Below are positions 1 to 64,000 of a DNA stretch of 64,000 bases, one piece after another. The stretch covers positions 806,001-870,000 of the forward strand of contig CAKKNE010000001.1 of assembly GCA_918797485.1 (NCBI GenBank), read 5' to 3'. This DNA is from Pelagomonas calceolata (taxonomy: Eukaryota; Sar; Pelagophyceae; Pelagomonadales; Pelagomonadaceae). The stretch's first letter is position 1; every line of letters begins with the position of its first letter. A model generated the notes under the pieces. It had not been told where the DNA came from. It made no database searches and worked only from the letters and a program-made list of their open reading frames with translations. A program made the translations under genes and the position numbers.

Positions 1-1
1 T

Positions 2-1417
2 TTAGTAGAGCACGCGTCCATCCCAAAGGCGGCGGCGCCGTGCGCCGTGAAGACCGACCTCGTCAATGATCACTTTATTCCTTCCGAACACAAGGCGCCG
101 AAGTGCGAAGTCACTATTGGCTTCGACGACGACGGGGCGCGCACATTGAGTTCGGGTGCGAAGCGGCGGGCCTTTTCTCGGTGTTGCGTCGAGGCCTTTG
201 ATGCGCCAAATGCGTTGACCGTCGAACCGCTGGGTCTAGCGGTGCGCGTGAATCAAGAGGGAAAGCCGGAATTGGCGGCGACGTTAGTCATCAAGGGCGA
301 CCGGTCGAGCATCGAAGAGCGAGTGGAGGCGTGGGCTTCGAGGGTCGAGGCCGGCGAGGTTACGGTGCGCGGTTTAAGGGCCAAATGGGTCGATAGTGAT
401 GCGGTCTTATTGGCGCGGCCGCCTAAACATGAAGCGCAATCTGCTTACAGGAAGGAGCTGCAGCAGGCTCAAGAACATAAGGCTTTGAGGGTCGAGGAAG
501 AAAAAGCTGAGGAAAGAGCTCTAGAATTACAGACGACGTCGCTCTTCGAGCCGGAGAAGGATGATGAGGATGCGGTGGCTACACAACGGCGCGAGGCTAA
601 ACAAAGGTTGGACGCGTTGGAGAAGGACGCCGCGGAACTGCGCGAGCGCCAGGCGGCCGAGAAGGCGATCCGCATCGCCGAGGAACGTACAGAGGTAGAG
701 GAAATGCAGGCGGCGGATCGAGCGGAGTTGGAGAAGCAACGCATCGAGAAGGCGAAGAGGGTGGAGATGGAGCGCGCGTATCGGTTGGAGCTCGCGCGAC
801 AAACCCAGCTCGAGGAAGAGATGGCCCAACAGCAGGAATCGTCATTAGAGGAGCCGTCGATGGCCGGCCTGAGCTGGAGCGAGAGAGACGCGCGCAAGGA
901 GCAGGACCGGAAGGCCTCGGAACTCCTCCAGAAGGAGATCGAACGGGATTGGCAGGCGAAGCTCGCCGCGAAGGAGAATAGGAGACCGGTCACGTTCAAC
1001 GACGCGGAGAAGGCCTTGCGCGAGAAATTATGGAACGAGCACCGGGCGCGCCTCCAGCGGACGAAGGAATTAGCTAGAAGAGCTCACCTGAACGTCCAAG
1101 CGGAAAATTTTAAAAGAGCCCAGGACAAGCGCGAGCGCGAGGAACGGATGCGCCAGGAACGGTTAGCTGAGGCCGAGGGCGCTCCTCCTGTGGAGTTTGA
1201 TCATGATCTCCCGCCCCATTTAGCGCGGAAGCTCCACCCGTCGCTGCGCCCCGCGACGGCGGACGCTGATGCTAGAAGAGCAGCTCAAGCGCGGCGAGAC
1301 CGGCACTTTTCGATGGCTGCCGGCCGACCAGCGACGGCCGACGCCCAACGGTCGGCGGCGACGACGTGGGAGCCGCTCGCAACCTCCCAATGGAAGCCGA
1401 CGTTCCCCCAGTACTAG
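2..1417 (+). CDS. Coiled-coil protein, 5' end outside the window
   Basis: The frame is open from base 2, so the gene begins upstream; the first in-frame Met-like codon inside is only a GTG at 47. At least 471 residues are visible. The first ~140 form a mixed-composition region. The middle is a long Glu/Arg/Lys/Ala-rich stretch of heptad character, predicted to be coiled coil. The C-terminus is basic, with two PATADA copies, and ends in KPTFPQY. I recognise no catalytic domain. Such coiled-coil proteins are common in cytoskeletal or ciliary structures, but no motif proves that here. It converges on the next gene with only 18 bp between stop codons. Confidence 0.7.
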   Translation, partial: LVEHASIPKAAAPCAVKTDLVNDHFIPSEHKAPKCEVTIGFDDDGARTLSSGAKRRAFSRCCVEAFDAPNALTVEPLGLAVRVNQEGKPELAATLVIKGDRSSIEERVEAWASRVEAGEVTVRGLRAKWVDSDAVLLARPPKHEAQSAYRKELQQAQEHKALRVEEEKAEERALELQTTSLFEPEKDDEDAVATQRREAKQRLDALEKDAAELRERQAAEKAIRIAEERTEVEEMQAADRAELEKQRIEKAKRVEMERAYRLELARQTQLEEEMAQQQESSLEEPSMAGLSWSERDARKEQDRKASELLQKEIERDWQAKLAAKENRRPVTFNDAEKALREKLWNEHRARLQRTKELARRAHLNVQAENFKRAQDKREREERMRQERLAEAEGAPPVEFDHDLPPHLARKLHPSLRPATADADARRAAQARRDRHFSMAAGRPATADAQRSAATTWEPLATSQWKPTFPQY

Positions 1418-1435
1418 GAGTACTCATAAGTCTTC

Positions 1436-2065
1436 TTAGTCGTCGCCGACGAACTCCGCGAGGAGCCGCTTCTTGCGCTCGGCGAGCGCGTCCTCCCAGC
1501 CCCAGTCGTCGACGAGCTCGGAGACGTCCAGGCCGCTCCGCCACACCCACTCCGTCTGCCGCTCCGAGCAGACGGACGTGTCGACGGAGGCCGCGTCGTC
1601 GACGAAGGCGGCGGCGGCGTCGTCATTGTTTTCAACGGCGTCGCCCACGAAAGCGCTGGCCGCGGCGGCCGCGGCAACGAAGGCGGCGTCCGCGGCGTCC
1701 GCGGTCGAGATAATGCGGCCATCTGGCAGCATGATGTCGGTGTCGCCGTCCACCTCGTACTCCCACGGCGGCGTCGGCGCCGGGTAGCGGGCGTCGACGA
1801 CGGGCGGCCGGCCGTCGCGGCTGTCGACGCTCTCGTCTGATGGCGAGACGGTGACCGCCGGTTTAGGCGGTTGCCGCGGCGTGCCGCTGCGCGAGCGGCG
1901 CCTGCCCGTGCTTCGTCGCTTCGGTGGCGGGCCGAAGAGCGTCTGGAGGCTGTCGAGCGGGGCCGCGGTCACGCGGCGTTTTGACGCGGCGGCGGTGCTT
2001 TTGCGTTTCGCTGCTGTTCCGTTCGTTGAGGTGCCGCTGGCGGTACTAGACACTACGCGGTCCAT
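1436..2065 (-). CDS. Hypothetical Ala/Asp-rich low-complexity protein
   Basis: An ATG-initiated 209-residue frame. The N-terminal ~75 residues are Ser/Thr/Lys/Arg-rich with clusters such as PPKRRSTGRRRSRSG that could act as a nuclear localisation signal. The middle is acidic with runs of alanine, and the C-terminus holds a Trp-rich acidic segment (EWVWRSGLDVSELVDDWGWEDALAERKK). No family is recognised. Placement supports a real gene: it converges with the upstream coiled-coil gene and is divergent from the ATR kinase gene across a 531-bp promoter region. The other frames here are open too because of high GC, so confidence is moderate. Confidence 0.5.
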   Translation of the reverse strand: MDRVVSSTASGTSTNGTAAKRKSTAAASKRRVTAAPLDSLQTLFGPPPKRRSTGRRRSRSGTPRQPPKPAVTVSPSDESVDSRDGRPPVVDARYPAPTPPWEYEVDGDTDIMLPDGRIISTADAADAAFVAAAAAASAFVGDAVENNDDAAAAFVDDAASVDTSVCSERQTEWVWRSGLDVSELVDDWGWEDALAERKKRLLAEFVGDD

Positions 2066-2596
2066 AACAACGTAAATTTGAGGTCTTTTGCGAGGTCCGC
2101 GTACGAATGCAAGGGCTACGGTTTGGATGCAGTGTTTGTAATTTTGACTGCGCGTAGAGCTTTGGCGGCGCTGCCAGTGGCCCGTATGCTTTCAGAGAAC
2201 TGTTAACTCACGCAAACCACGCGTAACTCCGCGGTTACGTTGCATACAGCGCAAAAACGATGGCCGCTGCAGGTGGGCTAGCGGCCGTAAGACACTAGCC
2301 AAGGTAAAAAGAACGCCTCCTGCCACGACCAGTCGACTGTTTGATCAATGTCAAACCTGAAGTACCATTCCTACGTGCCCCGGACGGATCGACAAAACCC
2401 GAGACGAGCGGTCCTCGTGAGCGCGCGCGCAGCGCATTGCTCGGCGTACCGCCACTTTTGAAGGGCCACAGCGATCTCATCTATCGTATTTTTGATCGGT
2501 GCGACGCCTGCCGACAGCGCTACGTCGGAGAGCGCGCACCGGTGCCGCACGGCTACCTGGAGCTAAGGCGCGCGCAGCGCGCGGGCGGCACACATA
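2066..2596. promoter_or_regulatory. Divergent promoter region upstream of the ATR gene
   Basis: No supportable gene lies in this 531-bp interval between two divergent starts. It is less GC-rich than its surroundings. It carries one copy of the recurring palindrome at 2277-2299, annotated separately. No TATA box is obvious. Confidence 0.5.
2277..2299 (-). repeat. Promoter palindrome, copy 1
   Basis: Arms GCTAGCGGCC and GTAAGACACTAGC: the reverse orientation of the consensus left arm GCTAGTGTCTTAC and right arm GGCCGCTAGC. It lies 212 bp upstream of the minus-strand start at 2065 and 298 bp upstream of the ATR start. Confidence 0.8.
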
Positions 2597-5500
2597 ATGG
2601 AGGCCGCCCTCGCCGCGGAAGCGCGCGCCGCCGACGCCTTGCGGCGGGCACCCCCACCCAGTACGAAGACGCCGAACGCGAGACGACTGGAGCGCCTCCA
2701 ATTAATAGCGAAATACGCCACGACCCTCCACGCGGGCCGCGCGAAGGCGTCGATCGTGTTGGACGATCCTACTATTGGGGCGGGACGAGCCGCTTTGTTA
2801 TGGTCTCAGGCGCCGTTGGCCGGGGTATGCGATCAGGCCTCGACCCTATCCCAGACGTGTTTACATGCGGCGAGAGTAGCAAGAGGTGACGCGTGCGTCG
2901 CGCGCGTCCTGAATGACGACGCCATAACAGCAGCGAGGGCTTGTTTAGATCGATTGAACGGCGACAAGAACTCCACAAATTTCTTCGAAGGTTTAGAAGC
3001 GCACGCCCGAAAGGAGGCGGACATCCTGGCCAAAAGTAGCAATGCGGCAGAGAAGATTTTGAGTCGACGTCTGAAGGGCGCCTTCAGGGTCAGGCTGCCC
3101 CCGGACTGCTCGCACGATAGTTTGAGGTGGGCCGCGCGGCTGGCCATAGCCATCGCGTCGGAGTTGTGCGCCGACGACACTCGAGTGTTCTTATGTTCAA
3201 ATTTCTGGGCGGCCGGCCCGGGCGCGGCCTGGCGCGTTTGGAGGGATGGTATAACACACGCGTCCCGAGGGGCTTCCGGTCGCGCGCTCTCACAAATTGC
3301 TGCGAAGGCCGCCTCTTCATCGCAAAACGCACCGGGGCCCGCAAGCGGCGCATTAGCTCGAGCCTGCGCCGACGCCGCCTCGGCCTTGTGTCGGAGCACT
3401 ACGAACGACGCCGCCACGCTGACAGCCTTGTCAGCATGCTTCTCAACACATAGTAACAACAACGCCCAGCACGCCGCCGCCGAATTGGCCTTGGCGGCAA
3501 GACGCGCTAGAGTATCGGCCGACGGGACGACGCCGTGGTCCCAGGCTTGTTTAACCGCGGAGACAAATGCATTAAAAGCGCTCCGCGAACCGCCCGACGC
3601 GGCTTGGAGTGATGAAGCCCTGGGACCCGGTGCTTTGTTAGTAGGAGACGCTCTAGCCCAAGTCTTCGCGGGCGACGTGGAAAGAGCTTTCTCTCGCATG
3701 GACGACATGGCAGATGAAGACGAGGACAAGGACGGGAGGGACGTGTTAGTGAGGAGAGCCTTGCAGGGCGAGGGCGACGGCGCGGTCTGTGCGAAGGCGA
3801 CGCTCCTGAAGATCACGGGAGAGGGTTCTCTACGAGAGGCTTTATTATCAAGTGAAGCTCGCGCCGAGACGAACGAAGGCGTCCAGTTCGCCCTGAAGGG
3901 CGCTTCCCAGGATCCCGTGTGTGCGCGGAAGGTCCTCGCGTCCTTACCCGAGACCACGTCTTCCGTTGACGTCGCGCGGTTGACGGCCGCGAGTCTAGGT
4001 TCAGAACCGTCCGCAAGGGACATCAAAGAAGCTCTGAGCAAGGTGAACGATGATGCTACGTCCAAAGCTTGTTCCGACGCGGTTTTGAAAGTGAGACCCG
4101 TCGACGCGGCGGCCTGGCTCGAGCACGCTTCCACACCGTCTCAATTATCTTGTGCGTTGGACGTCGTAGCGAGGACCTCGTCAGATGGCGATGAAGCAGT
4201 AAATGACCGGGCCATCACTTCATTAGCTGATGGAGACGGTCACCTGAAAGTGAATATTGAAAAGGATGCCGTGCGAATCCTCAAGGCGCTGAGTGCTTTA
4301 TCTGCATATGCGGCGTCCCGAGGCTGCCCGCCCGACGACCTGAGGCGGTTAGGGTTGCGGTTAAAAGCACCGGAAGCCTTTGAGCATTTACTGGAGGATC
4401 TACAATTATTAGCGGACAACTTTACTACTTTAACAGGGTTCCCCGGCGCTGCAGCTCGAGCCTCATTAGGTGCGAGTCTAGGAGCGCACGTCTCGACCAT
4501 ACATGAAGCTCTCAAGGCGCGGTTGGACCAATCGCGACGGGACCAAGACCTGAAAACGCTCGCGAACGCCACGCGCATTCTTGGGATTGTCGCTTGTGAC
4601 GATGAACCGTCTCCCTTGCGAGCGTGGGCGTTGTCCGAACTCGCGAGAGCCTGGGCCACTTCTGGTTTAGGTTCGGGAGCGGCCTACGCGCAGTTAAGAA
4701 GGCCAGAAGTCGTCCAGAGGCTGCGGGCCCTAGTCTTTGCGTCCAAAGACCTCGACGACGCGCAGCACGCCGAGCTCGCATGCGTCGTCGCCGAGGCGGC
4801 GAAGAACTCTGGGGCATTTGAAGCTCTTAGTGCGTTGGTCGATCATGGTCAATCAGTATTTGTTGGGAGTGCTCCTTCCGTCGTCTCACAGGCCGTGGCA
4901 CCGTCACTCGTCGTGCGGCGCGAGGTGAGGACGCTGGAAGTGCTGTTTGCTTCTAGAAGACAGCTACTCGAAGCGTGTCTGCCTCGCTGTTTGTGTGCGG
5001 CATTGTTGCAGATCAGGAGCGTCGCTGCCGATGCTGGCAATCGACTTTTATCAGATGTCGCCTCATTAAGTGCCTTCGCTTCTGGCGAAGCTATCTCGAC
5101 GCCACCGGCCCATCGAGCCAAGGAAGATCTGCTGAGGGCCCACGCCGACGCTGTCTTGGTGCTACTCGCGGCGGAACTCGGCGGCGATCGCGCGGCAGCA
5201 GCTCGAGACGCGTTAGATGTCATTGGCCACGCCGTGTTTGGAGCGAGGGCCTCGGGCGTGTCCAGGCGGAAGAAGGGCGGTAGTGTGGACCAGGCTTTGT
5301 CTTCCTTTGTTGGTAGGAGATTCGTCCACTTGGTGCATGCGGTCGTCGTTCACAGGGCCGGAGTGCCTTGGGAAAAGGCAGATAGGACGGAACGGGCCGC
5401 TCGTTTAAGGGCCTTGGCGTCGTGTGCGGAGTTGTTGACACCAACGGATGCGGCGACGCACGCTCCGAAAGTCCTAGGGATACTCGGGGCCGCCCTGGAC

Positions 5501-8500
5501 GACACGGCGTCCGGCGCCGAGGCCGAAACTTTAGCCGCTGTTGCGGTTGATGCTCTCGACAGATTTGCATCGTTACTACCCGATGAAGCTTTGAGAGCAC
5601 ACTTAGCGGCTATCGTCGTGGCCGCGGCGCCTTCGTCGAAAAAGGGCGTTCCTCGCGCTCGATGTCGCCGCGCACGAGACTTACTGCGGAGGTTACTTGT
5701 CGAACGTAGAGATGCTCTGGAAAGCGCTATTTGTACCATACCCACGTTACCCGAGACGATCGACGGCGTCGATACCGAACAAAGGCCGCTCCGAAGCGAG
5801 TTGATGCGACTGGCGCCGTTGCTCGACGCCGAGGCCCCGGCGGTCCGAGTCGCCGCCGCCGAAGCGCTCTCGACGACACTCTCTTCAAGACATGAAGACC
5901 TCACGAAAATGATGCAGGATGATGATGAAGTAGATGTGCCGCCGGAGGTGGCCGACGTCGCGTCCGCGCTGCTGCGAGCGGCGGCGTCATTAGGTGCTTC
6001 AAAAGAGGAAGCGTCGTCGGAACGATTCCGACTGGCTGTTGCTACTGCGTTGGGTGAGTTGGGGGCCCTGGACCCTACTCGCTTGGATGTCGCCCTCCAC
6101 AAGACGCAAGATGAAGCGGCTTCGAGATGTAGTGTAGCTGTAGGGTCCTCCCCAACACAAGATAGCGACATGCTCGGTCCTTTAAGACAGGAAGACGTCC
6201 GAGCACCGCCGTGGGGTGATGGTGATGAAGATCAAACGCCCTCACCTAGAGATAAGCTCGTGGTAGCTATCGTCGCCGAGCATCTCGTGAGCGCGTTGCA
6301 CGGTGATAAGGTGGAGGATAAAGCGGCTTATGGTATTCAAGAACTGTTGAGACTACTAGCAGGAGACGACGACGAGGACTCGCAAGGTAGTCGAAGGCGA
6401 GAACTGCCGAAGTGGGCGCGCAAAGCGTTCGAACAACGAAATGTGCATGAATTAGTAGCCCCGTACGCGTCGACGGATTATGTGATGAAGGGCAAGGCCA
6501 AGTTGCGAGATAAATCGGATACGAATGCGGATCGGTATGGAGATGATGCAAGGCAGTGGGCCGTCAGACTAGCTTGGGATTTGTGTTTGCGGGCCTGTTC
6601 GAAGACCCACGCTCCTGTGTTCAGGATCTGCCGGCCCATGCTGACGCGCTGCGATTCGTTGGCGCCTTTTTTACTGCCCTACCTCGTGGCCGATGTCAGT
6701 ATTACGGGCGGGTCGGCGGGCGAGGCCTTTGTGGCGCGGGAGTTACGAGCAGCAGTGGAAGTAGGTAAGGATCCGGTCATCCTCCAACTGGTCTTTGACT
6801 TGAGAAGCACGATCGAGTCGTGGAGGGACGCTTGTTCCAGATTGGAGCTGAAGCATCGAAAGCCTCCCAGTCATAGGGGTAGGATCCAGAAGCCCTTTGG
6901 GCTGCAGTGCTTCACGCACGAGACGACGAATCAGACGACGGAGGCGTCCTCAAAGTTTTCTGCCGTGCTCGAGGCCTTGCCCCATGCTCGACTCGCGGAC
7001 GCGGCGGCGCGGGCCCAGGCCGACGCGAGGGCGGTGCTGTCGTATGAGTTGGATGCGAAGGCGCAACACGAGGCCTGGCGGAAGCGCCAGCCCAAAGGTA
7101 GGGCGTATAACGATGGTGCGGATGGATGGTTACCTAGACTCGACCCTAGATCTCTTGAGAGACTGCAGAAGGCGGGTGCTAGGGTAGCTGAGGACCCTGA
7201 TTTCTTATCGGGTCTCGCCGCTGTGAGACGAAAGGCCCAATTCCGCGCGACGCTGTCCCAAGACATCCGCGAGGCGGAGACGCGGGGCGACTGGCGGAGA
7301 GCCCTCGACGGCTACGAGCACGTGCTACGAGCCCACGAGGAGGTCATAACAGATGAAGACGAGGACTTTCCCATGGATGATGGGATTAAGATCCACGAGG
7401 GGGCCGCGGCGATTCGAGCTTCCATGCCGAAGCAGCAGGCGGCGCAAGGTTTATTGCAATGTCTGTTGGAATTAGGACATGGCGAATCCGCGCTGTTGCA
7501 TGCCGATGGCTTCGTCGCGCGGGACCCCTCTCTGTCGCAAGTTGTAGCTCCCTGGCAGGCGGAAGCCGCGATGTCGCTCGGGCGGTGGGACAAAATTCCA
7601 CAGTCGGACATCTCGGATAGTAGAGTGGCGCTGGCGGCCACGGTCGCTGCTTTGAGAAGTGTGAGTGAGTCACCTGAGCTATTCACAGAGAAGGCGAAGA
7701 GTGCGAAACTCGCGGCGATGGCGGGTCTCGGCGCCGCGTCCATGGAGTCTTATGGGCGGGCCTACCCCTTCGTGGCGCGCTTGCACGCCGTGCGGGAAGT
7801 AGAACACGCGCGGGAGTACATCAAGGGCGGCGACCTGAACGAGCTCGAGAGGAGATGGGATTCGCGCCGCAAGGCCGGGGCGGCGTCCTCGGTCCCGTCG
7901 TGGCTGGCTGTGAGGAGACGGTGTCTGGAAGTTTGTGGCGCTCCGCTGAAGGCGGGCGCTGCTTGCATGGAGGCGGCTACATTAGCTAGGAAGGCTGGGC
8001 GGTTGACCGTCGCGCGAGGCGATCTGAGGGACGCGGCGCGACTAGGCATCGATTCCGAAGCCTTGTCGCTAGCCGAAGCGAAGGTCGCGCGCGCCGCCGG
8101 TCAACGAGGCGCTAGTCGTTTTGGTGGACATGTCCAACGTTCAGATGCAATAGCAACAGCAGCAAATAAAGCTTATGCTTTACTAGAACCGATCGAGGCG
8201 AACTGCCATGTCATAGCTCGAAGGTTTGGCATCCAGCGGGTGCTGGACGACTGCCACGGGTCCATGAACATTCTGGACGTGTTAGATAGAAATGGCCCGA
8301 TGCGCTTCGACAATAGTGATGAAAGAATACCAGCGGCCAAAAGGTTATTGCAGGCCACGGACTGCGTCGTCGACGCTCGTCTGAGGCACGGGGAAGAAGT
8401 TATTAGGCGATATGAACTTTGTGTAGCTTTACGTCCTGATTGGGCCCGAGCGTACTTGTCACTAGCTCGATATTTCGACCTGCTAGCCACAGCGAGGGAG

Positions 8501-10402
8501 TCCGATGTCAATAAGGAGACGGATGAAGTTTTACACTTATATGCTAGAAGAGCCATGCAGTGGTACGCTCGTGGTTTAGAACACTCCGCGAAGCATGCCC
8601 AGGCGGCCCTACCGCGCTTGGTCACGACGTGGTTCGCCTATGCTGCTTTAGGGCCGGACGAGACTTTGCCGAATACAAACGATCCGAACTCTCTCAGAAG
8701 ACTCCAAGCGCACGCCGACAAGATCATCCGGCGAGCCGCGAAGCACGTCCCGGCGGCCGTCTGGTATGGCGTCATGGCTCAATTAATCTCACATGCGGCC
8801 CACACGCGGAAGCAGATCAACACCGGTGTTACACAGTTGTTGGCGCGTATTATCCAGGTCCATCCTGATCAAGCGTTGTGGACGATCACGTACTTGGCTA
8901 CTAGTACGAATGACAACCGGAAAAGGACGGGTGAGTCGCTCTTCGAGTTGGCAACTACAAGACTACGGAAATCAGCCAAGCAAGCCCAGCGGGACAACCA
9001 ACCCGCGCAGAAAAGGGACTACGAACAGTCGGCAAGGACGCTCCAGACGGCTAGGGAAGTCTTCACGCAATTTGTTCGCTTGGCTCGGAACATGCCCGTC
9101 GAAAGTCGCAGAGAGGTTAGATTATCAAAATTCGTCACGGCCGAGCAGTGTCAAGGGTTACTCGTGCCGGCTCGCGTAGCGTTAACGCCGATGCCGCGCA
9201 TGTCGTCGAAGGGCCGGTGGCCGACGTTTCCCGACCGGGCGCCTCGGATCTCACGACTGTCCGATGACGTGGAGGTGTTACGATCGAAGGCGAGGCCCAA
9301 GAAGATCGCTCTGGATGCGTCCGACGGTACAAGAATGAGGTTACTGTGCAAATGTGAGAAAGCCGGCGATCTCCGGAAGGACGCGCGCGTGCAGGACTTT
9401 AATGGAGTGGTCAACCGGTTACTCGATCGAGATGCTTCATCACGTCGACGAGGTCTGCGGTTGCGGACCTTTGCGGTCGTTATTTTGGACGAGGAGTGCG
9501 GCCTGCTCGAATGGGTGCCTAGGACGCGAAAACTCAAACAAGTGGTCGATGCGGCCTATCGGATCGTGGGGAAGAAGCTGCCCGTGTTTCATAGTGAGAA
9601 GGTGTCGGGGCCCTTCAAACGGGCCCAAAGTCAGCATCGGAACGATTGTGTCGCGATGGCGAAAGCCTATAGGCAAAATGTGTTGTCGTTGTATGAACCA
9701 TGCACCAGTCGTTGGTTCGTCTCGAGATTTGCCTCGGACCCGGCGCAGTGGTTGTCCGCGCGAGGCGCGTTCATGAAGTCCTGCGCGACCTGGGGCGCGG
9801 TCGGCCATTGTCTCGGGCTAGGTGATCGGCATGGCGAAAACATTTTGGTGGACATGGACTCGGGCGGATGCGTGCATGTCGACTTCGACTGTTTGTTCGA
9901 CAAAGGGTGTGCTCTGAAGGAACCGGAGATCGTACCATTTAGATTGACACCGCATATGGTGGAAGCTTTTGGTACGGCCGGGGTTGATGGTGCTTTCAGA
10001 ACATCGTTGCAGTTGACGTTGGGTTGTTTGCGAGATCATAAAGAGACGTTGCTGCACGTCTTGGAGCCGTTCTTACGAGACACTACTGTAGCGTGGGAAC
10101 GGCCGGGCAAGGCCCAGATAGATGATGAGCCCCCGACGAAAAGGAGACGTAATGAGAAGCAGGACGCCGCCGCGACGCTTCGAGTTGTTTCGAGACGGTT
10201 GGACGGCATTTATAATCTGCCCGTGCCGCCGCCGCCCGGTTCGACACAATCGCGGGACGCGCGCGCGGCGGCGCGCGGCGGCTGCTCGGCGCCCGACGAA
10301 TTGCCGCTGTCGGTCCCGGGCCAGGTCGAGCGGCTCATCAAGGAGTCGACGTCGGATTTGAATCTCTGCCGCATGTATCTGGGGTGGACGCCGTTCCTTT
10401 AG
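2597..10402 (+). CDS. ATR: ATR-type PI3K-related checkpoint kinase
   Basis: This 2601-residue protein starts at an ATG and has no intron. ATR/Mec1/Rad3 kinases sense replication stress and RPA-coated single-stranded DNA in the nucleus and phosphorylate CHK1-type effectors. HEAT-like helical repeats fill the first ~1450 residues. The FAT region spans roughly 1458-2090 and the PI3K-like kinase domain roughly 2225-2500. The catalytic loop reads GDRHGEN (D2410, H2412, N2415), and the metal-binding motif is D2429-F-D. The FATC tail ends NLCRMYLGWTPFL, closest to ATR rather than ATM or TOR. An inserted basic stretch (PPTKRRRNEK) between kinase and FATC could be a nuclear signal. The length matches animal and plant ATR. 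Confidence 0.96.
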   Translation: MEAALAAEARAADALRRAPPPSTKTPNARRLERLQLIAKYATTLHAGRAKASIVLDDPTIGAGRAALLWSQAPLAGVCDQASTLSQTCLHAARVARGDACVARVLNDDAITAARACLDRLNGDKNSTNFFEGLEAHARKEADILAKSSNAAEKILSRRLKGAFRVRLPPDCSHDSLRWAARLAIAIASELCADDTRVFLCSNFWAAGPGAAWRVWRDGITHASRGASGRALSQIAAKAASSSQNAPGPASGALARACADAASALCRSTTNDAATLTALSACFSTHSNNNAQHAAAELALAARRARVSADGTTPWSQACLTAETNALKALREPPDAAWSDEALGPGALLVGDALAQVFAGDVERAFSRMDDMADEDEDKDGRDVLVRRALQGEGDGAVCAKATLLKITGEGSLREALLSSEARAETNEGVQFALKGASQDPVCARKVLASLPETTSSVDVARLTAASLGSEPSARDIKEALSKVNDDATSKACSDAVLKVRPVDAAAWLEHASTPSQLSCALDVVARTSSDGDEAVNDRAITSLADGDGHLKVNIEKDAVRILKALSALSAYAASRGCPPDDLRRLGLRLKAPEAFEHLLEDLQLLADNFTTLTGFPGAAARASLGASLGAHVSTIHEALKARLDQSRRDQDLKTLANATRILGIVACDDEPSPLRAWALSELARAWATSGLGSGAAYAQLRRPEVVQRLRALVFASKDLDDAQHAELACVVAEAAKNSGAFEALSALVDHGQSVFVGSAPSVVSQAVAPSLVVRREVRTLEVLFASRRQLLEACLPRCLCAALLQIRSVAADAGNRLLSDVASLSAFASGEAISTPPAHRAKEDLLRAHADAVLVLLAAELGGDRAAAARDALDVIGHAVFGARASGVSRRKKGGSVDQALSSFVGRRFVHLVHAVVVHRAGVPWEKADRTERAARLRALASCAELLTPTDAATHAPKVLGILGAALDDTASGAEAETLAAVAVDALDRFASLLPDEALRAHLAAIVVAAAPSSKKGVPRARCRRARDLLRRLLVERRDALESAICTIPTLPETIDGVDTEQRPLRSELMRLAPLLDAEAPAVRVAAAEALSTTLSSRHEDLTKMMQDDDEVDVPPEVADVASALLRAAASLGASKEEASSERFRLAVATALGELGALDPTRLDVALHKTQDEAASRCSVAVGSSPTQDSDMLGPLRQEDVRAPPWGDGDEDQTPSPRDKLVVAIVAEHLVSALHGDKVEDKAAYGIQELLRLLAGDDDEDSQGSRRRELPKWARKAFEQRNVHELVAPYASTDYVMKGKAKLRDKSDTNADRYGDDARQWAVRLAWDLCLRACSKTHAPVFRICRPMLTRCDSLAPFLLPYLVADVSITGGSAGEAFVARELRAAVEVGKDPVILQLVFDLRSTIESWRDACSRLELKHRKPPSHRGRIQKPFGLQCFTHETTNQTTEASSKFSAVLEALPHARLADAAARAQADARAVLSYELDAKAQHEAWRKRQPKGRAYNDGADGWLPRLDPRSLERLQKAGARVAEDPDFLSGLAAVRRKAQFRATLSQDIREAETRGDWRRALDGYEHVLRAHEEVITDEDEDFPMDDGIKIHEGAAAIRASMPKQQAAQGLLQCLLELGHGESALLHADGFVARDPSLSQVVAPWQAEAAMSLGRWDKIPQSDISDSRVALAATVAALRSVSESPELFTEKAKSAKLAAMAGLGAASMESYGRAYPFVARLHAVREVEHAREYIKGGDLNELERRWDSRRKAGAASSVPSWLAVRRRCLEVCGAPLKAGAACMEAATLARKAGRLTVARGDLRDAARLGIDSEALSLAEAKVARAAGQRGASRFGGHVQRSDAIATAANKAYALLEPIEANCHVIARRFGIQRVLDDCHGSMNILDVLDRNGPMRFDNSDERIPAAKRLLQATDCVVDARLRHGEEVIRRYELCVALRPDWARAYLSLARYFDLLATARESDVNKETDEVLHLYARRAMQWYARGLEHSAKHAQAALPRLVTTWFAYAALGPDETLPNTNDPNSLRRLQAHADKIIRRAAKHVPAAVWYGVMAQLISHAAHTRKQINTGVTQLLARIIQVHPDQALWTITYLATSTNDNRKRTGESLFELATTRLRKSAKQAQRDNQPAQKRDYEQSARTLQTAREVFTQFVRLARNMPVESRREVRLSKFVTAEQCQGLLVPARVALTPMPRMSSKGRWPTFPDRAPRISRLSDDVEVLRSKARPKKIALDASDGTRMRLLCKCEKAGDLRKDARVQDFNGVVNRLLDRDASSRRRGLRLRTFAVVILDEECGLLEWVPRTRKLKQVVDAAYRIVGKKLPVFHSEKVSGPFKRAQSQHRNDCVAMAKAYRQNVLSLYEPCTSRWFVSRFASDPAQWLSARGAFMKSCATWGAVGHCLGLGDRHGENILVDMDSGGCVHVDFDCLFDKGCALKEPEIVPFRLTPHMVEAFGTAGVDGAFRTSLQLTLGCLRDHKETLLHVLEPFLRDTTVAWERPGKAQIDDEPPTKRRRNEKQDAAATLRVVSRRLDGIYNLPVPPPPGSTQSRDARAAARGGCSAPDELPLSVPGQVERLIKESTSDLNLCRMYLGWTPFL

Positions 10403-10552
10403 TCTCCAGGGCCAGCGGCGCCCCAGTCGACGAAGAAGAACATCCAAGTTTAGGAGATACGTAGGGGTCTGCATAAGGCGCCCCGTTTGTGTGATTTCAC
10501 ATTCTTACTAGTACTAGAACCCTCCCGGTGGTTCAAACGTCGCCGCGAGGTG

Positions 10553-11392
10553 CTACCGCCCCGCCGCCGCCACGACGTCGGACACAGAAGGCGCATGCTC
10601 GCTCAGGCGCTTGTAGAAGTAGCGCAGCGGCGCCTCGTCGAGCGCGTCCAGCTTTTCGTACGCTAACGCTTCGTACAGGCCCAGCGCCGCGGGGTTCTCC
10701 TCGTGGACGTGGAGGAAGACGGAGTCGTAGCCCCAGCCCGCAGGCCCGGCGAGGTGCTCCGCGGCGTCCATCAAGGCCTGCGCGACGCCGCGCCGTCGAC
10801 ACGAGTCCGCGACGCAAACGTTCGAGATGTAGGGCCTATCTGGTGCTGATGATTTGGCCGAGAAGGCGTCTCGTAATGCATCTAACATCGGCAATGGAGT
10901 GGGGTGCGCGCCGTCGGCTCGTCTTAGTCTTAATTCGACGGCGGCGACGCATTCTGATCCAGACGGCCGCGCCGCGATTAACATCACCGCGCCGCGGTCG
11001 TTTGGATCCGTTATGCGTGTCGGCTTCTTGAGGCGCGCGCCGCAGCGCGCCCTTAACCCTAGGGCGTACTCCGTACTGTCGTACGTCTTCGCGGCGGCCG
11101 CGACGCCCCGTAAGGCCTTGTCCTCCCAGCTCTGGCCGCCGTTATCGATGACCTCGATGCCGCCGCCGAACGCGTCGGCGATCAATGACGAGACGCAGGC
11201 GACGTCGTCGGCCTCCATGAGGCCGAGCGTGATCGGGTCGGCGTCGGTGCCTAGTCTTGGCTTCAGGAGACCTTCGTGTCCCACGACTTTGTGCGTGCTG
11301 CTTGCGAGCCAGGGGCGCATGCAGTCGATGGATGCGAAGGGCACGAGGGCCGCCGTGAGCGTCGGTAGCAAGGCGAGGGGCCAGGCATGCAT
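10553..11392 (-). CDS. GNAT-family N-acetyltransferase, secreted or plastid-targeted
   Basis: A 279-residue protein starting with a hydrophobic leader (MHAWPLALLPTLTAALVPFAS) that fits a signal peptide or the first part of a bipartite plastid presequence. The C-terminal half holds the GNAT fold. ISNVCVADSCRRRGVAQALMD is the acetyl-CoA-binding motif A (R/Q-x-x-G-x-A), followed by a final helix region with ENPAALGLYEALAYEKL. The acceptor substrate cannot be read from the sequence. It is convergent with ATR (150 bp gap) and divergent from the FkbM gene across a palindrome-bearing promoter. Confidence 0.85.
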   Translation of the reverse strand: MHAWPLALLPTLTAALVPFASIDCMRPWLASSTHKVVGHEGLLKPRLGTDADPITLGLMEADDVACVSSLIADAFGGGIEVIDNGGQSWEDKALRGVAAAAKTYDSTEYALGLRARCGARLKKPTRITDPNDRGAVMLIAARPSGSECVAAVELRLRRADGAHPTPLPMLDALRDAFSAKSSAPDRPYISNVCVADSCRRRGVAQALMDAAEHLAGPAGWGYDSVFLHVHEENPAALGLYEALAYEKLDALDEAPLRYFYKRLSEHAPSVSDVVAAAGR

Positions 11393-11519
11393 GGCTGCCC
11401 TGGCGCGACGCGTTTTACAGCTCGAAAATTGATCTGTTTACGGCAGTGTGTGCGCGCACAGCACGTTTACTGCCCGATCCACACGGTGTGAGTGTTTTTG
11501 TACTCGATCCGCATAATAA

Positions 11520-11540
11520 CTAGCAGCATTAGACACTAGG
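11520..11540 (-). repeat. Promoter palindrome, divergent copy
   Basis: CTAGCAGCATTAGACACTAG: a shortened, degenerate version of the recurring palindrome. It lies 128 bp from the GNAT start and 165 bp from the FkbM start, in the 312-bp divergent interval 11393-11704, which holds no gene. Confidence 0.6.
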
Positions 11541-11704
11541 AAACATTTTTTGCATGCTGCCATGGCTGCGCGGTAGCGTGCACGCGAGCGCAGCATCGTC
11601 TTGCGACCACAGTCGCCCTGTTCCGGCCGGTGCAGGGCAGCCCGCCCACTTTCGTACGCGTTCGGCAACGCTGAGGCCACCGGGCAGCCCCACAGTCTCT
11701 ACTC

Positions 11705-12625
11705 ATGACACGATGGCTCAGCAGCTTCCTCTTGGTCGGGACCGCATGCGGCTACGAACTCGTCCCTGCGGATCTGGAGAAACCGGTGCCGCCCTTCGTC
11801 AGCGACATCGAGAGCCATAAGCTCGAGCTGCCGTTCACGACGAGTGCAAGTGAGTCGCGGCGCTGCGTGCATGCCTTCACAGCCCGCGGGAGGAGGCACA
11901 AGGGCGGTAGGATTGACCCCGGTGCGTACGACGGCATCGCGGGCAACCGCCAGAACGCTAGGAGTTCGCACAACGAGGACCGCTTCGCGATTCGCCTTTT
12001 TGGCGGAGCTGGCAACTGGACTTCCAGCCGGACGTTCCTTGAGATCGGAGCTTTTGATGGCGTCACCGAATCAAACACAATCATCATGGAGCGGTGCCTT
12101 GGTTGGCGCGGCGTCTTGGTCGAGCCGAATCCCCGCGCCTTCGACGCTCTCAAGGCTGCAGGTCGGACGCACTCGACGCTGGTTCACGCTTCTCCAATGT
12201 GCGAGACTGAGAGTAAGGTTCCTATGAGTCCGCTCCCGTTCACGTCGGCCAGGACAGACCCGGAGCCAGGGGCGCCGCACGGCGCCGTACCTGTGCCCTG
12301 TGTATCGCTCACGGACATCCTGCTGAAAGCTGGACATTCGAAAATAGACTTCTTTTCTTTAGACGTAGAAAACTCGGAGGACCGCGTGCTCGCGACGCTG
12401 GATTTGAAAAAGGTCGACGTGGCACTCGTCTTTGCCGAGGCGTATAATAAAGACTGCAGGACGAGGTGCGCCAAGCGGGACCGCGTGCGGGAGTACATGG
12501 CGGAGGCCGGCTACGCCCTGAACCCCGGCGGGATCAACGTCCACTTCTCGGACGTGTTCGTGCGGGAGGATCTGATGGGTGCCGCAGAGGCGCGACGACT
12601 TCTTTTTAGTGCTGTTGTAAGGTGA
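11705..12625 (+). CDS. FkbM-family SAM-dependent methyltransferase, secretory
   Basis: A 306-residue protein. A signal peptide (MTRWLSSFLLVGTACG) is followed by a Rossmann methyltransferase domain of the FkbM type. The SAM-binding motif I reads FLEIGAFDGVTESNT, then LGWRGVLVEPNPRAFDAL (acidic residue that would contact ribose). A later strand reads IDFFSLDVENSE, matching the family LDVEG-x-E motif. FkbM enzymes O-methylate sugars or other small molecules; the secretory leader suggests Golgi or ER lumen glycan modification, which is inference. No intron. A perfect 8-bp inverted repeat lies just 3' of the stop. A second FkbM gene lies at 25857-26877. Confidence 0.88.
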   Translation: MTRWLSSFLLVGTACGYELVPADLEKPVPPFVSDIESHKLELPFTTSASESRRCVHAFTARGRRHKGGRIDPGAYDGIAGNRQNARSSHNEDRFAIRLFGGAGNWTSSRTFLEIGAFDGVTESNTIIMERCLGWRGVLVEPNPRAFDALKAAGRTHSTLVHASPMCETESKVPMSPLPFTSARTDPEPGAPHGAVPVPCVSLTDILLKAGHSKIDFFSLDVENSEDRVLATLDLKKVDVALVFAEAYNKDCRTRCAKRDRVREYMAEAGYALNPGGINVHFSDVFVREDLMGAAEARRLLFSAVVR

Positions 12626-12661
12626 GCTTAGAATGTGGCTAGAGCTGCTAGCTAGAGTTCA

Positions 12662-12682
12662 TGAGATCTGCGCAAGATCTCA
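12662..12682. repeat. Perfect hairpin 3' of the FkbM gene
   Basis: TGAGATCT, 5-nt loop GCGCA, AGATCTCA: a perfect 8-bp stem beginning 37 bp after the FkbM stop codon. It could form a hairpin in the 3' end of the mRNA; its function is unknown. Confidence 0.6.
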
Positions 12683-12797
12683 CCTAGACTGGCCGCACAC
12701 AACGCGACAGTCCTCCAAAATTAGTATTCGTGGGTCCCCGAGCACCATCATCATCCTGCGCATCTCGTTTGGCTGCCCCGCGAGGCTGTGACCAAGC

Positions 12798-14461
12798 ATG
12801 CAGCTCCTTCTGCTGTGGGTAGCGGTGCACGCCGCCGCGGCGCTCGTGCACACGACTACTCTGCCCCACAAGACGCGCCTACTCGCGACCACGACGCTCG
12901 TCGACCGCGCGCTGGACACGCTCGAGGACGCGACGCTCCATCTCACGCGCCTGTCGGAAGGCGATGCCCAGGACGTCGGCCCGCGAAATGATGACGACGA
13001 CCGCGCGACGCTCGTCGTCCTCGGCTCGGGCTGGGCCTCGCACGCGCTCATCAAGGTCGTCGACGCGAACAAGTACCGCGTCGTCGTCGTGAGCCCGCGG
13101 AACCACTTCGTCTTTACGCCGATGTTGGCCTCGGCCGCCGTCGGTACCGTGGAGTACAGGTCGATGACGGAGAGCGTGCGAGGGGCAAATCCCCTCGTGC
13201 AGTTCGTCGAGGGCGCGGCCACGGGCGTGAATCTTGACCAAAGGTACGTGATGGTGCAGCCGGTCCCGTTGGGTGGGGACGCGCCGGCGCCGCAACGCAT
13301 CAGCTACGACGCCCTTGTGGTAGCCGTCGGCTCGCGAGCGGCCGACGCGAACGTGCCCGGGGCGCGGGAGCGCTGCTTTGCGCTGAAGGATTGCGAGGAC
13401 GCGCGACGGCTGCGGGAGGCAGTAGGTGAGCGCTTCGAGCGGGCCGCGCGGGCGGGCGATGCGGCGACGGCCCGCGAGCTCACGTTCGCGGTCGTGGGCG
13501 GCGGCGCTACCGGTGTGGAATTGGCCGGAGAACTCAGTGACTTTGTCAACGACGTGGGGCGGCTCTACCCGTCGCTGCCGCAAGAAGCGCCGCGCGTCGT
13601 CTTGGTGCATAGCGGCGACGAGCTCCTGCCGCAGTTCGACCCGGATTTGCGCATTGAGGCGCTCCGGGCCTTGGAGCGGCGTGGTGTCCTCGTGCGGTTG
13701 GGGCGGCGCGTCCAGCGCGTCGACGAGGAAGCGTTACGGCTCGACGACGGCTCGGACGTGCCGTGTGCGCTGTGCGCGTGGTACGTTTCTGAGTCCGAAA
13801 CGACCCATACGCCATCGCAGCGACGCGTCGACACGCAGGTGCGCCGGCACGGCACCTGTGCCCTTCACCGAATCGCTCCCGGTGCCTGTCGGGGACGACG
13901 GTCGACCCTTTGTCGACGGTTGGTTGCGGGTGGCGGGATCCCCGCCAGGCACTGTCTACGGTCTGGGCGACGCATTCTGCTGTATACCCAACGGCGAGAG
14001 CGAGCCCGTTCCGCAGACCGCCCAGGTCGCGGGCCGTGCGGAATCAAATTTCAGGCGCCCCACGACGCGATGTTGTCTCCATTTCCACACAGGTCGCCGG
14101 CCAGCAGGGTGCGTACGTCGCTCGTCTGCTCAATCGCGGCTACGACTGCGTCCGAACGCCGCCTCGGCTACCAGCCGAGACTCGGACGCCGGTCGCCAAC
14201 TGGCTCCGGTTGCGGGGCGCGGAGGAGGCGTCGGAGTTTTCGTTTCTGAACCTAGGGCTCCTCGCGTACGTCGGAGGTGGAGAAGCCTTGTCCCAGGTCC
14301 AGGTCGGAGACGCCCGAGTCGGCGCGTGGGCGGGCTCCGCGGCCTTCCTGTTGTGGAGGTCCGTCTACATTGTGAAGCAGGTCGCGACGCGGAACCGCGT
14401 GCTCGTCACGTTCGACTGGGTCAAGACGGCCCTTTTCGGTCGGGATATCACTCGGCTTTGA
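12798..14461 (+). CDS. Type II (alternative) NADH:quinone oxidoreductase, three exons
   Basis: Exons are 12798-13780, 13839-14025 and 14093-14461 (512 residues). NDH-2 enzymes oxidise NAD(P)H and reduce quinone without pumping protons. A hydrophobic leader is followed by the FAD-binding fold (LVVLGSGWASHALI), a second Rossmann motif for NAD(P)H (FAVVGGGATGVELAGEL) and the conserved GLGDA segment. The C-terminal block FLNLGLLAYVGGGEALSQVQ continues through a membrane-anchoring helix to FGRDITRL. Splicing both introns is needed to join CALCAW to CAGTAPVPF and VPQTAQ to VAGQQGAYVA, each a continuous family motif. The leader suggests plastid or mitochondrial inner-membrane targeting. It converges with the ankyrin gene at 43 bp. 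Confidence 0.94.
13781..13838 (+). mobile_element. Introner-like intron 1 of the NDH-2 gene (58 nt)
   Basis: GT donor at 13781, AG acceptor at 13837-13838 (CGACACGCAG). The 8-mers at the two boundaries, GTACGTTT and GTGCGCCG, match at only 4 of 8 positions, so this is probably an old copy. It contains the core ACGCCATCG. Confidence 0.8.
14026..14092 (+). mobile_element. Introner-like intron 2 of the NDH-2 gene (67 nt)
   Basis: Target duplications GTCGCGGG (14026) and GTCGCCGG (14093) match 7 of 8. The inserted part begins CCGTGCGGAATC and ends CATTTCCACACAG, an imperfect inverted pair. The GT donor is the start of the first duplication and the AG is the end of the element. Confidence 0.9.
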
Positions 14462-14504
14462 TGATATGTGTAAGATCTTTTTGTACGACTACATGCACAC
14501 AGAG

Positions 14505-15689
14505 TTACAAAGCAACGGCCTCCGACCGCGTCCGCGCCGCGACCGCGATGCGTGCGTCGATGACCCGCCGCGTGCACGCGTCGAGGATGTCGTGGACGGC
14601 CTCGAGCTGCGACGGGCTCAGGTCCTCCGACGGCAGGAGCAGGTGCTCGGCCCGCAGCGCCAGCGCCGGCGCCGCGGGGAAGAGCGCCGCGAAGAGCTCG
14701 TTGACGTCGCGCGGCGGCGGCGGCGGTGACGGTTCCGGTAGCGGCGCGGGCTCGGGCGCAGCAGCCCCGCGCCGGCGCACGACGGTGGACCACGGTGTGG
14801 TGTCGTCAGCGAGCGACGCCGCGCGAGCTCGTGCTGTAAGTGCCGGGAGCTCGTGCTGGTGGAAGTGGCGAGCCCGATCCACCGCCGCCGCCATTTCGCC
14901 AGACGCCGCGCCCGACGTCTCCGAGCCCGAGCCCGAGTCCGACGAAGGCGCCACCACCGGCGAGGCGGCCCGCGGCGCCGGCTTGCGACGCCGTCCCTTC
15001 TTCTTCGGCGCGGGCGCCTGGGTTTCGGGCTCGGCGCAGAGCGCCTCGGCGACCGCCGCGGCCGCGGCTTCCTTCTTGCGCATGAAATCCTCGAGGACGC
15101 CCCGCGCCCGCGCGTCCTTTGGTAACCGGTCGCCCGGCGTCTTTCCCTTTGAATCGCGCGCGAAGGGGTCCGCGCCGTTGTCGAGCAGCACGTGGACGCA
15201 CCGCTCCCAGCCGTCCATGGGTCTCTCACTCTCGGCGAGCGTCGCGCATTTGCCGCACGCGTAGTGGAGCGCCGTGCTGCCGTCTGACGTAGGAGAATTT
15301 ACGTCGGAGCCGTTGCGCACGAGCGCCGAGACGGCCAGAGCATTGCCGCCGACGGCCGCGAAGTGGAGCGGCGTCTGCTTTTGCGCGTTGACGGCCTTGA
15401 CGGCGGATTTGTCGAGGTCGAGGATCACGTGCAATATGTCGTGGCCGCCCATCGCAGCGAGATGCGCCGGCGACGCGCCCGATGCGGTCTTGCACCGATA
15501 GATCGCGCCGGCGTCGACGGCCGTTCTTAATCCTTCGATCCAGCCCGTTTCCGCGCACCGCAGCACCGCGAGCGAGCCGAGCTCGCGCGTGTCATCTTTG
15601 CTGACCGCGTCGCGCAGCGCTGCTTCATCTTTCGCTCGCACGGCGTCGTCCACTCGCTTTGCGTCAGCCTCGGAGGCTGCGCTGGGCAT
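14505..15689 (-). CDS. Ankyrin-repeat protein with disordered C-terminal half
   Basis: A 394-residue protein with an ATG start. Ankyrin repeats occupy about residues 35-185; diagnostic units include GASPAHLAAMGGHDILHVIL, QTPLHFAAVGGNALAVSALV and GSTALHYACGK. After a basic Lys/Arg-Pro stretch (PKKKGRRRKPAPR) comes a low-complexity Ser/Pro/Ala region, then a helical C-terminus (FAALFPAAPALALRAEHLLLP). Ankyrin repeats mediate protein contacts and the partner is unknown. No signal peptide; the basic stretch may direct it to the nucleus. Long frames on the opposite strand are GC-rich shadows. Confidence 0.85.
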   Translation of the reverse strand: MPSAASEADAKRVDDAVRAKDEAALRDAVSKDDTRELGSLAVLRCAETGWIEGLRTAVDAGAIYRCKTASGASPAHLAAMGGHDILHVILDLDKSAVKAVNAQKQTPLHFAAVGGNALAVSALVRNGSDVNSPTSDGSTALHYACGKCATLAESERPMDGWERCVHVLLDNGADPFARDSKGKTPGDRLPKDARARGVLEDFMRKKEAAAAAVAEALCAEPETQAPAPKKKGRRRKPAPRAASPVVAPSSDSGSGSETSGAASGEMAAAVDRARHFHQHELPALTARARAASLADDTTPWSTVVRRRGAAAPEPAPLPEPSPPPPPRDVNELFAALFPAAPALALRAEHLLLPSEDLSPSQLEAVHDILDACTRRVIDARIAVAARTRSEAVAL

Positions 15690-16010
15690 TTTGCAGGAAG
15701 GCAGTCAGCGCCGCGGCGATGGTCTCGTGCAGTAGTAGTCTCTGTGATACCTGCCGCCTCGTGTCCGCGTCCGCCAGGCGGCGTGCAAGCTCACAGCCAG
15801 CCTTTGTGCAGGTGGTGCAGCGGCGTACAGAGCCAGCGGCGGGACGCACTGGTCACAGCGCGTTAGGTAGCGAGCGTTGAGGTCCCGTGCGAGTCCTGCG
15901 CCGCTCGGGGGATCTCTACGGCGCACACTAAGCCTACAATTGGTCATTTGACCTTGTGCACTGCGGCAAACCTAGCGCTTGCAAACGCGCTCAAACGCGC
16001 AGCATTGATC
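15690..16010. promoter_or_regulatory. Divergent promoter between ankyrin and phosphatase genes
   Basis: A 321-bp interval without a gene. No copy of the recurring palindrome is visible. Upstream in-frame starts at TTG codons are not accepted as initiation sites. Confidence 0.35.
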
Positions 16011-16822
16011 ATGCCGCGCAGCAGTCGCTTGCTTCTGACTCTGAAAACCGCCGCCGCGCTGCTCCCGAGACGTACGCAGCGCCGCACGCTGTTTTACGGA
16101 TGGGGAGGCTTCCAAGGGGAAGGAGCATCCGCACTGGCCGACGCCGTCAAGGCGACGGACGTACGCGTCGCATACTTGCGACACGGAAACACTGAACCCA
16201 ACGAAGTCGATTTTGACCGAACGCTGACAAAGCAGGGCCGGTGGCAGGCGGTCGCCGCGGCGAAGTCGTATGGATTGTCATTGCGGCCGTTCCTGCCCAC
16301 GGCGTTGAGCAGCGAAGCGCCTCGAGCAGTCGAGACGGCCCAAATCTTCCTGGAGGACGCCGGTCGCGACGTCGAACTCGTCACGGACCGGAGCCTCTAC
16401 GACGGCACCATGCAACCGGAGGGGTCCGCGGTCTTCCGGGAGATCGGCTACGCGCCGCTTGATTTTTATTTGAAGGACGGGCGGGCCAACGCGGTCCTGG
16501 GCGACTACGCCGAAAACGCGGCGGCGCGCGTCGCGGCGACGCTGGCGGGCTTCGGCCAATGCTCTCGTAGGCGGACGCTGGTCGTCGTCGGCCACGTGCT
16601 GGCTCGGTGTCGACGTCATGTGGGGTCGCCTCGATGGCGTCGAGGTCACCGGTTCCGTCCACACAGGCCATCTACCTCCCGGCCGCGGCCCTCTTCGCGG
16701 CGGAGGCGCTGGGCTGCGATCAGAAGGGCCGCTCCCAGATTTTAGGATGCGACACCCAAGAAGCGGAAGGATACTTGGTCGAGCCCGACGGCTCCGTGTC
16801 GCTGTTGCGGCGGCCGCGATAG
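16011..16822 (+). CDS. Histidine phosphatase (phosphoglycerate mutase-like), organelle-targeted
   Basis: Exons 16011-16595 and 16667-16822 (246 residues). The basic, Ser/Leu-rich N-terminus (MPRSSRLLLTLKTAAALLPRRTQRRTL) fits a mitochondrial or plastid presequence. The catalytic RHG motif is AYLRHGNTEPN, followed by SSEAPRAVETAQIF and a second-histidine motif (VVVGH) immediately before the intron. Splicing gives VVGH-AIYLPAAALF, as in the family. The branch (mutase, SixA or other phosphatase) cannot be assigned. I chose the first ATG; the frame extends upstream only from TTG. A second introner-like intron follows the stop codon directly. Confidence 0.87.
16596..16666 (+). mobile_element. Introner-like intron of the histidine phosphatase gene (71 nt)
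   Basis: GT donor at 16596, AG acceptor at 16665-16666. The inserted part holds CGGTGTCGACG near its 5' end and CGTCCACACAG at its 3' end, plus the internal core CTCGATGGCGT. A target duplication is no longer recognisable. Confidence 0.85.
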
Positions 16823-16887
16823 GTTTTACTTTGACGGCCGCGCCGCACGTCGCCGCGACGCCATCTATGGCGTGGAGGTTTCTATAG
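16823..16887 (+). mobile_element. Introner-like insertion in the 3' UTR, directly after the stop codon (65 nt)
   Basis: The stop codon TAG ends at 16822 and a GT follows at once. The 8-mers GTTTTACT (16823) and GTTTTAAT (16888) match 7 of 8. The segment ends in AG (16886-16887) and contains GTCGCCGCGACGCCATC and TATGGCGTGGAGG. It has the same architecture as the coding introns but lies in untranslated sequence. Confidence 0.65.
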
Positions 16888-16925
16888 GTTTTAATTATTG
16901 TGCTTAGAAGTGTCGACACCCCTTG

Positions 16926-18729
16926 CTATAAAGGCCCAACCGTGCTGTTCGCGTACTCGAAGAAGCACTCGTAGTCCAGGAGCACCTGCTCCCGGTACTC
17001 CTTGGCCACGCGCGCGACGGAGTCGGCCCACGTCATGCGCGCGTACGACGTCCCTAAAGCGGCGTCGATCACTTCCTTGAAGTGCGCCGGCGCCTTGCCC
17101 ACCGACGCGCGCACATGAGACGTGGCCGTCGCCGCCGCGATCTGTTCCACGTACTCGGCGAAGTCTTGATAGGTATCTAATTCATCTAAGTCGAAGGACG
17201 CCTTGTACGGCGACCGCTCCCTCACGACGAAATCTCGCTCGTCGATCTTGGCCCAGCCCGCGTAGGGGTCCGTGAGTGACGTAATGGCTCTCTGGGCTTT
17301 GACCGCTCTAGCAGCTTGATTTTTGAAGAGGTGGTCAAACCAGGCCGCATCACCAGTCTTACCAGACGTCGCCTCGAAGGCGTCCCGGGCCGCTGGGCTC
17401 GGTTCTTCCTTCACATCCAAGATGACCGCTCGTCTCGAGTGCTTATCTTCCTCCGCAGCTCTATCGTCACTCGGCACATCATACGCATCGTCGTCGGCCG
17501 CCGCCGGGCGCTCCTCGCCCGCTAAGAGGACGTAGAATCGGTCCACGCCGAAGGAGCCGATGCCCGACCCGACTCTTCTTGCTACATCTAAAACTTTGAA
17601 TGAAGCAGGACTGTATTCAAGAGCGTGCCACGCGACCTTGGGCAGCGTCGCCGGGTAGCCCTCCTTCGCGAAGCCTTCTCGGATTTTAGTTTCGATGTCC
17701 TCGGGAAGTTCTTCCAGAGACGTATCTTTCGACTTGACGAATTTCAATCCACTGGAAGTTCTTTCAGTAAATTTGATGACGGCCTTGTCCTCGTCTTTTT
17801 CTTGCATCTTCTTCAGGAATTTATGCAACGCGGTATCTTTCGGCGTCGTACTCGCCTTCACTTCAAACAATTCAGCATCCTCGTTGCCCACGTAGCCCTT
17901 GACGACCTCGACGTACGCTTCGCAGAAGGTCTCCACCGCACTCTCGGCCTTCGCTTCCGTGAGGCCGTTGGTCAGGGCGTGGTTGTAGATGGAAACGGCC
18001 ACCCTCCAGACGTCGACCTGGAAGTCGTAGATGACCTGCGCGGCGTTGGTGTTTCGAGGCGCTCTCGGTGACGCCATCGACGCGGTCCGAATCGGCCCAA
18101 AATCGAAGAAGAGACCAACCACTTCATTGTGAGATGGACACGAGTCGCGTCGATGGCGTAATAAGACACGGGACACATACCGCCTCGTCAAAATCGTTCA
18201 TCCCGTAGACCACGTCCCCATCCCTAGCATGAAACGCTCCGAAGTTCGACAGGTGCTGGTCGCCGGTCACCCAGGTCCAGGTCGACGTCCTTTGTAAAGG
18301 CGAGCCGTCCTTCAGAGGGTCCGCCAATCGCAACAGGTCAAACTCGCCCCACCCGCCATTGACAAAGTCGTGCCAGAACAAGTCCGCGGTCGCTCGATAA
18401 AACGAATTCGCGTCCTTGCCCTGGGCCTTGTACTTCGTGTGGAGGTCGTCCTTTGATAATTTGCTGTCTTTGTCTGCGTAATGATTTGAGATCCAATCAC
18501 ACCGTTTCTTCGCCTCCGGGGCGGCCCAGGTGTCTCCCGTCAACACATCCTTCTGCAAGGCTTCGGCGGCTTTGGGGTCCTCGATCGCGCCTCGGAGGGC
18601 GTCGGGCACGTTGAACGCGAGAGCGGCCACGAGCATGAGCGCGCCGGCTCCCGTTATGGCGAGGAGCGCCTTGCGGCGGCGGCTCGGCGTGCTGCCGTCT
18701 ATCGTTGAATAGGCTTGCTGGCGGGGCAT
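16926..18729 (-). CDS. DUF2252-family protein with N-terminal membrane anchor
   Basis: Exons 18729-18181 and 18035-16926 (552 residues). Starting at the first true ATG (upstream frame is open only from GTG), a short cytosolic segment precedes one transmembrane helix (LLAITGAGALMLVAALAF, about residues 21-39). DUF2252 signatures are present: FYRATADLFWHDF, then GDQHLSNFGAF and NDFDEA. The family has a protein-kinase-like fold but no established reaction. Splicing joins NDFDEA to VIYDFQVDVWRVAVS, where the family continues. The remaining ~370 residues are helical and charged. It converges on the histidine phosphatase. Confidence 0.85.
18036..18180 (-). mobile_element. Introner-like intron of the DUF2252 gene (145 nt)
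   Basis: GT donor (complement of 18179-18180), AG acceptor (complement of 18036-18037). A perfect internal inverted repeat of 14 nt (ACGCCATCGACGCG and CGCGTCGATGGCGT) lies near the two ends. The 5' part reads CCCGTGTC. No target duplication is recognisable. Confidence 0.8.
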
Positions 18730-19012
18730 GTTTTGACTGGATTCGCTCGAAAGCGCTCGAAAGCGCTGCAACAGATTTGGATGGCTTTGGCAGAGCTTGT
18801 TTTGAAAGCTCGGTGTAGCGACCGCTGCGCGACTGCTGGATCTGCTGGACCCTCGAGTGGTTCGAAAGAGACCGCGGCGTCCGAGATCGAAGCTCAGGCA
18901 GCGCACGATGGCAGCTAAGCGTGCAAATCCGCGCGCGCCCGCGTGCTCTAGAGCTTTTATGCGCTAGCTGAGTTCATATACTTACTACGGAGGGATAATG
19001 TGGAAGGCGCAT

Positions 19013-19465
19013 CTAGCACATCATGTCCCACTCGTAGAGCGCGAAGAACGCGTCGTTCCAGGGCCACTTGGCTTCAAGCATGTCCCCACCGGGCCCGTAA
19101 TACGACATCACCACATTGTCGCTGGGAGCATCATATCTAAAGATGCGCTCGCCCCGATGATCCCAGTTCACGTGCTCGGGGTCCGCCGACTCGAGCCAGT
19201 TCAGCAGTCTCGCCCGTACCGTCTCGCCGACGTCGCACTCCTCCTCGCCGACGCAGACGCTCTTGAGCTCCGGTAACGAGCAGCTGAAAGCGTCTCCATC
19301 GGACGGGCGGTTGATCCCCAAACTATCAAACGCCTCCGTGGCCATGTCGGCGTCGGCGACGGCGGCCGTGGCTCGCCGCGGCGGCGGCGCGTACTTGCGG
19401 CCGTTTCGCGGGCGCGCTTGGGCGATGGCGTTTACGCCGCTTCGTGACAGGTGCCAGTCGGACAT
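19013..19465 (-). CDS. Hypothetical 150-residue protein
   Basis: ATG at 19465. The N-terminal ~40 residues are basic and Ala/Pro-rich, perhaps a targeting peptide or disorder. The C-terminal part is acidic and Trp/Tyr-rich (LLNWLESADPEHVNWDHRGERIF, then DNVVMSYYGPGGDMLEAKWPWNDAFFALYEW). No family is recognised, but the composition is that of a folded domain and unlike a GC-rich shadow frame. It lies 283 bp upstream of the DUF2252 start, same strand, and is divergent from the kinase-phosphatase gene. Confidence 0.6.
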   Translation of the reverse strand: MSDWHLSRSGVNAIAQARPRNGRKYAPPPRRATAAVADADMATEAFDSLGINRPSDGDAFSCSLPELKSVCVGEEECDVGETVRARLLNWLESADPEHVNWDHRGERIFRYDAPSDNVVMSYYGPGGDMLEAKWPWNDAFFALYEWDMMC

Positions 19466-20003
19466 CACGGGCGCCGCGCGGTGGAGCGATCGCTGCAGCC
19501 CTGCTGCAAGCGGTGCAGTGATTGCTGCCAGGAGGACGCGCCTGCTGCCGTTTCTTGCCGGGCGAATGTTAGCTTGAAAACGTGGCCTGCAGGACAGCTT
19601 TTGCTGCGCTGAAACGCGACGCGCGCTGTGCTTTACCTAATTCTGGGTATCTGCGCTCAGACAGAAGATCGAGGTCATGTGATGCTCGCAAATCGCAGCC
19701 ATCCCGGCGGATGGCGTCCTGCAGTGCGCTTACCTCGGTTCATCGGACGCCTTCGCTAGGCCACGAAAACCCGACATTCTCTCTCACTTGCTGGGCATCT
19801 CAGCCAGGCGCGCGCGCATACTGGCCCATTCATGCGCTGCGCATCGGTGTTGACATATGCACATATGCATTGACGCATATCTCCACGCGAATCCAGCTAT
19901 AACACGTCGCACCACTCAGCCTAGCCGCAGCCGACAGCCTGCATTGGAGCAGCGCGCATACTCGTAGCCGCGCGGGAGCGTAGGCGCCAGCAGCACAGCA
20001 AAA
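19466..20003. promoter_or_regulatory. Divergent promoter of the kinase-phosphatase fusion
   Basis: This 538-bp interval has no supportable gene. Near its right end, 19854-19870 reads CATATGCACATATGCAT, a pair of overlapping CATATG palindromes that stands out in such GC-rich DNA. No recurring GCTAGTGTC palindrome is present. Confidence 0.4.
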
Positions 20004-22074
20004 ATGCAACCACCAAATGAAAAACAGATCCCAGCAGCCGCCTTCACAGAAACAAAACGCCTCGCCGAGAACGCCCGCAACGTCGTATCACTCGGACACA
20101 TAAATGACAAGGTGGTCGTCCTCAAACGAGTGAGAGCAGCAACGGCGAATCCCGACCGCTGCCCGGCGTCGCGCCGCTTCGACGCGGAGCGGCGCTACGC
20201 GTGGGCGCTCTCGGAGGACTCGGACTTTGTCTTGCGACCCATCTACACCATCGTGGAGGCGCCGGTGATGGCCATGGTCATGCCCTACTGCGTCCACGGG
20301 TCCCTCGACCTCCTCTGCCGCCGCCCGCTGTCCTACGTGTTTTCCCTGCTACTGATGACAGACGCAGCGAAAGGCGTCGCCCACGCGCACGCGCTAGGTG
20401 TCGTACTGCGAGACGTCAAGCCGGGCAACTGCCTCGTGGGCGCCGACGGCGTCGCGCGGCTCGCGGACTTCGAGCTTGTGCGGCACCAGTGCCGAAATCA
20501 CGACATCGATGGCATGGAGGCTGACGATCACTCACCGGTCGACGTCCGCACAGGCCGGCACGCCGGACGAGTTGCGGAGACCGGCGCCGCGCTACGGCGG
20601 CGGGCCCGCCGGGAAGCCGCGAAAAACTTTTGAAGGCACGCCGGAATACGTCGCGCCCGAACTCCTGGAGGCCTACGACGCGGCGCCGGCGCGCAATTCA
20701 TCGGCTGATCCGATGCGGGCGGCCGCGACCTTCGCGTCGGACGTCTACTCTCTGGCGGTGCTGGCGAACGAGGTCGCGTCTGGAAAAGCGCCGTACGAGG
20801 GCGCCGAGCGGCCGGACGCGCAACTGCAGACGGTTATAGAGACGACCTATACGACGCCCGCGCTCTGCCGCGCCGTCGTCGCGGGCCGGCGGCCCGACCT
20901 GGCCGACCCGTGTGGCCGATCCGTGTTCCCGCAGCTAGTTGAAAGCGCTTGGGCCGCCGACGCGGCCGCGCGGCCGACGGCCAGGAGCTTCGCGGAGAGC
21001 CTCGTCGACTTGGGCGAGGCGCACTACGGTAACTGCTTAGGCGAGGAGATCCACTTCCTGAAGGGGGCCTTCGAGCCGACGTGGCGCCGGAAACACCTCG
21101 ACGTGCTCTTCCTCGTACCAGAACGCCTAGGCCACGAACTGCCGCCGCCGCCGCCGCCACCACTACCCGAGCTCTCAGCCGCGCAGATCGCCCGCCTCGA
21201 CGCCCTCGGCCGCGCGCGGTCCGGCGGTCCGCGCCGCCGCGGCCACGGTGTGGAACTCGCGCCGGGCCCCCGGGAAAGCATGGAAGACACCGCAGCGGCG
21301 GCGGAGTGGGGCGCGTCGGCGTGCTATGTTGTTGTCGACGGCCACGGCGGCGCCGAGGCGGCCGAGGTCGTCGTGGACCTGCTCCCGCGATTGATCGGCG
21401 CGGAGCTGCTCGCTGGCGGGACGGACGACGCCGCGGTGCGCGCCGCGCTACATAGAGCCTTTCTCCGCGGCGACGAGGCGTGCCGCCCGGCCAAAGGCGG
21501 CGCGTGCGTTGTTGTGGCGCTGCTTCTAGGCGACGATTTGTTTGTGTCATCTGCTGGAGACTGCCGCGCGATCCTCGATAGAGACGGCGACGAGACCTGG
21601 ACGTGGTCCCGTGCCTGCCCGGCGTCGCCCGATGCGGCGCAAGGCCCGTTCGCCGGCGGCGTCGTCGCGCTCTCGCGGGACCACCGCCCGTCGGATGCGG
21701 CTGAAGCAGTTTGCGTGACCGCCGTCGGTGGCCGCGTGTTTACGCTACCTGGCGAAGCAGAACCGCGCGTCGCTCATCGGAGCGGAAAAGGCGGCGTTCG
21801 CATAACGCGGGCGCTCGGTGACGCTGACTACCCGGGCGTGATCCCCGATCCACACATCGTGGGCCCGGTCCGCCTGTTGGGCCGCGACGCGACGCTCACG
21901 CTCGTCACTGACGGCGTCTCGGACCGGCTCTCCGACGACGCCGTCGCCCAGATCCTCCGCGATACGTGTCCAGAACCGCACCTGGGGCCGAAGGCGCTGC
22001 TTGTTGCAGCCTTGGACGCCGGCGCCGATGATAACGTGTGCGCGCTCGTCGTCTACTTGAACCGCCATCCCTGA
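20004..22074 (+). CDS. Protein kinase fused to a PP2C-type phosphatase
   Basis: Exons 20004-20477 and 20554-22074 (664 residues). Kinase domain (about 20-315): Lys41 in VVVLKRV, catalytic loop LRDVKPGN (136-142; Asp137 present, the usual His replaced by Leu), DFE instead of DFG at 155-157, and GTPEYVAPE at 186-194. No clear glycine-rich loop is seen. A proline linker (about 355-363) leads to a PP2C domain (about 385-664) with RESMED, VVDGHGG, the SRDHRPSD block, TDGVSD and DDNVCAL, so all metal-binding Asp positions look intact. One chain may thus phosphorylate and dephosphorylate. The intron falls exactly after the DFE motif. It converges with the DUF579-like gene at 59 bp. Confidence 0.92.
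20478..20553 (+). mobile_element. Introner-like intron of the kinase-PP2C gene (76 nt)
   Basis: GT donor at 20478, AG acceptor at 20552-20553 (GTCCGCACAG). The inserted part starts CCAGTGCCGAAATC. Target duplication is weak: TGCGGCAC and GCCGGCAC match 6 of 8 when shifted by one base. Core ATCGATGGCATGGAG is present. Confidence 0.82.
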
Positions 22075-22115
22075 GGACTGTTCTGTTTGTCTAAATTCTC
22101 TTGTTACACCACACC

Positions 22116-22131
22116 ACGCCATCGCCGCGAC
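22116..22131. repeat. Introner-core 16-mer outside an intron, copy 1
   Basis: ACGCCATCGCCGCGAC, in the 59-bp gap between two convergent stop codons. It differs by one or two bases from the ACGCCATCGACGCGA core inside introns. Confidence 0.6.
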
Positions 22132-22133
22132 GA

Positions 22134-23342
22134 CTACCTAGACCGCCACGCCGGGTCCACCGGCGCGTCCAGCCGCTCGATCATGTCGGCGAGCGCGCGC
22201 AGCCCCGCCTTCGCCTGCTCGGGCGTCGCGTTCTCGAAGGCCTCGGCCGTCGGGAAGCCGAGCTGTCGCGCCTCCTCGCCGCCGGGCCGAAAGTGGTTCT
22301 CGAGGCCCTTGTAGTCCTCTACACTTGCAGGGGGCGCGGCCGCCTTGGGCAGGACGCACTCCATTTGTTTATCGTGTGTGAAGTATTTCAGGTGCTCGAG
22401 GACCGTGTCCTGCACCAACACCTCGTGCTCGAAGGTCGGTCGGAGCATCGTGTTCGCCCAGACGCGTTCCACCAACCGATCGTAATCATCAACAAACACC
22501 ACGCCGGTCCCCGGCGCCGCCAATTCAGCCGCGGCCGCGAGCGGCGCCATGCGCCCCGGGCACAGGTCGTTGCAGCCGCAGGGGCCATCCACAACGACCA
22601 CGTCGAAGGACTGTCTCTCTTCGTTGATCTGGTCCAGGACGCGTTGGGCCAATTCCGGCCCCCGGCCGAGCCACTCGGCCCAGTGGGCGCGATGCGTATT
22701 GTAAGTGACGTCCTTGACGACGCATGAATCTTCAGGCAGGTCCTGAGCCATCAAATACTCGGACAGGTCCTTTCGAACCAAAGCCGCCCACTCAGGTGAG
22801 TCTTCCACGAAGACCGCGCGACCCCGTTGACCGGTCGTCGCCGCGGCGCAGACCATCCTCGAGTCGCGCCCGGCGCCGAACACCAGAACCCGACGCGTAG
22901 GAACCCAGGACCGCCGTATGGCCGCCGCGACGGCGAGCTGCGCGCCCACGGCCAGTTGCGTCCCGTTCGCATATTGCGACGCGATGAACGACGCCACGCC
23001 ATTTTCAACATCTAAACTCGGTTTCAATTCTTCGGCAACTCGCTCCTCGCACTCCTCGTTTTTCACAAGTTTATTTTGGCGCCACGCCATGGGATTACCT
23101 TCTTGCAGCGCCCTTGCGACGCGCTCGTGCGCTTCCTTGTCGTCCGATATTTTTTCACAGAAGCGCGCCGCCGCCTGGCGCGCCGTCTCGTGCGACCAGC
23201 GCACCGCGTGGACCGTCCGGAAGCCCGTGGGCTTGCCGAGGATGATGTCCGTCGTCGCGACGGGGGCTACGTCTTGTTTTGGTATGTCTGCGCATTTGTC
23301 TTGCGCAACTGCGGCTGCCGTGCAGAGGAGGAGGAGGCGCAT
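22134..23342 (-). CDS. DUF579-like polysaccharide methyltransferase, secretory
   Basis: A 402-residue protein with a short signal peptide (MRLLLLCTAAAVAQD). The methyltransferase-like core has VLVFGAGRDSRMVCAAA, then RAVFVEDSPEWAALVRKDL, and FDVVVVDGPCGCNDLCPGRMAPLAAAAELA followed by VVFVDDYDRLVERVWA. These resemble the plant DUF579 group (glucuronoxylan 4-O-methyltransferases and IRX15), which act on glycans in the Golgi. Substrate here is unknown. It is divergent from the 23714 gene across a promoter with a recurring palindrome. Confidence 0.75.
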   Translation of the reverse strand: MRLLLLCTAAAVAQDKCADIPKQDVAPVATTDIILGKPTGFRTVHAVRWSHETARQAAARFCEKISDDKEAHERVARALQEGNPMAWRQNKLVKNEECEERVAEELKPSLDVENGVASFIASQYANGTQLAVGAQLAVAAAIRRSWVPTRRVLVFGAGRDSRMVCAAATTGQRGRAVFVEDSPEWAALVRKDLSEYLMAQDLPEDSCVVKDVTYNTHRAHWAEWLGRGPELAQRVLDQINEERQSFDVVVVDGPCGCNDLCPGRMAPLAAAAELAAPGTGVVFVDDYDRLVERVWANTMLRPTFEHEVLVQDTVLEHLKYFTHDKQMECVLPKAAAPPASVEDYKGLENHFRPGGEEARQLGFPTAEAFENATPEQAKAGLRALADMIERLDAPVDPAWRSR

Positions 23343-23539
23343 TATGGCTGCCCTTTCGCGTCGGCTGCGTCCCTTGCGTTGTGCTGGCTTTTAGGGCTGC
23401 CCTTCGCTGCTGGCTTTACGGCCCTTTCTCGTCGTCTGCGTCCTCTACGAGGTCCCAGAGTTCACGAAAGGCTATGCCTTGCTTCGCTCACGACGTGTAT
23501 ACGGCGTACGGTGGGGCTGGAGCCGATTTTTCCGGTGAT

Positions 23540-23562
23540 GCTAGTGTCTTTGTGGCGCTAGC
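23540..23562 (+). repeat. Promoter palindrome
   Basis: Left arm GCTAGTGTCTT, right arm GGCGCTAGC, in the 371-bp divergent interval 23343-23713 that holds no gene. Distances are 198 bp and 152 bp to the two flanking start codons. Confidence 0.8.
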
Positions 23563-23713
23563 TAGGCTGTCGTGCGAAAAACACGGGCCGCGGCCCCCAG
23601 CTGGACTAATAGCTTGCTAAATCAGCACTATACCTCACGAATAGCTCCAACTTTGCAGCAGTCAAGACCTACACGTCGCAGAGCGTGCACAGCCTGCACG
23701 ACTGCAAAGAAGG

Positions 23714-24578
23714 ATGCTGCCCACACCCAGCCGCCTGCTGTTCGGAGCCATAATTGTGCACGGCTTCGCGCCACCAGTGCCACACGTCGCCCGTCGAAGC
23801 GTCTCGCGCCATTTTGACGCTGCAAGTGCGGCCGCCGACATCCTCGCGGACCCGACGGCGCGCTTCGAGGCGGCGACGGTCGTCCTGCTCGCGAGCTTCG
23901 CGTCGGCAGGCAGTGCTGAAGTCTAAAAGTTCATTCCACGCCATCGACGCGAAACATCGACGCGAAATCGTCTCGACATGTGGCTCACTCGGTTGATGTC
24001 CTCACAGGTCGAAGGTCGGACAAAGCCCCTTAAAACGCGAGAAGAAGCACGTGAAACCAAAGGACGTGTCGTCCGCCGACTGGCGCAAGGGCGAAGTCGC
24101 GCGCTGGACCCTGGCAAGCCTGTCGAATGACGCCGCCGACGCGACGTTTGCCATAGCATTCCTACAAGCCTGGGCGGAACGGACCTGCGAGGTCGGGGTC
24201 TTGCGGAGCCGTGCGCGATGTGCCGCGACGGACGAGGGCGTGCGGCTGCTGTGGGTCTCGCGGGGGCCCGGTTATTTATCGCAAGCCGAGGAGCGGCGCC
24301 TCGAGGCGGCGTTCGACAAATTATCTCCGGAGAAGCGCGAGGTCGAGCGGGCGCGGTCGAGCTACACCTACGGCGCGCGCCGCGCGAAGGCGGGCGTCGG
24401 CGGCGTGGACCTGACCGTCGGGCTGGGCGCCGAACACCCCGTCCTGGCGATGCGGCGCTGCGGCTACGCGGAGAACGAGCCGGTCAAGGAGGGCTCCGAG
24501 CGCTCGGCGACGGCGGCGCTGTCGCGCGACCTTAAGTGCGCGTTTGGCGCCGAGCGCGATACGACGACGCGGGGCTAA
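23714..24578 (+). CDS. Unknown protein with plastid-type presequence, two exons
   Basis: Exons 23714-23901 and 24008-24578 (252 residues). The N-terminus (MLPTPSRLLFGAIIVHGFAPPVPHVARRSVSR) shows a hydrophobic leader with a G-FAP junction, the signature of stramenopile plastid import, followed by an Arg/Ser-rich transit segment. The rest is charged and helical, with motifs WTLASLSNDAADATFAIAFLQAWAERT and GLGAEHPVLAMRRCGYAENE; no family is recognised. The phase-2 splice joining SFA to SKVGQSPLKR is required because exon 1 otherwise ends at a stop. Confidence 0.75.
23902..24007 (+). mobile_element. Introner-like intron (106 nt)
   Basis: Duplications GTCGGCAG (23902) and GTCGAAGG (24008) match 5 of 8. 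The inserted part begins GCAGTGCTGAAGTC, similar to the kinase-PP2C introner, has the internal core CACGCCATCGACGCGAAAC and ends TGTCCTCACAG. Donor lies in the first duplication, acceptor in the element. Confidence 0.82.
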
Positions 24579-24917
24579 GAGTGTGCGAACTTATTTTAGT
24601 GCCTCCGAACCGCCTTCGCTTGCCGATTGTTAGGAGCTAGGACTAGTGGGCGGACCGCAACTGAACCGCCCCGCACCCAAGAATCCCATCTGATGCCAGC
24701 TTGCTGCCGTTCGGCGCTGTTCATGGAAGCCAAATTTTGCACCCCTGCAGCGGCGCCCGTGGTAGGGGCAGCCTGACAACTCGACGAAGAATACTGCTCG
24801 CTGCGCTGCAGTACTTTGCGCATTAACTTCCATTTGGGTGCGAGGCTAGCATCATATCGGTACCGCGACCCCACGGCGGCACAGGAGCGGGATTAACAGG
24901 TGATTCCACCCGCGACG
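24579..24917. other. Intergenic interval, no gene seen
   Basis: 339 bp between two genes on the same strand. No supportable frame, and no clear palindrome copy, though GCTAGGACTAG near 24634 faintly resembles one. Confidence 0.4.
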
Positions 24918-25838
24918 ATGCGCCGCCACGCCGCGGCCATGCTGCTCCTCATGCACGAAGCCCAGGCCGGCTGCGAGGGCAACTGCGCGGCCCCGATCAA
25001 TGTGACGTGCGGCTCCGTCTTAGTGGTGGGAGACAGCACAACTGACGAGTACATGCCCGAGCTGCGCGCCCTGCTGGCGAATCTGGGCGTGGGCCATATA
25101 TATATAGCCCACTCCGCGTCTGATGGTGAATGCGGCTCGAGTTTTGGATTAAAGAGCTGCATTGAGCCTTACCTCCAATATCATTGGTCGGTCATTGTTA
25201 TAGGATGGGCGCATAGAGATATTAAACCGAATAGTTACGGCGTCGTGACGGTGTCCGAGTACCGGAATAATTTGTGGGAGACGTATACATCACTAAAAGG
25301 GAGCCTGGCGCCGGGCGGCTCCATGGTGTTTATGACGGCCGTGCCGGTCGGCGCGTCCTACGAGCAAAGAGATAATGAGGACGCGAAGGAACTCAATGAC
25401 GAGGCCCTGCGACTCTTTGAACATGAGGACATGACGATTGTTGATCATTACGATAGGATCGTGGAGACGTGCCGGCGCGACCCCGGCTTATCTTGTTACC
25501 CCGAGACCTGCGACTGCGCGCGGCTTCAAAGTGATGGCGTCCACGGTACGAGTGAAGGGCGCTGGCACAAGGCCGTCGCGGTCGCGGACGCCGTCGTCTC
25601 ACATTACGTGCCGACCGATTTTAGTGATGACTGCTCGCCGGCCGTGACGAACCCAAAAATCTACGACGACCGGCCGGGCGGCGAGCTGGCCCTGGGGAGT
25701 CGCCTGGTGCTCTGCCTCGCCGCGATCGGCGCGTTGATCGTGCTGAACGCGTGCCTCGTCGTCGCGCTGTGTCGCCGCCGCCGGAAGGCGTCCGAAGGAG
25801 TCACGCCGACCGTGCGGCCGACGTCGCCTAGCCTCTGA
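24918..25838 (+). CDS. SGNH/GDSL-like hydrolase, type I membrane protein
   Basis: 306 residues from the first ATG. Layout: signal peptide (MRRHAAAMLLLMHEAQAG), Cys-containing lumenal domain, one C-terminal transmembrane helix (LVLCLAAIGALIVLNACLVVALC) and a basic cytosolic tail (RRRRK). SVLVVGDSTTDEY matches SGNH block I with the nucleophile Ser, and SDGVHGTSEGRWH supplies the Asp-x-x-His pair of block V. Such enzymes are often carbohydrate or lipid esterases; the substrate is unknown. Its stop codon is 18 bp from that of the convergent FkbM gene. Confidence 0.82.
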   Translation: MRRHAAAMLLLMHEAQAGCEGNCAAPINVTCGSVLVVGDSTTDEYMPELRALLANLGVGHIYIAHSASDGECGSSFGLKSCIEPYLQYHWSVIVIGWAHRDIKPNSYGVVTVSEYRNNLWETYTSLKGSLAPGGSMVFMTAVPVGASYEQRDNEDAKELNDEALRLFEHEDMTIVDHYDRIVETCRRDPGLSCYPETCDCARLQSDGVHGTSEGRWHKAVAVADAVVSHYVPTDFSDDCSPAVTNPKIYDDRPGGELALGSRLVLCLAAIGALIVLNACLVVALCRRRRKASEGVTPTVRPTSPSL

Positions 25839-25856
25839 GCTAATGTGTGTTCGTAG

Positions 25857-26877
25857 TTACCCCGTCTTAACGCACCGCGTCCGCGTGCACGCGGCGGAGC
25901 ACTGTTCCAGGAGCGTGCCCGCCGAGCATTTCTCAAGATCGTCCGAGATGCATAGCGGCTCGAGGTACCGCCCGACCCGCCCGTACCAGTCCGTCGCGCG
26001 TTTCTTCAACCGCGCGGTCACGAAGACCGAGTCGAGGGCGACGCAGAAGACGCGCGCGAAGCCGCGCGCCTCGAGAAAAGCAGTGAGCTCGGCCGAGGCC
26101 GTCTCGACCGTGAGCACGTCGATTGTGGTTGTGTTCCAGTCAACCTGTGTGGAAATCAACCCCATCGAGCCGACGCAGCCCCAGGAGCAACGTGTAGACG
26201 AGCTCCGATTTGATTTCCACACCGCACCCGACGCCCCTCAGCGCGTCGAGCTCGCCGCCCTCGACGTCGAGCGACAGGTACGTGATCGCGCGCATTTTAT
26301 GGTGCGCGAGCAGCGTCGAGAGGGGCTCGCATGTTAATTTCAAGGTCTTCTTGGCCCCGCCCGAGGACGCGATGCGCCCCTTGCCGCCGGCCAGCGCGAA
26401 CTCGACCTCGCGCGTCTCGGCCGTGACGCAGGTTTTGGCAAGCGCGCAGCGGCGGTAGGCCCCGAAGCCGGGGTGATACTTGGGATTTGGCTCGACGCAG
26501 AGGCCGTGCCATCCTAACAACTGTTCCAAGGCGTACGTGTTCGAGTTGCGGATCGCGTCGTTCGCCGCCAGATCGACGAAGGTCCCACGGACTGCCGTCG
26601 TGGTCGCGTTCAGCAGCGAGGCGACGACGCGGTCCTGGCCGAACTGGCCGCACCACTTTTGTTGGACGACGGTTCCTATATTCCGCGCCATCTCATCCTT
26701 GGTAACCGCGGGGTGGAAGCGCCCGCAGTGGTCCTTTTCGTTGTACCGGAAGTGCGTCGCGGGCTGCCCCTGCTTGTGCGGTTCTATTAAATATATCAGT
26801 AAGAGCAAAGCGGCGGCGGCGAGGACCGGTGCGGCGCGCAGGGGCTGCCTGCCATTAGTTAGTGGTTCGTGCCGCAT
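25857..26877 (-). CDS. FkbM-family methyltransferase, membrane-anchored
   Basis: Exons 26877-26233 and 26144-25857 (310 residues). The N-terminus has one signal-anchor helix (APVLAAAALLLLIYLI). The methyltransferase domain shows FVDLAANDAIRNSNT, LGWHGLCVEPNPKYH and YLSLDVEGGELDALRG, the family motifs in order. Splicing gives LRG-VDWNTTTIDVLTVE, the usual continuation. Type II topology suggests Golgi-lumen sugar O-methylation (inference). Cysteines near the C-terminus may form disulphides. It shares a family with the 11705 gene but differs in anchor, so it is a paralogue and not a tandem copy. Confidence 0.9.
26145..26232 (-). mobile_element. Introner-like intron of the second FkbM gene (88 nt)
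   Basis: On the minus strand the boundary 8-mers are GTCGGGTG and GTTGACTG (5 of 8). The element begins CGGTGTGGAAATC and ends GATTTCCACACAG, an almost perfect 13-nt terminal inverted repeat, with internal CTCGATGGGGTT. Confidence 0.92.
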
Positions 26878-27118
26878 CGATCGATGCCTGTCTCGCCCTG
26901 CAATTCTGATGATGTCTTCTGCTTAAATGCCCGCTGCCCCTCTCGAGGCTTTGCTCCCCGAATGCCTTGCGGTGCCCACACGCTGCCCTAGGCGATTCGT
27001 TGCCGCAAACGCCAGCAGCAGCCACGCAAGCAGCCCCAAGAACAAACGATTGCTGCTTGTATGGCAGCTATGGCAGCCCCGCGGCCCCAGAGCTAGCATT
27101 CGGCTGTGCAATGTCAAT

Positions 27119-27142
27119 GCTAGTATCTTACAGGCCGCTAGC
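27119..27142 (+). repeat. Promoter palindrome
   Basis: Left arm GCTAGTATCTTAC, right arm GGCCGCTAGC. It lies 242 bp upstream of the FkbM start at 26877, in the 332-bp interval 26878-27209 that otherwise holds no gene. Confidence 0.85.
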
Positions 27143-27160
27143 GCGAATTTCCTAGCTGCG

Positions 27161-27176
27161 ACGCCATCGCCGCGAC
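27161..27176. repeat. Introner-core 16-mer outside an intron, copy 2
   Basis: ACGCCATCGCCGCGAC, 34 bp beyond the 3' end of the SRP receptor beta gene. Confidence 0.6.
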
Positions 27177-27209
27177 AGTCGTGATTCATTAGTCTCCTAC
27201 ACAACGCGC

Positions 27210-28034
27210 CTACTTCAGGAGGAACTCGCGCACCGCGTCCAGCTTGTCTTCGCGCGCCGAGTACGCCAAGAACGTACACGCGCATGGCGCGTGGCTCTCA
27301 AACGAGAAGAACTTGCCAGCTGTGTCGATGGGCGCGACCTGCTGCGTGTCGTCTCCGGTGGAACCCATCGTCTTCGCCGTTTTATGAAGGGTCTCGATTT
27401 CTGAGGCAAGCGTGAGCTTAATTCGCGCCGGCGTCTTGGCACCTGGTCTATCCTTCTTGTTGCACAGGATGAGTAAGGACGGGCGACTGTCTTGACAAAA
27501 TATTTCGTACAACAACTCGGCGGCCGCCTTCGCTTGTCGCGTCGCGTCCGCGGCGTCGACCATGAAGACGATCTTCGTGGCGCGCTTGAGTTCCTTTGTT
27601 ACTTCGTTGCGTAATCGTCGGTGGCCGGGCACGTCGACGAGCAGTTTGTTGTCCACGATGCCCTCGTCACTTTTCATGGAGGCCACAGTCTCCTCGATCT
27701 CGTTATTCACGAGGCGGTGGAATAATAAGGTTTTGCCCGCATTTGAAGGGCCCAGTAGCAAAGCAGCCGGTTGCTTCTTCTTGCTGCCGCCGCCTAGTAA
27801 AAGTGCGAGTGCGGCGAGCGCGGCGGCGCCGCCGACTGCTAGTGGTATCGGGTTCGACGCCGGCTCCTCCTCCTTCTTCGGTGGTTGCGGTACTTCCGGC
27901 TCGGCGGGCTCCGGCGCCGCGTCGGCGCTCTCCGCTGCTTGCAGTGGCTCATCAGCCACAGCTTGCTGTTCTTGCGCAACCGCACGCGAAGCGCTGAGCG
28001 CTGCGCATATTAAGAATAGGAGGCGAGGCAGCAT
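27210..28034 (-). CDS. SRPRB: Signal recognition particle receptor subunit beta
   Basis: 274 residues from the first ATG; the upstream frame opens only from GTG. SR-beta is the membrane GTPase that holds SR-alpha at the ER. The protein starts with a hydrophobic leader (MLPRLLFLICAALSASRAVAQ), then an acidic Pro/Glu-rich lumenal spacer, one transmembrane helix (PLAVGGAAALAALALLLGG) and the GTPase domain. G motifs: LLGPSNAGKTLLFHRL (P-loop), DVPGHRRLR (G3) and CNKKD (G4). The leader plus lumenal spacer is unusual, since SR-beta normally has a short N-terminus before its single helix. Confidence 0.88.
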   Translation of the reverse strand: MLPRLLFLICAALSASRAVAQEQQAVADEPLQAAESADAAPEPAEPEVPQPPKKEEEPASNPIPLAVGGAAALAALALLLGGGSKKKQPAALLLGPSNAGKTLLFHRLVNNEIEETVASMKSDEGIVDNKLLVDVPGHRRLRNEVTKELKRATKIVFMVDAADATRQAKAAAELLYEIFCQDSRPSLLILCNKKDRPGAKTPARIKLTLASEIETLHKTAKTMGSTGDDTQQVAPIDTAGKFFSFESHAPCACTFLAYSAREDKLDAVREFLLK

Positions 28035-28322
28035 CTTGAAATCGCTCAGCCGTGCGTGCGCGTCGCACGGTCTCCCAAAATTGAGCTGTGCAACTCGATG
28101 GGAGAGCAGCCTCTCCAGCCAGGGCAAAAGCGACAGCAGCGCTCGCGACTTTTGGGCACAATTCAAGCTGTGCACGAGTCACACCGATCGCTTTATAAGA
28201 GCTGCCGCAATAACCGTTTACTCTCAGACGCGCAAGGCGGCTGCACACAGCAGATGATGCGGTATGCTATGCTAAGGAGTGGGAGTTAACCCCGCGCGCG
28301 GTAAGGAAAAGTGAGCGCCGGC

Positions 28323-30173
28323 ATGGATGAGGTTGCGCAGACGTTAAACCAACCGGGGGTGCTTGCTGGGTACCGCAAGGGCGACCGCGTCGAGCTCCAC
28401 TCGCTCAAGGGCGCGGCCGAACACAATGGCAAGTGCGGCGCGGTCGTCGGGCGCCAGGGCGAACGGGTGCAGGTGCGGTTGGACGACTCCAAGACGCTGG
28501 CATTGAAAGTCGAGAACATCAGGAAGCTTGTTGCGATGCCGGACGCCGGCACGATGCGCAGGGCCTTTGCCGAGCTTTCTGCCGCAGAGAAAAAAGTCAA
28601 CGCCGCCCTTCCGCCTGGCGCGGGCATGGAGGACCCCTGCGCCTTCTGCGGCGGCGCGCGGCCGCACGGGAAGAACGACGAGTTCCTGCCGTGCTGCGGG
28701 GTGAGCGTCTGCTCGGGCTGCAGCCTCGCCGCAGCAAGGCGACCGACGCCGTGCGGCAAATGCGGCAAGACGGTCCCGCAGATGCCGAACGACCTCCTCG
28801 ATGCCTACGCGCGGCTCGCCGCCGCCGGCCACGAGGGCGCGAGACGGCGGGGCCTGACGCTCGCGGCGATGCTCAAGGTCCCCGAGGCGACGCGGCGCCA
28901 GTTCGAGTCAAGCGACGCCCGGAGAGTACGCCCCGAGGGGCTCACGGAGAGCGAGGGAGCCGAGTATGTAGCGAAGTGCCTGAGCGAGGGCCACGCGCCG
29001 AACCTCGACACGGCCCGGGCGTTCCGCGACGCGAAGGTCAAGGAGCGGACGGCGGCCGTCGCGGCAGAGGTCGCGAAGGCGCGCGCGGAGGCAGCGGCGC
29101 GGGGACCGCCCGAGACGTCGGCGGCGGAGTTGGCGGCGCTGCCGGACGAGCTCTCGGACGTGCAGCGCGAGCTGCTGCGGGAAGCGGCGAGCGCGGACAC
29201 GTGCGAGGTGTGCGGCCGGGTCGCGAAGGTCCAAGTCTGCACGGCCTGCAAGTGCGTGGCGTACTGCTCCCGCCCGTGCCAGAAGCAGGACTGGTCGAGG
29301 CACAAAAACATGTGCAAGGCTCTGCGGGCGATGCGCAAGGTCAAGACGCCGGCGGCGGCGATCGACGACCCCGCGGCCCGCCAGGGCGCCGCGCAGTGCT
29401 TTTTCCTGCGCGGCGCCCTGAAGCTCCGGACGAAGAACTATGCCAAGGCGGTCGAGGCGTACGAGAGAGGGCTGGCCCTCGACTCAACCGACGTCGTCGC
29501 GACGATGAACCTAGGGCTCGCGCTCCGGAATCTGGGGCGCCACGCGGACGCGAAGCCGTACTTAGTGAAGGCACACGAGCTCGATCGCGATTACGGCCCG
29601 GCCTGCCACAACCTAGCGGAGTACATCTACGAAGTCGAGGAAAACGCCGCCCGCGCGCGGCCCCTCTACCAGCGCGCGACGGAGCTCCTGCCGACGTATC
29701 CGACGTCCTGGTTTGGCCTCGGTAGTACCTTGTCAACTCTCAAGGACGAGGACGGCGCAGTCGTCGCGTACGAGCGGCTCCTGGAGCTCATGCCGGACAA
29801 TACCTTCGGCCGGAAAAACATCTGCATGGGCTACTTGCATCTCTTGTGCCGCGCCGTCGACTTTAAGCAGCCGGACGACTTCCGCCGATGCCGGGCCGCG
29901 TTCGAGCGGCACCTCGCCGAAGGCCTTCGGCGCGACCCGCGGAATGCCGATTTCCCGAAGCTGCGCATAGCTTTCGACAACGTCTTGAAGATCGCGTCCG
30001 ACCCTGCTCGCGGCGGCCCTGATGACGCGGTCCGCGCGTACCGCGCGATGCGCGACGCGCAGCGGCGGAAGGCCGACGCCGACGCCCACCTCAGAACGAT
30101 AAACGAGAAGATTCGGGCCGCCGAGGCGAGGGTGGCGGAGGCGTGCGCCGCGGCGGGCTCAGGAGAAGGCTAA
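28323..30173 (+). CDS. MYND zinc-finger and TPR-repeat protein
   Basis: 616 residues from the first ATG. An N-terminal SH3-like segment (KGDRVELHSLKG, then GERVQVRLDD) precedes a Cys-rich RING-like patch (CAFCGGARPHGKNDEFLPCCGVSVCSGC, then CGKCG). A MYND finger follows (CEVCGRVAKVQVCTACKCVAYCSRPCQKQDWSRHKNMC). The C-terminal half holds TPR repeats, e.g. AKAVEAYERGLALDSTDVVATMNLGLALRNLG, and a coiled end. The combination suggests a scaffold; no SET catalytic domain is present. No intron. Confidence 0.85.
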   Translation: MDEVAQTLNQPGVLAGYRKGDRVELHSLKGAAEHNGKCGAVVGRQGERVQVRLDDSKTLALKVENIRKLVAMPDAGTMRRAFAELSAAEKKVNAALPPGAGMEDPCAFCGGARPHGKNDEFLPCCGVSVCSGCSLAAARRPTPCGKCGKTVPQMPNDLLDAYARLAAAGHEGARRRGLTLAAMLKVPEATRRQFESSDARRVRPEGLTESEGAEYVAKCLSEGHAPNLDTARAFRDAKVKERTAAVAAEVAKARAEAAARGPPETSAAELAALPDELSDVQRELLREAASADTCEVCGRVAKVQVCTACKCVAYCSRPCQKQDWSRHKNMCKALRAMRKVKTPAAAIDDPAARQGAAQCFFLRGALKLRTKNYAKAVEAYERGLALDSTDVVATMNLGLALRNLGRHADAKPYLVKAHELDRDYGPACHNLAEYIYEVEENAARARPLYQRATELLPTYPTSWFGLGSTLSTLKDEDGAVVAYERLLELMPDNTFGRKNICMGYLHLLCRAVDFKQPDDFRRCRAAFERHLAEGLRRDPRNADFPKLRIAFDNVLKIASDPARGGPDDAVRAYRAMRDAQRRKADADAHLRTINEKIRAAEARVAEACAAAGSGEG

Positions 30174-30183
30174 CCGTCTCAGC

Positions 30184-30199
30184 ACGCCATCGCCGCGAT
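30184..30199. repeat. Introner-core 16-mer outside an intron, copy 3
   Basis: ACGCCATCGCCGCGAT (15 of 16), 10 bp after the MYND/TPR stop codon, in the convergent gap with the ferredoxin gene. Confidence 0.55.
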
Positions 30200-30309
30200 C
30201 GGCGCGAGTGTGTGTGTTCGCGAGAGCGTCGCGGCGGCGATTTTGAGTTTTGTAATCCGAATATTATTAAACAAGAGGCGGTGCGAAGAGGCGTGTGGGC
30301 GTTTCTCGC

Positions 30310-31173
30310 TCACTTCTTCTTCTTGTCCGGGTACTCGTAATAGGAGTTCCGGGGATTCTTCTTGTTCAACCAGATCGTGTAGCCCGTGTCCTTGGAGAAG
30401 TAGGGCGTGTACTCGGCCGTCGGATCAACGGATGCCGGCACCGCCGCGCCGTTCACCTCCGCCGCGACGGGCGCGGCTACGCCGTTAACGGCAGCAGGCG
30501 GCGGCGCGCCCTCCATGAGCGCCCGCAGCTCGCCGATTTTGGCCTCGAGGTCGGCGCGGCCCGCGACGGTCACGGCGAGCACGTCCAGCGTCTGCAGCGC
30601 GATGGGCCGCTTGAGCGCCCAGGCGGCGTCGTCCGCGGGCGCCGCGGCGGGTGCCGCGGCGGCGACGGGCGCCGCGGCCACGGGCGCCGGCGCCGGCGCC
30701 GGCGCGGCGGGCGCAGCAACAGGCGCCGCGGCGGCGCCGTTCACGGGGTCCGTGACGCCGGCCTCGAAGTTGTCCATCTGGTGTGTCAGTAATGTCACGT
30801 CCGAGGCCGGGTAGGCGACGCACGTGCAGGCGTAGCCGGCCGCGAGCATGTCGTCGTCGATGGTGGACTGGTCGTCGTGCTCGATCTCACCGGTCACGAC
30901 GCGGCCCTGGCACGACGTGCAGGCGCCAGAACGGCAGGACGCGGGCAGCTCGAAGCCCGCCTCCTCGGCCGCGTCGAGGATGAACTCGTCGTCGGCGCAG
31001 GGGAACGTGTTCGTCTCGCCGTCGGGGCCCACGATGGTCACGTCGTAGGTGTCTCGCATCGAAACCGCCCGTCTCTTGAGTGGCCTCAGCGGCGCGAACC
31101 CGTGTGTAGCGGGTGCCAAGAAGTATAGAGCGCTTGCCGCTGCGGCGGCGAGCGTTGAAAGTGCGGGCGCCAT
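30310..31173 (-). CDS. Plant-type [2Fe-2S] ferredoxin with long C-terminal extension, plastid
   Basis: 287 residues. The signal peptide (MAPALSTLAAAAASALYFLAPATHG) meets FAPLRPLKRRAVSMR, the G-FAP junction and basic transit segment of secondary plastid import. The ferredoxin domain (about residues 43-137) has the cluster ligands in CRSGACTSCQG and YACTC. The domain matches the electron carrier between photosystem I and FNR, nitrite or sulphite reductases. Unlike the usual ~97-residue mature form, a ~140-residue tail follows: an Ala/Pro linker, a helical segment (DVLAVTVAGRADLEAKIGELRALMEG) and a Trp/Tyr/Lys-rich end (YTIWLNKKNPRNSYYEYPDKKKK). Confidence 0.93.
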   Translation of the reverse strand: MAPALSTLAAAAASALYFLAPATHGFAPLRPLKRRAVSMRDTYDVTIVGPDGETNTFPCADDEFILDAAEEAGFELPASCRSGACTSCQGRVVTGEIEHDDQSTIDDDMLAAGYACTCVAYPASDVTLLTHQMDNFEAGVTDPVNGAAAAPVAAPAAPAPAPAPVAAAPVAAAAPAAAPADDAAWALKRPIALQTLDVLAVTVAGRADLEAKIGELRALMEGAPPPAAVNGVAAPVAAEVNGAAVPASVDPTAEYTPYFSKDTGYTIWLNKKNPRNSYYEYPDKKKK

Positions 31174-31613
31174 CGTGCGAGAGGCGCTGGACGCGCTGCG
31201 AATCGAGGAATGCGCCGCGGGAGCGTAGAATGCGCTGTGGGCGACACCGGCACTCAGCCCCAGCGCCGGCTCTTTTCACCGGGTAAGCGGCAGCGCGCGT
31301 CTTATGCAGTGATAGGAGACCGTTTGAGCCAGCCAACTATGCCTCCTTCGCGTTGGGTGGGGAGCACTGTAGATTGCCCTTGACGGCAAATGCTAGTGGC
31401 TTGTTATCAGCTTTCGACGAACCCGCGCGCTGGGCAACTTGCGCGAGTGGTCCGTCGCGGCTTTTTGCAAATTCGTGTCATTCTCGGGGCCACGCCTGCT
31501 CATCGGGCAGCGCCAAAGCGCCGTCTCCCCCGCGCGTTTCGCCACGACGCGCGACCCCGTTTGGCTGGGCTAGCGTACCGGGCGAGTGAAGGTCCAAATA
31601 AAAACACCAACAA
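31174..31613. promoter_or_regulatory. Upstream region of the ferredoxin gene
   Basis: 440 bp between the ferredoxin start and the 3' end of the next minus-strand gene. No supportable gene or palindrome copy; a local inverted repeat around CGGCACTCAGCCCCAGCGCCGG (split over 31250-31271) is weak. Confidence 0.35.
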
Positions 31614-32366
31614 TTACGAAGCCCCGTCGCGCGGCTCCCCGCCGGGATACGAGTCCCGGGCGACCGAATAGACCGGCCGCCCCTCCGCGTAGTCGCGCTG
31701 CCACCGGGGGACGACCTCCGCCTTCGGTTTCGGTCTAGGCGGCGCCGGCGGCTTCGCCGCCGCCGTCGGCACGCCCCCTTCCCGCCGCTTGCGAAAGACG
31801 GTCGCGTCGCGGCCCCTCTGGTAGTCCGCGTGCGTCACCAGCTCCTCGAAGCCGGCCCGTGCGAACGTGGCGATCGCTACTTCGTCGTCGGCGTGCACGG
31901 CCGCATAGACCTCGGCGCACTGCTGGTTTCCCGCTAATAATAAAGCGGCCGCTAATCTACATAGCGCGCTGCCCACGCCCTTCCGGCGATGCGACGCTCT
32001 TACGACCAGGTGACCGATGGCCCAGGGGCGTCCTTTACCATTACGTGTGCGGTACTCGGACGTCGCTTCCGCGCTCACGAGGCCGACCAGCGTCTTGCCG
32101 TCGTAAGCCGCCCACACACTTATTGAACCTGCTTCCAGCTTCTTGAAGTGGGCCTTTGCATCGCTCACGACGTTGTACTGGCTCTTGCCGTGCTCGCGCC
32201 GGAACTCGTATAGAGTGTTGGCATCATGCCAAGCGGGCAATTGCCTGTAAGTAATGCCTTCTCGCGTGTAGGAGGGCTGCTTCACGGGCGTGGCGCGGTG
32301 CTTGGCATCGCTGCTTGCTTTCGGAGGCGTCGCCGTGCCATCGCTGTCGTCGGGTGGGGCTGCCAT
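31614..32366 (-). CDS. GNAT-family N-acetyltransferase
   Basis: 250 residues from ATG 32366; an alternative ATG at 32516 would place the recurring palindrome inside the coding sequence, so I prefer the shorter form. The GNAT core runs from TREGITYRQLP. The acetyl-CoA motif is GHLVVRASHRRKGVGSALCRLAAALLL, followed by EVYAAVHADDEVAIATFARAGF. The C-terminus is a basic, Pro/Ala-rich tail ending WQRDYAEGRPVYSVARDSYPGG. Acceptor unknown; no targeting signal is evident with this start. Confidence 0.8.
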   Translation of the reverse strand: MAAPPDDSDGTATPPKASSDAKHRATPVKQPSYTREGITYRQLPAWHDANTLYEFRREHGKSQYNVVSDAKAHFKKLEAGSISVWAAYDGKTLVGLVSAEATSEYRTRNGKGRPWAIGHLVVRASHRRKGVGSALCRLAAALLLAGNQQCAEVYAAVHADDEVAIATFARAGFEELVTHADYQRGRDATVFRKRREGGVPTAAAKPPAPPRPKPKAEVVPRWQRDYAEGRPVYSVARDSYPGGEPRDGAS

Positions 32367-32487
32367 TTTGTCTCTCACACTTTGTGAGTTTTGCAAGGCT
32401 AGTGGCCGCGGCGTCGGCGGCGTGCTTGGGAAGGCACGAGGCCTTGCCGTTGTTACAGAGCTTGGTGAGGACGGATGTTTTTTTTTA

Positions 32488-32510
32488 GCTAGTGTCGTGG
32501 GCATACTAGC
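32488..32510 (+). repeat. Promoter palindrome
   Basis: Left arm GCTAGTGTC, right arm ATACTAGC. It is midway in the divergent interval 32367-32691, 122 bp from the GNAT start and 182 bp from the methyltransferase start. Confidence 0.7.
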
Positions 32511-32691
32511 CATCATCGTGACTCTTCCACGGCAACGTCTGCAACGACGCCAGAGCGGCCACCAGACATCAGAGAGCGCTGCATTAAGCTGCAGACGTCC
32601 CACGACTGCCACTGAAAGAGAAAACCGCACAACGAGCGCTTAGGAACAAGCAAAGGCAACACCAGCAGCTGCAGCAATATTTCATCCCGCG

Positions 32692-33654
32692 ATGCTCCGA
32701 CTACTAGCATTAGTCACGGTAACAACCTCATGGACGCCCGCGCGCGTCGCGCCGCAACCACCGCGCGCCGCCGTCAGATTACAAGCAGCGCCGCCGCACC
32801 CGAGCCTCGGCAGCCTCACATTGGTAGGAGCGGGCCCGGGCGACCCGGAACTGCTCACGGTCGCAGCGTTACGAGCAATTGCCGATAGCGAAGCCTTGGT
32901 GATCTGCGACCGACTCGTGAGCCCCGAGATCCGGGAACTCGTGCGAGGCGAGCTGCGAGTCGCAGGAAAATTACCAGGCTGCGCCGAAAAAGCACAACAA
33001 CAAATCTACGACTGGTGCCGCGAAGGTCTCACAGAGGGTAGAAGAGTCGTGCGACTGAAAATCGGCGATCCGTTCGTGTTCGGCCGAGGCGGCGAGGAGG
33101 TTTTGGAGTTGCGGGAAAGGCTGGGCGTGGAAGCTAGGGTTGTTCCTGGAGTATCCGCCTGCTTAGCAGCACCTCTCGCGGCGGGCGTGCCCGTGACGCA
33201 CCGGGGGGCCGCGCACCAGACGCTCGTGAGCACGGGTTACGGCCGGGGCAACTCGTCGTCGCCCGAACTGCCTCCCTACGACCCTCGCCGTACGATCGTG
33301 CTGCTGATGGCCGTCGGGCGGTTGCGATCGATAGTGGACGACTGCGTCGCGTCGCAAGACTTCCCGCTCGACTGCCCTGCCTTAGTTGTGGAGCAAGCGG
33401 CCACGCCGCGCCAGCGCACGGTCCTGGGCGACCTGTCGGACATCGCCGACTTAGCTGAAAAACATGAGATCAAGGCGCCGGCGACTGTGGTATTCGGCGA
33501 CGCCGTTAGGGCTTTACATCAAGGCGTCGCGCACGGGTTGATCGAGATGCCGGAGCCGACGGGCTTCAGTCCCGTGATAGACGTGCGCCACGCTGGGGTT
33601 TCTAGACCAGCGTCGCTGGACGTGTCGGCGACGCTCGCGCAAGCTGCGCCTTGA
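32692..33654 (+). CDS. Uroporphyrinogen-III C-methyltransferase, plastid-type
   Basis: 320 residues. The hydrophobic, Arg-containing N-terminus (MLRLLALVTVTTSWTPARVAPQPPR) suits plastid import. The SUMT signatures are VGAGPGDPELLT (about 45-56), VICDRLVSPEI, the SAM-binding IGDPFVFGRGGEE, and PGVSACLAAPLAAGVPVTHRG. The enzyme methylates uroporphyrinogen III at C2 and C7 to precorrin-2, the branch to sirohaem needed by nitrite and sulphite reductases, which use ferredoxin such as the one encoded nearby. No CysG-type oxidase/ferrochelatase domain is fused. Confidence 0.93.
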   Translation: MLRLLALVTVTTSWTPARVAPQPPRAAVRLQAAPPHPSLGSLTLVGAGPGDPELLTVAALRAIADSEALVICDRLVSPEIRELVRGELRVAGKLPGCAEKAQQQIYDWCREGLTEGRRVVRLKIGDPFVFGRGGEEVLELRERLGVEARVVPGVSACLAAPLAAGVPVTHRGAAHQTLVSTGYGRGNSSSPELPPYDPRRTIVLLMAVGRLRSIVDDCVASQDFPLDCPALVVEQAATPRQRTVLGDLSDIADLAEKHEIKAPATVVFGDAVRALHQGVAHGLIEMPEPTGFSPVIDVRHAGVSRPASLDVSATLAQAAP

Positions 33655-33707
33655 ATGATGGTGCTTGTACATACTATGTCTAAACATACATATAATTACC
33701 TTCTCTC

Positions 33708-33723
33708 GTCGCGGCGATGGCGT
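33708..33723. repeat. Introner-core 16-mer outside an intron, copy 4
   Basis: GTCGCGGCGATGGCGT, the exact reverse complement of copies 1 and 2, between two convergent stop codons. Confidence 0.6.
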
Positions 33724-33784
33724 CGTTCAGGTGCCGTGCTGGCCTCCCTCCACGCTACCGAGCAAGCGCCGCGGCGACGGCGTC

Positions 33785-34750
33785 TCAGATCCCCCGCGCG
33801 ATCTCGACGCCCATGACGACAATTTCAATCGAGATCAAAGCGATGATGATCCACTCCAACGTATTCGACTTGTCCGTCGCCAGCACTTCCAGGAAGAACT
33901 TGGAATTTTGCTGGATCAAATTGAGCTTGAACTCGATCTTCCAGAAGCGGTCCCGGATCTCGAATTCGTCTTGTAAGCCCTCCCACACGTCCGCGTACTG
34001 CAGGTACTTCCACGCCGTGTTCGAGCGCTCCAGTATACCAATTTTGGCGATGACGTCCGTGAACAGCGTGTTGTTCAGCGCCACCAATCTAAATAAGGAT
34101 CTTTTTTCGAGTGCGGAGAAGACGCCCGTTCTCTCCACCGAACTATTGAGCCGTGTAAATGCTTCGAGCATCGCGTCCGTCTTCGCCGCGTAGTGATCTA
34201 AAGCTACGGACTGCGCGAGCACGGTCGCGATGACCGCCAGATTGTGCCCATCCAACTGCGGCAGTTTTACGGAGTCAAAACCAATTTCCACCTGCTCCCC
34301 TTCATTCATTTTGTAGTCCTCGACGGGCTGGAAGCCGTCGGGGATCGTGTCGTTGCAAAAGGGCGCGAAGGCGTCCAAACACCAGTCCCTTAGCTGCTGA
34401 GGCACGTTGACGAAGACGACCGCACCATAATTAAACACTACCACATGACCCCTTCGTTCTTCAGTGTTGATCGTCAGCATGACGGAGTCCCGTTCAAAGG
34501 TCTGCGTCCTCATATTAAAGTGCTCCTGGAATTTCGACACGTCGATCGTCCTTGCTAAATAGCGCGCGTGGACGGGCACGGCCGGTTGTGGTGGTTGCGT
34601 CGTCGTCGCCGCGGTGCTTGACCACCGCCGCGGTAGGATCCGTCGCGCGCCCAGCCTTAAGATGGACACGGCTGGTTGCGGCGGCGGCGTCGCGGTGCTT
34701 GACCACAGACGCGGTAGGATTCGTCTCGCGCCTAGCCTTGCATGTAACAT
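33785..34750 (-). CDS. RMND1/DUF155-family mitochondrial inner-membrane protein
   Basis: 321 residues from the first ATG. RMND1/RMD1 proteins are mitochondrial and needed for mitochondrial translation. The DUF155 core runs from about residue 60: FNYGAVVFVNVPQQLRDW, VLAQSVALDHYAAKTD, DRFWKIEFKLNLIQQNSKFFLEVLATDKSNTLEWIIIALISIEI, the last being the C-terminal membrane helix. The presequence contains a tandem duplication: RLGARRILPRLWSSTA and RLGARRILPRRWSSTA, each a plausible amphipathic targeting helix. Confidence 0.9.
   Translation of the reverse strand: MLHARLGARRILPRLWSSTATPPPQPAVSILRLGARRILPRRWSSTAATTTQPPQPAVPVHARYLARTIDVSKFQEHFNMRTQTFERDSVMLTINTEERRGHVVVFNYGAVVFVNVPQQLRDWCLDAFAPFCNDTIPDGFQPVEDYKMNEGEQVEIGFDSVKLPQLDGHNLAVIATVLAQSVALDHYAAKTDAMLEAFTRLNSSVERTGVFSALEKRSLFRLVALNNTLFTDVIAKIGILERSNTAWKYLQYADVWEGLQDEFEIRDRFWKIEFKLNLIQQNSKFFLEVLATDKSNTLEWIIIALISIEIVVMGVEIARGI
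34571..34741 (-). repeat. 81-bp tandem duplication in the RMND1 presequence
   Basis: Two copies, offset 81 bp (CGGTGCTTGACC at 34612 and 34693), encode 27 residues each. They differ at scattered bases, so the duplication is not fresh. Confidence 0.8.
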
Positions 34751-34908
34751 CTCACCCACTGCTGCTGCTCTCCCTGGTCAGCGTGCAGGCATTGCTCAAG
34801 GTTTGCGGCTCGACTGCGAAGTTCAAGTGCTTCAAAAATGCAATTGTTTCGCGCACAGCAGAGCCTAAATGACAGAGAGCTGGGCTGCAAGCGCTGCTCT
34901 CGGCTCTT

Positions 34909-34931
34909 GCTAGTGTCTTACGGCCGCTAGC
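34909..34931 (+). repeat. Promoter palindrome
   Basis: Left arm GCTAGTGTCTTAC, right arm GGCCGCTAGC, in the 375-bp divergent interval 34751-35125, which holds no gene. 159 bp from the RMND1 start, 195 bp from SNRNP27. Confidence 0.85.
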
Positions 34932-35125
34932 TACAGCTTAAGCGCGTCGAGGCTGTACGCGCCGCTGCAAGCCGTGCGGACATATTTGGCCCAATAGTAG
35001 TGCTTCGCTACACCCCTGCCTCCACACCTGCGAGTTTCGTAGCACCGCTTTGCGTGCCGCCTTCGTTTGGCACAGTCACTGCCTCGCCGCGCCGCGCGCG
35101 CCGAGCAGAAAGCCAAAAAACGACC

Positions 35126-35875
35126 ATGCCCCCGCCGCGCGGCCGCGGCCGCGGCGTCGACAACCGCCCCGCATGGATGACGGCCAACGAAAAGGGCGGC
35201 AGCACGGACGACGCGATCAGCGCCATGCTCGGGAGCGCCGCGCGGGCTGCTAAACAGCGCTCGCGGTCGCGGAGCCGGTCGCCGCCGCGGCGCCGGTCGC
35301 GCAGCCCGCCGCGGCGGCGCCGGAGCCCGCCGCGCCGCCGGAGCCCGCCGCGCCGCGGCCGCCGGTCGCCGAGCTACTCCTCGTCGCGCAGCCGCAGCCG
35401 CAGCCGGAGCTATAGCCGCAGCCGCAGCCCGCGGCGGCGCCGCTCGCCGAGCCCGCGCGGCCGCGGCCGCCGGCGGTCGTACTCGAGCTCGCGCTCGCGG
35501 TCGTACTCGTCGCGGAGCCGGAGCTCGAGCCGCAGCCGCTCGTACTCGCGGAGCCGGAGCCGGTCGCGGAGCCGGTCGGCGTCGGCCGGCGCCGCGCGCC
35601 GCGCCGTCGTCGCGAAGATGCGCGGCGCCGACGCGGCGGCGGCCCGGCCGGCGTCGAACGCGGCCGCCGCGCCCGCGCCCGAGGACGACTCGGAGGAGGC
35701 GCAGATGGCGCGGCTGATGGGCTTCGGCGGCTTCGGCTCGACGAAGGGCAAGGAGGTCGCCGACAACCAGCACGGCGCCGCGCGCGGCGCCGTCAAGAAG
35801 AACCAGAACCGGTCCTACCGCCAGTACATGAACCGGCGCGGGGGCTTCAACCGGCCGCTGGAGAACATTAAGTAA
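35126..35875 (+). CDS. SNRNP27: U4/U6.U5 tri-snRNP 27 kDa protein
   Basis: 249 residues from the first ATG. A long RS domain of Arg-Ser and Pro-Arg repeats spans about residues 44-155. The C-terminal block is the family signature: QMARLMGFGGFGSTKGKEV, then QNRSYRQYMNRRGGFNRPLENIK. SNRNP27 sits near the U6 ACAGA box in the spliceosome and affects 5' splice-site fidelity, notable in a genome with transposon-born 5' splice sites. Its stop codon is 8 bp from that of the convergent gene. Confidence 0.93.
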   Translation: MPPPRGRGRGVDNRPAWMTANEKGGSTDDAISAMLGSAARAAKQRSRSRSRSPPRRRSRSPPRRRRSPPRRRSPPRRGRRSPSYSSSRSRSRSRSYSRSRSPRRRRSPSPRGRGRRRSYSSSRSRSYSSRSRSSSRSRSYSRSRSRSRSRSASAGAARRAVVAKMRGADAAAARPASNAAAAPAPEDDSEEAQMARLMGFGGFGSTKGKEVADNQHGAARGAVKKNQNRSYRQYMNRRGGFNRPLENIK

Positions 35876-35883
35876 CGATTCAA

Positions 35884-36822
35884 CTAGTTATACAATTCGG
35901 AGACGTCGGTCTTGGACCCCGTCTCGGCCTTGGCGATCGGGCCGCGCCACGCCTTCCAGGAGCGGTACGCGGCGTCGTCGCCGTACTGGACAGCCTGGCG
36001 CGCGTCGAGATTCGTCGTCGCGCGGAGCAGTACGAACTGGATTCCAGCGCAGCCGAGGAGCGACGCGAAGGCCGTCGCCGCCGACGCGACGCCCAAATTC
36101 ATGTGGAGTAGCCCCACGGCCCAGCTCGAGAGCCACAACAACTGCTCGCCCTGGTAGTTTGGATGGCGGAAGAGCACGAAGGGTCCTCCCGTGACGAGTT
36201 TTCCGGGGTCCCTTCTCTTGGCGAAGCTCTTGTACGCGTCGCCGACCGCCGCGAGCGCAAAGCCCGCCCAAGCTCCGACACACGCCGTCGCCGCGAGCGC
36301 CCCGCGGAGGCCCGCCGGCGCCGCGCCCCGCGCCGACGCGACGACGGGCAGCGACATGAGCCAGTAGAGGAGCCCGCATTGGATGATGAAGGGCGCACGC
36401 TTCAGGCGCGAGCCCTGCGGCGCCGAGCGCTCGATCTTCTCGCGCAGCTTGCGGAACTTGGCCACCGACAGCTCCCGCCACAGCAGGAACGCGCAGAGCC
36501 GCGCGCCGTAGCAGACGTGCACCAGCGCGTGCGCGCGCGCGATGCCCGTGGGCTCCGCGCGCAGCACGAGCCCCGCCGCGCTCAGAATCGACAGGCCGTA
36601 GCCGTACGACACGCCGTATTCGCGCTTGTAGAAGCCGAGACAGGTCGGCACCGCGCACGCTGCCGCGAGTGTTGGGAGCGCCGCGGGCGCGGCGGCGACG
36701 GCAACCGGCGCGGCGGCGACGGCGACAGCCCGCCGGCCTGGGAGACGCGCGGATCGCGTCGGCAGCGTCAACGCGAGCGCCGTTGGCGTTGTGAGGACGA
36801 GTGACACCACCACGCGGGCCAT
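35884..36822 (-). CDS. DUF1295-family (steroid 5-alpha-reductase-like) membrane protein
   Basis: 312 residues from the first ATG. The leader (MARVVVSLVLTTPTALALTLPTRSARLPGRR) fits a plastid presequence. Multiple hydrophobic helices follow. The C-terminal signature is DPGKLVTGGPFVLFRHPNYQGEQLLWLSSW, the conserved nicotinamide-binding region of DUF1295/ICMT-like proteins, ending YGDDAAYRSWKAW. The reaction (lipid or sterol reduction, or methylation) cannot be decided. Confidence 0.85.
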   Translation of the reverse strand: MARVVVSLVLTTPTALALTLPTRSARLPGRRAVAVAAAPVAVAAAPAALPTLAAACAVPTCLGFYKREYGVSYGYGLSILSAAGLVLRAEPTGIARAHALVHVCYGARLCAFLLWRELSVAKFRKLREKIERSAPQGSRLKRAPFIIQCGLLYWLMSLPVVASARGAAPAGLRGALAATACVGAWAGFALAAVGDAYKSFAKRRDPGKLVTGGPFVLFRHPNYQGEQLLWLSSWAVGLLHMNLGVASAATAFASLLGCAGIQFVLLRATTNLDARQAVQYGDDAAYRSWKAWRGPIAKAETGSKTDVSELYN

Positions 36823-37036
36823 GGTTGCTCCGACAACTCTGGGAGAGGCCTGATGCTCTCTGTACGAGACCAGCGCGCAGCTGCGCAGGAGCAGACCTTC
36901 AGGCTTTCTCAGCTGTCGAGGGGCCACACGAATCCGGATTGACGCTGTCTGTAGCTCCTCGGACGCCCTCTAAAATTGGCTGAGAGCCAAGCTTGCTGGA
37001 GGAGCCAAGCTGTCTCAGCTGCCTCAGCGGCAAGCA

Positions 37037-37765
37037 ATGATGGCGCGACGAATCGAGCTGTTGCTGCTGGCACTCGTCTCCGCAAGCGCACTGGTCGCAC
37101 CGATTCGACGGGCAGTTCCGCGCGCTGCGCTGCGATCAACACCACCTGAGAGTGGTGCTGGCGCCAGCACAGCCAGCTCGGACGCGCCCGCGGGCGGTGA
37201 CGCTGGTCCTGCGAACGACGCCGCCGCCGCGCCGACGCTCGCGGAAGACGCCGCCGCCGCCGCCACAGACGCCGTCGCGGTCGCAGACGCGGACACCGCG
37301 GCGACCGAGCCGGAAACCGCTGATGCCGCGGACGCCGCCGCCACCGCCTCCACAAAATTCCGCGGCGCCGACGCGAACAAGCCCAAGGACTACGAGGATT
37401 TTAATCCAGACCAGCCGGACATCGTCCAGAAGTTCGTCAAGCAGCGCGACGACTGGTGGGCCGCGGACTCGCCCTTCCCCGGCGCGCCCGTCGATAAAAA
37501 GGGTGGTGATGAGGGCCCCATCGACTCGCTGGCCAAAATCCCCGTGCCCGCCTATTTGTGGTTATTAACGTCCACCGTCGGCGCGATCGCCTTCGTGGGC
37601 TGCATCTTCCAGCTCTTCTACAACGTGCCGCCGGCACCGGTGCTCGGCGTGCCGCTCACGGCGGCGATCGGCGTCACGTCGGGCCCCGCGTTTATCCTGC
37701 TCTTCCTCGTCGCGATCGCGCGGGGGCAGCGCGAGGCCGACGAGGACGACGCGAAGTACATGTAA
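37037..37765 (+). CDS. Plastid-type membrane protein, two transmembrane helices, unknown
   Basis: 242 residues. A signal-like leader meets a SALVAPIRR junction (an ASAFAP-like site), then a long Ala/Asp-rich spacer. A conserved-looking segment follows (DYEDFNPDQPDIVQKFVKQRDDWW), and two hydrophobic helices (YLWLLTSTVGAIAFVGCIFQLFY and PLTAAIGVTSGPAFILLFLVAIA). The tail is acidic. I recognise no family; the layout suits a small thylakoid or inner-envelope protein. It converges at 14 bp on the ArfGAP gene. Confidence 0.75.
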   Translation: MMARRIELLLLALVSASALVAPIRRAVPRAALRSTPPESGAGASTASSDAPAGGDAGPANDAAAAPTLAEDAAAAATDAVAVADADTAATEPETADAADAAATASTKFRGADANKPKDYEDFNPDQPDIVQKFVKQRDDWWAADSPFPGAPVDKKGGDEGPIDSLAKIPVPAYLWLLTSTVGAIAFVGCIFQLFYNVPPAPVLGVPLTAAIGVTSGPAFILLFLVAIARGQREADEDDAKYM

Positions 37766-37779
37766 TACGTTAGTCTTAG

Positions 37780-38553
37780 TCAGACCCCGAACGAGGCGAA
37801 GAAGTCCTCCTCCGGCGGCGGAGGGGGCTCGTCGAACGTCATCAGGTCCGGCGGCTCCGGCGGTCGGACGGCGGGCGCCCACCGCTTCTTCTCGTACTTG
37901 TCGACGAGATGCTCGCGCAGCGCCGCGTCGGAGACGTCGGGCGTCAGTCGCGGAGCCGAGTCGCCGAGGAGGGCGATGTTTGCGGCCCTGTTGCCGGGAC
38001 GCATCGCCTGTAACTCGTCGGGTCCCCACAGATACGTCCCGGTGCAGCCCTTCGGCTTCGAGATGTGCGTGCCCAGCGACCGGTGCACGGACGCGCATCG
38101 GAGGCATACGAAGGTCCCATGGTTGACAATGGCCCAAACCGTCGGCGTCGCGGCGCAGTCGGCGCAGCGCGAATTGTCGGGCCGCCACCGGATCCTCTGC
38201 AATTCCGCGTGGGCCCTTTTGTCGTTCTTTCGAATGTCGTCGAGCGAATAGTTCGTTCCCAATTTTGACGTCCACATGGTCGCGGGGATCACTCCGTGAA
38301 GGAGCGACTCAGGAGGCAGAGCGCGCGGTTGATCGACGGGTTCGTCGAGGACCGAACGCGGGGAACTTTCACCGTTCCGTACCGCTGCTGCAAGGCGACC
38401 CGAAAGTGCGGCTGCGCCAGTCGGTGTTGCGCTACCTGTCGGGCCGCGGTGTTGCCCATTCACTGGGGTCGCGGCTTTCTTGGGCGTCGCGGCAACCACG
38501 GGCTCGAGGATAGCTGCAGCAGCGAGGTGGATTGGGTTGAACACCCGCTGCAT
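37780..38553 (-). CDS. ArfGAP-domain protein
   Basis: 257 residues from the first ATG. A Pro/Ala/Thr-rich N-terminus precedes the ArfGAP zinc finger: NSRCADCAATPTVWAIVNHGTFVCLRCASVHRSLGTHISK, with C-x2-C-x16-C-x2-C spacing and the catalytic-type Arg in HRSLG. It would stimulate GTP hydrolysis by Arf in vesicle traffic. The C-terminus is Pro/Asp-rich and ends EEDFFASFGV, a possible adaptor-binding motif. A shorter start near residue 93 is possible. Confidence 0.88.
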   Translation of the reverse strand: MQRVFNPIHLAAAAILEPVVAATPKKAATPVNGQHRGPTGSATPTGAAALSGRLAAAVRNGESSPRSVLDEPVDQPRALPPESLLHGVIPATMWTSKLGTNYSLDDIRKNDKRAHAELQRIRWRPDNSRCADCAATPTVWAIVNHGTFVCLRCASVHRSLGTHISKPKGCTGTYLWGPDELQAMRPGNRAANIALLGDSAPRLTPDVSDAALREHLVDKYEKKRWAPAVRPPEPPDLMTFDEPPPPPEEDFFASFGV

Positions 38554-38797
38554 GCAGCGGGAGCGAACAGGAATGAAGCAGCAGCGCGGTCGTCGTCTGC
38601 TGTGAGATGCTGTATGCAAAGGGCAGCTCGCAGGAACCGATTGCGATCGTGCGGCAGCAATGATTGTGAGCCTCGCAGCTCGAGATCATTCTTTGTGCGG
38701 GGCGCGGCGCAGGTCTCCTCACACCGTAGACTACGTATGCGATACTCCGGACGGCGAAGAAGGACCAGTGCAGGGATGCTGAACACAAAAACTTTGC

Positions 38798-40042
38798 TTA
38801 GCTCCCAAGAATCAGATCCGTCACCGCCGACCGGCGCCGCTTCGGCGGAGGAGGCGGTCGCGGCGGCGCCAGCCGCGCCGCCGCGGTCCGCGCCGCCGCC
38901 GCGTTATTCCCCCCGCTCTCCGCGATAGCCTCGAGGCGCCGGCGTAGCGCCCGCCGCGCGTCGACCTCGGCGGCGCCGGTCGCCGGCCCCGGGGCCACCG
39001 ACGCGAGGACGCCGCAGACCGCGCCGCAGGCAATGTCGAGCGCCTGGAGCGCCGCGGCGCAGCCGGCCGCGCCGTACAGGCCCCCGAGCGCCGCGCCGGC
39101 GCCCAGCCTCCGCAGGTCCGCGCATGCGGCCGCGACGCGGAAGGGCGCGCCGCCGCGCCGTACCCTATCAGAATCCTCGCGGCTCGCCGAGACGAAGCGC
39201 GCGACGAGCGCCTTGGCCGCGCGGTCGCCCTGGCCCGCGCGCCGCCGGCGCATGATCTCCGCGGCGCGCGCGCTGACGTTACCGCCGCCGTCGCCGACCT
39301 GCAGCGCGAGCGCGAGGACGCCCGTCTCCGCCGGGCGCGGCCGCCCGAGGTAGCGCGCCGCCGCCGCCGCCAGATCGGCCGGCGGCGCCGGCTGCGTCCA
39401 CGCCGGCGCGGGCGGCGTCGGCTCGCGCCACGCGCGCCGCGCGTCCCTCGCCGCGCCGCGGGCCCGCGCGCGCCGCGCCGCCGCCGACGTGCGCCGCCGC
39501 CGCCGCGGCGGCGCGGGACTCGGCGCCGCGTTTGCGGCCTCCGCCACGCGCCGCGCGTGGGCCTCGTGGCGCGCCCTGCGGGCCCTGCGCGCCTCACAGG
39601 GGGCGCAGAACCACTCGCCCTCCGGGACATCATCTAAACCCGCACAGGCCACGTGCAGCAGCCCCACGCAGTCCTCGCCCTCGCCGTCGCAGATGAGGAG
39701 CTCGCCGCCGTAGCCGCAGGCCGCGCAGACGTCCTCGTCTTCGCTCTCGCTCTCGTCGTCGTCGTCGTCGTCGTCCACGGGCGCGATGTCCGTCCGGCTC
39801 CCGTCGTCGCCAATGACCGCCGAGAACGCGCCCTTGCAGTAGGGACACAGCGTGTTGATGCGTGCCCATTCCAGCAAACACGACAGGTGGAAGCGGTGGC
39901 GGCACGTCTCGGGGCGACCGACCTCGTCATTCAATGCGTCGAGGCAGATGGCGCAGCACTCGTCTTCTTCATTTTCTGCGCCGCCGGTGGTGCTGGCTGC
40001 AGCGGCGTCAGCCTGTGGTGCTGCTTGGGGGCTGTCCGACAT
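38798..40042 (-). CDS. RING-H2 plus PHD-finger protein (PHRF1-like)
   Basis: 414 residues from ATG 40042. The RING-H2 finger (about 30-70) reads CCAICLDALNDEVG, then CRHRFHLSCLLEWARINTLCPYCKG. An acidic run of Asp/Glu leads to a PHD finger (CAACGYGGELLICDGEGEDCVGLLHVACAG, ending WFCAPC). RING plus PHD in this order is typical of PHRF1-type nuclear ubiquitin ligases. The remainder is Arg/Ala-rich low complexity, ending in PPKRRRSAVTDLILGS. Confidence 0.88.
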   Translation of the reverse strand: MSDSPQAAPQADAAAASTTGGAENEEDECCAICLDALNDEVGRPETCRHRFHLSCLLEWARINTLCPYCKGAFSAVIGDDGSRTDIAPVDDDDDDDESESEDEDVCAACGYGGELLICDGEGEDCVGLLHVACAGLDDVPEGEWFCAPCEARRARRARHEAHARRVAEAANAAPSPAPPRRRRRTSAAARRARARGAARDARRAWREPTPPAPAWTQPAPPADLAAAAARYLGRPRPAETGVLALALQVGDGGGNVSARAAEIMRRRRAGQGDRAAKALVARFVSASREDSDRVRRGGAPFRVAAACADLRRLGAGAALGGLYGAAGCAAALQALDIACGAVCGVLASVAPGPATGAAEVDARRALRRRLEAIAESGGNNAAAARTAAARLAPPRPPPPPKRRRSAVTDLILGS

Positions 40043-40158
40043 CACTATTGCTGCAAAGTCGCACTGGACAGCTCCTGGGAGCCCAGCTAGATTGCTACCA
40101 GACGCCAGTAGATGATTTTTGGCTAGTTTTTTGCCTGCGGCTTGGACTTTTTGTGCTT

Positions 40159-40182
40159 GCTAGTGTCTTACTGGACGCTAGC
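40159..40182 (+). repeat. Promoter palindrome
   Basis: Left arm GCTAGTGTCTTAC, right arm GGACGCTAGC. It lies in the 348-bp divergent interval 40043-40390, which has no other gene, 117 bp from the RING/PHD start. Confidence 0.85.
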
Positions 40183-40390
40183 TGCGCTCGACTGACTACG
40201 ACCGAGCATACATCGATTTCACGGCGTGCACGCTTCATTCGCACCGTCGTGGCAGACTTAGGGTTCATCTGCGTCGCCGTGGGCAGCCCTACTGCATCGC
40301 TACACCCTTTGCTGCTCTGCCCAAGGAGTGGTGGCACAGTGGTGGCTGCCCATGCTCAAGCGCATTGATTGCTTCAAACCCTTAACATAC

Positions 40391-41278
40391 ATGAGCTGGA
40401 GTGCCGTTCTCGTCGCCGCGGTCGCCGCGGCAGTCGATGTCGACCGGAAGCGCTGCGCGGCGCCGGGCCGCTACGAGCCGCGAAACGGCACGGATTTGCT
40501 GGGTCGAGCGTTCGACGGACCGTCATTCTTCGGCGAAGGACGGTGGCTCAATAACAAGTACGTCCTGGAGCCGCCCTGCGATTTAAAAAAAGGCGACGCA
40601 TTCGCGTGCGCCGTCGTCGCGAAGATCCCGCGCAACGGAAGCAGGGCCCGGATATTGACGGTCGGCGACAGCATCAGTATCCGCCAATTCCAGGACTTTA
40701 AGCGTCGTGTACAACGCTGCGACGCCGACGTGGCGTTCCTGCGCGCCGACAGATTGCGCGAGCGGGACCTCGCGAAGGGGCAGCAGACGGCGTATCCTGT
40801 ATGCAAAGCGGACGCGCTCGTCGTGAACACGGGCGCGCACTACCCCGACGTGCGGCCTTTCGCGCAGGATTTGACGAAGTTCCTGCGGTCGCTCAACGAG
40901 ACCTGTCCGACGAGGCCCGTGACCGTCTTCCGGACGACGCCCGAGGGTAATCCGCTCTGCAACTCGAAGATGGTCGTGCGCGACTGGGAGGCCCAGGTCT
41001 GGAGCGTCCTGAACGGGAGCCGGCCGGTGCCGAACGACGCTTTATTGTTCTCGCGCGGGTGGCACTGGGACCTCTTCCAGCGGTACAACGCCGAGGCGGC
41101 GCGTTTGGTGGAGGCCTACGACTGGATTAAGCTAGTTGACGTCGCGGCGATGGCGCGCCGCGTACCCGTGGCAAAGTGGGAGCGGCGGCCCGGCAAACCC
41201 AAAGATTGCCTCCACGGGAGCCCCGCGGTGCCGTGGTACAATTCAATGATCCTCAACGTCCTTGACGCGGTATTGTAA
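40391..41278 (+). CDS. PC-esterase/TBL-like SGNH protein, secreted
   Basis: 295 residues from ATG 40391, chosen because it begins a good signal peptide (MSWSAVLVAAVAAAVD); an ATG at 40352 adds 13 residues. SGNH block I is ARILTVGDSISIRQFQDF. The C-terminal DCLHGSPAVPWYNSMIL resembles the Asp-x-x-His block of plant TBL/PC-esterases, which acetylate wall polysaccharides. Substrate unknown. Its TAA abuts the stop codon of the opposite-strand gene with no base between them. Confidence 0.75.
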   Translation: MSWSAVLVAAVAAAVDVDRKRCAAPGRYEPRNGTDLLGRAFDGPSFFGEGRWLNNKYVLEPPCDLKKGDAFACAVVAKIPRNGSRARILTVGDSISIRQFQDFKRRVQRCDADVAFLRADRLRERDLAKGQQTAYPVCKADALVVNTGAHYPDVRPFAQDLTKFLRSLNETCPTRPVTVFRTTPEGNPLCNSKMVVRDWEAQVWSVLNGSRPVPNDALLFSRGWHWDLFQRYNAEAARLVEAYDWIKLVDVAAMARRVPVAKWERRPGKPKDCLHGSPAVPWYNSMILNVLDAVL

Positions 41279-42470
41279 TCATGTGTTGTTAAAGGATACC
41301 TCAAACACCACAGGCTGGTGGTCGCTCAGGTAGCCGTCCGTCGCGAAGACGCCGCCGCCCGCGAAGGCCGCGCCGGGCGAGCAGAACGCGTGGTCGATCG
41401 TGCGGTCCGGCGCCGGCGACGTCCAGGGCTTGTAGGTCGCGCGGCGTGTTGATGCGTCCCGCCTGTGTATTTTTAGGCTATTTTTTGTTGTTGTGGCGCT
41501 CTCGTGTGGCGTCTCGGCGGAGCCCCCCAGACGCCGTCGACGCGAAACGCCATCGACGCGAAGGTAAATAAATGTAGAAACCAAATGTCGTGGCCGCGAC
41601 GCCTGCTCGATGGCGTGATTTCCACACCGCATCCCGCCAGAGCGGCACAATATTAGGATCAACATACAGCGGCGCCGCGGGCGTGTTCGATTCGGGGTAG
41701 AGCGCGGCCTCGTCCTTGGCGAGAGTCGAAGCGTCCTCGTACGGCGTCAGAGAGTTGAGGTCACCCGCTAGCAAGAACTCCTTCCCCTCTACCAATTCGC
41801 GCAGCCTCGAAATCTGCCGTTCGACCGTCCCGTCTCCATACGAAAACGCTGAGAGATGGGTGTTGAAGAGCGTCGGGCCATTGACTAGTGGCGTCTCGAG
41901 GACGCACCTCCTAAGATTAAACAGCTGGCGCACGCGCGACTCCCGTAGCAGGGGCAGCTGGTGCCGTGTCGCATCTTGCAATTGATATTTCGACAAGGTA
42001 CACAAGTGCATGCCGATGCGGCCGACGTGTTCATTTTTAGGGTGTGGGACATAGGGCACCCGCCAGTACGCCGCCGACGCCGCGCAGGGAAAGTCGAGGC
42101 GTTCTCGCAATAGTTTGAACTCATCAATCTTGTGCGTCCGTCGGCTTCGCCGGTCGACCTCCTGGAGGAGCACGACGTCGGGATCGATGGTGGCGATGGC
42201 GTCGCCGATTTTTTTAATGCCTTGTTCCACTTCGGGTCTCGGCGCGCTGACGGCGTCGCCGCCGTCGTAAAAGTAGTGCTGCCGGATGCCGGCGCCGTAC
42301 TGGACGTTCCAGACGCAGACTCTTAAGGGTTTTGTCCCGTCGTACGTCGGCGCCGTTGCATCGTTCCAGAGGCCCGCCGGTCTCGTTTTTTTGAAATGCT
42401 GGATGGTGCGGCGCAGCGGGCGCAGGCCGCTTGTGATGGCTATGCTTGCTGCGAGGAGGGTAATGCGCAT
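41279..42470 (-). CDS. Endonuclease/exonuclease/phosphatase-family protein, secretory
   Basis: Exons 42470-41638 and 41462-41279 (338 residues with a GC-AG intron). A signal peptide-like start (MRITLLAASIAITSG) leads into the EEP fold. Motifs: RVCVWNVQYGAG, DVVLLQEVDRRSR (metal-binding Glu), LLAGDLNSL (catalytic Asp/Asn), and in exon 2 RTIDHAFCSPG and YLSDHQPVVFEV (catalytic DH). With the precise splice the junction reads PLWRDASTRRATYKPW. Members cleave nucleic acids, phosphoinositides or sphingomyelin; the substrate is not evident. Confidence 0.88.
41463..41637 (-). mobile_element. Introner-like intron of the EEP gene, likely GC-AG (175 nt)
   Basis: Target duplications GCGGGATG and GCGGGACG match 7 of 8. 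The element begins CGGTGTGGAAATC and ends AATACACAG. Excising exactly from the first duplication uses a GC donor and restores the frame. A GT donor 12 nt further in also keeps frame but leaves a 4-residue RDAV duplication. Internal inverted copies of ACGCCATCGA are present. Confidence 0.85.
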
Positions 42471-43223
42471 GGCTGTCTGCAGCTTGCAGCAAAGCGGGTG
42501 TCGCGAGGTTGCAGCAGAGATGGATTTTCGAGGTTCTGCGCTGCACAGAAATGAGTTATGCGTGCGCCGGCTGGCGTGCAGCTTCTGTATGACAGCAGGC
42601 GGCCGCTTTTTTAGCTTATGCTCTCAAGGCTGCAAGGCAGAGCCCGCACGTCGAGATTGGGGCAGCACTCCCAAAAACAATGCCAAACAATGCCAAACAA
42701 TGCAACAAACAAAATGCTCCGGTGCGCCGCGGCGTGCAATGGCGACCCCCGGCGTAACGGCGGCGTTCGCGCGGGCCCGCGTCGCAGCCCCAGAAAAAAG
42801 AGCCACCTTGGGAGATCGAGGAATGCGTGCGGGAGGGCTCCCGGGAGGGCTCCCGGGAGGGCCCATGGACTCTCGTAAGCCCGGCTTGGACATATTATCG
42901 GCCAGTGCCCAGGAAAATAAAACTCAACCGCGGGCAAAAATGGCCTAAATTCAAGCTACGACAAAAAACCGCCGGTGGATGGCTCGAGGCGTCCCTGGAG
43001 TGATCTACAAGGGCCAAACCTCCCGATGCTTAAGACCGGCCCACAAAGCGAGCTCCAGGCAAAAACGAGGCATAGCCACCTGTGCACGACCACAAACGTA
43101 CTTGTGAGACACGCCGACGGTTCCAGAACGAAGGTCTATCATACCTCCGACGCATCCGAACCGGGCGTGGACTGTGGAGCGATAGAAATCGATAAAAAAG
43201 CTCAGGTCACTAAGAACTCGACA
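42471..43223. other. 753-bp region with short tandem repeats, no clear gene
   Basis: Upstream of both flanking genes. Around 42674-42704 the decamer CAAACAATGC is repeated three times, and at 42831-42864 the 12-mer GGGAGGGCTCCC is repeated almost three times. Frames here are open but low in support. The 3' part may be 5' UTR or N-terminal coding sequence of the next gene (an in-frame ATG exists at 43026). Confidence 0.45.
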
Positions 43224-44321
43224 ATGAGTCTCCGATTAACGCCCGCCCCCCAAGCCCTGCCGGCGAACAAGCCGCCGTCGCCCGTCCGGCCGGCCCTCAA
43301 GCTGGCGGTGCGCCTGAACCCCGACGGCGCGCCGCTCGTGCTGCCGCCCGGCCACGTGCCTGGGTTTGCTGGGTTTCCGGGTCCCGCGGGCCTGGCGCCG
43401 CCCCAGATGCCCCACGCGACCGTGAGCCTGCCGACGAGCCCGACGAACGTGGCCCTGACGCCCCCCGTCGAAGCCCGGTCGCCGCCGCCGCCGCCTCAAG
43501 CCTACGCGCCGCCGCCGCCGCCGGTCTTCCCGCAAGTGGAGGGCTCCACGCCCCAGGGCTACTACCTGCCGCCCGAGGCCTACGATCCACCCAAAGCCTA
43601 CGTGCCGCCGCCGCCCCAAGCCTGCATGCCCTACGCGCCGCCGGCGCCCGTGCCGCCGCCGCGGCCGGCCTACGTCTCGCCGCCGCTCGGCCAGTTTCCT
43701 AGAAATGAGCACGGCAAGTTCCTCTGCCCCGCCGGCTGCGGCCGGACCTTCGCCCACCCGCCGGGCGCCGTCGCGCACGGAAAGACGTGCGCCGTGCGGC
43801 AGGCCGAAGCCGCGGCGCGGCCGCGGCCGCCGCCCCGAGCCTACGCGCCGGCCGCCATCGAGCCGTCCTTAGATGGTATTGGCCGAATTGTCGCTGCGCC
43901 CCAAGCCCACGCGCCGCCGTCCCAAGCCTACGCGCCGCCGCCCGCCGCGCCCACAACGTCGCGGCCGCTCGCCGACGTCGAGTTCGTGATCCGCGAGCCG
44001 TCGAGCCCGCTCCCGGCGGGCGCGTTCGGCTCGGGCCTGCAGCATCCCCGCGACGTCGGCGCCGCGCGCTCTCTGAAAGTGCTCCCGAAGCGCCACGCGA
44101 TTAACGGCGAGGCGTCCCGCGGCATCGTGACGCACCGGCCCTACGCCGCCGCGCCGCCGCCGGCGACCGACTGGGACGCGCCCGCGCCCTACAAGGGCAA
44201 CCTCGCCATGCTCCTCCAGGCCATGATCGCCACGGAGGACGGCCCCGCCGCCGCGCTCGCCGCGGCGATGATGGCCGAGACGAACACTCCTATGGCACCT
44301 CCTGAGGCGCTCGTCGCCTGA
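43224..44321 (+). CDS. Proline-rich protein with a single C2HC zinc finger
   Basis: 365 residues from ATG 43224 (431 if the in-frame ATG 43026 is used). The body is Pro/Ala/Tyr-rich with repeated QAYAPPPPP-like units. One finger reads FLCPAGCGRTFAHPPGAVAHGKTC, a C-x3-C...H...C arrangement. The C-terminus is helical (LAMLLQAMIATEDGPAAALAAAMMAE). Such proteins often bind RNA or act as scaffolds; no function is assigned. Confidence 0.65.
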   Translation: MSLRLTPAPQALPANKPPSPVRPALKLAVRLNPDGAPLVLPPGHVPGFAGFPGPAGLAPPQMPHATVSLPTSPTNVALTPPVEARSPPPPPQAYAPPPPPVFPQVEGSTPQGYYLPPEAYDPPKAYVPPPPQACMPYAPPAPVPPPRPAYVSPPLGQFPRNEHGKFLCPAGCGRTFAHPPGAVAHGKTCAVRQAEAAARPRPPPRAYAPAAIEPSLDGIGRIVAAPQAHAPPSQAYAPPPAAPTTSRPLADVEFVIREPSSPLPAGAFGSGLQHPRDVGAARSLKVLPKRHAINGEASRGIVTHRPYAAAPPPATDWDAPAPYKGNLAMLLQAMIATEDGPAAALAAAMMAETNTPMAPPEALVA

Positions 44322-44734
44322 TTTCCCCCTGACATCCCCCGACCATTGCTTGCTCCGCGCACCGACGTGCGCGGCTATCACAGTGTGTTTGTAACAGTAC
44401 CTTGACTGTCACGGCGACGGCGTGTCGGGGGGCGTCGCCGCGACTCGCGTACGTGATTTTCGCCGACGACGCCGACGCAGCGAGTCCGCGACGCCCTCGA
44501 CGTCTCGTTGGGGAACGCATGGGACAGAGATCACCGCTGCTGCCATCGATCGTGCGGGTGTCGGTGCCTTTAAAATAAAAAGCCAGACTGGAACAGTGGC
44601 TGGTGAGGGCCTGCAGTCGAGCGGCCGTCGGCGCCAACGGGCCGGCGGGAACGCATCCGGCGGGAACGCATCAGACGCGTGCGTTCAGGCGGGCAGCCTC
44701 GACGCCGCCGAGGCTGCCCCACAACCCAGCCACG
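44322..44734. other. Intergenic region, no gene seen
   Basis: 413 bp between two plus-strand genes. At 44408-44423 a degenerate introner-core 16-mer (GTCACGGCGACGGCGT, 14 of 16) follows the upstream stop codon by 87 bp. Confidence 0.4.
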
Positions 44735-45445
44735 ATGGCTGCCTTCGGCGGCGACGACGCGCTGGGCGCGATGATGGCGGCGACGCTGCCGCGCAGCACC
44801 ATGAGCAAAGATCAAATGCAGTCGATAGCTAATGGAGCCAGGCCAAAGACCGCCCGGCCCAAGACCGCGCGACCGAAGAAAGAAACAACGCCGTGGACCA
44901 AGGAGGACGTAAACAAGTTGAAGAAGGCCTGCAAAGACGTCCCGAGCACGGTCGAGAAGCAGCAGCGGTGGCGGCAGATCAGCGGCATCGTAGGACGGGG
45001 CAAACGGGAATGCTACGACAAGTACAAGGAGCTCAAGGAGGCGCAAAAAACGAAGAACGAGCTGAAGAAGACGATGACGCGCGCAGCAGAGGGGAGCACG
45101 TTCGAGGAACGCCTCGCCGCATTGGGGCTCAAGGAGCCGGCCGCCGACGGGGCCGCCGCGCCGGCGTCTGCGCCGGCGCCGGCACCTGCAGCGCCCGCGC
45201 CCGCGCCCGCGGCGTCGCCGTCGAGCGCCTGGGGCGGCGGCGGCGGTGCCGAGCCGGCGCCGACGCAGACGCGGCGGCGGCCGCGGACGTTTTTTGGTGC
45301 GGAGGACCTCGTCATCGACGACGGCGCGGAGGACGAAGCCGCGGCGCCGCCGCCGCCCGCGGACGAGCCGCCGCCGCAGTCGGGCCGGACGCGGTGCGTC
45401 GCGGCGAACGACCTCGTCCTCGACGAGTGCGGCGACGAGCTCTAA
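44735..45445 (+). CDS. SANT/Myb-domain protein
   Basis: 236 residues from the first ATG. A small repeat (RPKTARPKTARPKK) precedes one SANT/Myb domain: TPWTKEDVNKLKKACKDVPSTVEKQQRWRQISGIVGRGKRECYDKYKELK, with three Trp-like core positions, closest to the SANT domains of DNAJC2/zuotin-type proteins. A J domain is absent. The tail is Ala/Pro-rich and acidic, ending VAANDLVLDECGDEL, with a similar earlier copy (AEDLVIDDGAEDE). Probably nuclear or ribosome-associated. Confidence 0.75.
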   Translation: MAAFGGDDALGAMMAATLPRSTMSKDQMQSIANGARPKTARPKTARPKKETTPWTKEDVNKLKKACKDVPSTVEKQQRWRQISGIVGRGKRECYDKYKELKEAQKTKNELKKTMTRAAEGSTFEERLAALGLKEPAADGAAAPASAPAPAPAAPAPAPAASPSSAWGGGGGAEPAPTQTRRRPRTFFGAEDLVIDDGAEDEAAAPPPPADEPPPQSGRTRCVAANDLVLDECGDEL

Positions 45446-45487
45446 GTGGCGGTTTCTTTGTCATTCTTCGTCGCGGGACTCGCGGCG

Positions 45488-45943
45488 ATAGCGTCTAGGG
45501 TGCGATTTACGCGGAAAAAACGCGTAAGTTACACGTAAAGCACCGCTACAGGAGATCCCACGTAAAAAACGGCGTAAAAAAGGAGGTATCCAAAAGTCCT
45601 TCCAGGGCTCTTCCCGAAGCCGGCGCTAGCGGCCCTCTAAGACTCTAGCTCGCGATCAGCAGCTCGCAGAGTGTGGCTGCCCCAAACGTTGTCAGAGCCG
45701 AGCCAATTGCTAGTTGCATGCTGTTGCGAGCAAGGTGTGCACTCTAGGTGTGCGCTTATGCGCCGTGCTCGTGCTGCTATTGAGCTGCGTGGCCACAAGG
45801 CCTTGTTTAGGGGCTCTGGCTGCGTGTGTGCGGGTTTTATAAATAAATGCACGCGTAAATTACGCGTAAATTACGGCGTAAATGACGCTGGACCGTTTCT
45901 CAAGTAAAGAACGCCGTGCGTAAATCGCACCCTATCATAGCGT
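45488..45943. mobile_element. 442-bp MITE-like DNA transposon with target duplication
   Basis: ATAGCGT flanks both ends (45488-45494 and 45937-45943). Just inside lie inverted repeats TAGGGTGCGATTTACGC (45496-45512) and GCGTAAATCGCACCCTA (45918-45934), perfect over 17 bp. Subterminal GCGTAAATTACG-like repeats occur near both ends. No transposase frame, so it is non-autonomous. TIR and duplication size resemble hAT-type elements (tentative). It contains a copy of the promoter palindrome. Confidence 0.85.
45625..45649 (-). repeat. Promoter-type palindrome inside the MITE
   Basis: Arms GCTAGCGGCC and TAAGACTCTAGC. It is the only copy not upstream of a start codon. Confidence 0.65.
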
Positions 45944-45971
45944 GCTGGTAGGGGCAGAGTACTCACTAGTA

Positions 45972-46799
45972 TTACGCCGCGGCAGAGGCGTGCTGCGTCC
46001 GGCGCAACGCGTACTGGCACGCGGCGGCCAGGTTGAAGCTCACGCCGCCGTCAGAGCTCGGCACCCAGGGCAGCGGCCGGGCCTCGTCGCGCGGCCGCGG
46101 CGACCGCGACCGCCGCTTCGGCTTGGATAGGGGCGACCGCGACCGCACGCGCGGCGGCGGCGGTTGCGTCCGCCGCGCGCGGCGTCGCGGCCGCGCTCTC
46201 GCAGGCGGCGGCGGCGGTTGCGTCCGCACGCGCGGCGACGACGGCGGCGGCGGCGCCTGGCCCTCGACGAGCAGCTTGTTCATCTGGAGCACGGTCTCCA
46301 GTAAACGCTCCGCCGTCCGCAGCTTCTTCTCCAGCTTAGCAATCTTCCGCATATATTTCGACGCGTCTGCCGGCTTCGAGGACCGCGACGCCGCCAACAA
46401 TTCCTCGGCCTTGGCGGCGCGCGCGGCCGCCTGCTTCGCTCTATGTTCGCTCTCGGCCGCGCGGCGCTCGGCGGCCGCGGCGGCGGCGTCACGCGCCGCG
46501 TACTCGCGCTCCAATCTATGCTGCGCCTCGCGCAGCTCGTCGAGCTCGTCGCCACCGCCACGCACGGGCGTCGGCGCCGCGCCGACGCTGTCCAGCCTTG
46601 CTTCCGCCTCCCGCAGCCGCGCGCGGAGCTCCGAGGTCGCGTGGACCGCCTCGGCGCGCTCGCCTTCTAAACGTGCGATCTTGTCCTGCAGTGCTCGTAA
46701 CGCCGCGAGGACGGCGCGGCTCGACGTCGTTTTTTCCGAGGCGGCCGGCGAGGTCGGGCCGCTGCGGCCGATCTTCGGAGTATTGTAGCCTTCTGACAT
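45972..46799 (-). CDS. Coiled-coil protein, CEP57-like
   Basis: 275 residues. The N-terminal coiled coil (about 28-170) contains ALRALQDKIARLEGERAEA, resembling the centrosome-localisation segment of CEP57. The C-terminal half is Pro/Arg-rich with RS-like motifs (RVRSRSPLSKPKRRSRSPRP). A centrosomal role is a suggestion from one motif; otherwise it is an unknown coiled-coil protein. Confidence 0.65.
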   Translation of the reverse strand: MSEGYNTPKIGRSGPTSPAASEKTTSSRAVLAALRALQDKIARLEGERAEAVHATSELRARLREAEARLDSVGAAPTPVRGGGDELDELREAQHRLEREYAARDAAAAAAERRAAESEHRAKQAAARAAKAEELLAASRSSKPADASKYMRKIAKLEKKLRTAERLLETVLQMNKLLVEGQAPPPPSSPRVRTQPPPPPARARPRRRARRTQPPPPRVRSRSPLSKPKRRSRSPRPRDEARPLPWVPSSDGGVSFNLAAACQYALRRTQHASAAA

Positions 46800-47385
46800 C
46801 CTGTTTTTCGCAGCGTCTCTGGTAGCGCACTGCTGTAACAGGAGTCTGTTTTTATGACCTGAGGTGACCTAGAGTGCAAGCAGCGCTGCACGCGCTGGCC
46901 CAGCTGCAGTATGAAGCAATACGAGTTAGCCGGTGGTACTGATGGTCACCGGGCGCAGCCACGTCTCAGTGCGCCGCGCCGCGTTTGCTGGCTAGCGTGC
47001 TGTAAGACACTAGCAAGTAGTTCCGTTCCGGCGAGTTATTGTCAAGGGCCGTCTGGGCGGGTTGGAGCTCTCGCTCCCCGCTCCAGGATTGCTCGGCCTG
47101 GTGTGCGAGGGCATCTCTCTCACCACTTGATTTCCGGCTGGTCGTAAAAGAGGAGCCAGCGGCCAGTTCCACATCCTGACGGGGGTCGTCCCAAAAGAAG
47201 GGGGGGCGTGCGAGTCCCTGTGACTCAGCCCTTGCGTCCTAGTCCAGCCGGACGGGTGGGCCCGGGGGGAGCGGGAGGGGTACGGGGAACCCTGCGACGT
47301 AACTAGCCTCAGCCTCAGCCTCGACCGGGTCGTAGCAACCACGACGCCGTCGCCGCGCCCCAACACGGACTCACAACACAAGGAC
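46800..47385. other. 586-bp intergenic region
   Basis: Upstream of the CEP57-like gene and downstream of the AGC kinase gene. It holds a promoter palindrome (46991-47014) and a degenerate introner-core 16-mer (ACGCCGTCGCCGCGCC) near 47346, 3' of the kinase gene. No gene is supported. Confidence 0.5.
46991..47014 (-). repeat. Promoter palindrome
   Basis: Arms GCTAGCGTGC and GTAAGACACTAGC. 192 bp upstream of the CEP57-like start. Confidence 0.8.
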
Positions 47386-48930
47386 TTACTCGTCCTCCTC
47401 GTCCGAGTCGGGCTTGATCGCGTGCGCCGCGAAATTCGAGGGAGGCGCCTCGGCCTCGAGCGTCAAGGGCGAGTCCAAATGAACTGATCCTTCATCCCCC
47501 TCCTCCTCTTCATCTTCTGAATCGCGTTTCGACCGCAGGTGGAAGGGCGTGCCCGGCGGCGTCGACCGGTCCCTGACAATCAAATCCAGCTCCTCGACGT
47601 CCTCCGGCTCAAGCGGTCTCAACTTCCGCGCCACGTCCTCCTCGACGACGAACTCGTCGAAGTTCACCCTCTCTTGCCCTCGGTCCAACGACGGCACGAA
47701 GGGCACGTCCTTGAACTCGCACGTCCGCCGCGTGATCTTCTTCCAGTCCGTGCCATAAAACCACCAGTCCTTCCGGAGTTTGCCGGTCGCGGCGCCGTCC
47801 TCCCTTCCACGCCGTTTCTTGACGTTCTTCTGGAGGCAACTCGCCACAAAGTTTTTGGCGCGCAGGCCGCCGCCAAACCCTGGATATACGAGGCCATCGT
47901 CTCCTCTGACTTTTTTGGGGAATTCGTACTTCCCTTCTTGTATCTTACGGTACACCTCAAAGGCATGGGACCCGTAGAAGGGCGGATAGCCCGTCAGTAA
48001 CTCATAGACCAAAACACCCACTGACCAGACGTCGGCTTCCCGCCCGTAGCCATTCCTCAGGATGACCTCCGGTGAGGTGTACTCCGGCGTACCGCACAAC
48101 GTATAAGTTTTCGCTATTTTACCCTTCTCGTCGAAGGGTAAGAAGGTACACAGACCCAGATCCACGAGCACCACATACCCATCATCGTCGACCACGCAAT
48201 TCTCGGGCTTGACGCCTCTATAAATAATGCGCTGGGCGTGCATGTGTTGGAGAGCCGTAACGATCTGCGTACAATAAAATTTCACGTGTCTTTCGTCCAT
48301 GCCGCCGGCGTCGACGCGGTCGCGCTCGTGGAGCGTTCTGTCGGGGTCTTGCGCGATGGACAGTCGTCGGTGTAAGTCACCTCCCCTCAATAGTTCAAAG
48401 ATGATCACCAGGGATTCGTCGTCCTGGTACTTTCCTAAGCTCTTGATGATAAATGGATGATCTAAGGTACGTAGTAGTTTAACCTCCATGGAGACGTATC
48501 TGAATAAATCATGACCAATAATATCAGACTTGCGGATGATTTTGGCTACCCTCATCCTATCTTCCATGACGTTCCTCACAAGTTTGACTCGTGAAAAAGT
48601 ACCGGTACCAAGGGTCTCCAAGATCTCGAAGTCGGTAGAACGATACACGAGCTGGTCGGCGATGGCGCCTCTTTTGCCAATGTCCGGATCCACGTACTCC
48701 TTCTCCTTGCGCTCGGCGAGGGACCCGCGGTCTTGTCTAGAAGCGCGCAGGTCCGCCTTGCTGCCGCGGCTCTCCCGCGTCTCGTCCCCCGCGCTCGCCT
48801 TGCTGTCCGCGTCCGCTTTGCTGCCGGCGTCCGCTTTACTGCCGCGGCTCGCCCGCGTGTTGACGCTCGCGTCGTCGGCCTTGCTGTCCGCGTCGAGGCT
48901 CGCGACGCTGTCCGTCGACTTGCGCGGCAT
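47386..48930 (-). CDS. AGC-family protein kinase lacking the catalytic aspartate
   Basis: 514 residues. An N-terminal SKAD-repeat, charged region precedes the kinase domain (about 100-400). LGTGTFSRV is the glycine loop (last Gly is Ser), Lys130 lies in VAKII, and YTLCGTPEYTSPEVI matches AGC kinases such as PKA. The catalytic loop reads IIYRGVKPEN: Gly239 (GGC) replaces the essential Asp, while the Asp257 of the DLG motif remains. It is probably a pseudokinase or severely impaired. The C-terminal part carries AGC-tail-like sequence (DVPFVPSLDRGQERVNFDEF) and an acidic end. Family assignment is firm, activity doubtful. Confidence 0.92.
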   Translation of the reverse strand: MPRKSTDSVASLDADSKADDASVNTRASRGSKADAGSKADADSKASAGDETRESRGSKADLRASRQDRGSLAERKEKEYVDPDIGKRGAIADQLVYRSTDFEILETLGTGTFSRVKLVRNVMEDRMRVAKIIRKSDIIGHDLFRYVSMEVKLLRTLDHPFIIKSLGKYQDDESLVIIFELLRGGDLHRRLSIAQDPDRTLHERDRVDAGGMDERHVKFYCTQIVTALQHMHAQRIIYRGVKPENCVVDDDGYVVLVDLGLCTFLPFDEKGKIAKTYTLCGTPEYTSPEVILRNGYGREADVWSVGVLVYELLTGYPPFYGSHAFEVYRKIQEGKYEFPKKVRGDDGLVYPGFGGGLRAKNFVASCLQKNVKKRRGREDGAATGKLRKDWWFYGTDWKKITRRTCEFKDVPFVPSLDRGQERVNFDEFVVEEDVARKLRPLEPEDVEELDLIVRDRSTPPGTPFHLRSKRDSEDEEEEGDEGSVHLDSPLTLEAEAPPSNFAAHAIKPDSDEEDE

Positions 48931-49062
48931 GGCTGCCAGCGGTGGTCCAAGGCTGCCCCCGGTGCTGGCTCGGCGTTCTTCGAGGGCTTGCTGGGTGTGA
49001 GTCTGACCAGTGCTCGGTGCCAGACAGCCCCCGGCGTCCGCCTTGATCAGGGCGCTGCAAAA

Positions 49063-49079
49063 GCTAGTGTGTTTACGCT
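49063..49079 (+). repeat. Degenerate promoter palindrome
   Basis: GCTAGTGTGTTTACGCT: the left arm is recognisable, the right arm is eroded. It lies between two divergent starts (133 bp and 200 bp), in the 352-bp gene-free interval 48931-49282. Confidence 0.45.
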
Positions 49080-49282
49080 ATGATTATAGGCAAGGCTGAA
49101 GGGCGACGAACGCTCTGCGCTTGCGTGAGAGCCGCTCTTGTCGAGCCGCGAGACGCGGTGACGAGCAGGCATCGCGAGATCCGCCGTACACGCGTGCGGG
49201 GCGCTTCGAGCGCTGCTCTTTCAGCTGACAGCAGAGGAGCACTTGCTGCAGAGCGCGACGCCACCGACGCAGCACCCAAAAG

Positions 49283-50506
49283 ATGAGCGGCTTCACCTGC
49301 CTCACGGCGCCCGGCGTCGTGTTTGAAGATAAGGCCGCGTTCACGGCGCACTACAAGAGCGAGTGGCACCGCTATAACCTGAAGAGGCGGACGGCGCAGC
49401 TGCCCATGGTGTCCCTCGACGAGTTCGAACGGCGACGAGCAGCGGCTCAAGAGGCCTCGCCGGCTCCGAAGGGCCAGGCCCACGTCAAGGCCAACAAGCG
49501 CGAAAAACGAAGTAAGCGGCGAGAGTTGAAAGGGGCGTCGGTCGTGGATTCCGTCTCGGGCTACCGTTCTTCGTTAAATGTGGCCGACGGGCCCGCGTCG
49601 AAGCCGACGGAAGATATCAATGAAGAATCTGAAGAGGAGGAGATCGAGGAGGTCACAGCCGAAGCTCGGTGTTCTGACTCGTTCTTCGACAATGAACGGT
49701 TTGAGACCTCCGAGGAGGCGTTGGCGTACATGCACCGCACCTACGGCTTTGTATTACCGGAATCGCCGTACATTTGTGATGTGGACGGGTTATCATTGTA
49801 CCTATGCGCCAAAGTAAAACAAGGCCGGACGTGCCTCTGGTGCGGGAGGCAGTTCCGAAGCTATCGAGCCTGCCAGCAGCACATGATCGACAAGTCCCAC
49901 GTGAAAGTGGCCTACGAGAGCGACGCATCAGTGGATGAACTAAGTGACTACTACGACTTCTCGGCATCCTATGCAGGATTGGACGACGACGCGGTGAAGG
50001 CGTTGGGCGTCGACGACGACGAGGCAGATGACAATTCCGAGGACGGCTGGGAGACGGCGTCGTCCACGTCTGATGATCAGATTGTTACTCGAAGGGCCCC
50101 GAAGGTCAAGGTATTAGGCACTGGTGAATTACTCTTACGGAGTAATGGTCGTAAAAAGATCGTCGGCGCGCGGTGGCTCCGGAGCTACTATCGCCAGAAC
50201 CACCGCTTGGACGATGAAAGGGACGCGACGGTCGCGGTGCGGGCGGAACAACGGGATAGACTCCTAGCGGCGTACGGGCGCGAGCATCATGAGAGAGGCG
50301 GCTTCCTGCTGGGCCTGGCGGCCCAATATAATAGGAGGACGGTCTTCAAGCAGCTCGCGCGGGACCAGCGCGCGCAGAACCGCATGGAGATGCGGACGGC
50401 CGGCTTCCGGTCGGGTGGCAAGGCCAAGGACTTCAAGCAGAACAAGCTCATCAAGCACGCGGTGGCCGGGAAGAACCGGGGCGAGGGGCTCGGGGTGCAT
50501 GGCTAA
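49283..50506 (+). CDS. ZNF622: REI1/ZNF622-type 60S ribosome maturation factor
   Basis: 407 residues. Rei1/ZNF622 acts late in 60S maturation in the cytosol. Signatures: HYKSEWHRYNLKRR near the N-terminus, CLWCGRQFRSYRACQQHMIDKSH (intact C2H2 finger), and the conserved C-terminus (AAQYNRRTVFKQLARDQRAQNRMEMRTAGFRSGG). The first finger has lost its second zinc ligand: after Cys6 the family Cys is replaced by Ala with a one-residue shift. No intron. Confidence 0.93.
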   Translation: MSGFTCLTAPGVVFEDKAAFTAHYKSEWHRYNLKRRTAQLPMVSLDEFERRRAAAQEASPAPKGQAHVKANKREKRSKRRELKGASVVDSVSGYRSSLNVADGPASKPTEDINEESEEEEIEEVTAEARCSDSFFDNERFETSEEALAYMHRTYGFVLPESPYICDVDGLSLYLCAKVKQGRTCLWCGRQFRSYRACQQHMIDKSHVKVAYESDASVDELSDYYDFSASYAGLDDDAVKALGVDDDEADDNSEDGWETASSTSDDQIVTRRAPKVKVLGTGELLLRSNGRKKIVGARWLRSYYRQNHRLDDERDATVAVRAEQRDRLLAAYGREHHERGGFLLGLAAQYNRRTVFKQLARDQRAQNRMEMRTAGFRSGGKAKDFKQNKLIKHAVAGKNRGEGLGVHG

Positions 50507-50687
50507 GCGTAGTTGTTCTCAAGATGAGTACCCCCGCCGCGGCTCTCCATAGATGCCGAAAATGATGTCGCATTCCACCGAGCTCTCCGCGTTCTTTTTC
50601 TGTACGGTGCTAGGACTCGTGGGCGGCGTCCTGTTGCTAGCCTGCCAGGGCCTAGTAGCTTCTAGATCTTCTGCCGAATCACATGAA

Positions 50688-51341
50688 TCATGATTTGCTT
50701 GCAAGGTGCGCTCGGCCCCGCGTACCGGGGCAGCATAAAGAATGCGCGCGTTGGCCTTCATTTGCCTCGCAGCTGCAGCCCCCCATAAAACTGGGGCGCC
50801 GGACGCCCGCGAGGTGATAAGGGGCAGCTCGCGCCCGCGGCGCCTGAGTGTGCGCCGGCAGGTTGACGCCCTTGGTGCAGGTGGCGCCCTCGAAGTCGTG
50901 GTTTTCCGGCTGGCACGTCTCGTAGTTATCGTCCCGGACGTCGATGTTGTCGGAACCAAATTTGTGCCAGAGCGATCCCCCCTGCGCACACATGTTCCCG
51001 CCGGTGCAGCCCGTGAGCTTGCAGTAGGAGCCCTTCTCGTAGCCGCTGTGGTACGTTCCTTCGTACGGGATCGGGATCCACGTTTTGTCCGAGTCCTCCG
51101 AGTCCGAGTCAGACTCTATGGTATGGACCGAGGCGAGCCAGGACTCGTCGGCGGCGGCGGTGCCAACTGAGAAAGCGCCGATGGTGGAGGCCAGTCCGCA
51201 GGTCCCTAGGATGAGCAAGGAGGCCGCAAACACGCCGCCGGCGTACCGTAACTTGCGCCGCGGGGCAGGAACCGGTGTCGGCTCCGAGCTTAGGAAACTC
51301 TCCTGTGGCTCAGGCGCCTCGATCGAGCCGTACTCAGCCAT
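50688..51341 (-). CDS. Unknown type II membrane protein with Cys-rich domain
   Basis: 217 residues. An N-terminal cytosolic segment, one helix (YAGGVFAASLLILGTCGLASTIGAFSV), an acidic Ser/Asp run and a Cys-rich stretch (SYCKLTGCTGGNMCAQGG, then YETCQPENHDFEGATC). The last ~60 residues look less structured, and a missed 3' splice site or an earlier end is possible. No family recognised. Confidence 0.55.
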   Translation of the reverse strand: MAEYGSIEAPEPQESFLSSEPTPVPAPRRKLRYAGGVFAASLLILGTCGLASTIGAFSVGTAAADESWLASVHTIESDSDSEDSDKTWIPIPYEGTYHSGYEKGSYCKLTGCTGGNMCAQGGSLWHKFGSDNIDVRDDNYETCQPENHDFEGATCTKGVNLPAHTQAPRARAAPYHLAGVRRPSFMGGCSCEANEGQRAHSLCCPGTRGRAHLASKS

Positions 51342-51436
51342 GTGCTTCGATGAATGGTAAATGTAAAAAGTGACTTGGTGATGGCAAGCGTGATCGGAGC
51401 CTCTAAAAAGTAGCTCGGAGCTAAAATGCAGAGCCT

Positions 51437-51460
51437 GCTAGTGTCTTACAGGCCGCTAGC
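51437..51460 (+). repeat. Promoter palindrome
   Basis: Left arm GCTAGTGTCTTAC, right arm GGCCGCTAGC: matches the consensus exactly. 96 bp upstream of the 51341 start. Confidence 0.88.
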
Positions 51461-51591
51461 CTTCTCAATCCGGACGCCTCGCCGCGCGGCGGCTCGACAC
51501 GCGCCCCTAGGCTTGGTGGTTCAGGTAGTGAACGCCTCGGCGGGCACGAATCGCTCGACACCTCGCCCGCTCAGATCTATGCTACTAGTAA

Positions 51592-53256
51592 TTAGTACGC
51601 CCCATCGTCGTCCCCCCCCGGACACAACCCATCAGGATTCACGGCCAACCACAGCGACTGCCCCAAACTGAACGCGATCGCGCCGAAGAAGAGGACGTAG
51701 AAGAGCCACGGACCGAGCGACGACTTTCGGTCATCGCACTGCGCCTTCGTCGCGTCCACACTATCGGGCAGCAGACAAATGCCGCCCGGCGTCCGCGCAT
51801 ATATAAAAAAGATGGGCAGGATTTGTACCGCGGAACAGATGATCGTCAGCTTGAGGACCCCGGCCCACTTGCCCTCTTCTATAGCGGAATCAGACACGTC
51901 CGTCACACACGTCAAGTACGTGCCCAGCTGATAGCCGGCCTCCGTCGCGACGTTCTGCCACGTCGACAGCAACGCGTAGACGGTACCTTCCGCGCCAGCC
52001 GGGATCATGGGGAAGAACATAATGCACATCGGCATGAACGCGACATTTTGTACAAAGGCCACGACGACCGTGTCGCCCATGGCGAAGGCGTAGGGGGAAA
52101 AAATACCCGTCTTCTTCAGCACCAGTAACACTTGCAAAAAGGAGAAGACGACCACCACAAAGGTCACCCAGAGATACAACTGCCTCCACGAACTTCGGAA
52201 GAAGAACTTCTCGTAGGCCCAGAGACCCGCCACACTTAATAGTGCTCCCGCAAACGCGAGCATGCCGTAGCCAAAATTCGTGAAGTTCAACCCGAGAAAC
52301 AGGAAATTGTTCCAGGCCGGGTTCGCGATGAAACAGAAGTTGTAAAAAAATAAAAACATCAATGGAATCCAGACGCCGTCGTGCCGCAGGAACTCAAAGG
52401 TCTCCTCCCATAACGTTCGTATATCTCCTGCTACTCCGGTAGTTCTTATGGGTAGCTCGTACATCGTCAATAGTAGAGGCAGTACCGTCACCAGTATTAA
52501 TGCCGACTGGATCCAGAACAAGGATGCTAATTCTAACCCCCAGGCCCAGCATCCTGAATCTGCACAAGTCGGGCCGTTGAAGAGGCAACTTCCAGCTAAG
52601 GCTCCCAGCGCCATGCCCACGGCGCGGACGTAGTACGCGTGCGTCCGCATCCGGCCCTTATTGTTGGCATCTTCGCCGACCTGCGAGCATTCTAGGATGA
52701 GGGCGTCCGCCACGACGTCCGCGAGCATGAAGCCCGCCGTGTAGCCAAAAGACAGAAGTAATATTGCCGTGGAGTCGGGCGTTCCGAGTATTGCCAACCA
52801 AAGATTGCATATGACATAAATCAGCCATCCTAAAAGGTAGTATGAACGTCTATGGACCCCTAACAAAGGTACTAAATCGGTCTGCAATCCATAAAAGAAC
52901 TTGAGGCACCATGGGAGATATGTCAAAGCAGCATAAGTATTGACCGTCGCCGGCGATGCTCGTAATGTTTCAACTAAGTAATAAGTTACCGGTGTGGCCC
53001 CCATCATCAACGAGATGCCAATGTTCACGTAGTGCGATAACAGGCTCCAATTGGGCACAGCAAATAGATCGGCGAGCCACGCGTCATCAACAATTTTGTC
53101 GTCGCTTCTCCACCAAAAGTCCTCGATCTTGTGCGGGTCGAGGGGCTGCCTGTACCTTGTTGCGAGCCAGCGCCGCCAGTCGTCGTAGTGGAACCGTGGG
53201 CTGGTCTTGCTCCGCAGGAGCAGGGCCTCGCGCTCCTTGTCGTCGGCGTCGTCCAT
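51592..53256 (-). CDS. BT1/folate-biopterin transporter family protein
   Basis: 554 residues from ATG 53256; the frame continues upstream but without targeting sense and into the divergent promoter. About 12 hydrophobic segments give an MFS-like fold. The BT1/FBT group carries folates or pterins, in algae and parasites often across plastid or plasma membranes. Recognisable segments: SLLSHYVNIGISLMMGATPVTYYLVETL, WCLKFFYGLQTDLVPLLGVHRRSYY and ADVVADALILE. Substrate is not certain. No intron. Confidence 0.88.
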   Translation of the reverse strand: MDDADDKEREALLLRSKTSPRFHYDDWRRWLATRYRQPLDPHKIEDFWWRSDDKIVDDAWLADLFAVPNWSLLSHYVNIGISLMMGATPVTYYLVETLRASPATVNTYAALTYLPWCLKFFYGLQTDLVPLLGVHRRSYYLLGWLIYVICNLWLAILGTPDSTAILLLSFGYTAGFMLADVVADALILECSQVGEDANNKGRMRTHAYYVRAVGMALGALAGSCLFNGPTCADSGCWAWGLELASLFWIQSALILVTVLPLLLTMYELPIRTTGVAGDIRTLWEETFEFLRHDGVWIPLMFLFFYNFCFIANPAWNNFLFLGLNFTNFGYGMLAFAGALLSVAGLWAYEKFFFRSSWRQLYLWVTFVVVVFSFLQVLLVLKKTGIFSPYAFAMGDTVVVAFVQNVAFMPMCIMFFPMIPAGAEGTVYALLSTWQNVATEAGYQLGTYLTCVTDVSDSAIEEGKWAGVLKLTIICSAVQILPIFFIYARTPGGICLLPDSVDATKAQCDDRKSSLGPWLFYVLFFGAIAFSLGQSLWLAVNPDGLCPGGDDDGAY

Positions 53257-53643
53257 GCCTGGCCGCGCGGGCAGCCCCCGGCCGGCGCAAGTGTGTCGCA
53301 GAAATGGCTGTTGGGCTGCTCGACGGCGTGCGAGGGCTGCAGGAAAAGCTTTGCGCAGCTCATCGAAACCAAGGGTTCGGGTTCGGGTTTTGTGTGTTCC
53401 AGCCCTCCTCCCACGGAGCAGGACGTCTGCCGGCGCGCAACCTTGGATGGCTCTTTGCATAAATCGTGGCCCACCGAGGCGCGACGCTCTCCTTGGAGGC
53501 AGGGAGAGCTGCCATTTTAAAGTGCTATAACTCTCACGCGGAGATCGCATCGATGGACAGCGATTTCTGATTATATAGTAGCACACGCGGCCGCCGCAAA
53601 TCCGTGAGTTGCAGCCGCCTAGACGAGGTCTGGCTGCGACAAA
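53257..53643. promoter_or_regulatory. Divergent promoter between the transporter and the hydroxylase genes
   Basis: 387 bp without a supportable gene. No copy of the palindrome is recognised. Confidence 0.35.
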
Positions 53644-54780
53644 ATGCCGCGCAAGCGCAAGCAACCGCGCGACGGCGGCGCCTGGCGCAAGTATGCGCTG
53701 CTCGCAGCATTGGTCGCAGCGCTGTGGGCGCGCACGCCGTCGGCGCCGGCCCGGCGCTTGGAACGGCAGCTCCAAACGGGCCGCGCTCTCTTCGAGGCGG
53801 GCAATTGGAGGGATGCAGTGGCGGCGCTCGATTTGAGGAAGCAAGCGGCCGCTCTGAGGACTGACGCCGAGCGGCGCCTGTTCTGGCCGCGATTGCATGA
53901 GGCGGCGGCGCACCGCGCGCAGAGCGCGCTGCGGGCCGCTGATCTAGCAGACACAGCTGCCGCGCGACGCCGAGGCGTCGAGCAGGCCGTGAGCCTCTTC
54001 GAGGCCGCGCTGGCGATGGACGAAAACGCGTACGCGTTCCTCGACTTCGTCTACGACGCGTGCCGCGCCTACTGGCGGTTAGAGAGGGTCGAGGCGGCGG
54101 ACGCCTTGTTTGAAGCGGCGCGGTCGAAGTCCGACGCGTTCCCCTGGACCACGCCGCGGCAGATGCCGTGCTGCGGCGCGCTCGCGCGGCTGCCCGTCGC
54201 AAATGAAAGACCGTGGCACGCAGTCGACGCGTACGACCTCACTCGCATACTCCGAGACCACACGCACGACATTCGACGCGAGTTCATGAATGCGAACCTC
54301 GACCGTTTAGTGAGCGCGTCCCCGGAGGGCCACGGCGCCGAGTTTACCAGAGACGCGACGGGTCGTAAACCGTGGCGCGAGCTCGTCTTGTACGACGGCG
54401 AAAATGAAGGCTGGGACGCGGAAACCTGTGAAGCGTTCCCGAAGACGTGTTCGCTACTGCGCGACGCGCCGTCCTTAATAACGGTGCCGGCAGCGGCGCC
54501 AAAACCGCGCTACTGTTGTCGGGTGAGCGTGCTGCGGCTCGCGCCCGGCGCGCGCGTCAACGTCCACACCGCTCCGACGAACGTGCGTCTGAAGGCCCAC
54601 CTGGTCCTCTCTACACCACCGGGAGCCTTCTTATCGGTGGCGGGCGAGCGTCGGAACTACTCCGAGGACGAGGTGCTGGTCTTCGACGACTCCTTCTTCC
54701 ACGCGGCCGAGAACGGGCATGAAACTGAGGCGCGGTATGTGCTTTCTGTGGACTTTTGGAAGCCCGGGCTGCTGTTGTAA
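53644..54780 (+). CDS. Aspartyl/asparaginyl beta-hydroxylase, type II membrane protein
   Basis: 378 residues. A basic start and signal anchor (YALLAALVAALWARTPSAPA) put the catalytic domain in the ER lumen. A TPR-like helical region follows. The hydroxylase core has VNVHTAPTNVRLKAHLVLSTPPGAFLSVAGE, EDEVLVFDDSFFHAAENG: two iron-binding His and the 2-oxoglutarate-binding Arg lie within these blocks as in human ASPH. Enzymes of this family hydroxylate Asp/Asn in EGF-like domains. Confidence 0.93.
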   Translation: MPRKRKQPRDGGAWRKYALLAALVAALWARTPSAPARRLERQLQTGRALFEAGNWRDAVAALDLRKQAAALRTDAERRLFWPRLHEAAAHRAQSALRAADLADTAAARRRGVEQAVSLFEAALAMDENAYAFLDFVYDACRAYWRLERVEAADALFEAARSKSDAFPWTTPRQMPCCGALARLPVANERPWHAVDAYDLTRILRDHTHDIRREFMNANLDRLVSASPEGHGAEFTRDATGRKPWRELVLYDGENEGWDAETCEAFPKTCSLLRDAPSLITVPAAAPKPRYCCRVSVLRLAPGARVNVHTAPTNVRLKAHLVLSTPPGAFLSVAGERRNYSEDEVLVFDDSFFHAAENGHETEARYVLSVDFWKPGLLL

Positions 54781-54846
54781 GTGTTTTTTGTGACTCTTTT
54801 GTGTTTCGGCGGCGTTTTCTGTGGGGTCTGGACACGTCTCCGAAAT

Positions 54847-54869
54847 CTAGTATGTAACCTCACGCTAGC
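54847..54869 (+). repeat. Promoter palindrome, divergent copy
   Basis: CTAGTATGTAAC and CACGCTAGC arms; 194 bp upstream of the TENA-like start, in a 282-bp interval. Confidence 0.65.
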
Positions 54870-55062
54870 CCCGTTTGCGTGCTTTTGCTTTTGAGCCCCG
54901 AGCAAGCCGTGCAAGAGTTGTCGCTGTGACTTGAGCACTGCCAAGCGCACACTGCCACCACGCGGAGCCAGCGAGTGCGAAACCTGCCAGCCACCGGGTG
55001 CAGCCTCGCTGCAGCAGCACACCTCGCTGCACACGTGCCACAGGCTATAACGCCCGCTAACC

Positions 55063-56052
55063 ATGCGCACCCGGCACGCTTTCGCCGCCGCGCTCGCCGC
55101 CCTGGCCTCCGCCGAGCTCATCGACGACAACGGCGTGCAGTGGGGCGTGACGCGCGCGTACGCCGAGGCGAAAGCAAAAGACTGCCTCGCGTCCCTCAGG
55201 GCGACGGCGTGGCACGCGCAGACGGAAAGAGCTCTCAAAAACCACCCCTTCGTCAAGGCGGCGGAGCGCGGCCGGTTGCCGTTGCAAGCCTTGCAGCGTT
55301 TTGTGGGAGAGCAGCGTTTCATCCAAGCGAACGATGCCGCTTCCTTCGCGCAGCTCGCGGGGTCCGACTGGCGGCCCACGGCGGCCGGTCTGCTAGATCT
55401 GTGGCGGAATACGCCACCGGATAATTTGAAGGGGCTCTTCGGCACTTTATTAAAGGGCGAGCTCGCCGCCGCGCCGCTCCTGCAGCGACTAATCCACGCG
55501 ACGGGTTTAGATTATGACGCCCACGGCCGGTCGGAAGACGGGACGTTCTTCGCGCCGGAACCGCGCGCGCAGGCTTATGGGGCGTACTGGGCCTTGTTGG
55601 CGCCCGTGTGGAAATCACCCTGCTCGATGGCGTGGAGTTTCCACGCCGTCGACGCGACGTTTGTAACCTAACTCACCGGTCGATTTCCACGCAGGCTGGC
55701 GCGGGACGGCAAGCGCGCGGCCGCCGCGGCCGCGGCGGCCGTGAACTTCCCGGCCTGGGGCGACGCGTGCCGGCGCGTGCTCCACGGGCTGCGCAAGGAC
55801 GAACACATGAAAAACGAACTCAAGAAGCGCGGCCTCGCGGAGTACCAGGAGGGCCTCGCGTTTCTGGCCTTCTTCGCGGAGCCGCTCCCAAACCTCGAGG
55901 ACATGGCGCTTTCTATATTAGCGGACGACTTCGAGAAGAACGGCGCCTGCGAGCTGATCCAGGACGACGTCCGGACGCTGCAGGCCTACGAGGTCGACTT
56001 CTGGGACGCCGTCTGGAAGCCGTCCCATCATGCGTCGCGCGGGGAGCTCTAA
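55063..56052 (+). CDS. TENA/THI-4-like (haem-oxygenase-fold) protein with signal peptide
   Basis: Exons 55063-55595 and 55695-56052 (296 residues). A short leader (MRTRHAFAAALAALASA) suggests secretion or plastid import. The TENA-like helical core reads AWHAQTERALKNHPFVKAAERGRLPLQALQRFVGEQRF. Splicing gives YWALL-ARDGKRAAAAA, then NFPAWGDACRRVL, with a terminal helix TLQAYEVDFWDAVW. TENA proteins hydrolyse thiamin breakdown products. The family match is good but the catalytic Cys was not identified, so activity is uncertain. Confidence 0.78.
55596..55694 (+). mobile_element. Introner-like intron of the TENA-like gene (99 nt)
   Basis: Target duplications GTTGGCGC and GCTGGCGC match 7 of 8. 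The element begins CCGTGTGGAAATC and ends GATTTCCACGCAG, with internal CTCGATGGCGTGGAG. GT comes from the first duplication, AG from the element. The spliced codon TTG CTG reads through. Confidence 0.93.
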
Positions 56053-56146
56053 AGAATCGTAATTTAATACGGGGGATTGATGATGGGCTTGTTGATGGAC
56101 GAGTCTGCGCCTACTCCCAGATGCCGACGCCCCAGTTCCTCTTGGC

Positions 56147-56947
56147 CTATCCGATAGGCCCAAAGGGGAAGAAGGGGAAGCAGCAACCATTGCCACCTCC
56201 AGAGTTGCCGAAGCGGAGGTTGCGGCGCAAGTTGCCCGGATCCTCCCCGAACCCGAGCGGCTCGAGCCCGTAGATGCACAAGATTGGGGGCCCCGGTGGG
56301 GGGGTGTCGTCGAGGCGCCGCCCTCCTGCCTCGGCTTGCTCGACTAGCTTGCGGTTGAATGGACTGATATTCCACTCTTCCGGGCCTAAGCCTTCGCAGT
56401 CCGCGGACGTGGAGCACTGGATATTCTCGGGGCAGTAGCCGTCGATGAACCATTGCGGGGCACCACCAACTGCTTCGAGGCGCCGCCCGCCCGACGGGAG
56501 GCTCGCCGGGCCCAGCAGCGTGCGCTTCGAGTCCGGATGGGCGTCGACGCGGTGCTCGTAGACCGAGTTGTCGTACGTGATGTGCGTGCCGGCCTCAATA
56601 GGAATGCGGTGCTCCGCGCCGCTCTTGGTGTCGACGAGGACGAAATCGGCCGGCGGGCCCGCGACCCCTAGGTAGTAAATGTCGACCTTGCCGGGAGCGT
56701 CGCTTCCGGCCTTGAACCTGTCCTGGTGCTGCTTGACCGGGCCTTGCGCCTGCTTGGCGGGCACTTCAGCGCCCTCCTCGCGACCGAATAACTTGGCCAC
56801 TGCGCCCGGCATCTTGATGACGCTCGCCGACGCCGCCTCGGCGGCCAGGCGCTGCGTGGTCGCCTCGTCGACGGCGTTCTTGGTGGCCTTGTGACGCGTC
56901 GACGCGTGCGCGCCGCCGTGCAGGGCGAGGAGGAGGAGGAGCTTCAT
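56147..56947 (-). CDS. Unknown secreted protein
   Basis: 266 residues from the first ATG. It has a signal peptide (MKLLLLLALHGGAHAS), an Ala/Lys-rich propeptide-like segment, then PADFVLVDTKSGAEHRIPIEAGTHITYDNSVYEHRVDAHP, a beta-type domain. The C-terminus is Gly/Pro/Phe-rich with two Cys (GGGNGCCFPFFPFGPIG). RRLEAVGG and RRLDDTP are possible cleavage sites. No family recognised. Confidence 0.65.
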   Translation of the reverse strand: MKLLLLLALHGGAHASTRHKATKNAVDEATTQRLAAEAASASVIKMPGAVAKLFGREEGAEVPAKQAQGPVKQHQDRFKAGSDAPGKVDIYYLGVAGPPADFVLVDTKSGAEHRIPIEAGTHITYDNSVYEHRVDAHPDSKRTLLGPASLPSGGRRLEAVGGAPQWFIDGYCPENIQCSTSADCEGLGPEEWNISPFNRKLVEQAEAGGRRLDDTPPPGPPILCIYGLEPLGFGEDPGNLRRNLRFGNSGGGNGCCFPFFPFGPIG

Positions 56948-57303
56948 CGTGATAGCCTGCGGCGCGCGCGGGGCGTGAAGGTTACATGACACAGTGAGAC
57001 CAGCAGTACGAGAGCGAGAAAAGCCGTGGCGACCCCGTTGCAAACCGACACGTCCAGGCGACGTTTGAATGTGAAAATGACGACGCCGCGGCCGCGCTTT
57101 TGCCCTGTTTCCCAAATCTGACTGAAGCTACCATGAGGCCGACCCGCAAAAATTAATTCAGCAACCGTCCATACACCGTTCAGCGCCCTATGTACGCGTA
57201 GCCAGTGGTACGGTCGTCGCCAGAGAGCGTTTAGAACAACTACTTACCCCGCGCGGCGACTCGACGGCACCGTCAGATCACCCGCGGCGAACCGACGGCT
57301 CCG
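56948..57303. other. Intergenic region, no gene seen
   Basis: 356 bp upstream of the secreted-protein gene and downstream of the DUF4239 gene. No palindrome or repeat is recognised. Confidence 0.35.
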
Positions 57304-58399
57304 TCAGATCACCCCGTACGCCAGCGCCGCCTCGCCCTCCGACTCCGACGAACCGGCCAGCAGCGCGTCCAACTCGTCCTCCAAGCCCTCGGTCATCGTC
57401 TCGAGGACCGCCGACACGGAGTAGGCGCCCGACGTCGGGTCCCAAATATCCCGGAGCACCCGCAAACACGCCACGAGCGCGAAGGTCAGGGCCCCGAACC
57501 CGTGCGCCTCGAAGACGACGGACACGCCCGGCGCGTAGCCCGCCACCGCCAAGACGAATGAAGCGAGGATGCCGCCCCCGAGCGTGTACAACAGTGCGAA
57601 CTGGACGCCGGGAAGCTTCCGCTGCAGGGCACCTAACCGTCGAGCTCGCGCCGCGCGCGCGTCCTTGACGGACTCGTAGACGTGCGTCGACGGCAGGCCC
57701 ACAGAAGACGCGTAGAGCAGCTCCTCGAGGGGATCCCGAAAAACGATTTGGGTCGTGTTGACCTGTGTGCATCTACGTTACGCCGCGACCCGATAAGTTA
57801 AGGACGCCGCTGCAAACGGGCGCGCCGATCGTGAGCCTCTTGGCGGGCCCGCGCCGCGGGTCGCCGACGTCCTGCTCGAGGTCGCCGACGTAGCGCCGGA
57901 AGGCCCGGAGGGCGCTGCGACACCGCGGCTCGCCCGGCCCGCCCAGGACCAGGACGAGCTGCTCCAGTAAAGAACGGGCACAGGACACCTCCGCATAGAC
58001 CGCGAGGTGCGCCGCCTCCTGCTGTTCATATAGAGCGGTGAAGGTGTTCGATGCGACCACCGAGAAGAGGAGACCTAGCACGCCGGGCACGGTCTTGGCT
58101 AGGTCGGAATTGCCTATTAACATGGCCGTCTTTCTCCCGAGCACGTTGTGCGTGAATTGAGCTAAAGGCGCGAAGGCTATATAAGCTACCGTGCTTATTA
58201 TGGTAGTTGGGAGAAATATCCGCTTGGCCGTCTTGGTCATGGCCGATGCGAGCGTGCCTTCGCGTCGTCGTCGCGGCTTCGACGCGGGCAGCCAGGGGAC
58301 GGTGACCATGTGGCGTTTCGTTCGTGTTATTGCTTTTGGTCGGATCGGCTGCCAGGCGCTTGTCGCGGCGATGGCGTAGAGCAGCGCTAGGCGACGCAT
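57304..58399 (-). CDS. DUF4239 (bestrophin-like) membrane protein, organelle-targeted
   Basis: Exons 58399-57818 and 57762-57304 (346 residues). The leader (MRRLALLYAIAATSAWQPIRP) plus Arg-rich segment suggests plastid import. The core has AYIAFAPLAQFTHNVLG, GVLGLLFSVVASNTFTALYEQQEA and, after splicing, IVFRDPLEELLYASS with two more helices (FALLYTLGGGILASFVLAVAGY). This family has bestrophin-like topology and no firm function. The leader codons coincide with an exact introner-core 16-mer at 58362-58377. Confidence 0.82.
57763..57817 (-). mobile_element. Introner-like intron of the DUF4239 gene (55 nt)
   Basis: Boundary 8-mers GTTTGCAG and GTCAACAC match 4 of 8. The element begins CGGCGTCC and ends GATGCACACAG. 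An alternative GT donor upstream (GTCGGCGA, after LEQD) is also in frame; the chosen one places the element start where the other introners begin. Confidence 0.7.
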
Positions 58400-58900
58400 G
58401 GTTGCTCTGCCTGCGCTGCACTGCCTGCAGCCTGCTCTGTATGTGTGCTCGCTGGCCTAATCGTTCGGCACACCGGCTGGGGTGGATGTGCAGGGCTGGA
58501 AATCGATCCCCAAGCGTCTGTGAGGTGCACAGCGCGGCTGCAATGGCTCCACAAAGTTGCCATTGCTTTGGGCACGGGTTTTTCGCCGAGTCGCGACAAG
58601 GACGCGAATCTGCACTTGCGACCCGTCGCGAACCGAGTTAGAGAGCGTCGAGAGCCATGCGTCATTTGCCGCTTTTGCCGCTTTTGCTAAATGTGCTAAA
58701 AAGTTGATGGCCAGAAGGAATTTTGACGCCTTTAAACAGCCGTACTACACGCCTGTGAACGCACAGCACTTGCGCAGAGCTCGCATTAGTACTCACTTGC
58801 AGCCTCGTCCAGACGCGGCAACCCATTGCGCGGTTGTCACAGAGTCTAGCCCTCAGCGCTAAGACACAGAAAAAGCTGTAAACTCCACGTAAACGCATAA
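58400..58900. promoter_or_regulatory. Divergent promoter region, no gene seen
   Basis: 501 bp between the DUF4239 start and the next gene. No supportable frame or palindrome. Confidence 0.35.
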
Positions 58901-59353
58901 ATGATGCGTTTCACCGCCTTAGCATGGCTGGCGACGGCCACCTACGCCCTCACGCCCAGCCGGAAGATCAAAGTCGCGCGCAAAAATACTTTGGATTCGA
59001 GTGTCACCTTCGACGAGTATTGTAACAGCGTATTAACAACCAGTTACGCCCTCGACGAGTCTTCATACAGGTACCAAAACATCATGGATCAATGTATTGT
59101 CAACTCCGACAGCGAGTCGGCCATTGAGGACTGCCTGAAGCTCACGAAGCAGTTCGAGATCGTCGACGTGCCGCCCCTGGACACGAAGATGGCGGCCAAC
59201 CGCGCCCAGGCGCAGCTCGAGACGCTCGCCTCCGAAAAGAACCCGCTCGCGGCCCCGATCCACCTCGAGTACTACGCCTTGCTCGCTTTGGTCGTCATCC
59301 TCTACGTGGACATCCTGGACGTGGCCGGGATCGTCGCGCGCTTCCAGCACTAG
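58901..59353 (+). CDS. Small membrane protein with plastid-type leader, unknown
   Basis: 150 residues. It begins MMRFTALAWLATATYALTPSRKIKVARK, a signal-like leader followed by a basic segment. A helical soluble part with three Cys follows (FDEYCNSVLTTSYALDESSYRYQNIMDQC). One C-terminal transmembrane helix (YYALLALVVILYVDILDVAGIVA) ends the protein. No family recognised; the sequence complexity supports a real gene. Confidence 0.7.
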   Translation: MMRFTALAWLATATYALTPSRKIKVARKNTLDSSVTFDEYCNSVLTTSYALDESSYRYQNIMDQCIVNSDSESAIEDCLKLTKQFEIVDVPPLDTKMAANRAQAQLETLASEKNPLAAPIHLEYYALLALVVILYVDILDVAGIVARFQH

Positions 59354-59421
59354 GCACAGTGCTTACAGAACTCCGCCGGTCCCGAAGGATCGCGCGCTAA
59401 ACCTATCTTGTGATTCTTCAT

Positions 59422-60298
59422 TCAACTGCCATTAAACACGGGGTCCCGCCCCTCGGCGAACGCTCTCAGCCCCTCCTGGTAGTCGCGCGAATCGAAGCAT
59501 TCCTGATACCTCGCATCCGCCATGAAGCGCCCGTCCTTGCCGCGGCGCCCGCGCATCATCGCTTTGGCGGCTCGTTGCACCAACGGCGCCAGCGAGGCGA
59601 TCTCCGCCGCGGCCGCCTCGGCCGCGGCGGCAGCGTCGCTCGCCGCAACCTGTGCATAAATCAAATTCTCGCGAACCGCTGTCGACGCGACATCTGCTCG
59701 ACGGCGTAGAGGGGTTGATTTATGCACCGGCTGCAACGACGCGGTGCACGAGGCCGAGCTGCTTCGCCTCGGACGCGTCGATCACGCGCGCGGTCAGGAT
59801 GAGTTCCGACGCGGCGCTCCTTCCGACGGTATCGACGAGCGGCTCCAATAAATGCCGCGGGTAGCCGAGCCCGAGTTTGGCCGGAGGCACGCAAAACGTG
59901 GCGTCATCCGCGGCCACGCGGACGTCGGCCATGAGCATCAAATTCAACGCCGAGCCGTAGCAGTTGCCCCGCACCAGCGCGACGAGCGGTATGTCCAAAT
60001 CCCTCAATGATTCGGCGGCCTTTATCTCGACGGCGTCCCACTCCTCGGCCTGGTAGCTGTCGGCGCGCAACGTGGCGAACTCCGAGATGTCGCTGCCCGC
60101 CGAAAAATGCGCGCCAGCACCCTCGAGGAGCGCCACCCGGCCGCTGTTCGCATCGGCCGCGATCCTCGGGAGCTGGCGGTACATGTCGAGCGTGAGCGCG
60201 TTGCGCTTTGCTGGGTGGTCAATAGCAATACGTCTTAGTGATCCCTCGGGCGTGACGCGGAATTGTCCAGCGCTGAAGCGGCGCACTGCGCGGTGCAT
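59422..60298 (-). CDS. Enoyl-CoA hydratase/isomerase, mitochondrial type
   Basis: Exons 60298-59738 and 59649-59422 (262 residues). The first ATG begins a mitochondrial-like presequence (MHRAVRRFSAG). The crotonase fold shows HPAKRNALTLDMY, GAGAHFSAGSDISEFA (oxyanion loop), LVRGNCYGSALNLMLMADVRVA and FCVPPAKLGLGYP. Splicing gives LVHRVVAASDAAAAA and then the C-terminal helices. The usual catalytic Glu of the CYGSALNL segment is replaced, so it may be an isomerase or related crotonase. Confidence 0.9.
59650..59737 (-). mobile_element. Introner-like intron of the enoyl-CoA hydratase gene (88 nt)
   Basis: Duplications GTTGCAGC and GTTGCGGC match 7 of 8. The element begins CGGTGCATAAATC and ends GATTTATGCACAG: both termini differ from the TGTGGAAATC family in matching fashion, so the pairing is kept. 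Internal TACGCCGTCGAGCAG. Confidence 0.93.
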
Positions 60299-60309
60299 CG
60301 TTACTGGGT

Positions 60310-60332
60310 CTGCTCGATGGCGTAGAGGTTGA
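60310..60332 (-). mobile_element. Introner fragment in the 5' leader of the hydratase gene
   Basis: GTCAACCTCTACGCCATCGA followed by GCAG (minus strand) closely matches the interior of the introner in the same gene. It ends 12 bp upstream of the ATG; termini are not recognisable. Confidence 0.6.
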
Positions 60333-60433
60333 CGAGACGACCGCTGTGGTGTGCAGCGGGCAGCTGCAGTGATTTGCAAGCTCTGGCGTGCTCCGATCGA
60401 TACGCCTCTAGAAGCTGGCGTGTCGAGCCATTC

Positions 60434-60455
60434 CTAGTGTGTCGATGACGCTAGC
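60434..60455 (+). repeat. Promoter palindrome, divergent copy
   Basis: CTAGTGTGTC and GACGCTAGC arms, in the 416-bp divergent interval 60299-60714 that holds no other gene; 136 bp and 260 bp from the starts. Confidence 0.7.
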
Positions 60456-60714
60456 TCTGGCCACTGTTTTTGGCCGCGTCGGCTCTCGCTTTTTGGCCGT
60501 CCGCGTCGGCTCGCGCGTGCTCTGCGTTATAAGGGACTCCAACGGTCCCCTCGGTCAGGCGCTCGACGTCAGAGCTATTGGTTTGAGCGGCGAGCGCCTG
60601 TGACTCGGGGTTTCATTTATTTTCATCAATCGGGCTGGACGCGCGCGCGGCGCCGCGCGGCCTCGTCGACCCCACTAAACGCGCGCCGCCGACGCGTCCC
60701 GGCGTCGCAGCGCC

Positions 60715-61119
60715 ATGGTCGTCAAAAAAGTCGCCGCCGCGCCGGCCGCCGAGACGAAGGTCGCGCCCGGCTTCGAGGGCGGCGAGCCGCTGACGCTGAG
60801 CAACTCGCGGGGCCTCAAAAGTGCCCTCAAATTCTTCGTCAAGATCGGTTTATTCTTAGAGTTCAGGCGCATCCCGGGCAAGCTCGGCGACGGCGACGGC
60901 GCCGACGCGAAACGCGCCGTTATTTTATTCTTGCTCTTCTGCCTCTTCTTCCTCGAGGCGCTGACGCTCGCCGTCGCATCAAAAGCCTGGAGCGGCCTCA
61001 CGGGTGCCATCGGCCAGCAGGCGGCTTTGATTTTACTCGGCGCGGCTCTTTTGGGGGCCACGACGCTGCTCGAGCCGCCGGAGGTGCCGGTACGGGGCAT
61101 CGGCGAGTGGAGCGACTGA
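60715..61119 (+). CDS. Small membrane protein with two transmembrane helices, unknown
   Basis: 134 residues. A Lys/Ala/Pro-rich N-terminus and LKSALKFFVKIGLFLEFRRIPGKL precede two helices (AVILFLLFCLFFLEALTLAVA and QQAALILLGAALLGATTLL). It ends EPPEVPVRGIGEWSD. No family is recognised, though the FRRIPGK segment reads like a folded, conserved element. Confidence 0.65.
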   Translation: MVVKKVAAAPAAETKVAPGFEGGEPLTLSNSRGLKSALKFFVKIGLFLEFRRIPGKLGDGDGADAKRAVILFLLFCLFFLEALTLAVASKAWSGLTGAIGQQAALILLGAALLGATTLLEPPEVPVRGIGEWSD

Positions 61120-61470
61120 CCTCGCGCGCACGGAAATCACAGTGTACATAGAACGAAGATACCACGCGGCACCCGGCGTCCGTCACAAGACTTCCTGGCC
61201 ACGCGGTCGATGACGAAAAATGTTTTGAGCTTGAACACTGATAATGGAAAGCTCTAGGCACGTGATTGAAAATCAAAAACAAACTTCCTCTATCATCTCC
61301 GAGACCGCGCTCGCGCGCGAACGCCCTCGCCACACGACGACCACGCGCGCCGACACGAGCACTCCCGCGCAGGTCTCGAGAGTGAGGACGCTTTCGACCC
61401 TCCTACCCCCGAGAATCTAATAAAACAATCGTAGGAGGAGAAGGGGAGTTACACACGGATGAGAGAGGAC
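61120..61470. other. Convergent 3' region, no gene seen
   Basis: 351 bp between convergent stop codons. GCACGGAAATCACAGTG at 61129-61145 faintly resembles an introner terminus. A short inverted pair (CCTCCTAC and GTAGGAGG) lies near 61400-61440. Confidence 0.35.
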
Positions 61471-63654
61471 CTAGCGGTGGTGCGACGTGCCGCTGCGCCG
61501 CTTGCCCTCGTTCATCCAGCGGATCAGCTTCGGCCCCGTCTTGCGGTCGGCCTCGCCGCCGCGCGCCATGCGGTTCATCTTCTTCTGGGCCTTCTTCTGC
61601 AGCAGGCGCGCGCGGTCCTGGGCCGCCTGGCCATCGAGGCCCTGCTCGTTGCGCGGCGGCGGCCGCGACGACGACCGGTGCGCCGACGCGGCTCTCGAGG
61701 CGTCCCGCCTTCGTTTCTTCGCCGCCGGCTCTCGAGCGACACTCTTCGATCTTTCAACGGACGTGTCCATGGCGTCATCAGGTCTACGAGACAAGCTCCG
61801 CCCGCGCTTCTCGGCGGCCGCTCGAGCTCGGCCCCGCAACGTATCGGCGGGCGGCGCCTCCTCCGTCCGTAATCTAGCAGCGCGAGGCAAGGGCGCGTTC
61901 CGCCGATTCGTCGACGCTTGCGCTCGATTCCTAGCAAGTAACTGGCGATCTCTCATCGCCTTGATAATAGCAGCCTCTTGCGGGGTGAGTCGAGCCGCCT
62001 CCAACTGCGCATCCAACTGGTCCAGCGTCTGGTCCGTCTCCACTTCTAAATCATCCAAAGCCGCGAGCTTCTCGAGGACGTCCTCATCCACAAAATCGAG
62101 GACGTTTTTCCCGTCCATGATTTCGGGCTGGATGTCCGTGGCGAACTCGTCGCAGCGCAGCTGGCCGATGTACTCCCGCGACGTTTCGCCCGAGTAGACG
62201 CCGGGGCCTCCTCCCGCCCACATGCGTTCCCGTTCCGTCGTTCGAGGCGGCCTCGCGCTCGCGGCTCGCGCCGCCTCCGCGTCGCGCGCTATGGCTCGAG
62301 CTTGCTGGGCCGCGTGTTCGGCTTGTTGAGCCGCATCTGTAGTAGAGCCGTGGCCGCCGTCTCTCGCTTCCAGAGCCGCTAATTCTAACCGATCCGCGTC
62401 TTGCGCGGCGCGGGCCGCGCGTTTCTCCAATTTCTTCGCCTTTCGCGCCGCTAAGACGGACGCGGGGATACTCGGCCCGCGGTCCTCGTCGGCGCCCATC
62501 GGTAGCGCCGTCGCTAACGCGGGCCTCCGTTGCGCCGCGTCCGCGGGCGTGGCCACGAGTCGCGTCAACTTGTCTCGCAACCGCGACCCGCCGGCCGCCG
62601 CCCGGCGCCGATCGACCCTAGCCTGCAACAGGACATCACAGGCCGCATCTTTCACGGCCTGGACGCCAGCTTCCGTGACGTTCGACATCGGGACTAAAAC
62701 CGCGTCCGGGTCGTGCGCGGCACACATGTCCTTCAACATCTGCTGGTGGTCCGCCGATAAATCCTCAAGAGGCTTGGCGTCGACCTTGTTCGCCACGATG
62801 ACCAATTGCTTGTCCGCGAACAGCGGTCGGATACTATCATACAATGATTTTTGTTGTTCCAGGGTGTAGCCGCACTGCTCCGAGACGTCGACGAAAAACA
62901 GCACGGCGCACGGCAAATGCGCCAAAGCGGTCACGGCCTGCATCTCGATGACGTTGCGCTTCTCGAGCTCGTGATCCAAGATCCCGGGGGTGTCGATGAC
63001 CTGCCACCGCAAGTAGCGGTGGTCCATGTGGCCGACATACAGCGCTTTGGTCGTGAAGGCCCAGGGCTGCACTTCCACATCCGCTCTTGTTACCTTGTTC
63101 ACGAAGCTGCTTTTACCGACGTTGGGAAAGCCACATACTAATAGCGTTCGAGCTGTGGGATCCAATGCTGGTAAGCGTCCCAAATGTTTCCTCACTTCCT
63201 CCAGGTAAGCTAGGGCGGCCCGCTGCCTCTTGATCAGTGTCGCCATCCGTCCCAACGCCGCGACCTTCAAAGCTTTACATCTGTACAAAGAATCCGCGTA
63301 CTTGATCAGACGCACGTAGTCGCGACAGACCGTCTCGCAGAGCTTCTTGCAGGTGTTCAACTGGCCCAGCGCGAGCTTGTAGTGGTCCCTATCATACAAC
63401 ACGCCCATGAGGTCGCCGTGGAACGGGTGGACGTCGTCCAAGCGCGGGAAGTCGCTCACGATGGCGCCTAGTCTCTCGCTTATCGTTTGTTGCGTGAACT
63501 TGACCTTCCTCATGTAGAAACTCCGGATGCGCGTGATTTTGTACCCGGGGTGCACGACGGTCGGCGTCTTCCTTTGCGTGCGCATCAAGACAATGTCTAC
63601 TAATTCGGCGGCCGTGGGCACGGCGGCTAAGCGCTTGAGGTCGTAGGTGACCAT
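61471..63654 (-). CDS. GTPBP4: NOG1/GTPBP4 nucleolar GTP-binding protein
   Basis: 727 residues. NOG1 is an essential GTPase of nuclear 60S subunit assembly. The N-terminal four-helix region ends near residue 165, followed by the GTPase: [10 protein letters not shown] (G1, 175-184), [12 protein letters not shown] (G2 region), DTPG (G3, 221-224), NKVD (G4, 289-292). The C-terminus is basic and coiled ([28 protein letters not shown]), ending with [19 protein letters not shown]. No intron. Together with REI1 it gives two 60S-assembly factors in this window. Confidence 0.96.
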
Positions 63655-64000
63655 GGTTTTTATGTGGGTGCGCGGCGGCGGCGTTTACGCTGTGTGTTGT
63701 CGTGCGCTGCGGCGTTTACGCTCGCTCGCTGTCCGTCCGAGTTTTGCTGCTGCAGGTGCTACAGGGCAAAGAGCCCAGCTATACGCAAGCTGACGCTGCG
63801 ACCGAGCAGGCTTCGCAGCCGTGCTGTGTCAAAGCTTTGGCGCGTGTACGAAGCTGAAACGAGACGCTCGTCAAGGTCGCGCGTCGAGAGCAATGGGCAA
63901 ATGCGGCGATGAAAAAACGCAGCTCAGGAGACGCGGCGTCGTGGAAGGCTCCTCCGGGCGCGCGAGGCGTATGGAGCGGTCGGGAGGAGTGCTTCCAGGG
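63655..64000. other. Upstream region of NOG1, window edge
   Basis: 346 bp. No gene is supported; short plus-strand frames start after alternative codons and have shadow composition. Confidence 0.4.

Follow-up and report, generated by a model that had tools for sequence, protein, structure and literature searches.

In Pelagomonas calceolata, a family of introners very probably consists of a short non-autonomous DNA transposon with inverted tips and an 8-bp target duplication, whose introns would take one splice site from the duplicate and the other from the element. Insertion by a transposase, one not found here, would create the duplication. As donor, the spliceosome would then recognise the G[T/C] at the start of the upstream duplicate; its acceptor would be the AG in the tip of the element. 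Insertions into targets that do not start with G[T/C] would mostly be removed by selection. Once the element is in place, its AG tip would stay constrained and its donor-side tip would decay.

The genome assembly holds 32,445,274 bases in eight contigs. Passages of the published description of strain RCC100 give six nuclear contigs of 32.4 Mb, plus plastid and mitochondrial contigs, and report that the ends of contigs 1 and 5 share a duplication of 393 kb (Guerin et al. 2022, PMC9481584). The window, the whole stretch of 64,000 nucleotides that was analysed, covers positions 806001-870000 of contig 1, and feature coordinates below are counted within it.

In the sampled copies, the element is 60-204 nt long, carries the tips CTGTGTGGAAATCAA...TTGATTTCCACACAG and lies between 8-bp target duplications. 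Judged by these sequence features, it is a non-autonomous DNA transposon with inverted tips (a MITE-type introner). The sequence-only reading of the window had proposed a genome search with the element ends, and this search finds the tip family far above chance. The tip core GTGTGGAAATC occurs 967 times in forward and 966 times in reverse orientation, 1933 in total, compared with 6 and 0 for a reversed-pattern control. In the window itself the excess is only mild: 16 tips are found at no more than 2 mismatches, the mean of shuffled sequences is 10.4, and 3 of 100 shuffles get there.

A variant tip, CTGTGCATAAATC, occurs 67 times in the genome and 0 times in the control. Two copies (L018 and L060) pair a tip of the main type with a variant one between perfect duplicates, a sign that the two types may have been mobilised together. 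A core of 203 nt is resembled by 17 of 48 pooled copies. Adding the 8 nt of the duplicate gives 211 nt, matching the intron-length peak of about 210 bp that the genome paper reports where it draws a comparison with Aureococcus introner elements (Guerin et al. 2022, PMC9481584). The size range of 55-175 nt first given for the introns leaves this class out.

Pooled copies come from the window, from twenty 10-kb regions (18 picked by exact tips on contig 1 and two around hAT ORFs) and from twenty 1.2-kb regions of contig 1 with exact tips. A script accepted 47 of the 48 copies, requiring at least 8/11 in both tips and at least 5/8 in the duplicate. The window copy at 41463 was added manually, and the one at 14026, with a left tip of only 7/11, is outside the pool. 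The sample is thus biased: most of it comes from the initial 1.57 Mb of contig 1, and it is selected on exact tips and on a duplicate of at least 5/8. Codon usage, learned from nine long window ORFs and independent of splice sites, set the strand and frame of the flanks. Flanks were called coding-like when the score exceeded 5 on both sides; 34 of the 48 copies pass and 14 were dropped. A separate list, drawn from the window and the 10-kb regions, contains 29 rows of tip pairs whose 8-bp duplicates match at 6/8 or better, one row being a cross-pair of two neighbouring copies.

When the element and one duplicate are excised, the strand and frame of the flanks agree in 32 of the 34 coding-flanked copies; independent flanks would agree by chance one time in six. 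The two that do not join are the doubtful window candidate at 20487 and L028 9455. Similar sequences stand as putative introns at many unrelated positions, 32 of them coding-flanked in this sample. All 32 have one splice site from the element and the other from the duplicated target on the coding strand. The donor, at the start of the upstream duplicate, is GT in 22 and GC in 10, and AG ends the element in 32/32. The start of the element reads CTG in 24, CGG in 4, CCG in 2 and CAG in 2. Phase 0 is found in 16 introns, phase 1 in 7 and phase 2 in 9. The duplicates match at 8/8 in 15 copies, 7/8 in 11, 6/8 in 3 and 5/8 in 3, so that 26/32 match at 7 or 8 positions.

The position of the splice sites is specific. 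GY with a far AG is present at offset 0 in 47/48 copies, compared with 5, 9, 13, 12, 11 and 23 of 48 at offsets 1 to 6. These counts, with strand taken from codon usage, support the original proposal of a 5' splice site from the duplication and a 3' splice site from the element. The accompanying statement that GC occurs once is too low for the family. The duplication itself is usual rather than universal, since with the duplicate filter off the sampled DNA also yields three tip pairs with at least 9/11 in both tips (L021 5334, L027 4010 and L076 242), whose duplicates match at only 2/8. By eye, all three have a GY that precedes one tip by eight bases, with AG closing the far end on the same strand. 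For six more exact tips, the sample yields no partner.

The window introns fall in six protein families, and known protein domains extend across their junctions. Four of the five pairs first listed as matching at 7/8 have the tips, a G[T/C] donor, AG and a preserved frame. In a type II NADH dehydrogenase gene, the intron at 14026..14092 (plus strand) has the duplicate GTCGCGGG / GTCGCCGG (14026-14033 and 14093-14100, 7/8) around an element at 14034-14092; its removal restores the frame, and an alignment to yeast Ndi1 crosses the junction. An endonuclease/exonuclease/phosphatase gene contains the intron at 41463..41637 (minus strand), with a GC donor, the duplicate GCGGGATG / GCGGGACG (7/8) and a diverged acceptor-side tip (AATACACAG); Pfam Exo_endo_phos, residues 104-377, covers the junction at 328. 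In a TENA/THI-4 family gene, the intron at 55596..55694 (plus strand) has the duplicate GTTGGCGC / GCTGGCGC (7/8), and Pfam TENA_THI-4, residues 60-289, covers the junction at 181. An enoyl-CoA hydratase gene has the intron at 59650..59737 (minus strand), with the variant tip GTGCATAAATC and the duplicate GTTGCAGC / GTTGCGGC (7/8); the protein aligns to 4olq through the junction, free of gaps. The fifth pair, at 16823, was rejected: it lies just past the stop codon of a histidine-phosphatase ORF, and its "element" ends in CTATAG and has no tips.

Twelve introns, five of them given with coordinates, had been said to share one layout, and three window introns depart from it. An FkbM-type methyltransferase gene contains an introner intron at 26145..26232 (minus strand) with the duplicate GTCGGGTG / GTTGACTG, which matches at 5/8; Pfam Methyltransf_21, residues 117-259, covers the junction at 230. 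An older, decayed introner-like intron at 13781..13838 (plus strand), also in the type II NADH dehydrogenase gene, has GTACGTTT / GTGCGCCG, 4/8 by eye; the Ndi1 score is 176.9 bits with this junction and 170.7 bits with an arbitrary in-frame cut. The intron of the histidine-phosphatase gene at 16596..16666 (plus strand) ends in CACACAG and has no target duplication (2/8 by eye). Slight support for it comes from Pfam His_Phos_1, which in the joined ORF, cut 3 nt shorter, reaches residue 219 and so passes the junction by two residues. The candidate at 20487-20553 was set aside because its tips are weak, its duplicate is 6/8, the flank frames do not join and the donor rule fails.

Decay after insertion may be visible in the tips. 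If only the acceptor AG is constrained, tips that have lost CTG are expected at the donor end of the element, where GT or GC precedes them by eight bases. Genome-wide, 124 tips lack CTG (CVG, CVGTGTGGAAATCAA), and GT or GC stands eight bases upstream in 112/124; the other 12 have no GY there. Read from sequence in this way, the 112 donor-side tips are a probable footprint of selection on the 3' AG. For CTG tips, 987 have GY eight bases upstream, a bare count without a total and hence without a rate. In the joined copies, the second tip base is altered in 8/32 donor-side and 0/32 acceptor-side tips. The 5' tip "CSG", earlier taken as a feature of the family, is instead a decayed CTG found almost exclusively on the donor side. 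An ancestral hAT-like CAG tip was also considered and dropped, since the second base of 95 changed tips is C in 47, G in 36 and A in 12, which looks like decay from CTG. A branch point TTGAT within the tip was rejected as well: across 32 copies, mismatches number 19 on the acceptor side and 25 on the donor side, and only the AG base differs clearly.

As expected of a decaying duplication, the further a copy has diverged from the 203-nt consensus, the more mismatches its duplicate tends to have (Spearman 0.66, p 0.004, n=17). In this small set, one old copy (L080 220) carries much weight.

The donor rule could also reflect target choice more than selection on splicing, if the transposase prefers targets starting with GT or GC; splicing itself would be the same. 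This is unlikely, though the rule is also obeyed by 15/16 copies outside the coding set, and T is frequent at the second position (among 95 CVG tips typed with GY eight bases upstream, 71 have GT and 24 GC). Copies scored as non-coding may, however, lie in UTRs or in genes that the score missed. A symmetric preference should also make the duplicate end in RC, whereas it does so in 23 of the 95 and in 10/32 joined copies, not near 100%. Nor does target choice explain why AG is kept at one tip only.

Two other explanations dispense with a DNA transposon or with its movement as DNA. The repeats at the ends could be chance or splice-site consensus in ordinary old introns. The layout is indeed common by chance: a scan of the window for G[T/C], a 7/8 duplicate, AG and coding-like flanks gives 39 hits, of which three have the tips (41463, 55596 and 59650), so the layout alone is not diagnostic. 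Three window introns also lack a clear duplication, and for single decayed introns such an origin is possible. For the family it has almost no probability, given the shared tips, the 203-nt core in 17/48 copies and the perfect duplicates in 15/32; the number of tips across the genome contradicts it for tip-bearing copies. If the copies had instead spread as intron RNA, by reverse splicing, this would fit the fact that those in genes sit in the sense that splices, and would fit the three tip pairs lacking a duplication. Such a spread is nevertheless highly improbable, because inverted tips together with 8-bp duplications are characteristic of elements that transpose as DNA. Of the 11 core copies in the coding set, moreover, 9 lie one way round with respect to the gene and 2 the other, unlike sense-copied intron RNA. 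A bias in orientation among core copies is possible.

Under the preferred reading, insertion of a DNA transposon, the source of mobility would lie in an autonomous element, and none was found among the four transposase families and two hAT proteins searched. The 8-bp target duplication seen in introners is one expected of hAT elements. Duplications of this length are not exclusive to hAT. A search with PF05699 finds two hAT ORFs, on contig 4 near 4.50 Mb and on contig 5 near 1.22 Mb, each in single copy by protein search and one of them below the curated Pfam cut-off. The hAT-type elements look complete and, like the introner family, have 8-bp target duplications (8/8) and short inverted tips. 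Their tips, CAGGGCAGCAGAAG and CTAGGTTGCCATTA, are unlike those of the introners, and the two elements were rejected as partners because of this difference. Among the PF05699 matches in the genome, no hAT transposase has introner tips. MULE (PF10551) has no match in the genome, while four control genomes gave matches; PF18758 (KDZ) and PF21787 (P-like) have no match in the genome, but none in the control genomes either.

Empty sites can be sought where contigs 1 and 5 carry duplicated arms. Four places with the pattern recur on the two contigs at nearly equal coordinates, up to 380 kb. All 14 of the 14 regions fetched from contig 5 align to contig 1 at 96.9-100% with no copy-sized gap, and hence no presence/absence difference is seen. 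A few of the 124 CVG tips lie in these arms and are non-independent. Spread through viruses was also considered. The exact 16-base tip occurs in 22 stretches of viral contigs, and the requirement of a second tip within 600 bases leaves three pairs, whose flanks match by eye at no more than 4/8; these were put down to chance.

Introners with similar features are known elsewhere. Huff, Zilberman and Roy in 2016 reportedly described Aureococcus introners with 8-bp duplications, in which one splice site is co-opted from the target. For the pelagophyte Aureococcus anophagefferens, passages of a further account describe introns flanked by direct repeats and by terminal inverted repeats (PMC7789003), a likeness to the P. 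calceolata family by description and not by sequence. The same passages give canonical splice motifs, in contrast to the GC donors of P. calceolata. Introners of Symbiodinium microadriaticum, as depicted in one figure, have inverted tips, a 3' splice site in the element and a 5' splice site from the target duplication (Gozashti et al. 2022, Fig. 2B, PMC9860276). Tips and splice-site sourcing, as drawn there, are the same as in P. calceolata, whereas the duplications are 4 bp rather than 8 bp and the hosts are unrelated.

The mechanism is thus already known, and the P. calceolata family adds a well-documented case. Among the matches listed in a search of open-licence literature, no description of the donor rule in Pelagomonas was found. 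The proposed transposon origin of introns can here be expressed as countable rules in one genome: the source of the donor, the base of the element that is selected after it has become an intron, the frequency of GC donors and the use of both orientations. Should copies vary between strains, the gain of introns and what it costs would become directly measurable.

Both family tips end in CAG outwards, so a removable intron would be possible in either orientation. The element might accordingly be a two-way 3' splice-site cassette that gives clean introns either way round, with the gene needing to supply only a duplicated 8-mer that begins with GT or GC. In this tentative proposal, which is somewhat doubtful as a whole, pairing of the tips in a 15-bp stem, with the donor beside the acceptor, may offset weak donors and explain why about one third are GC. 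That the stem might aid splicing is conjecture. A tip stem is expected for any inverted-tip element. In one 211-nt intron, the predicted 15-bp stem forms between the tips, with a folding energy of -89.3 kcal/mol compared with -76.2 kcal/mol in shuffles (z -3.1).

The short motif CACGCCATCGAS can be found 2887 times in the P. calceolata genome, against 7 times for its reversed pattern. It lies in the window at 18071, 18146, 22116, 23938, 27161 and 30184, and in two sampled genome regions (L015, 3267-3287; L016, 1632-1660). When one mismatch or fewer is allowed, CACGCCATCGA occurs 69 times within the pooled introners and its reversed control not at all; 40 of the 48 pooled copies carry it. Outside the pooled introners, there are 65 occurrences in 288 kb, with 9 for the reversed control. 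Some of the CACGCCATCGA occurrences are in tandem.

Introner tips also exist in a variant form, GTGCATAAATC, which is found alone or paired with the common tip within one copy (window 59650-59729; regions L018 and L054-L060).

Several tip-bearing copies or introns have no target duplication: L021 5334-5476, L027 4010-4086, L076 242-356 and, judged by eye, the intron at window 16596-16666. Such copies may result from decay, from recombination between copies, or from another insertion route.

Two single-copy hAT-type elements, on contig 4 near 4.50 Mb (L011 4550-8200) and contig 5 near 1.22 Mb (L012 4522-7390), each contain an open frame of more than 700 aa. Their tips match at 13-14 of 14 positions and their target duplicates at 8 of 8. 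Both appear intact in outline.

The ends of contigs 1 and 5 (1-390 kb in each) are duplicated and near-identical, with a shift of about 130 bp in their mutual offset between 104 and 261 kb. This is in line with the 393-kb duplication at the ends of these contigs described for P. calceolata (PMC9481584).
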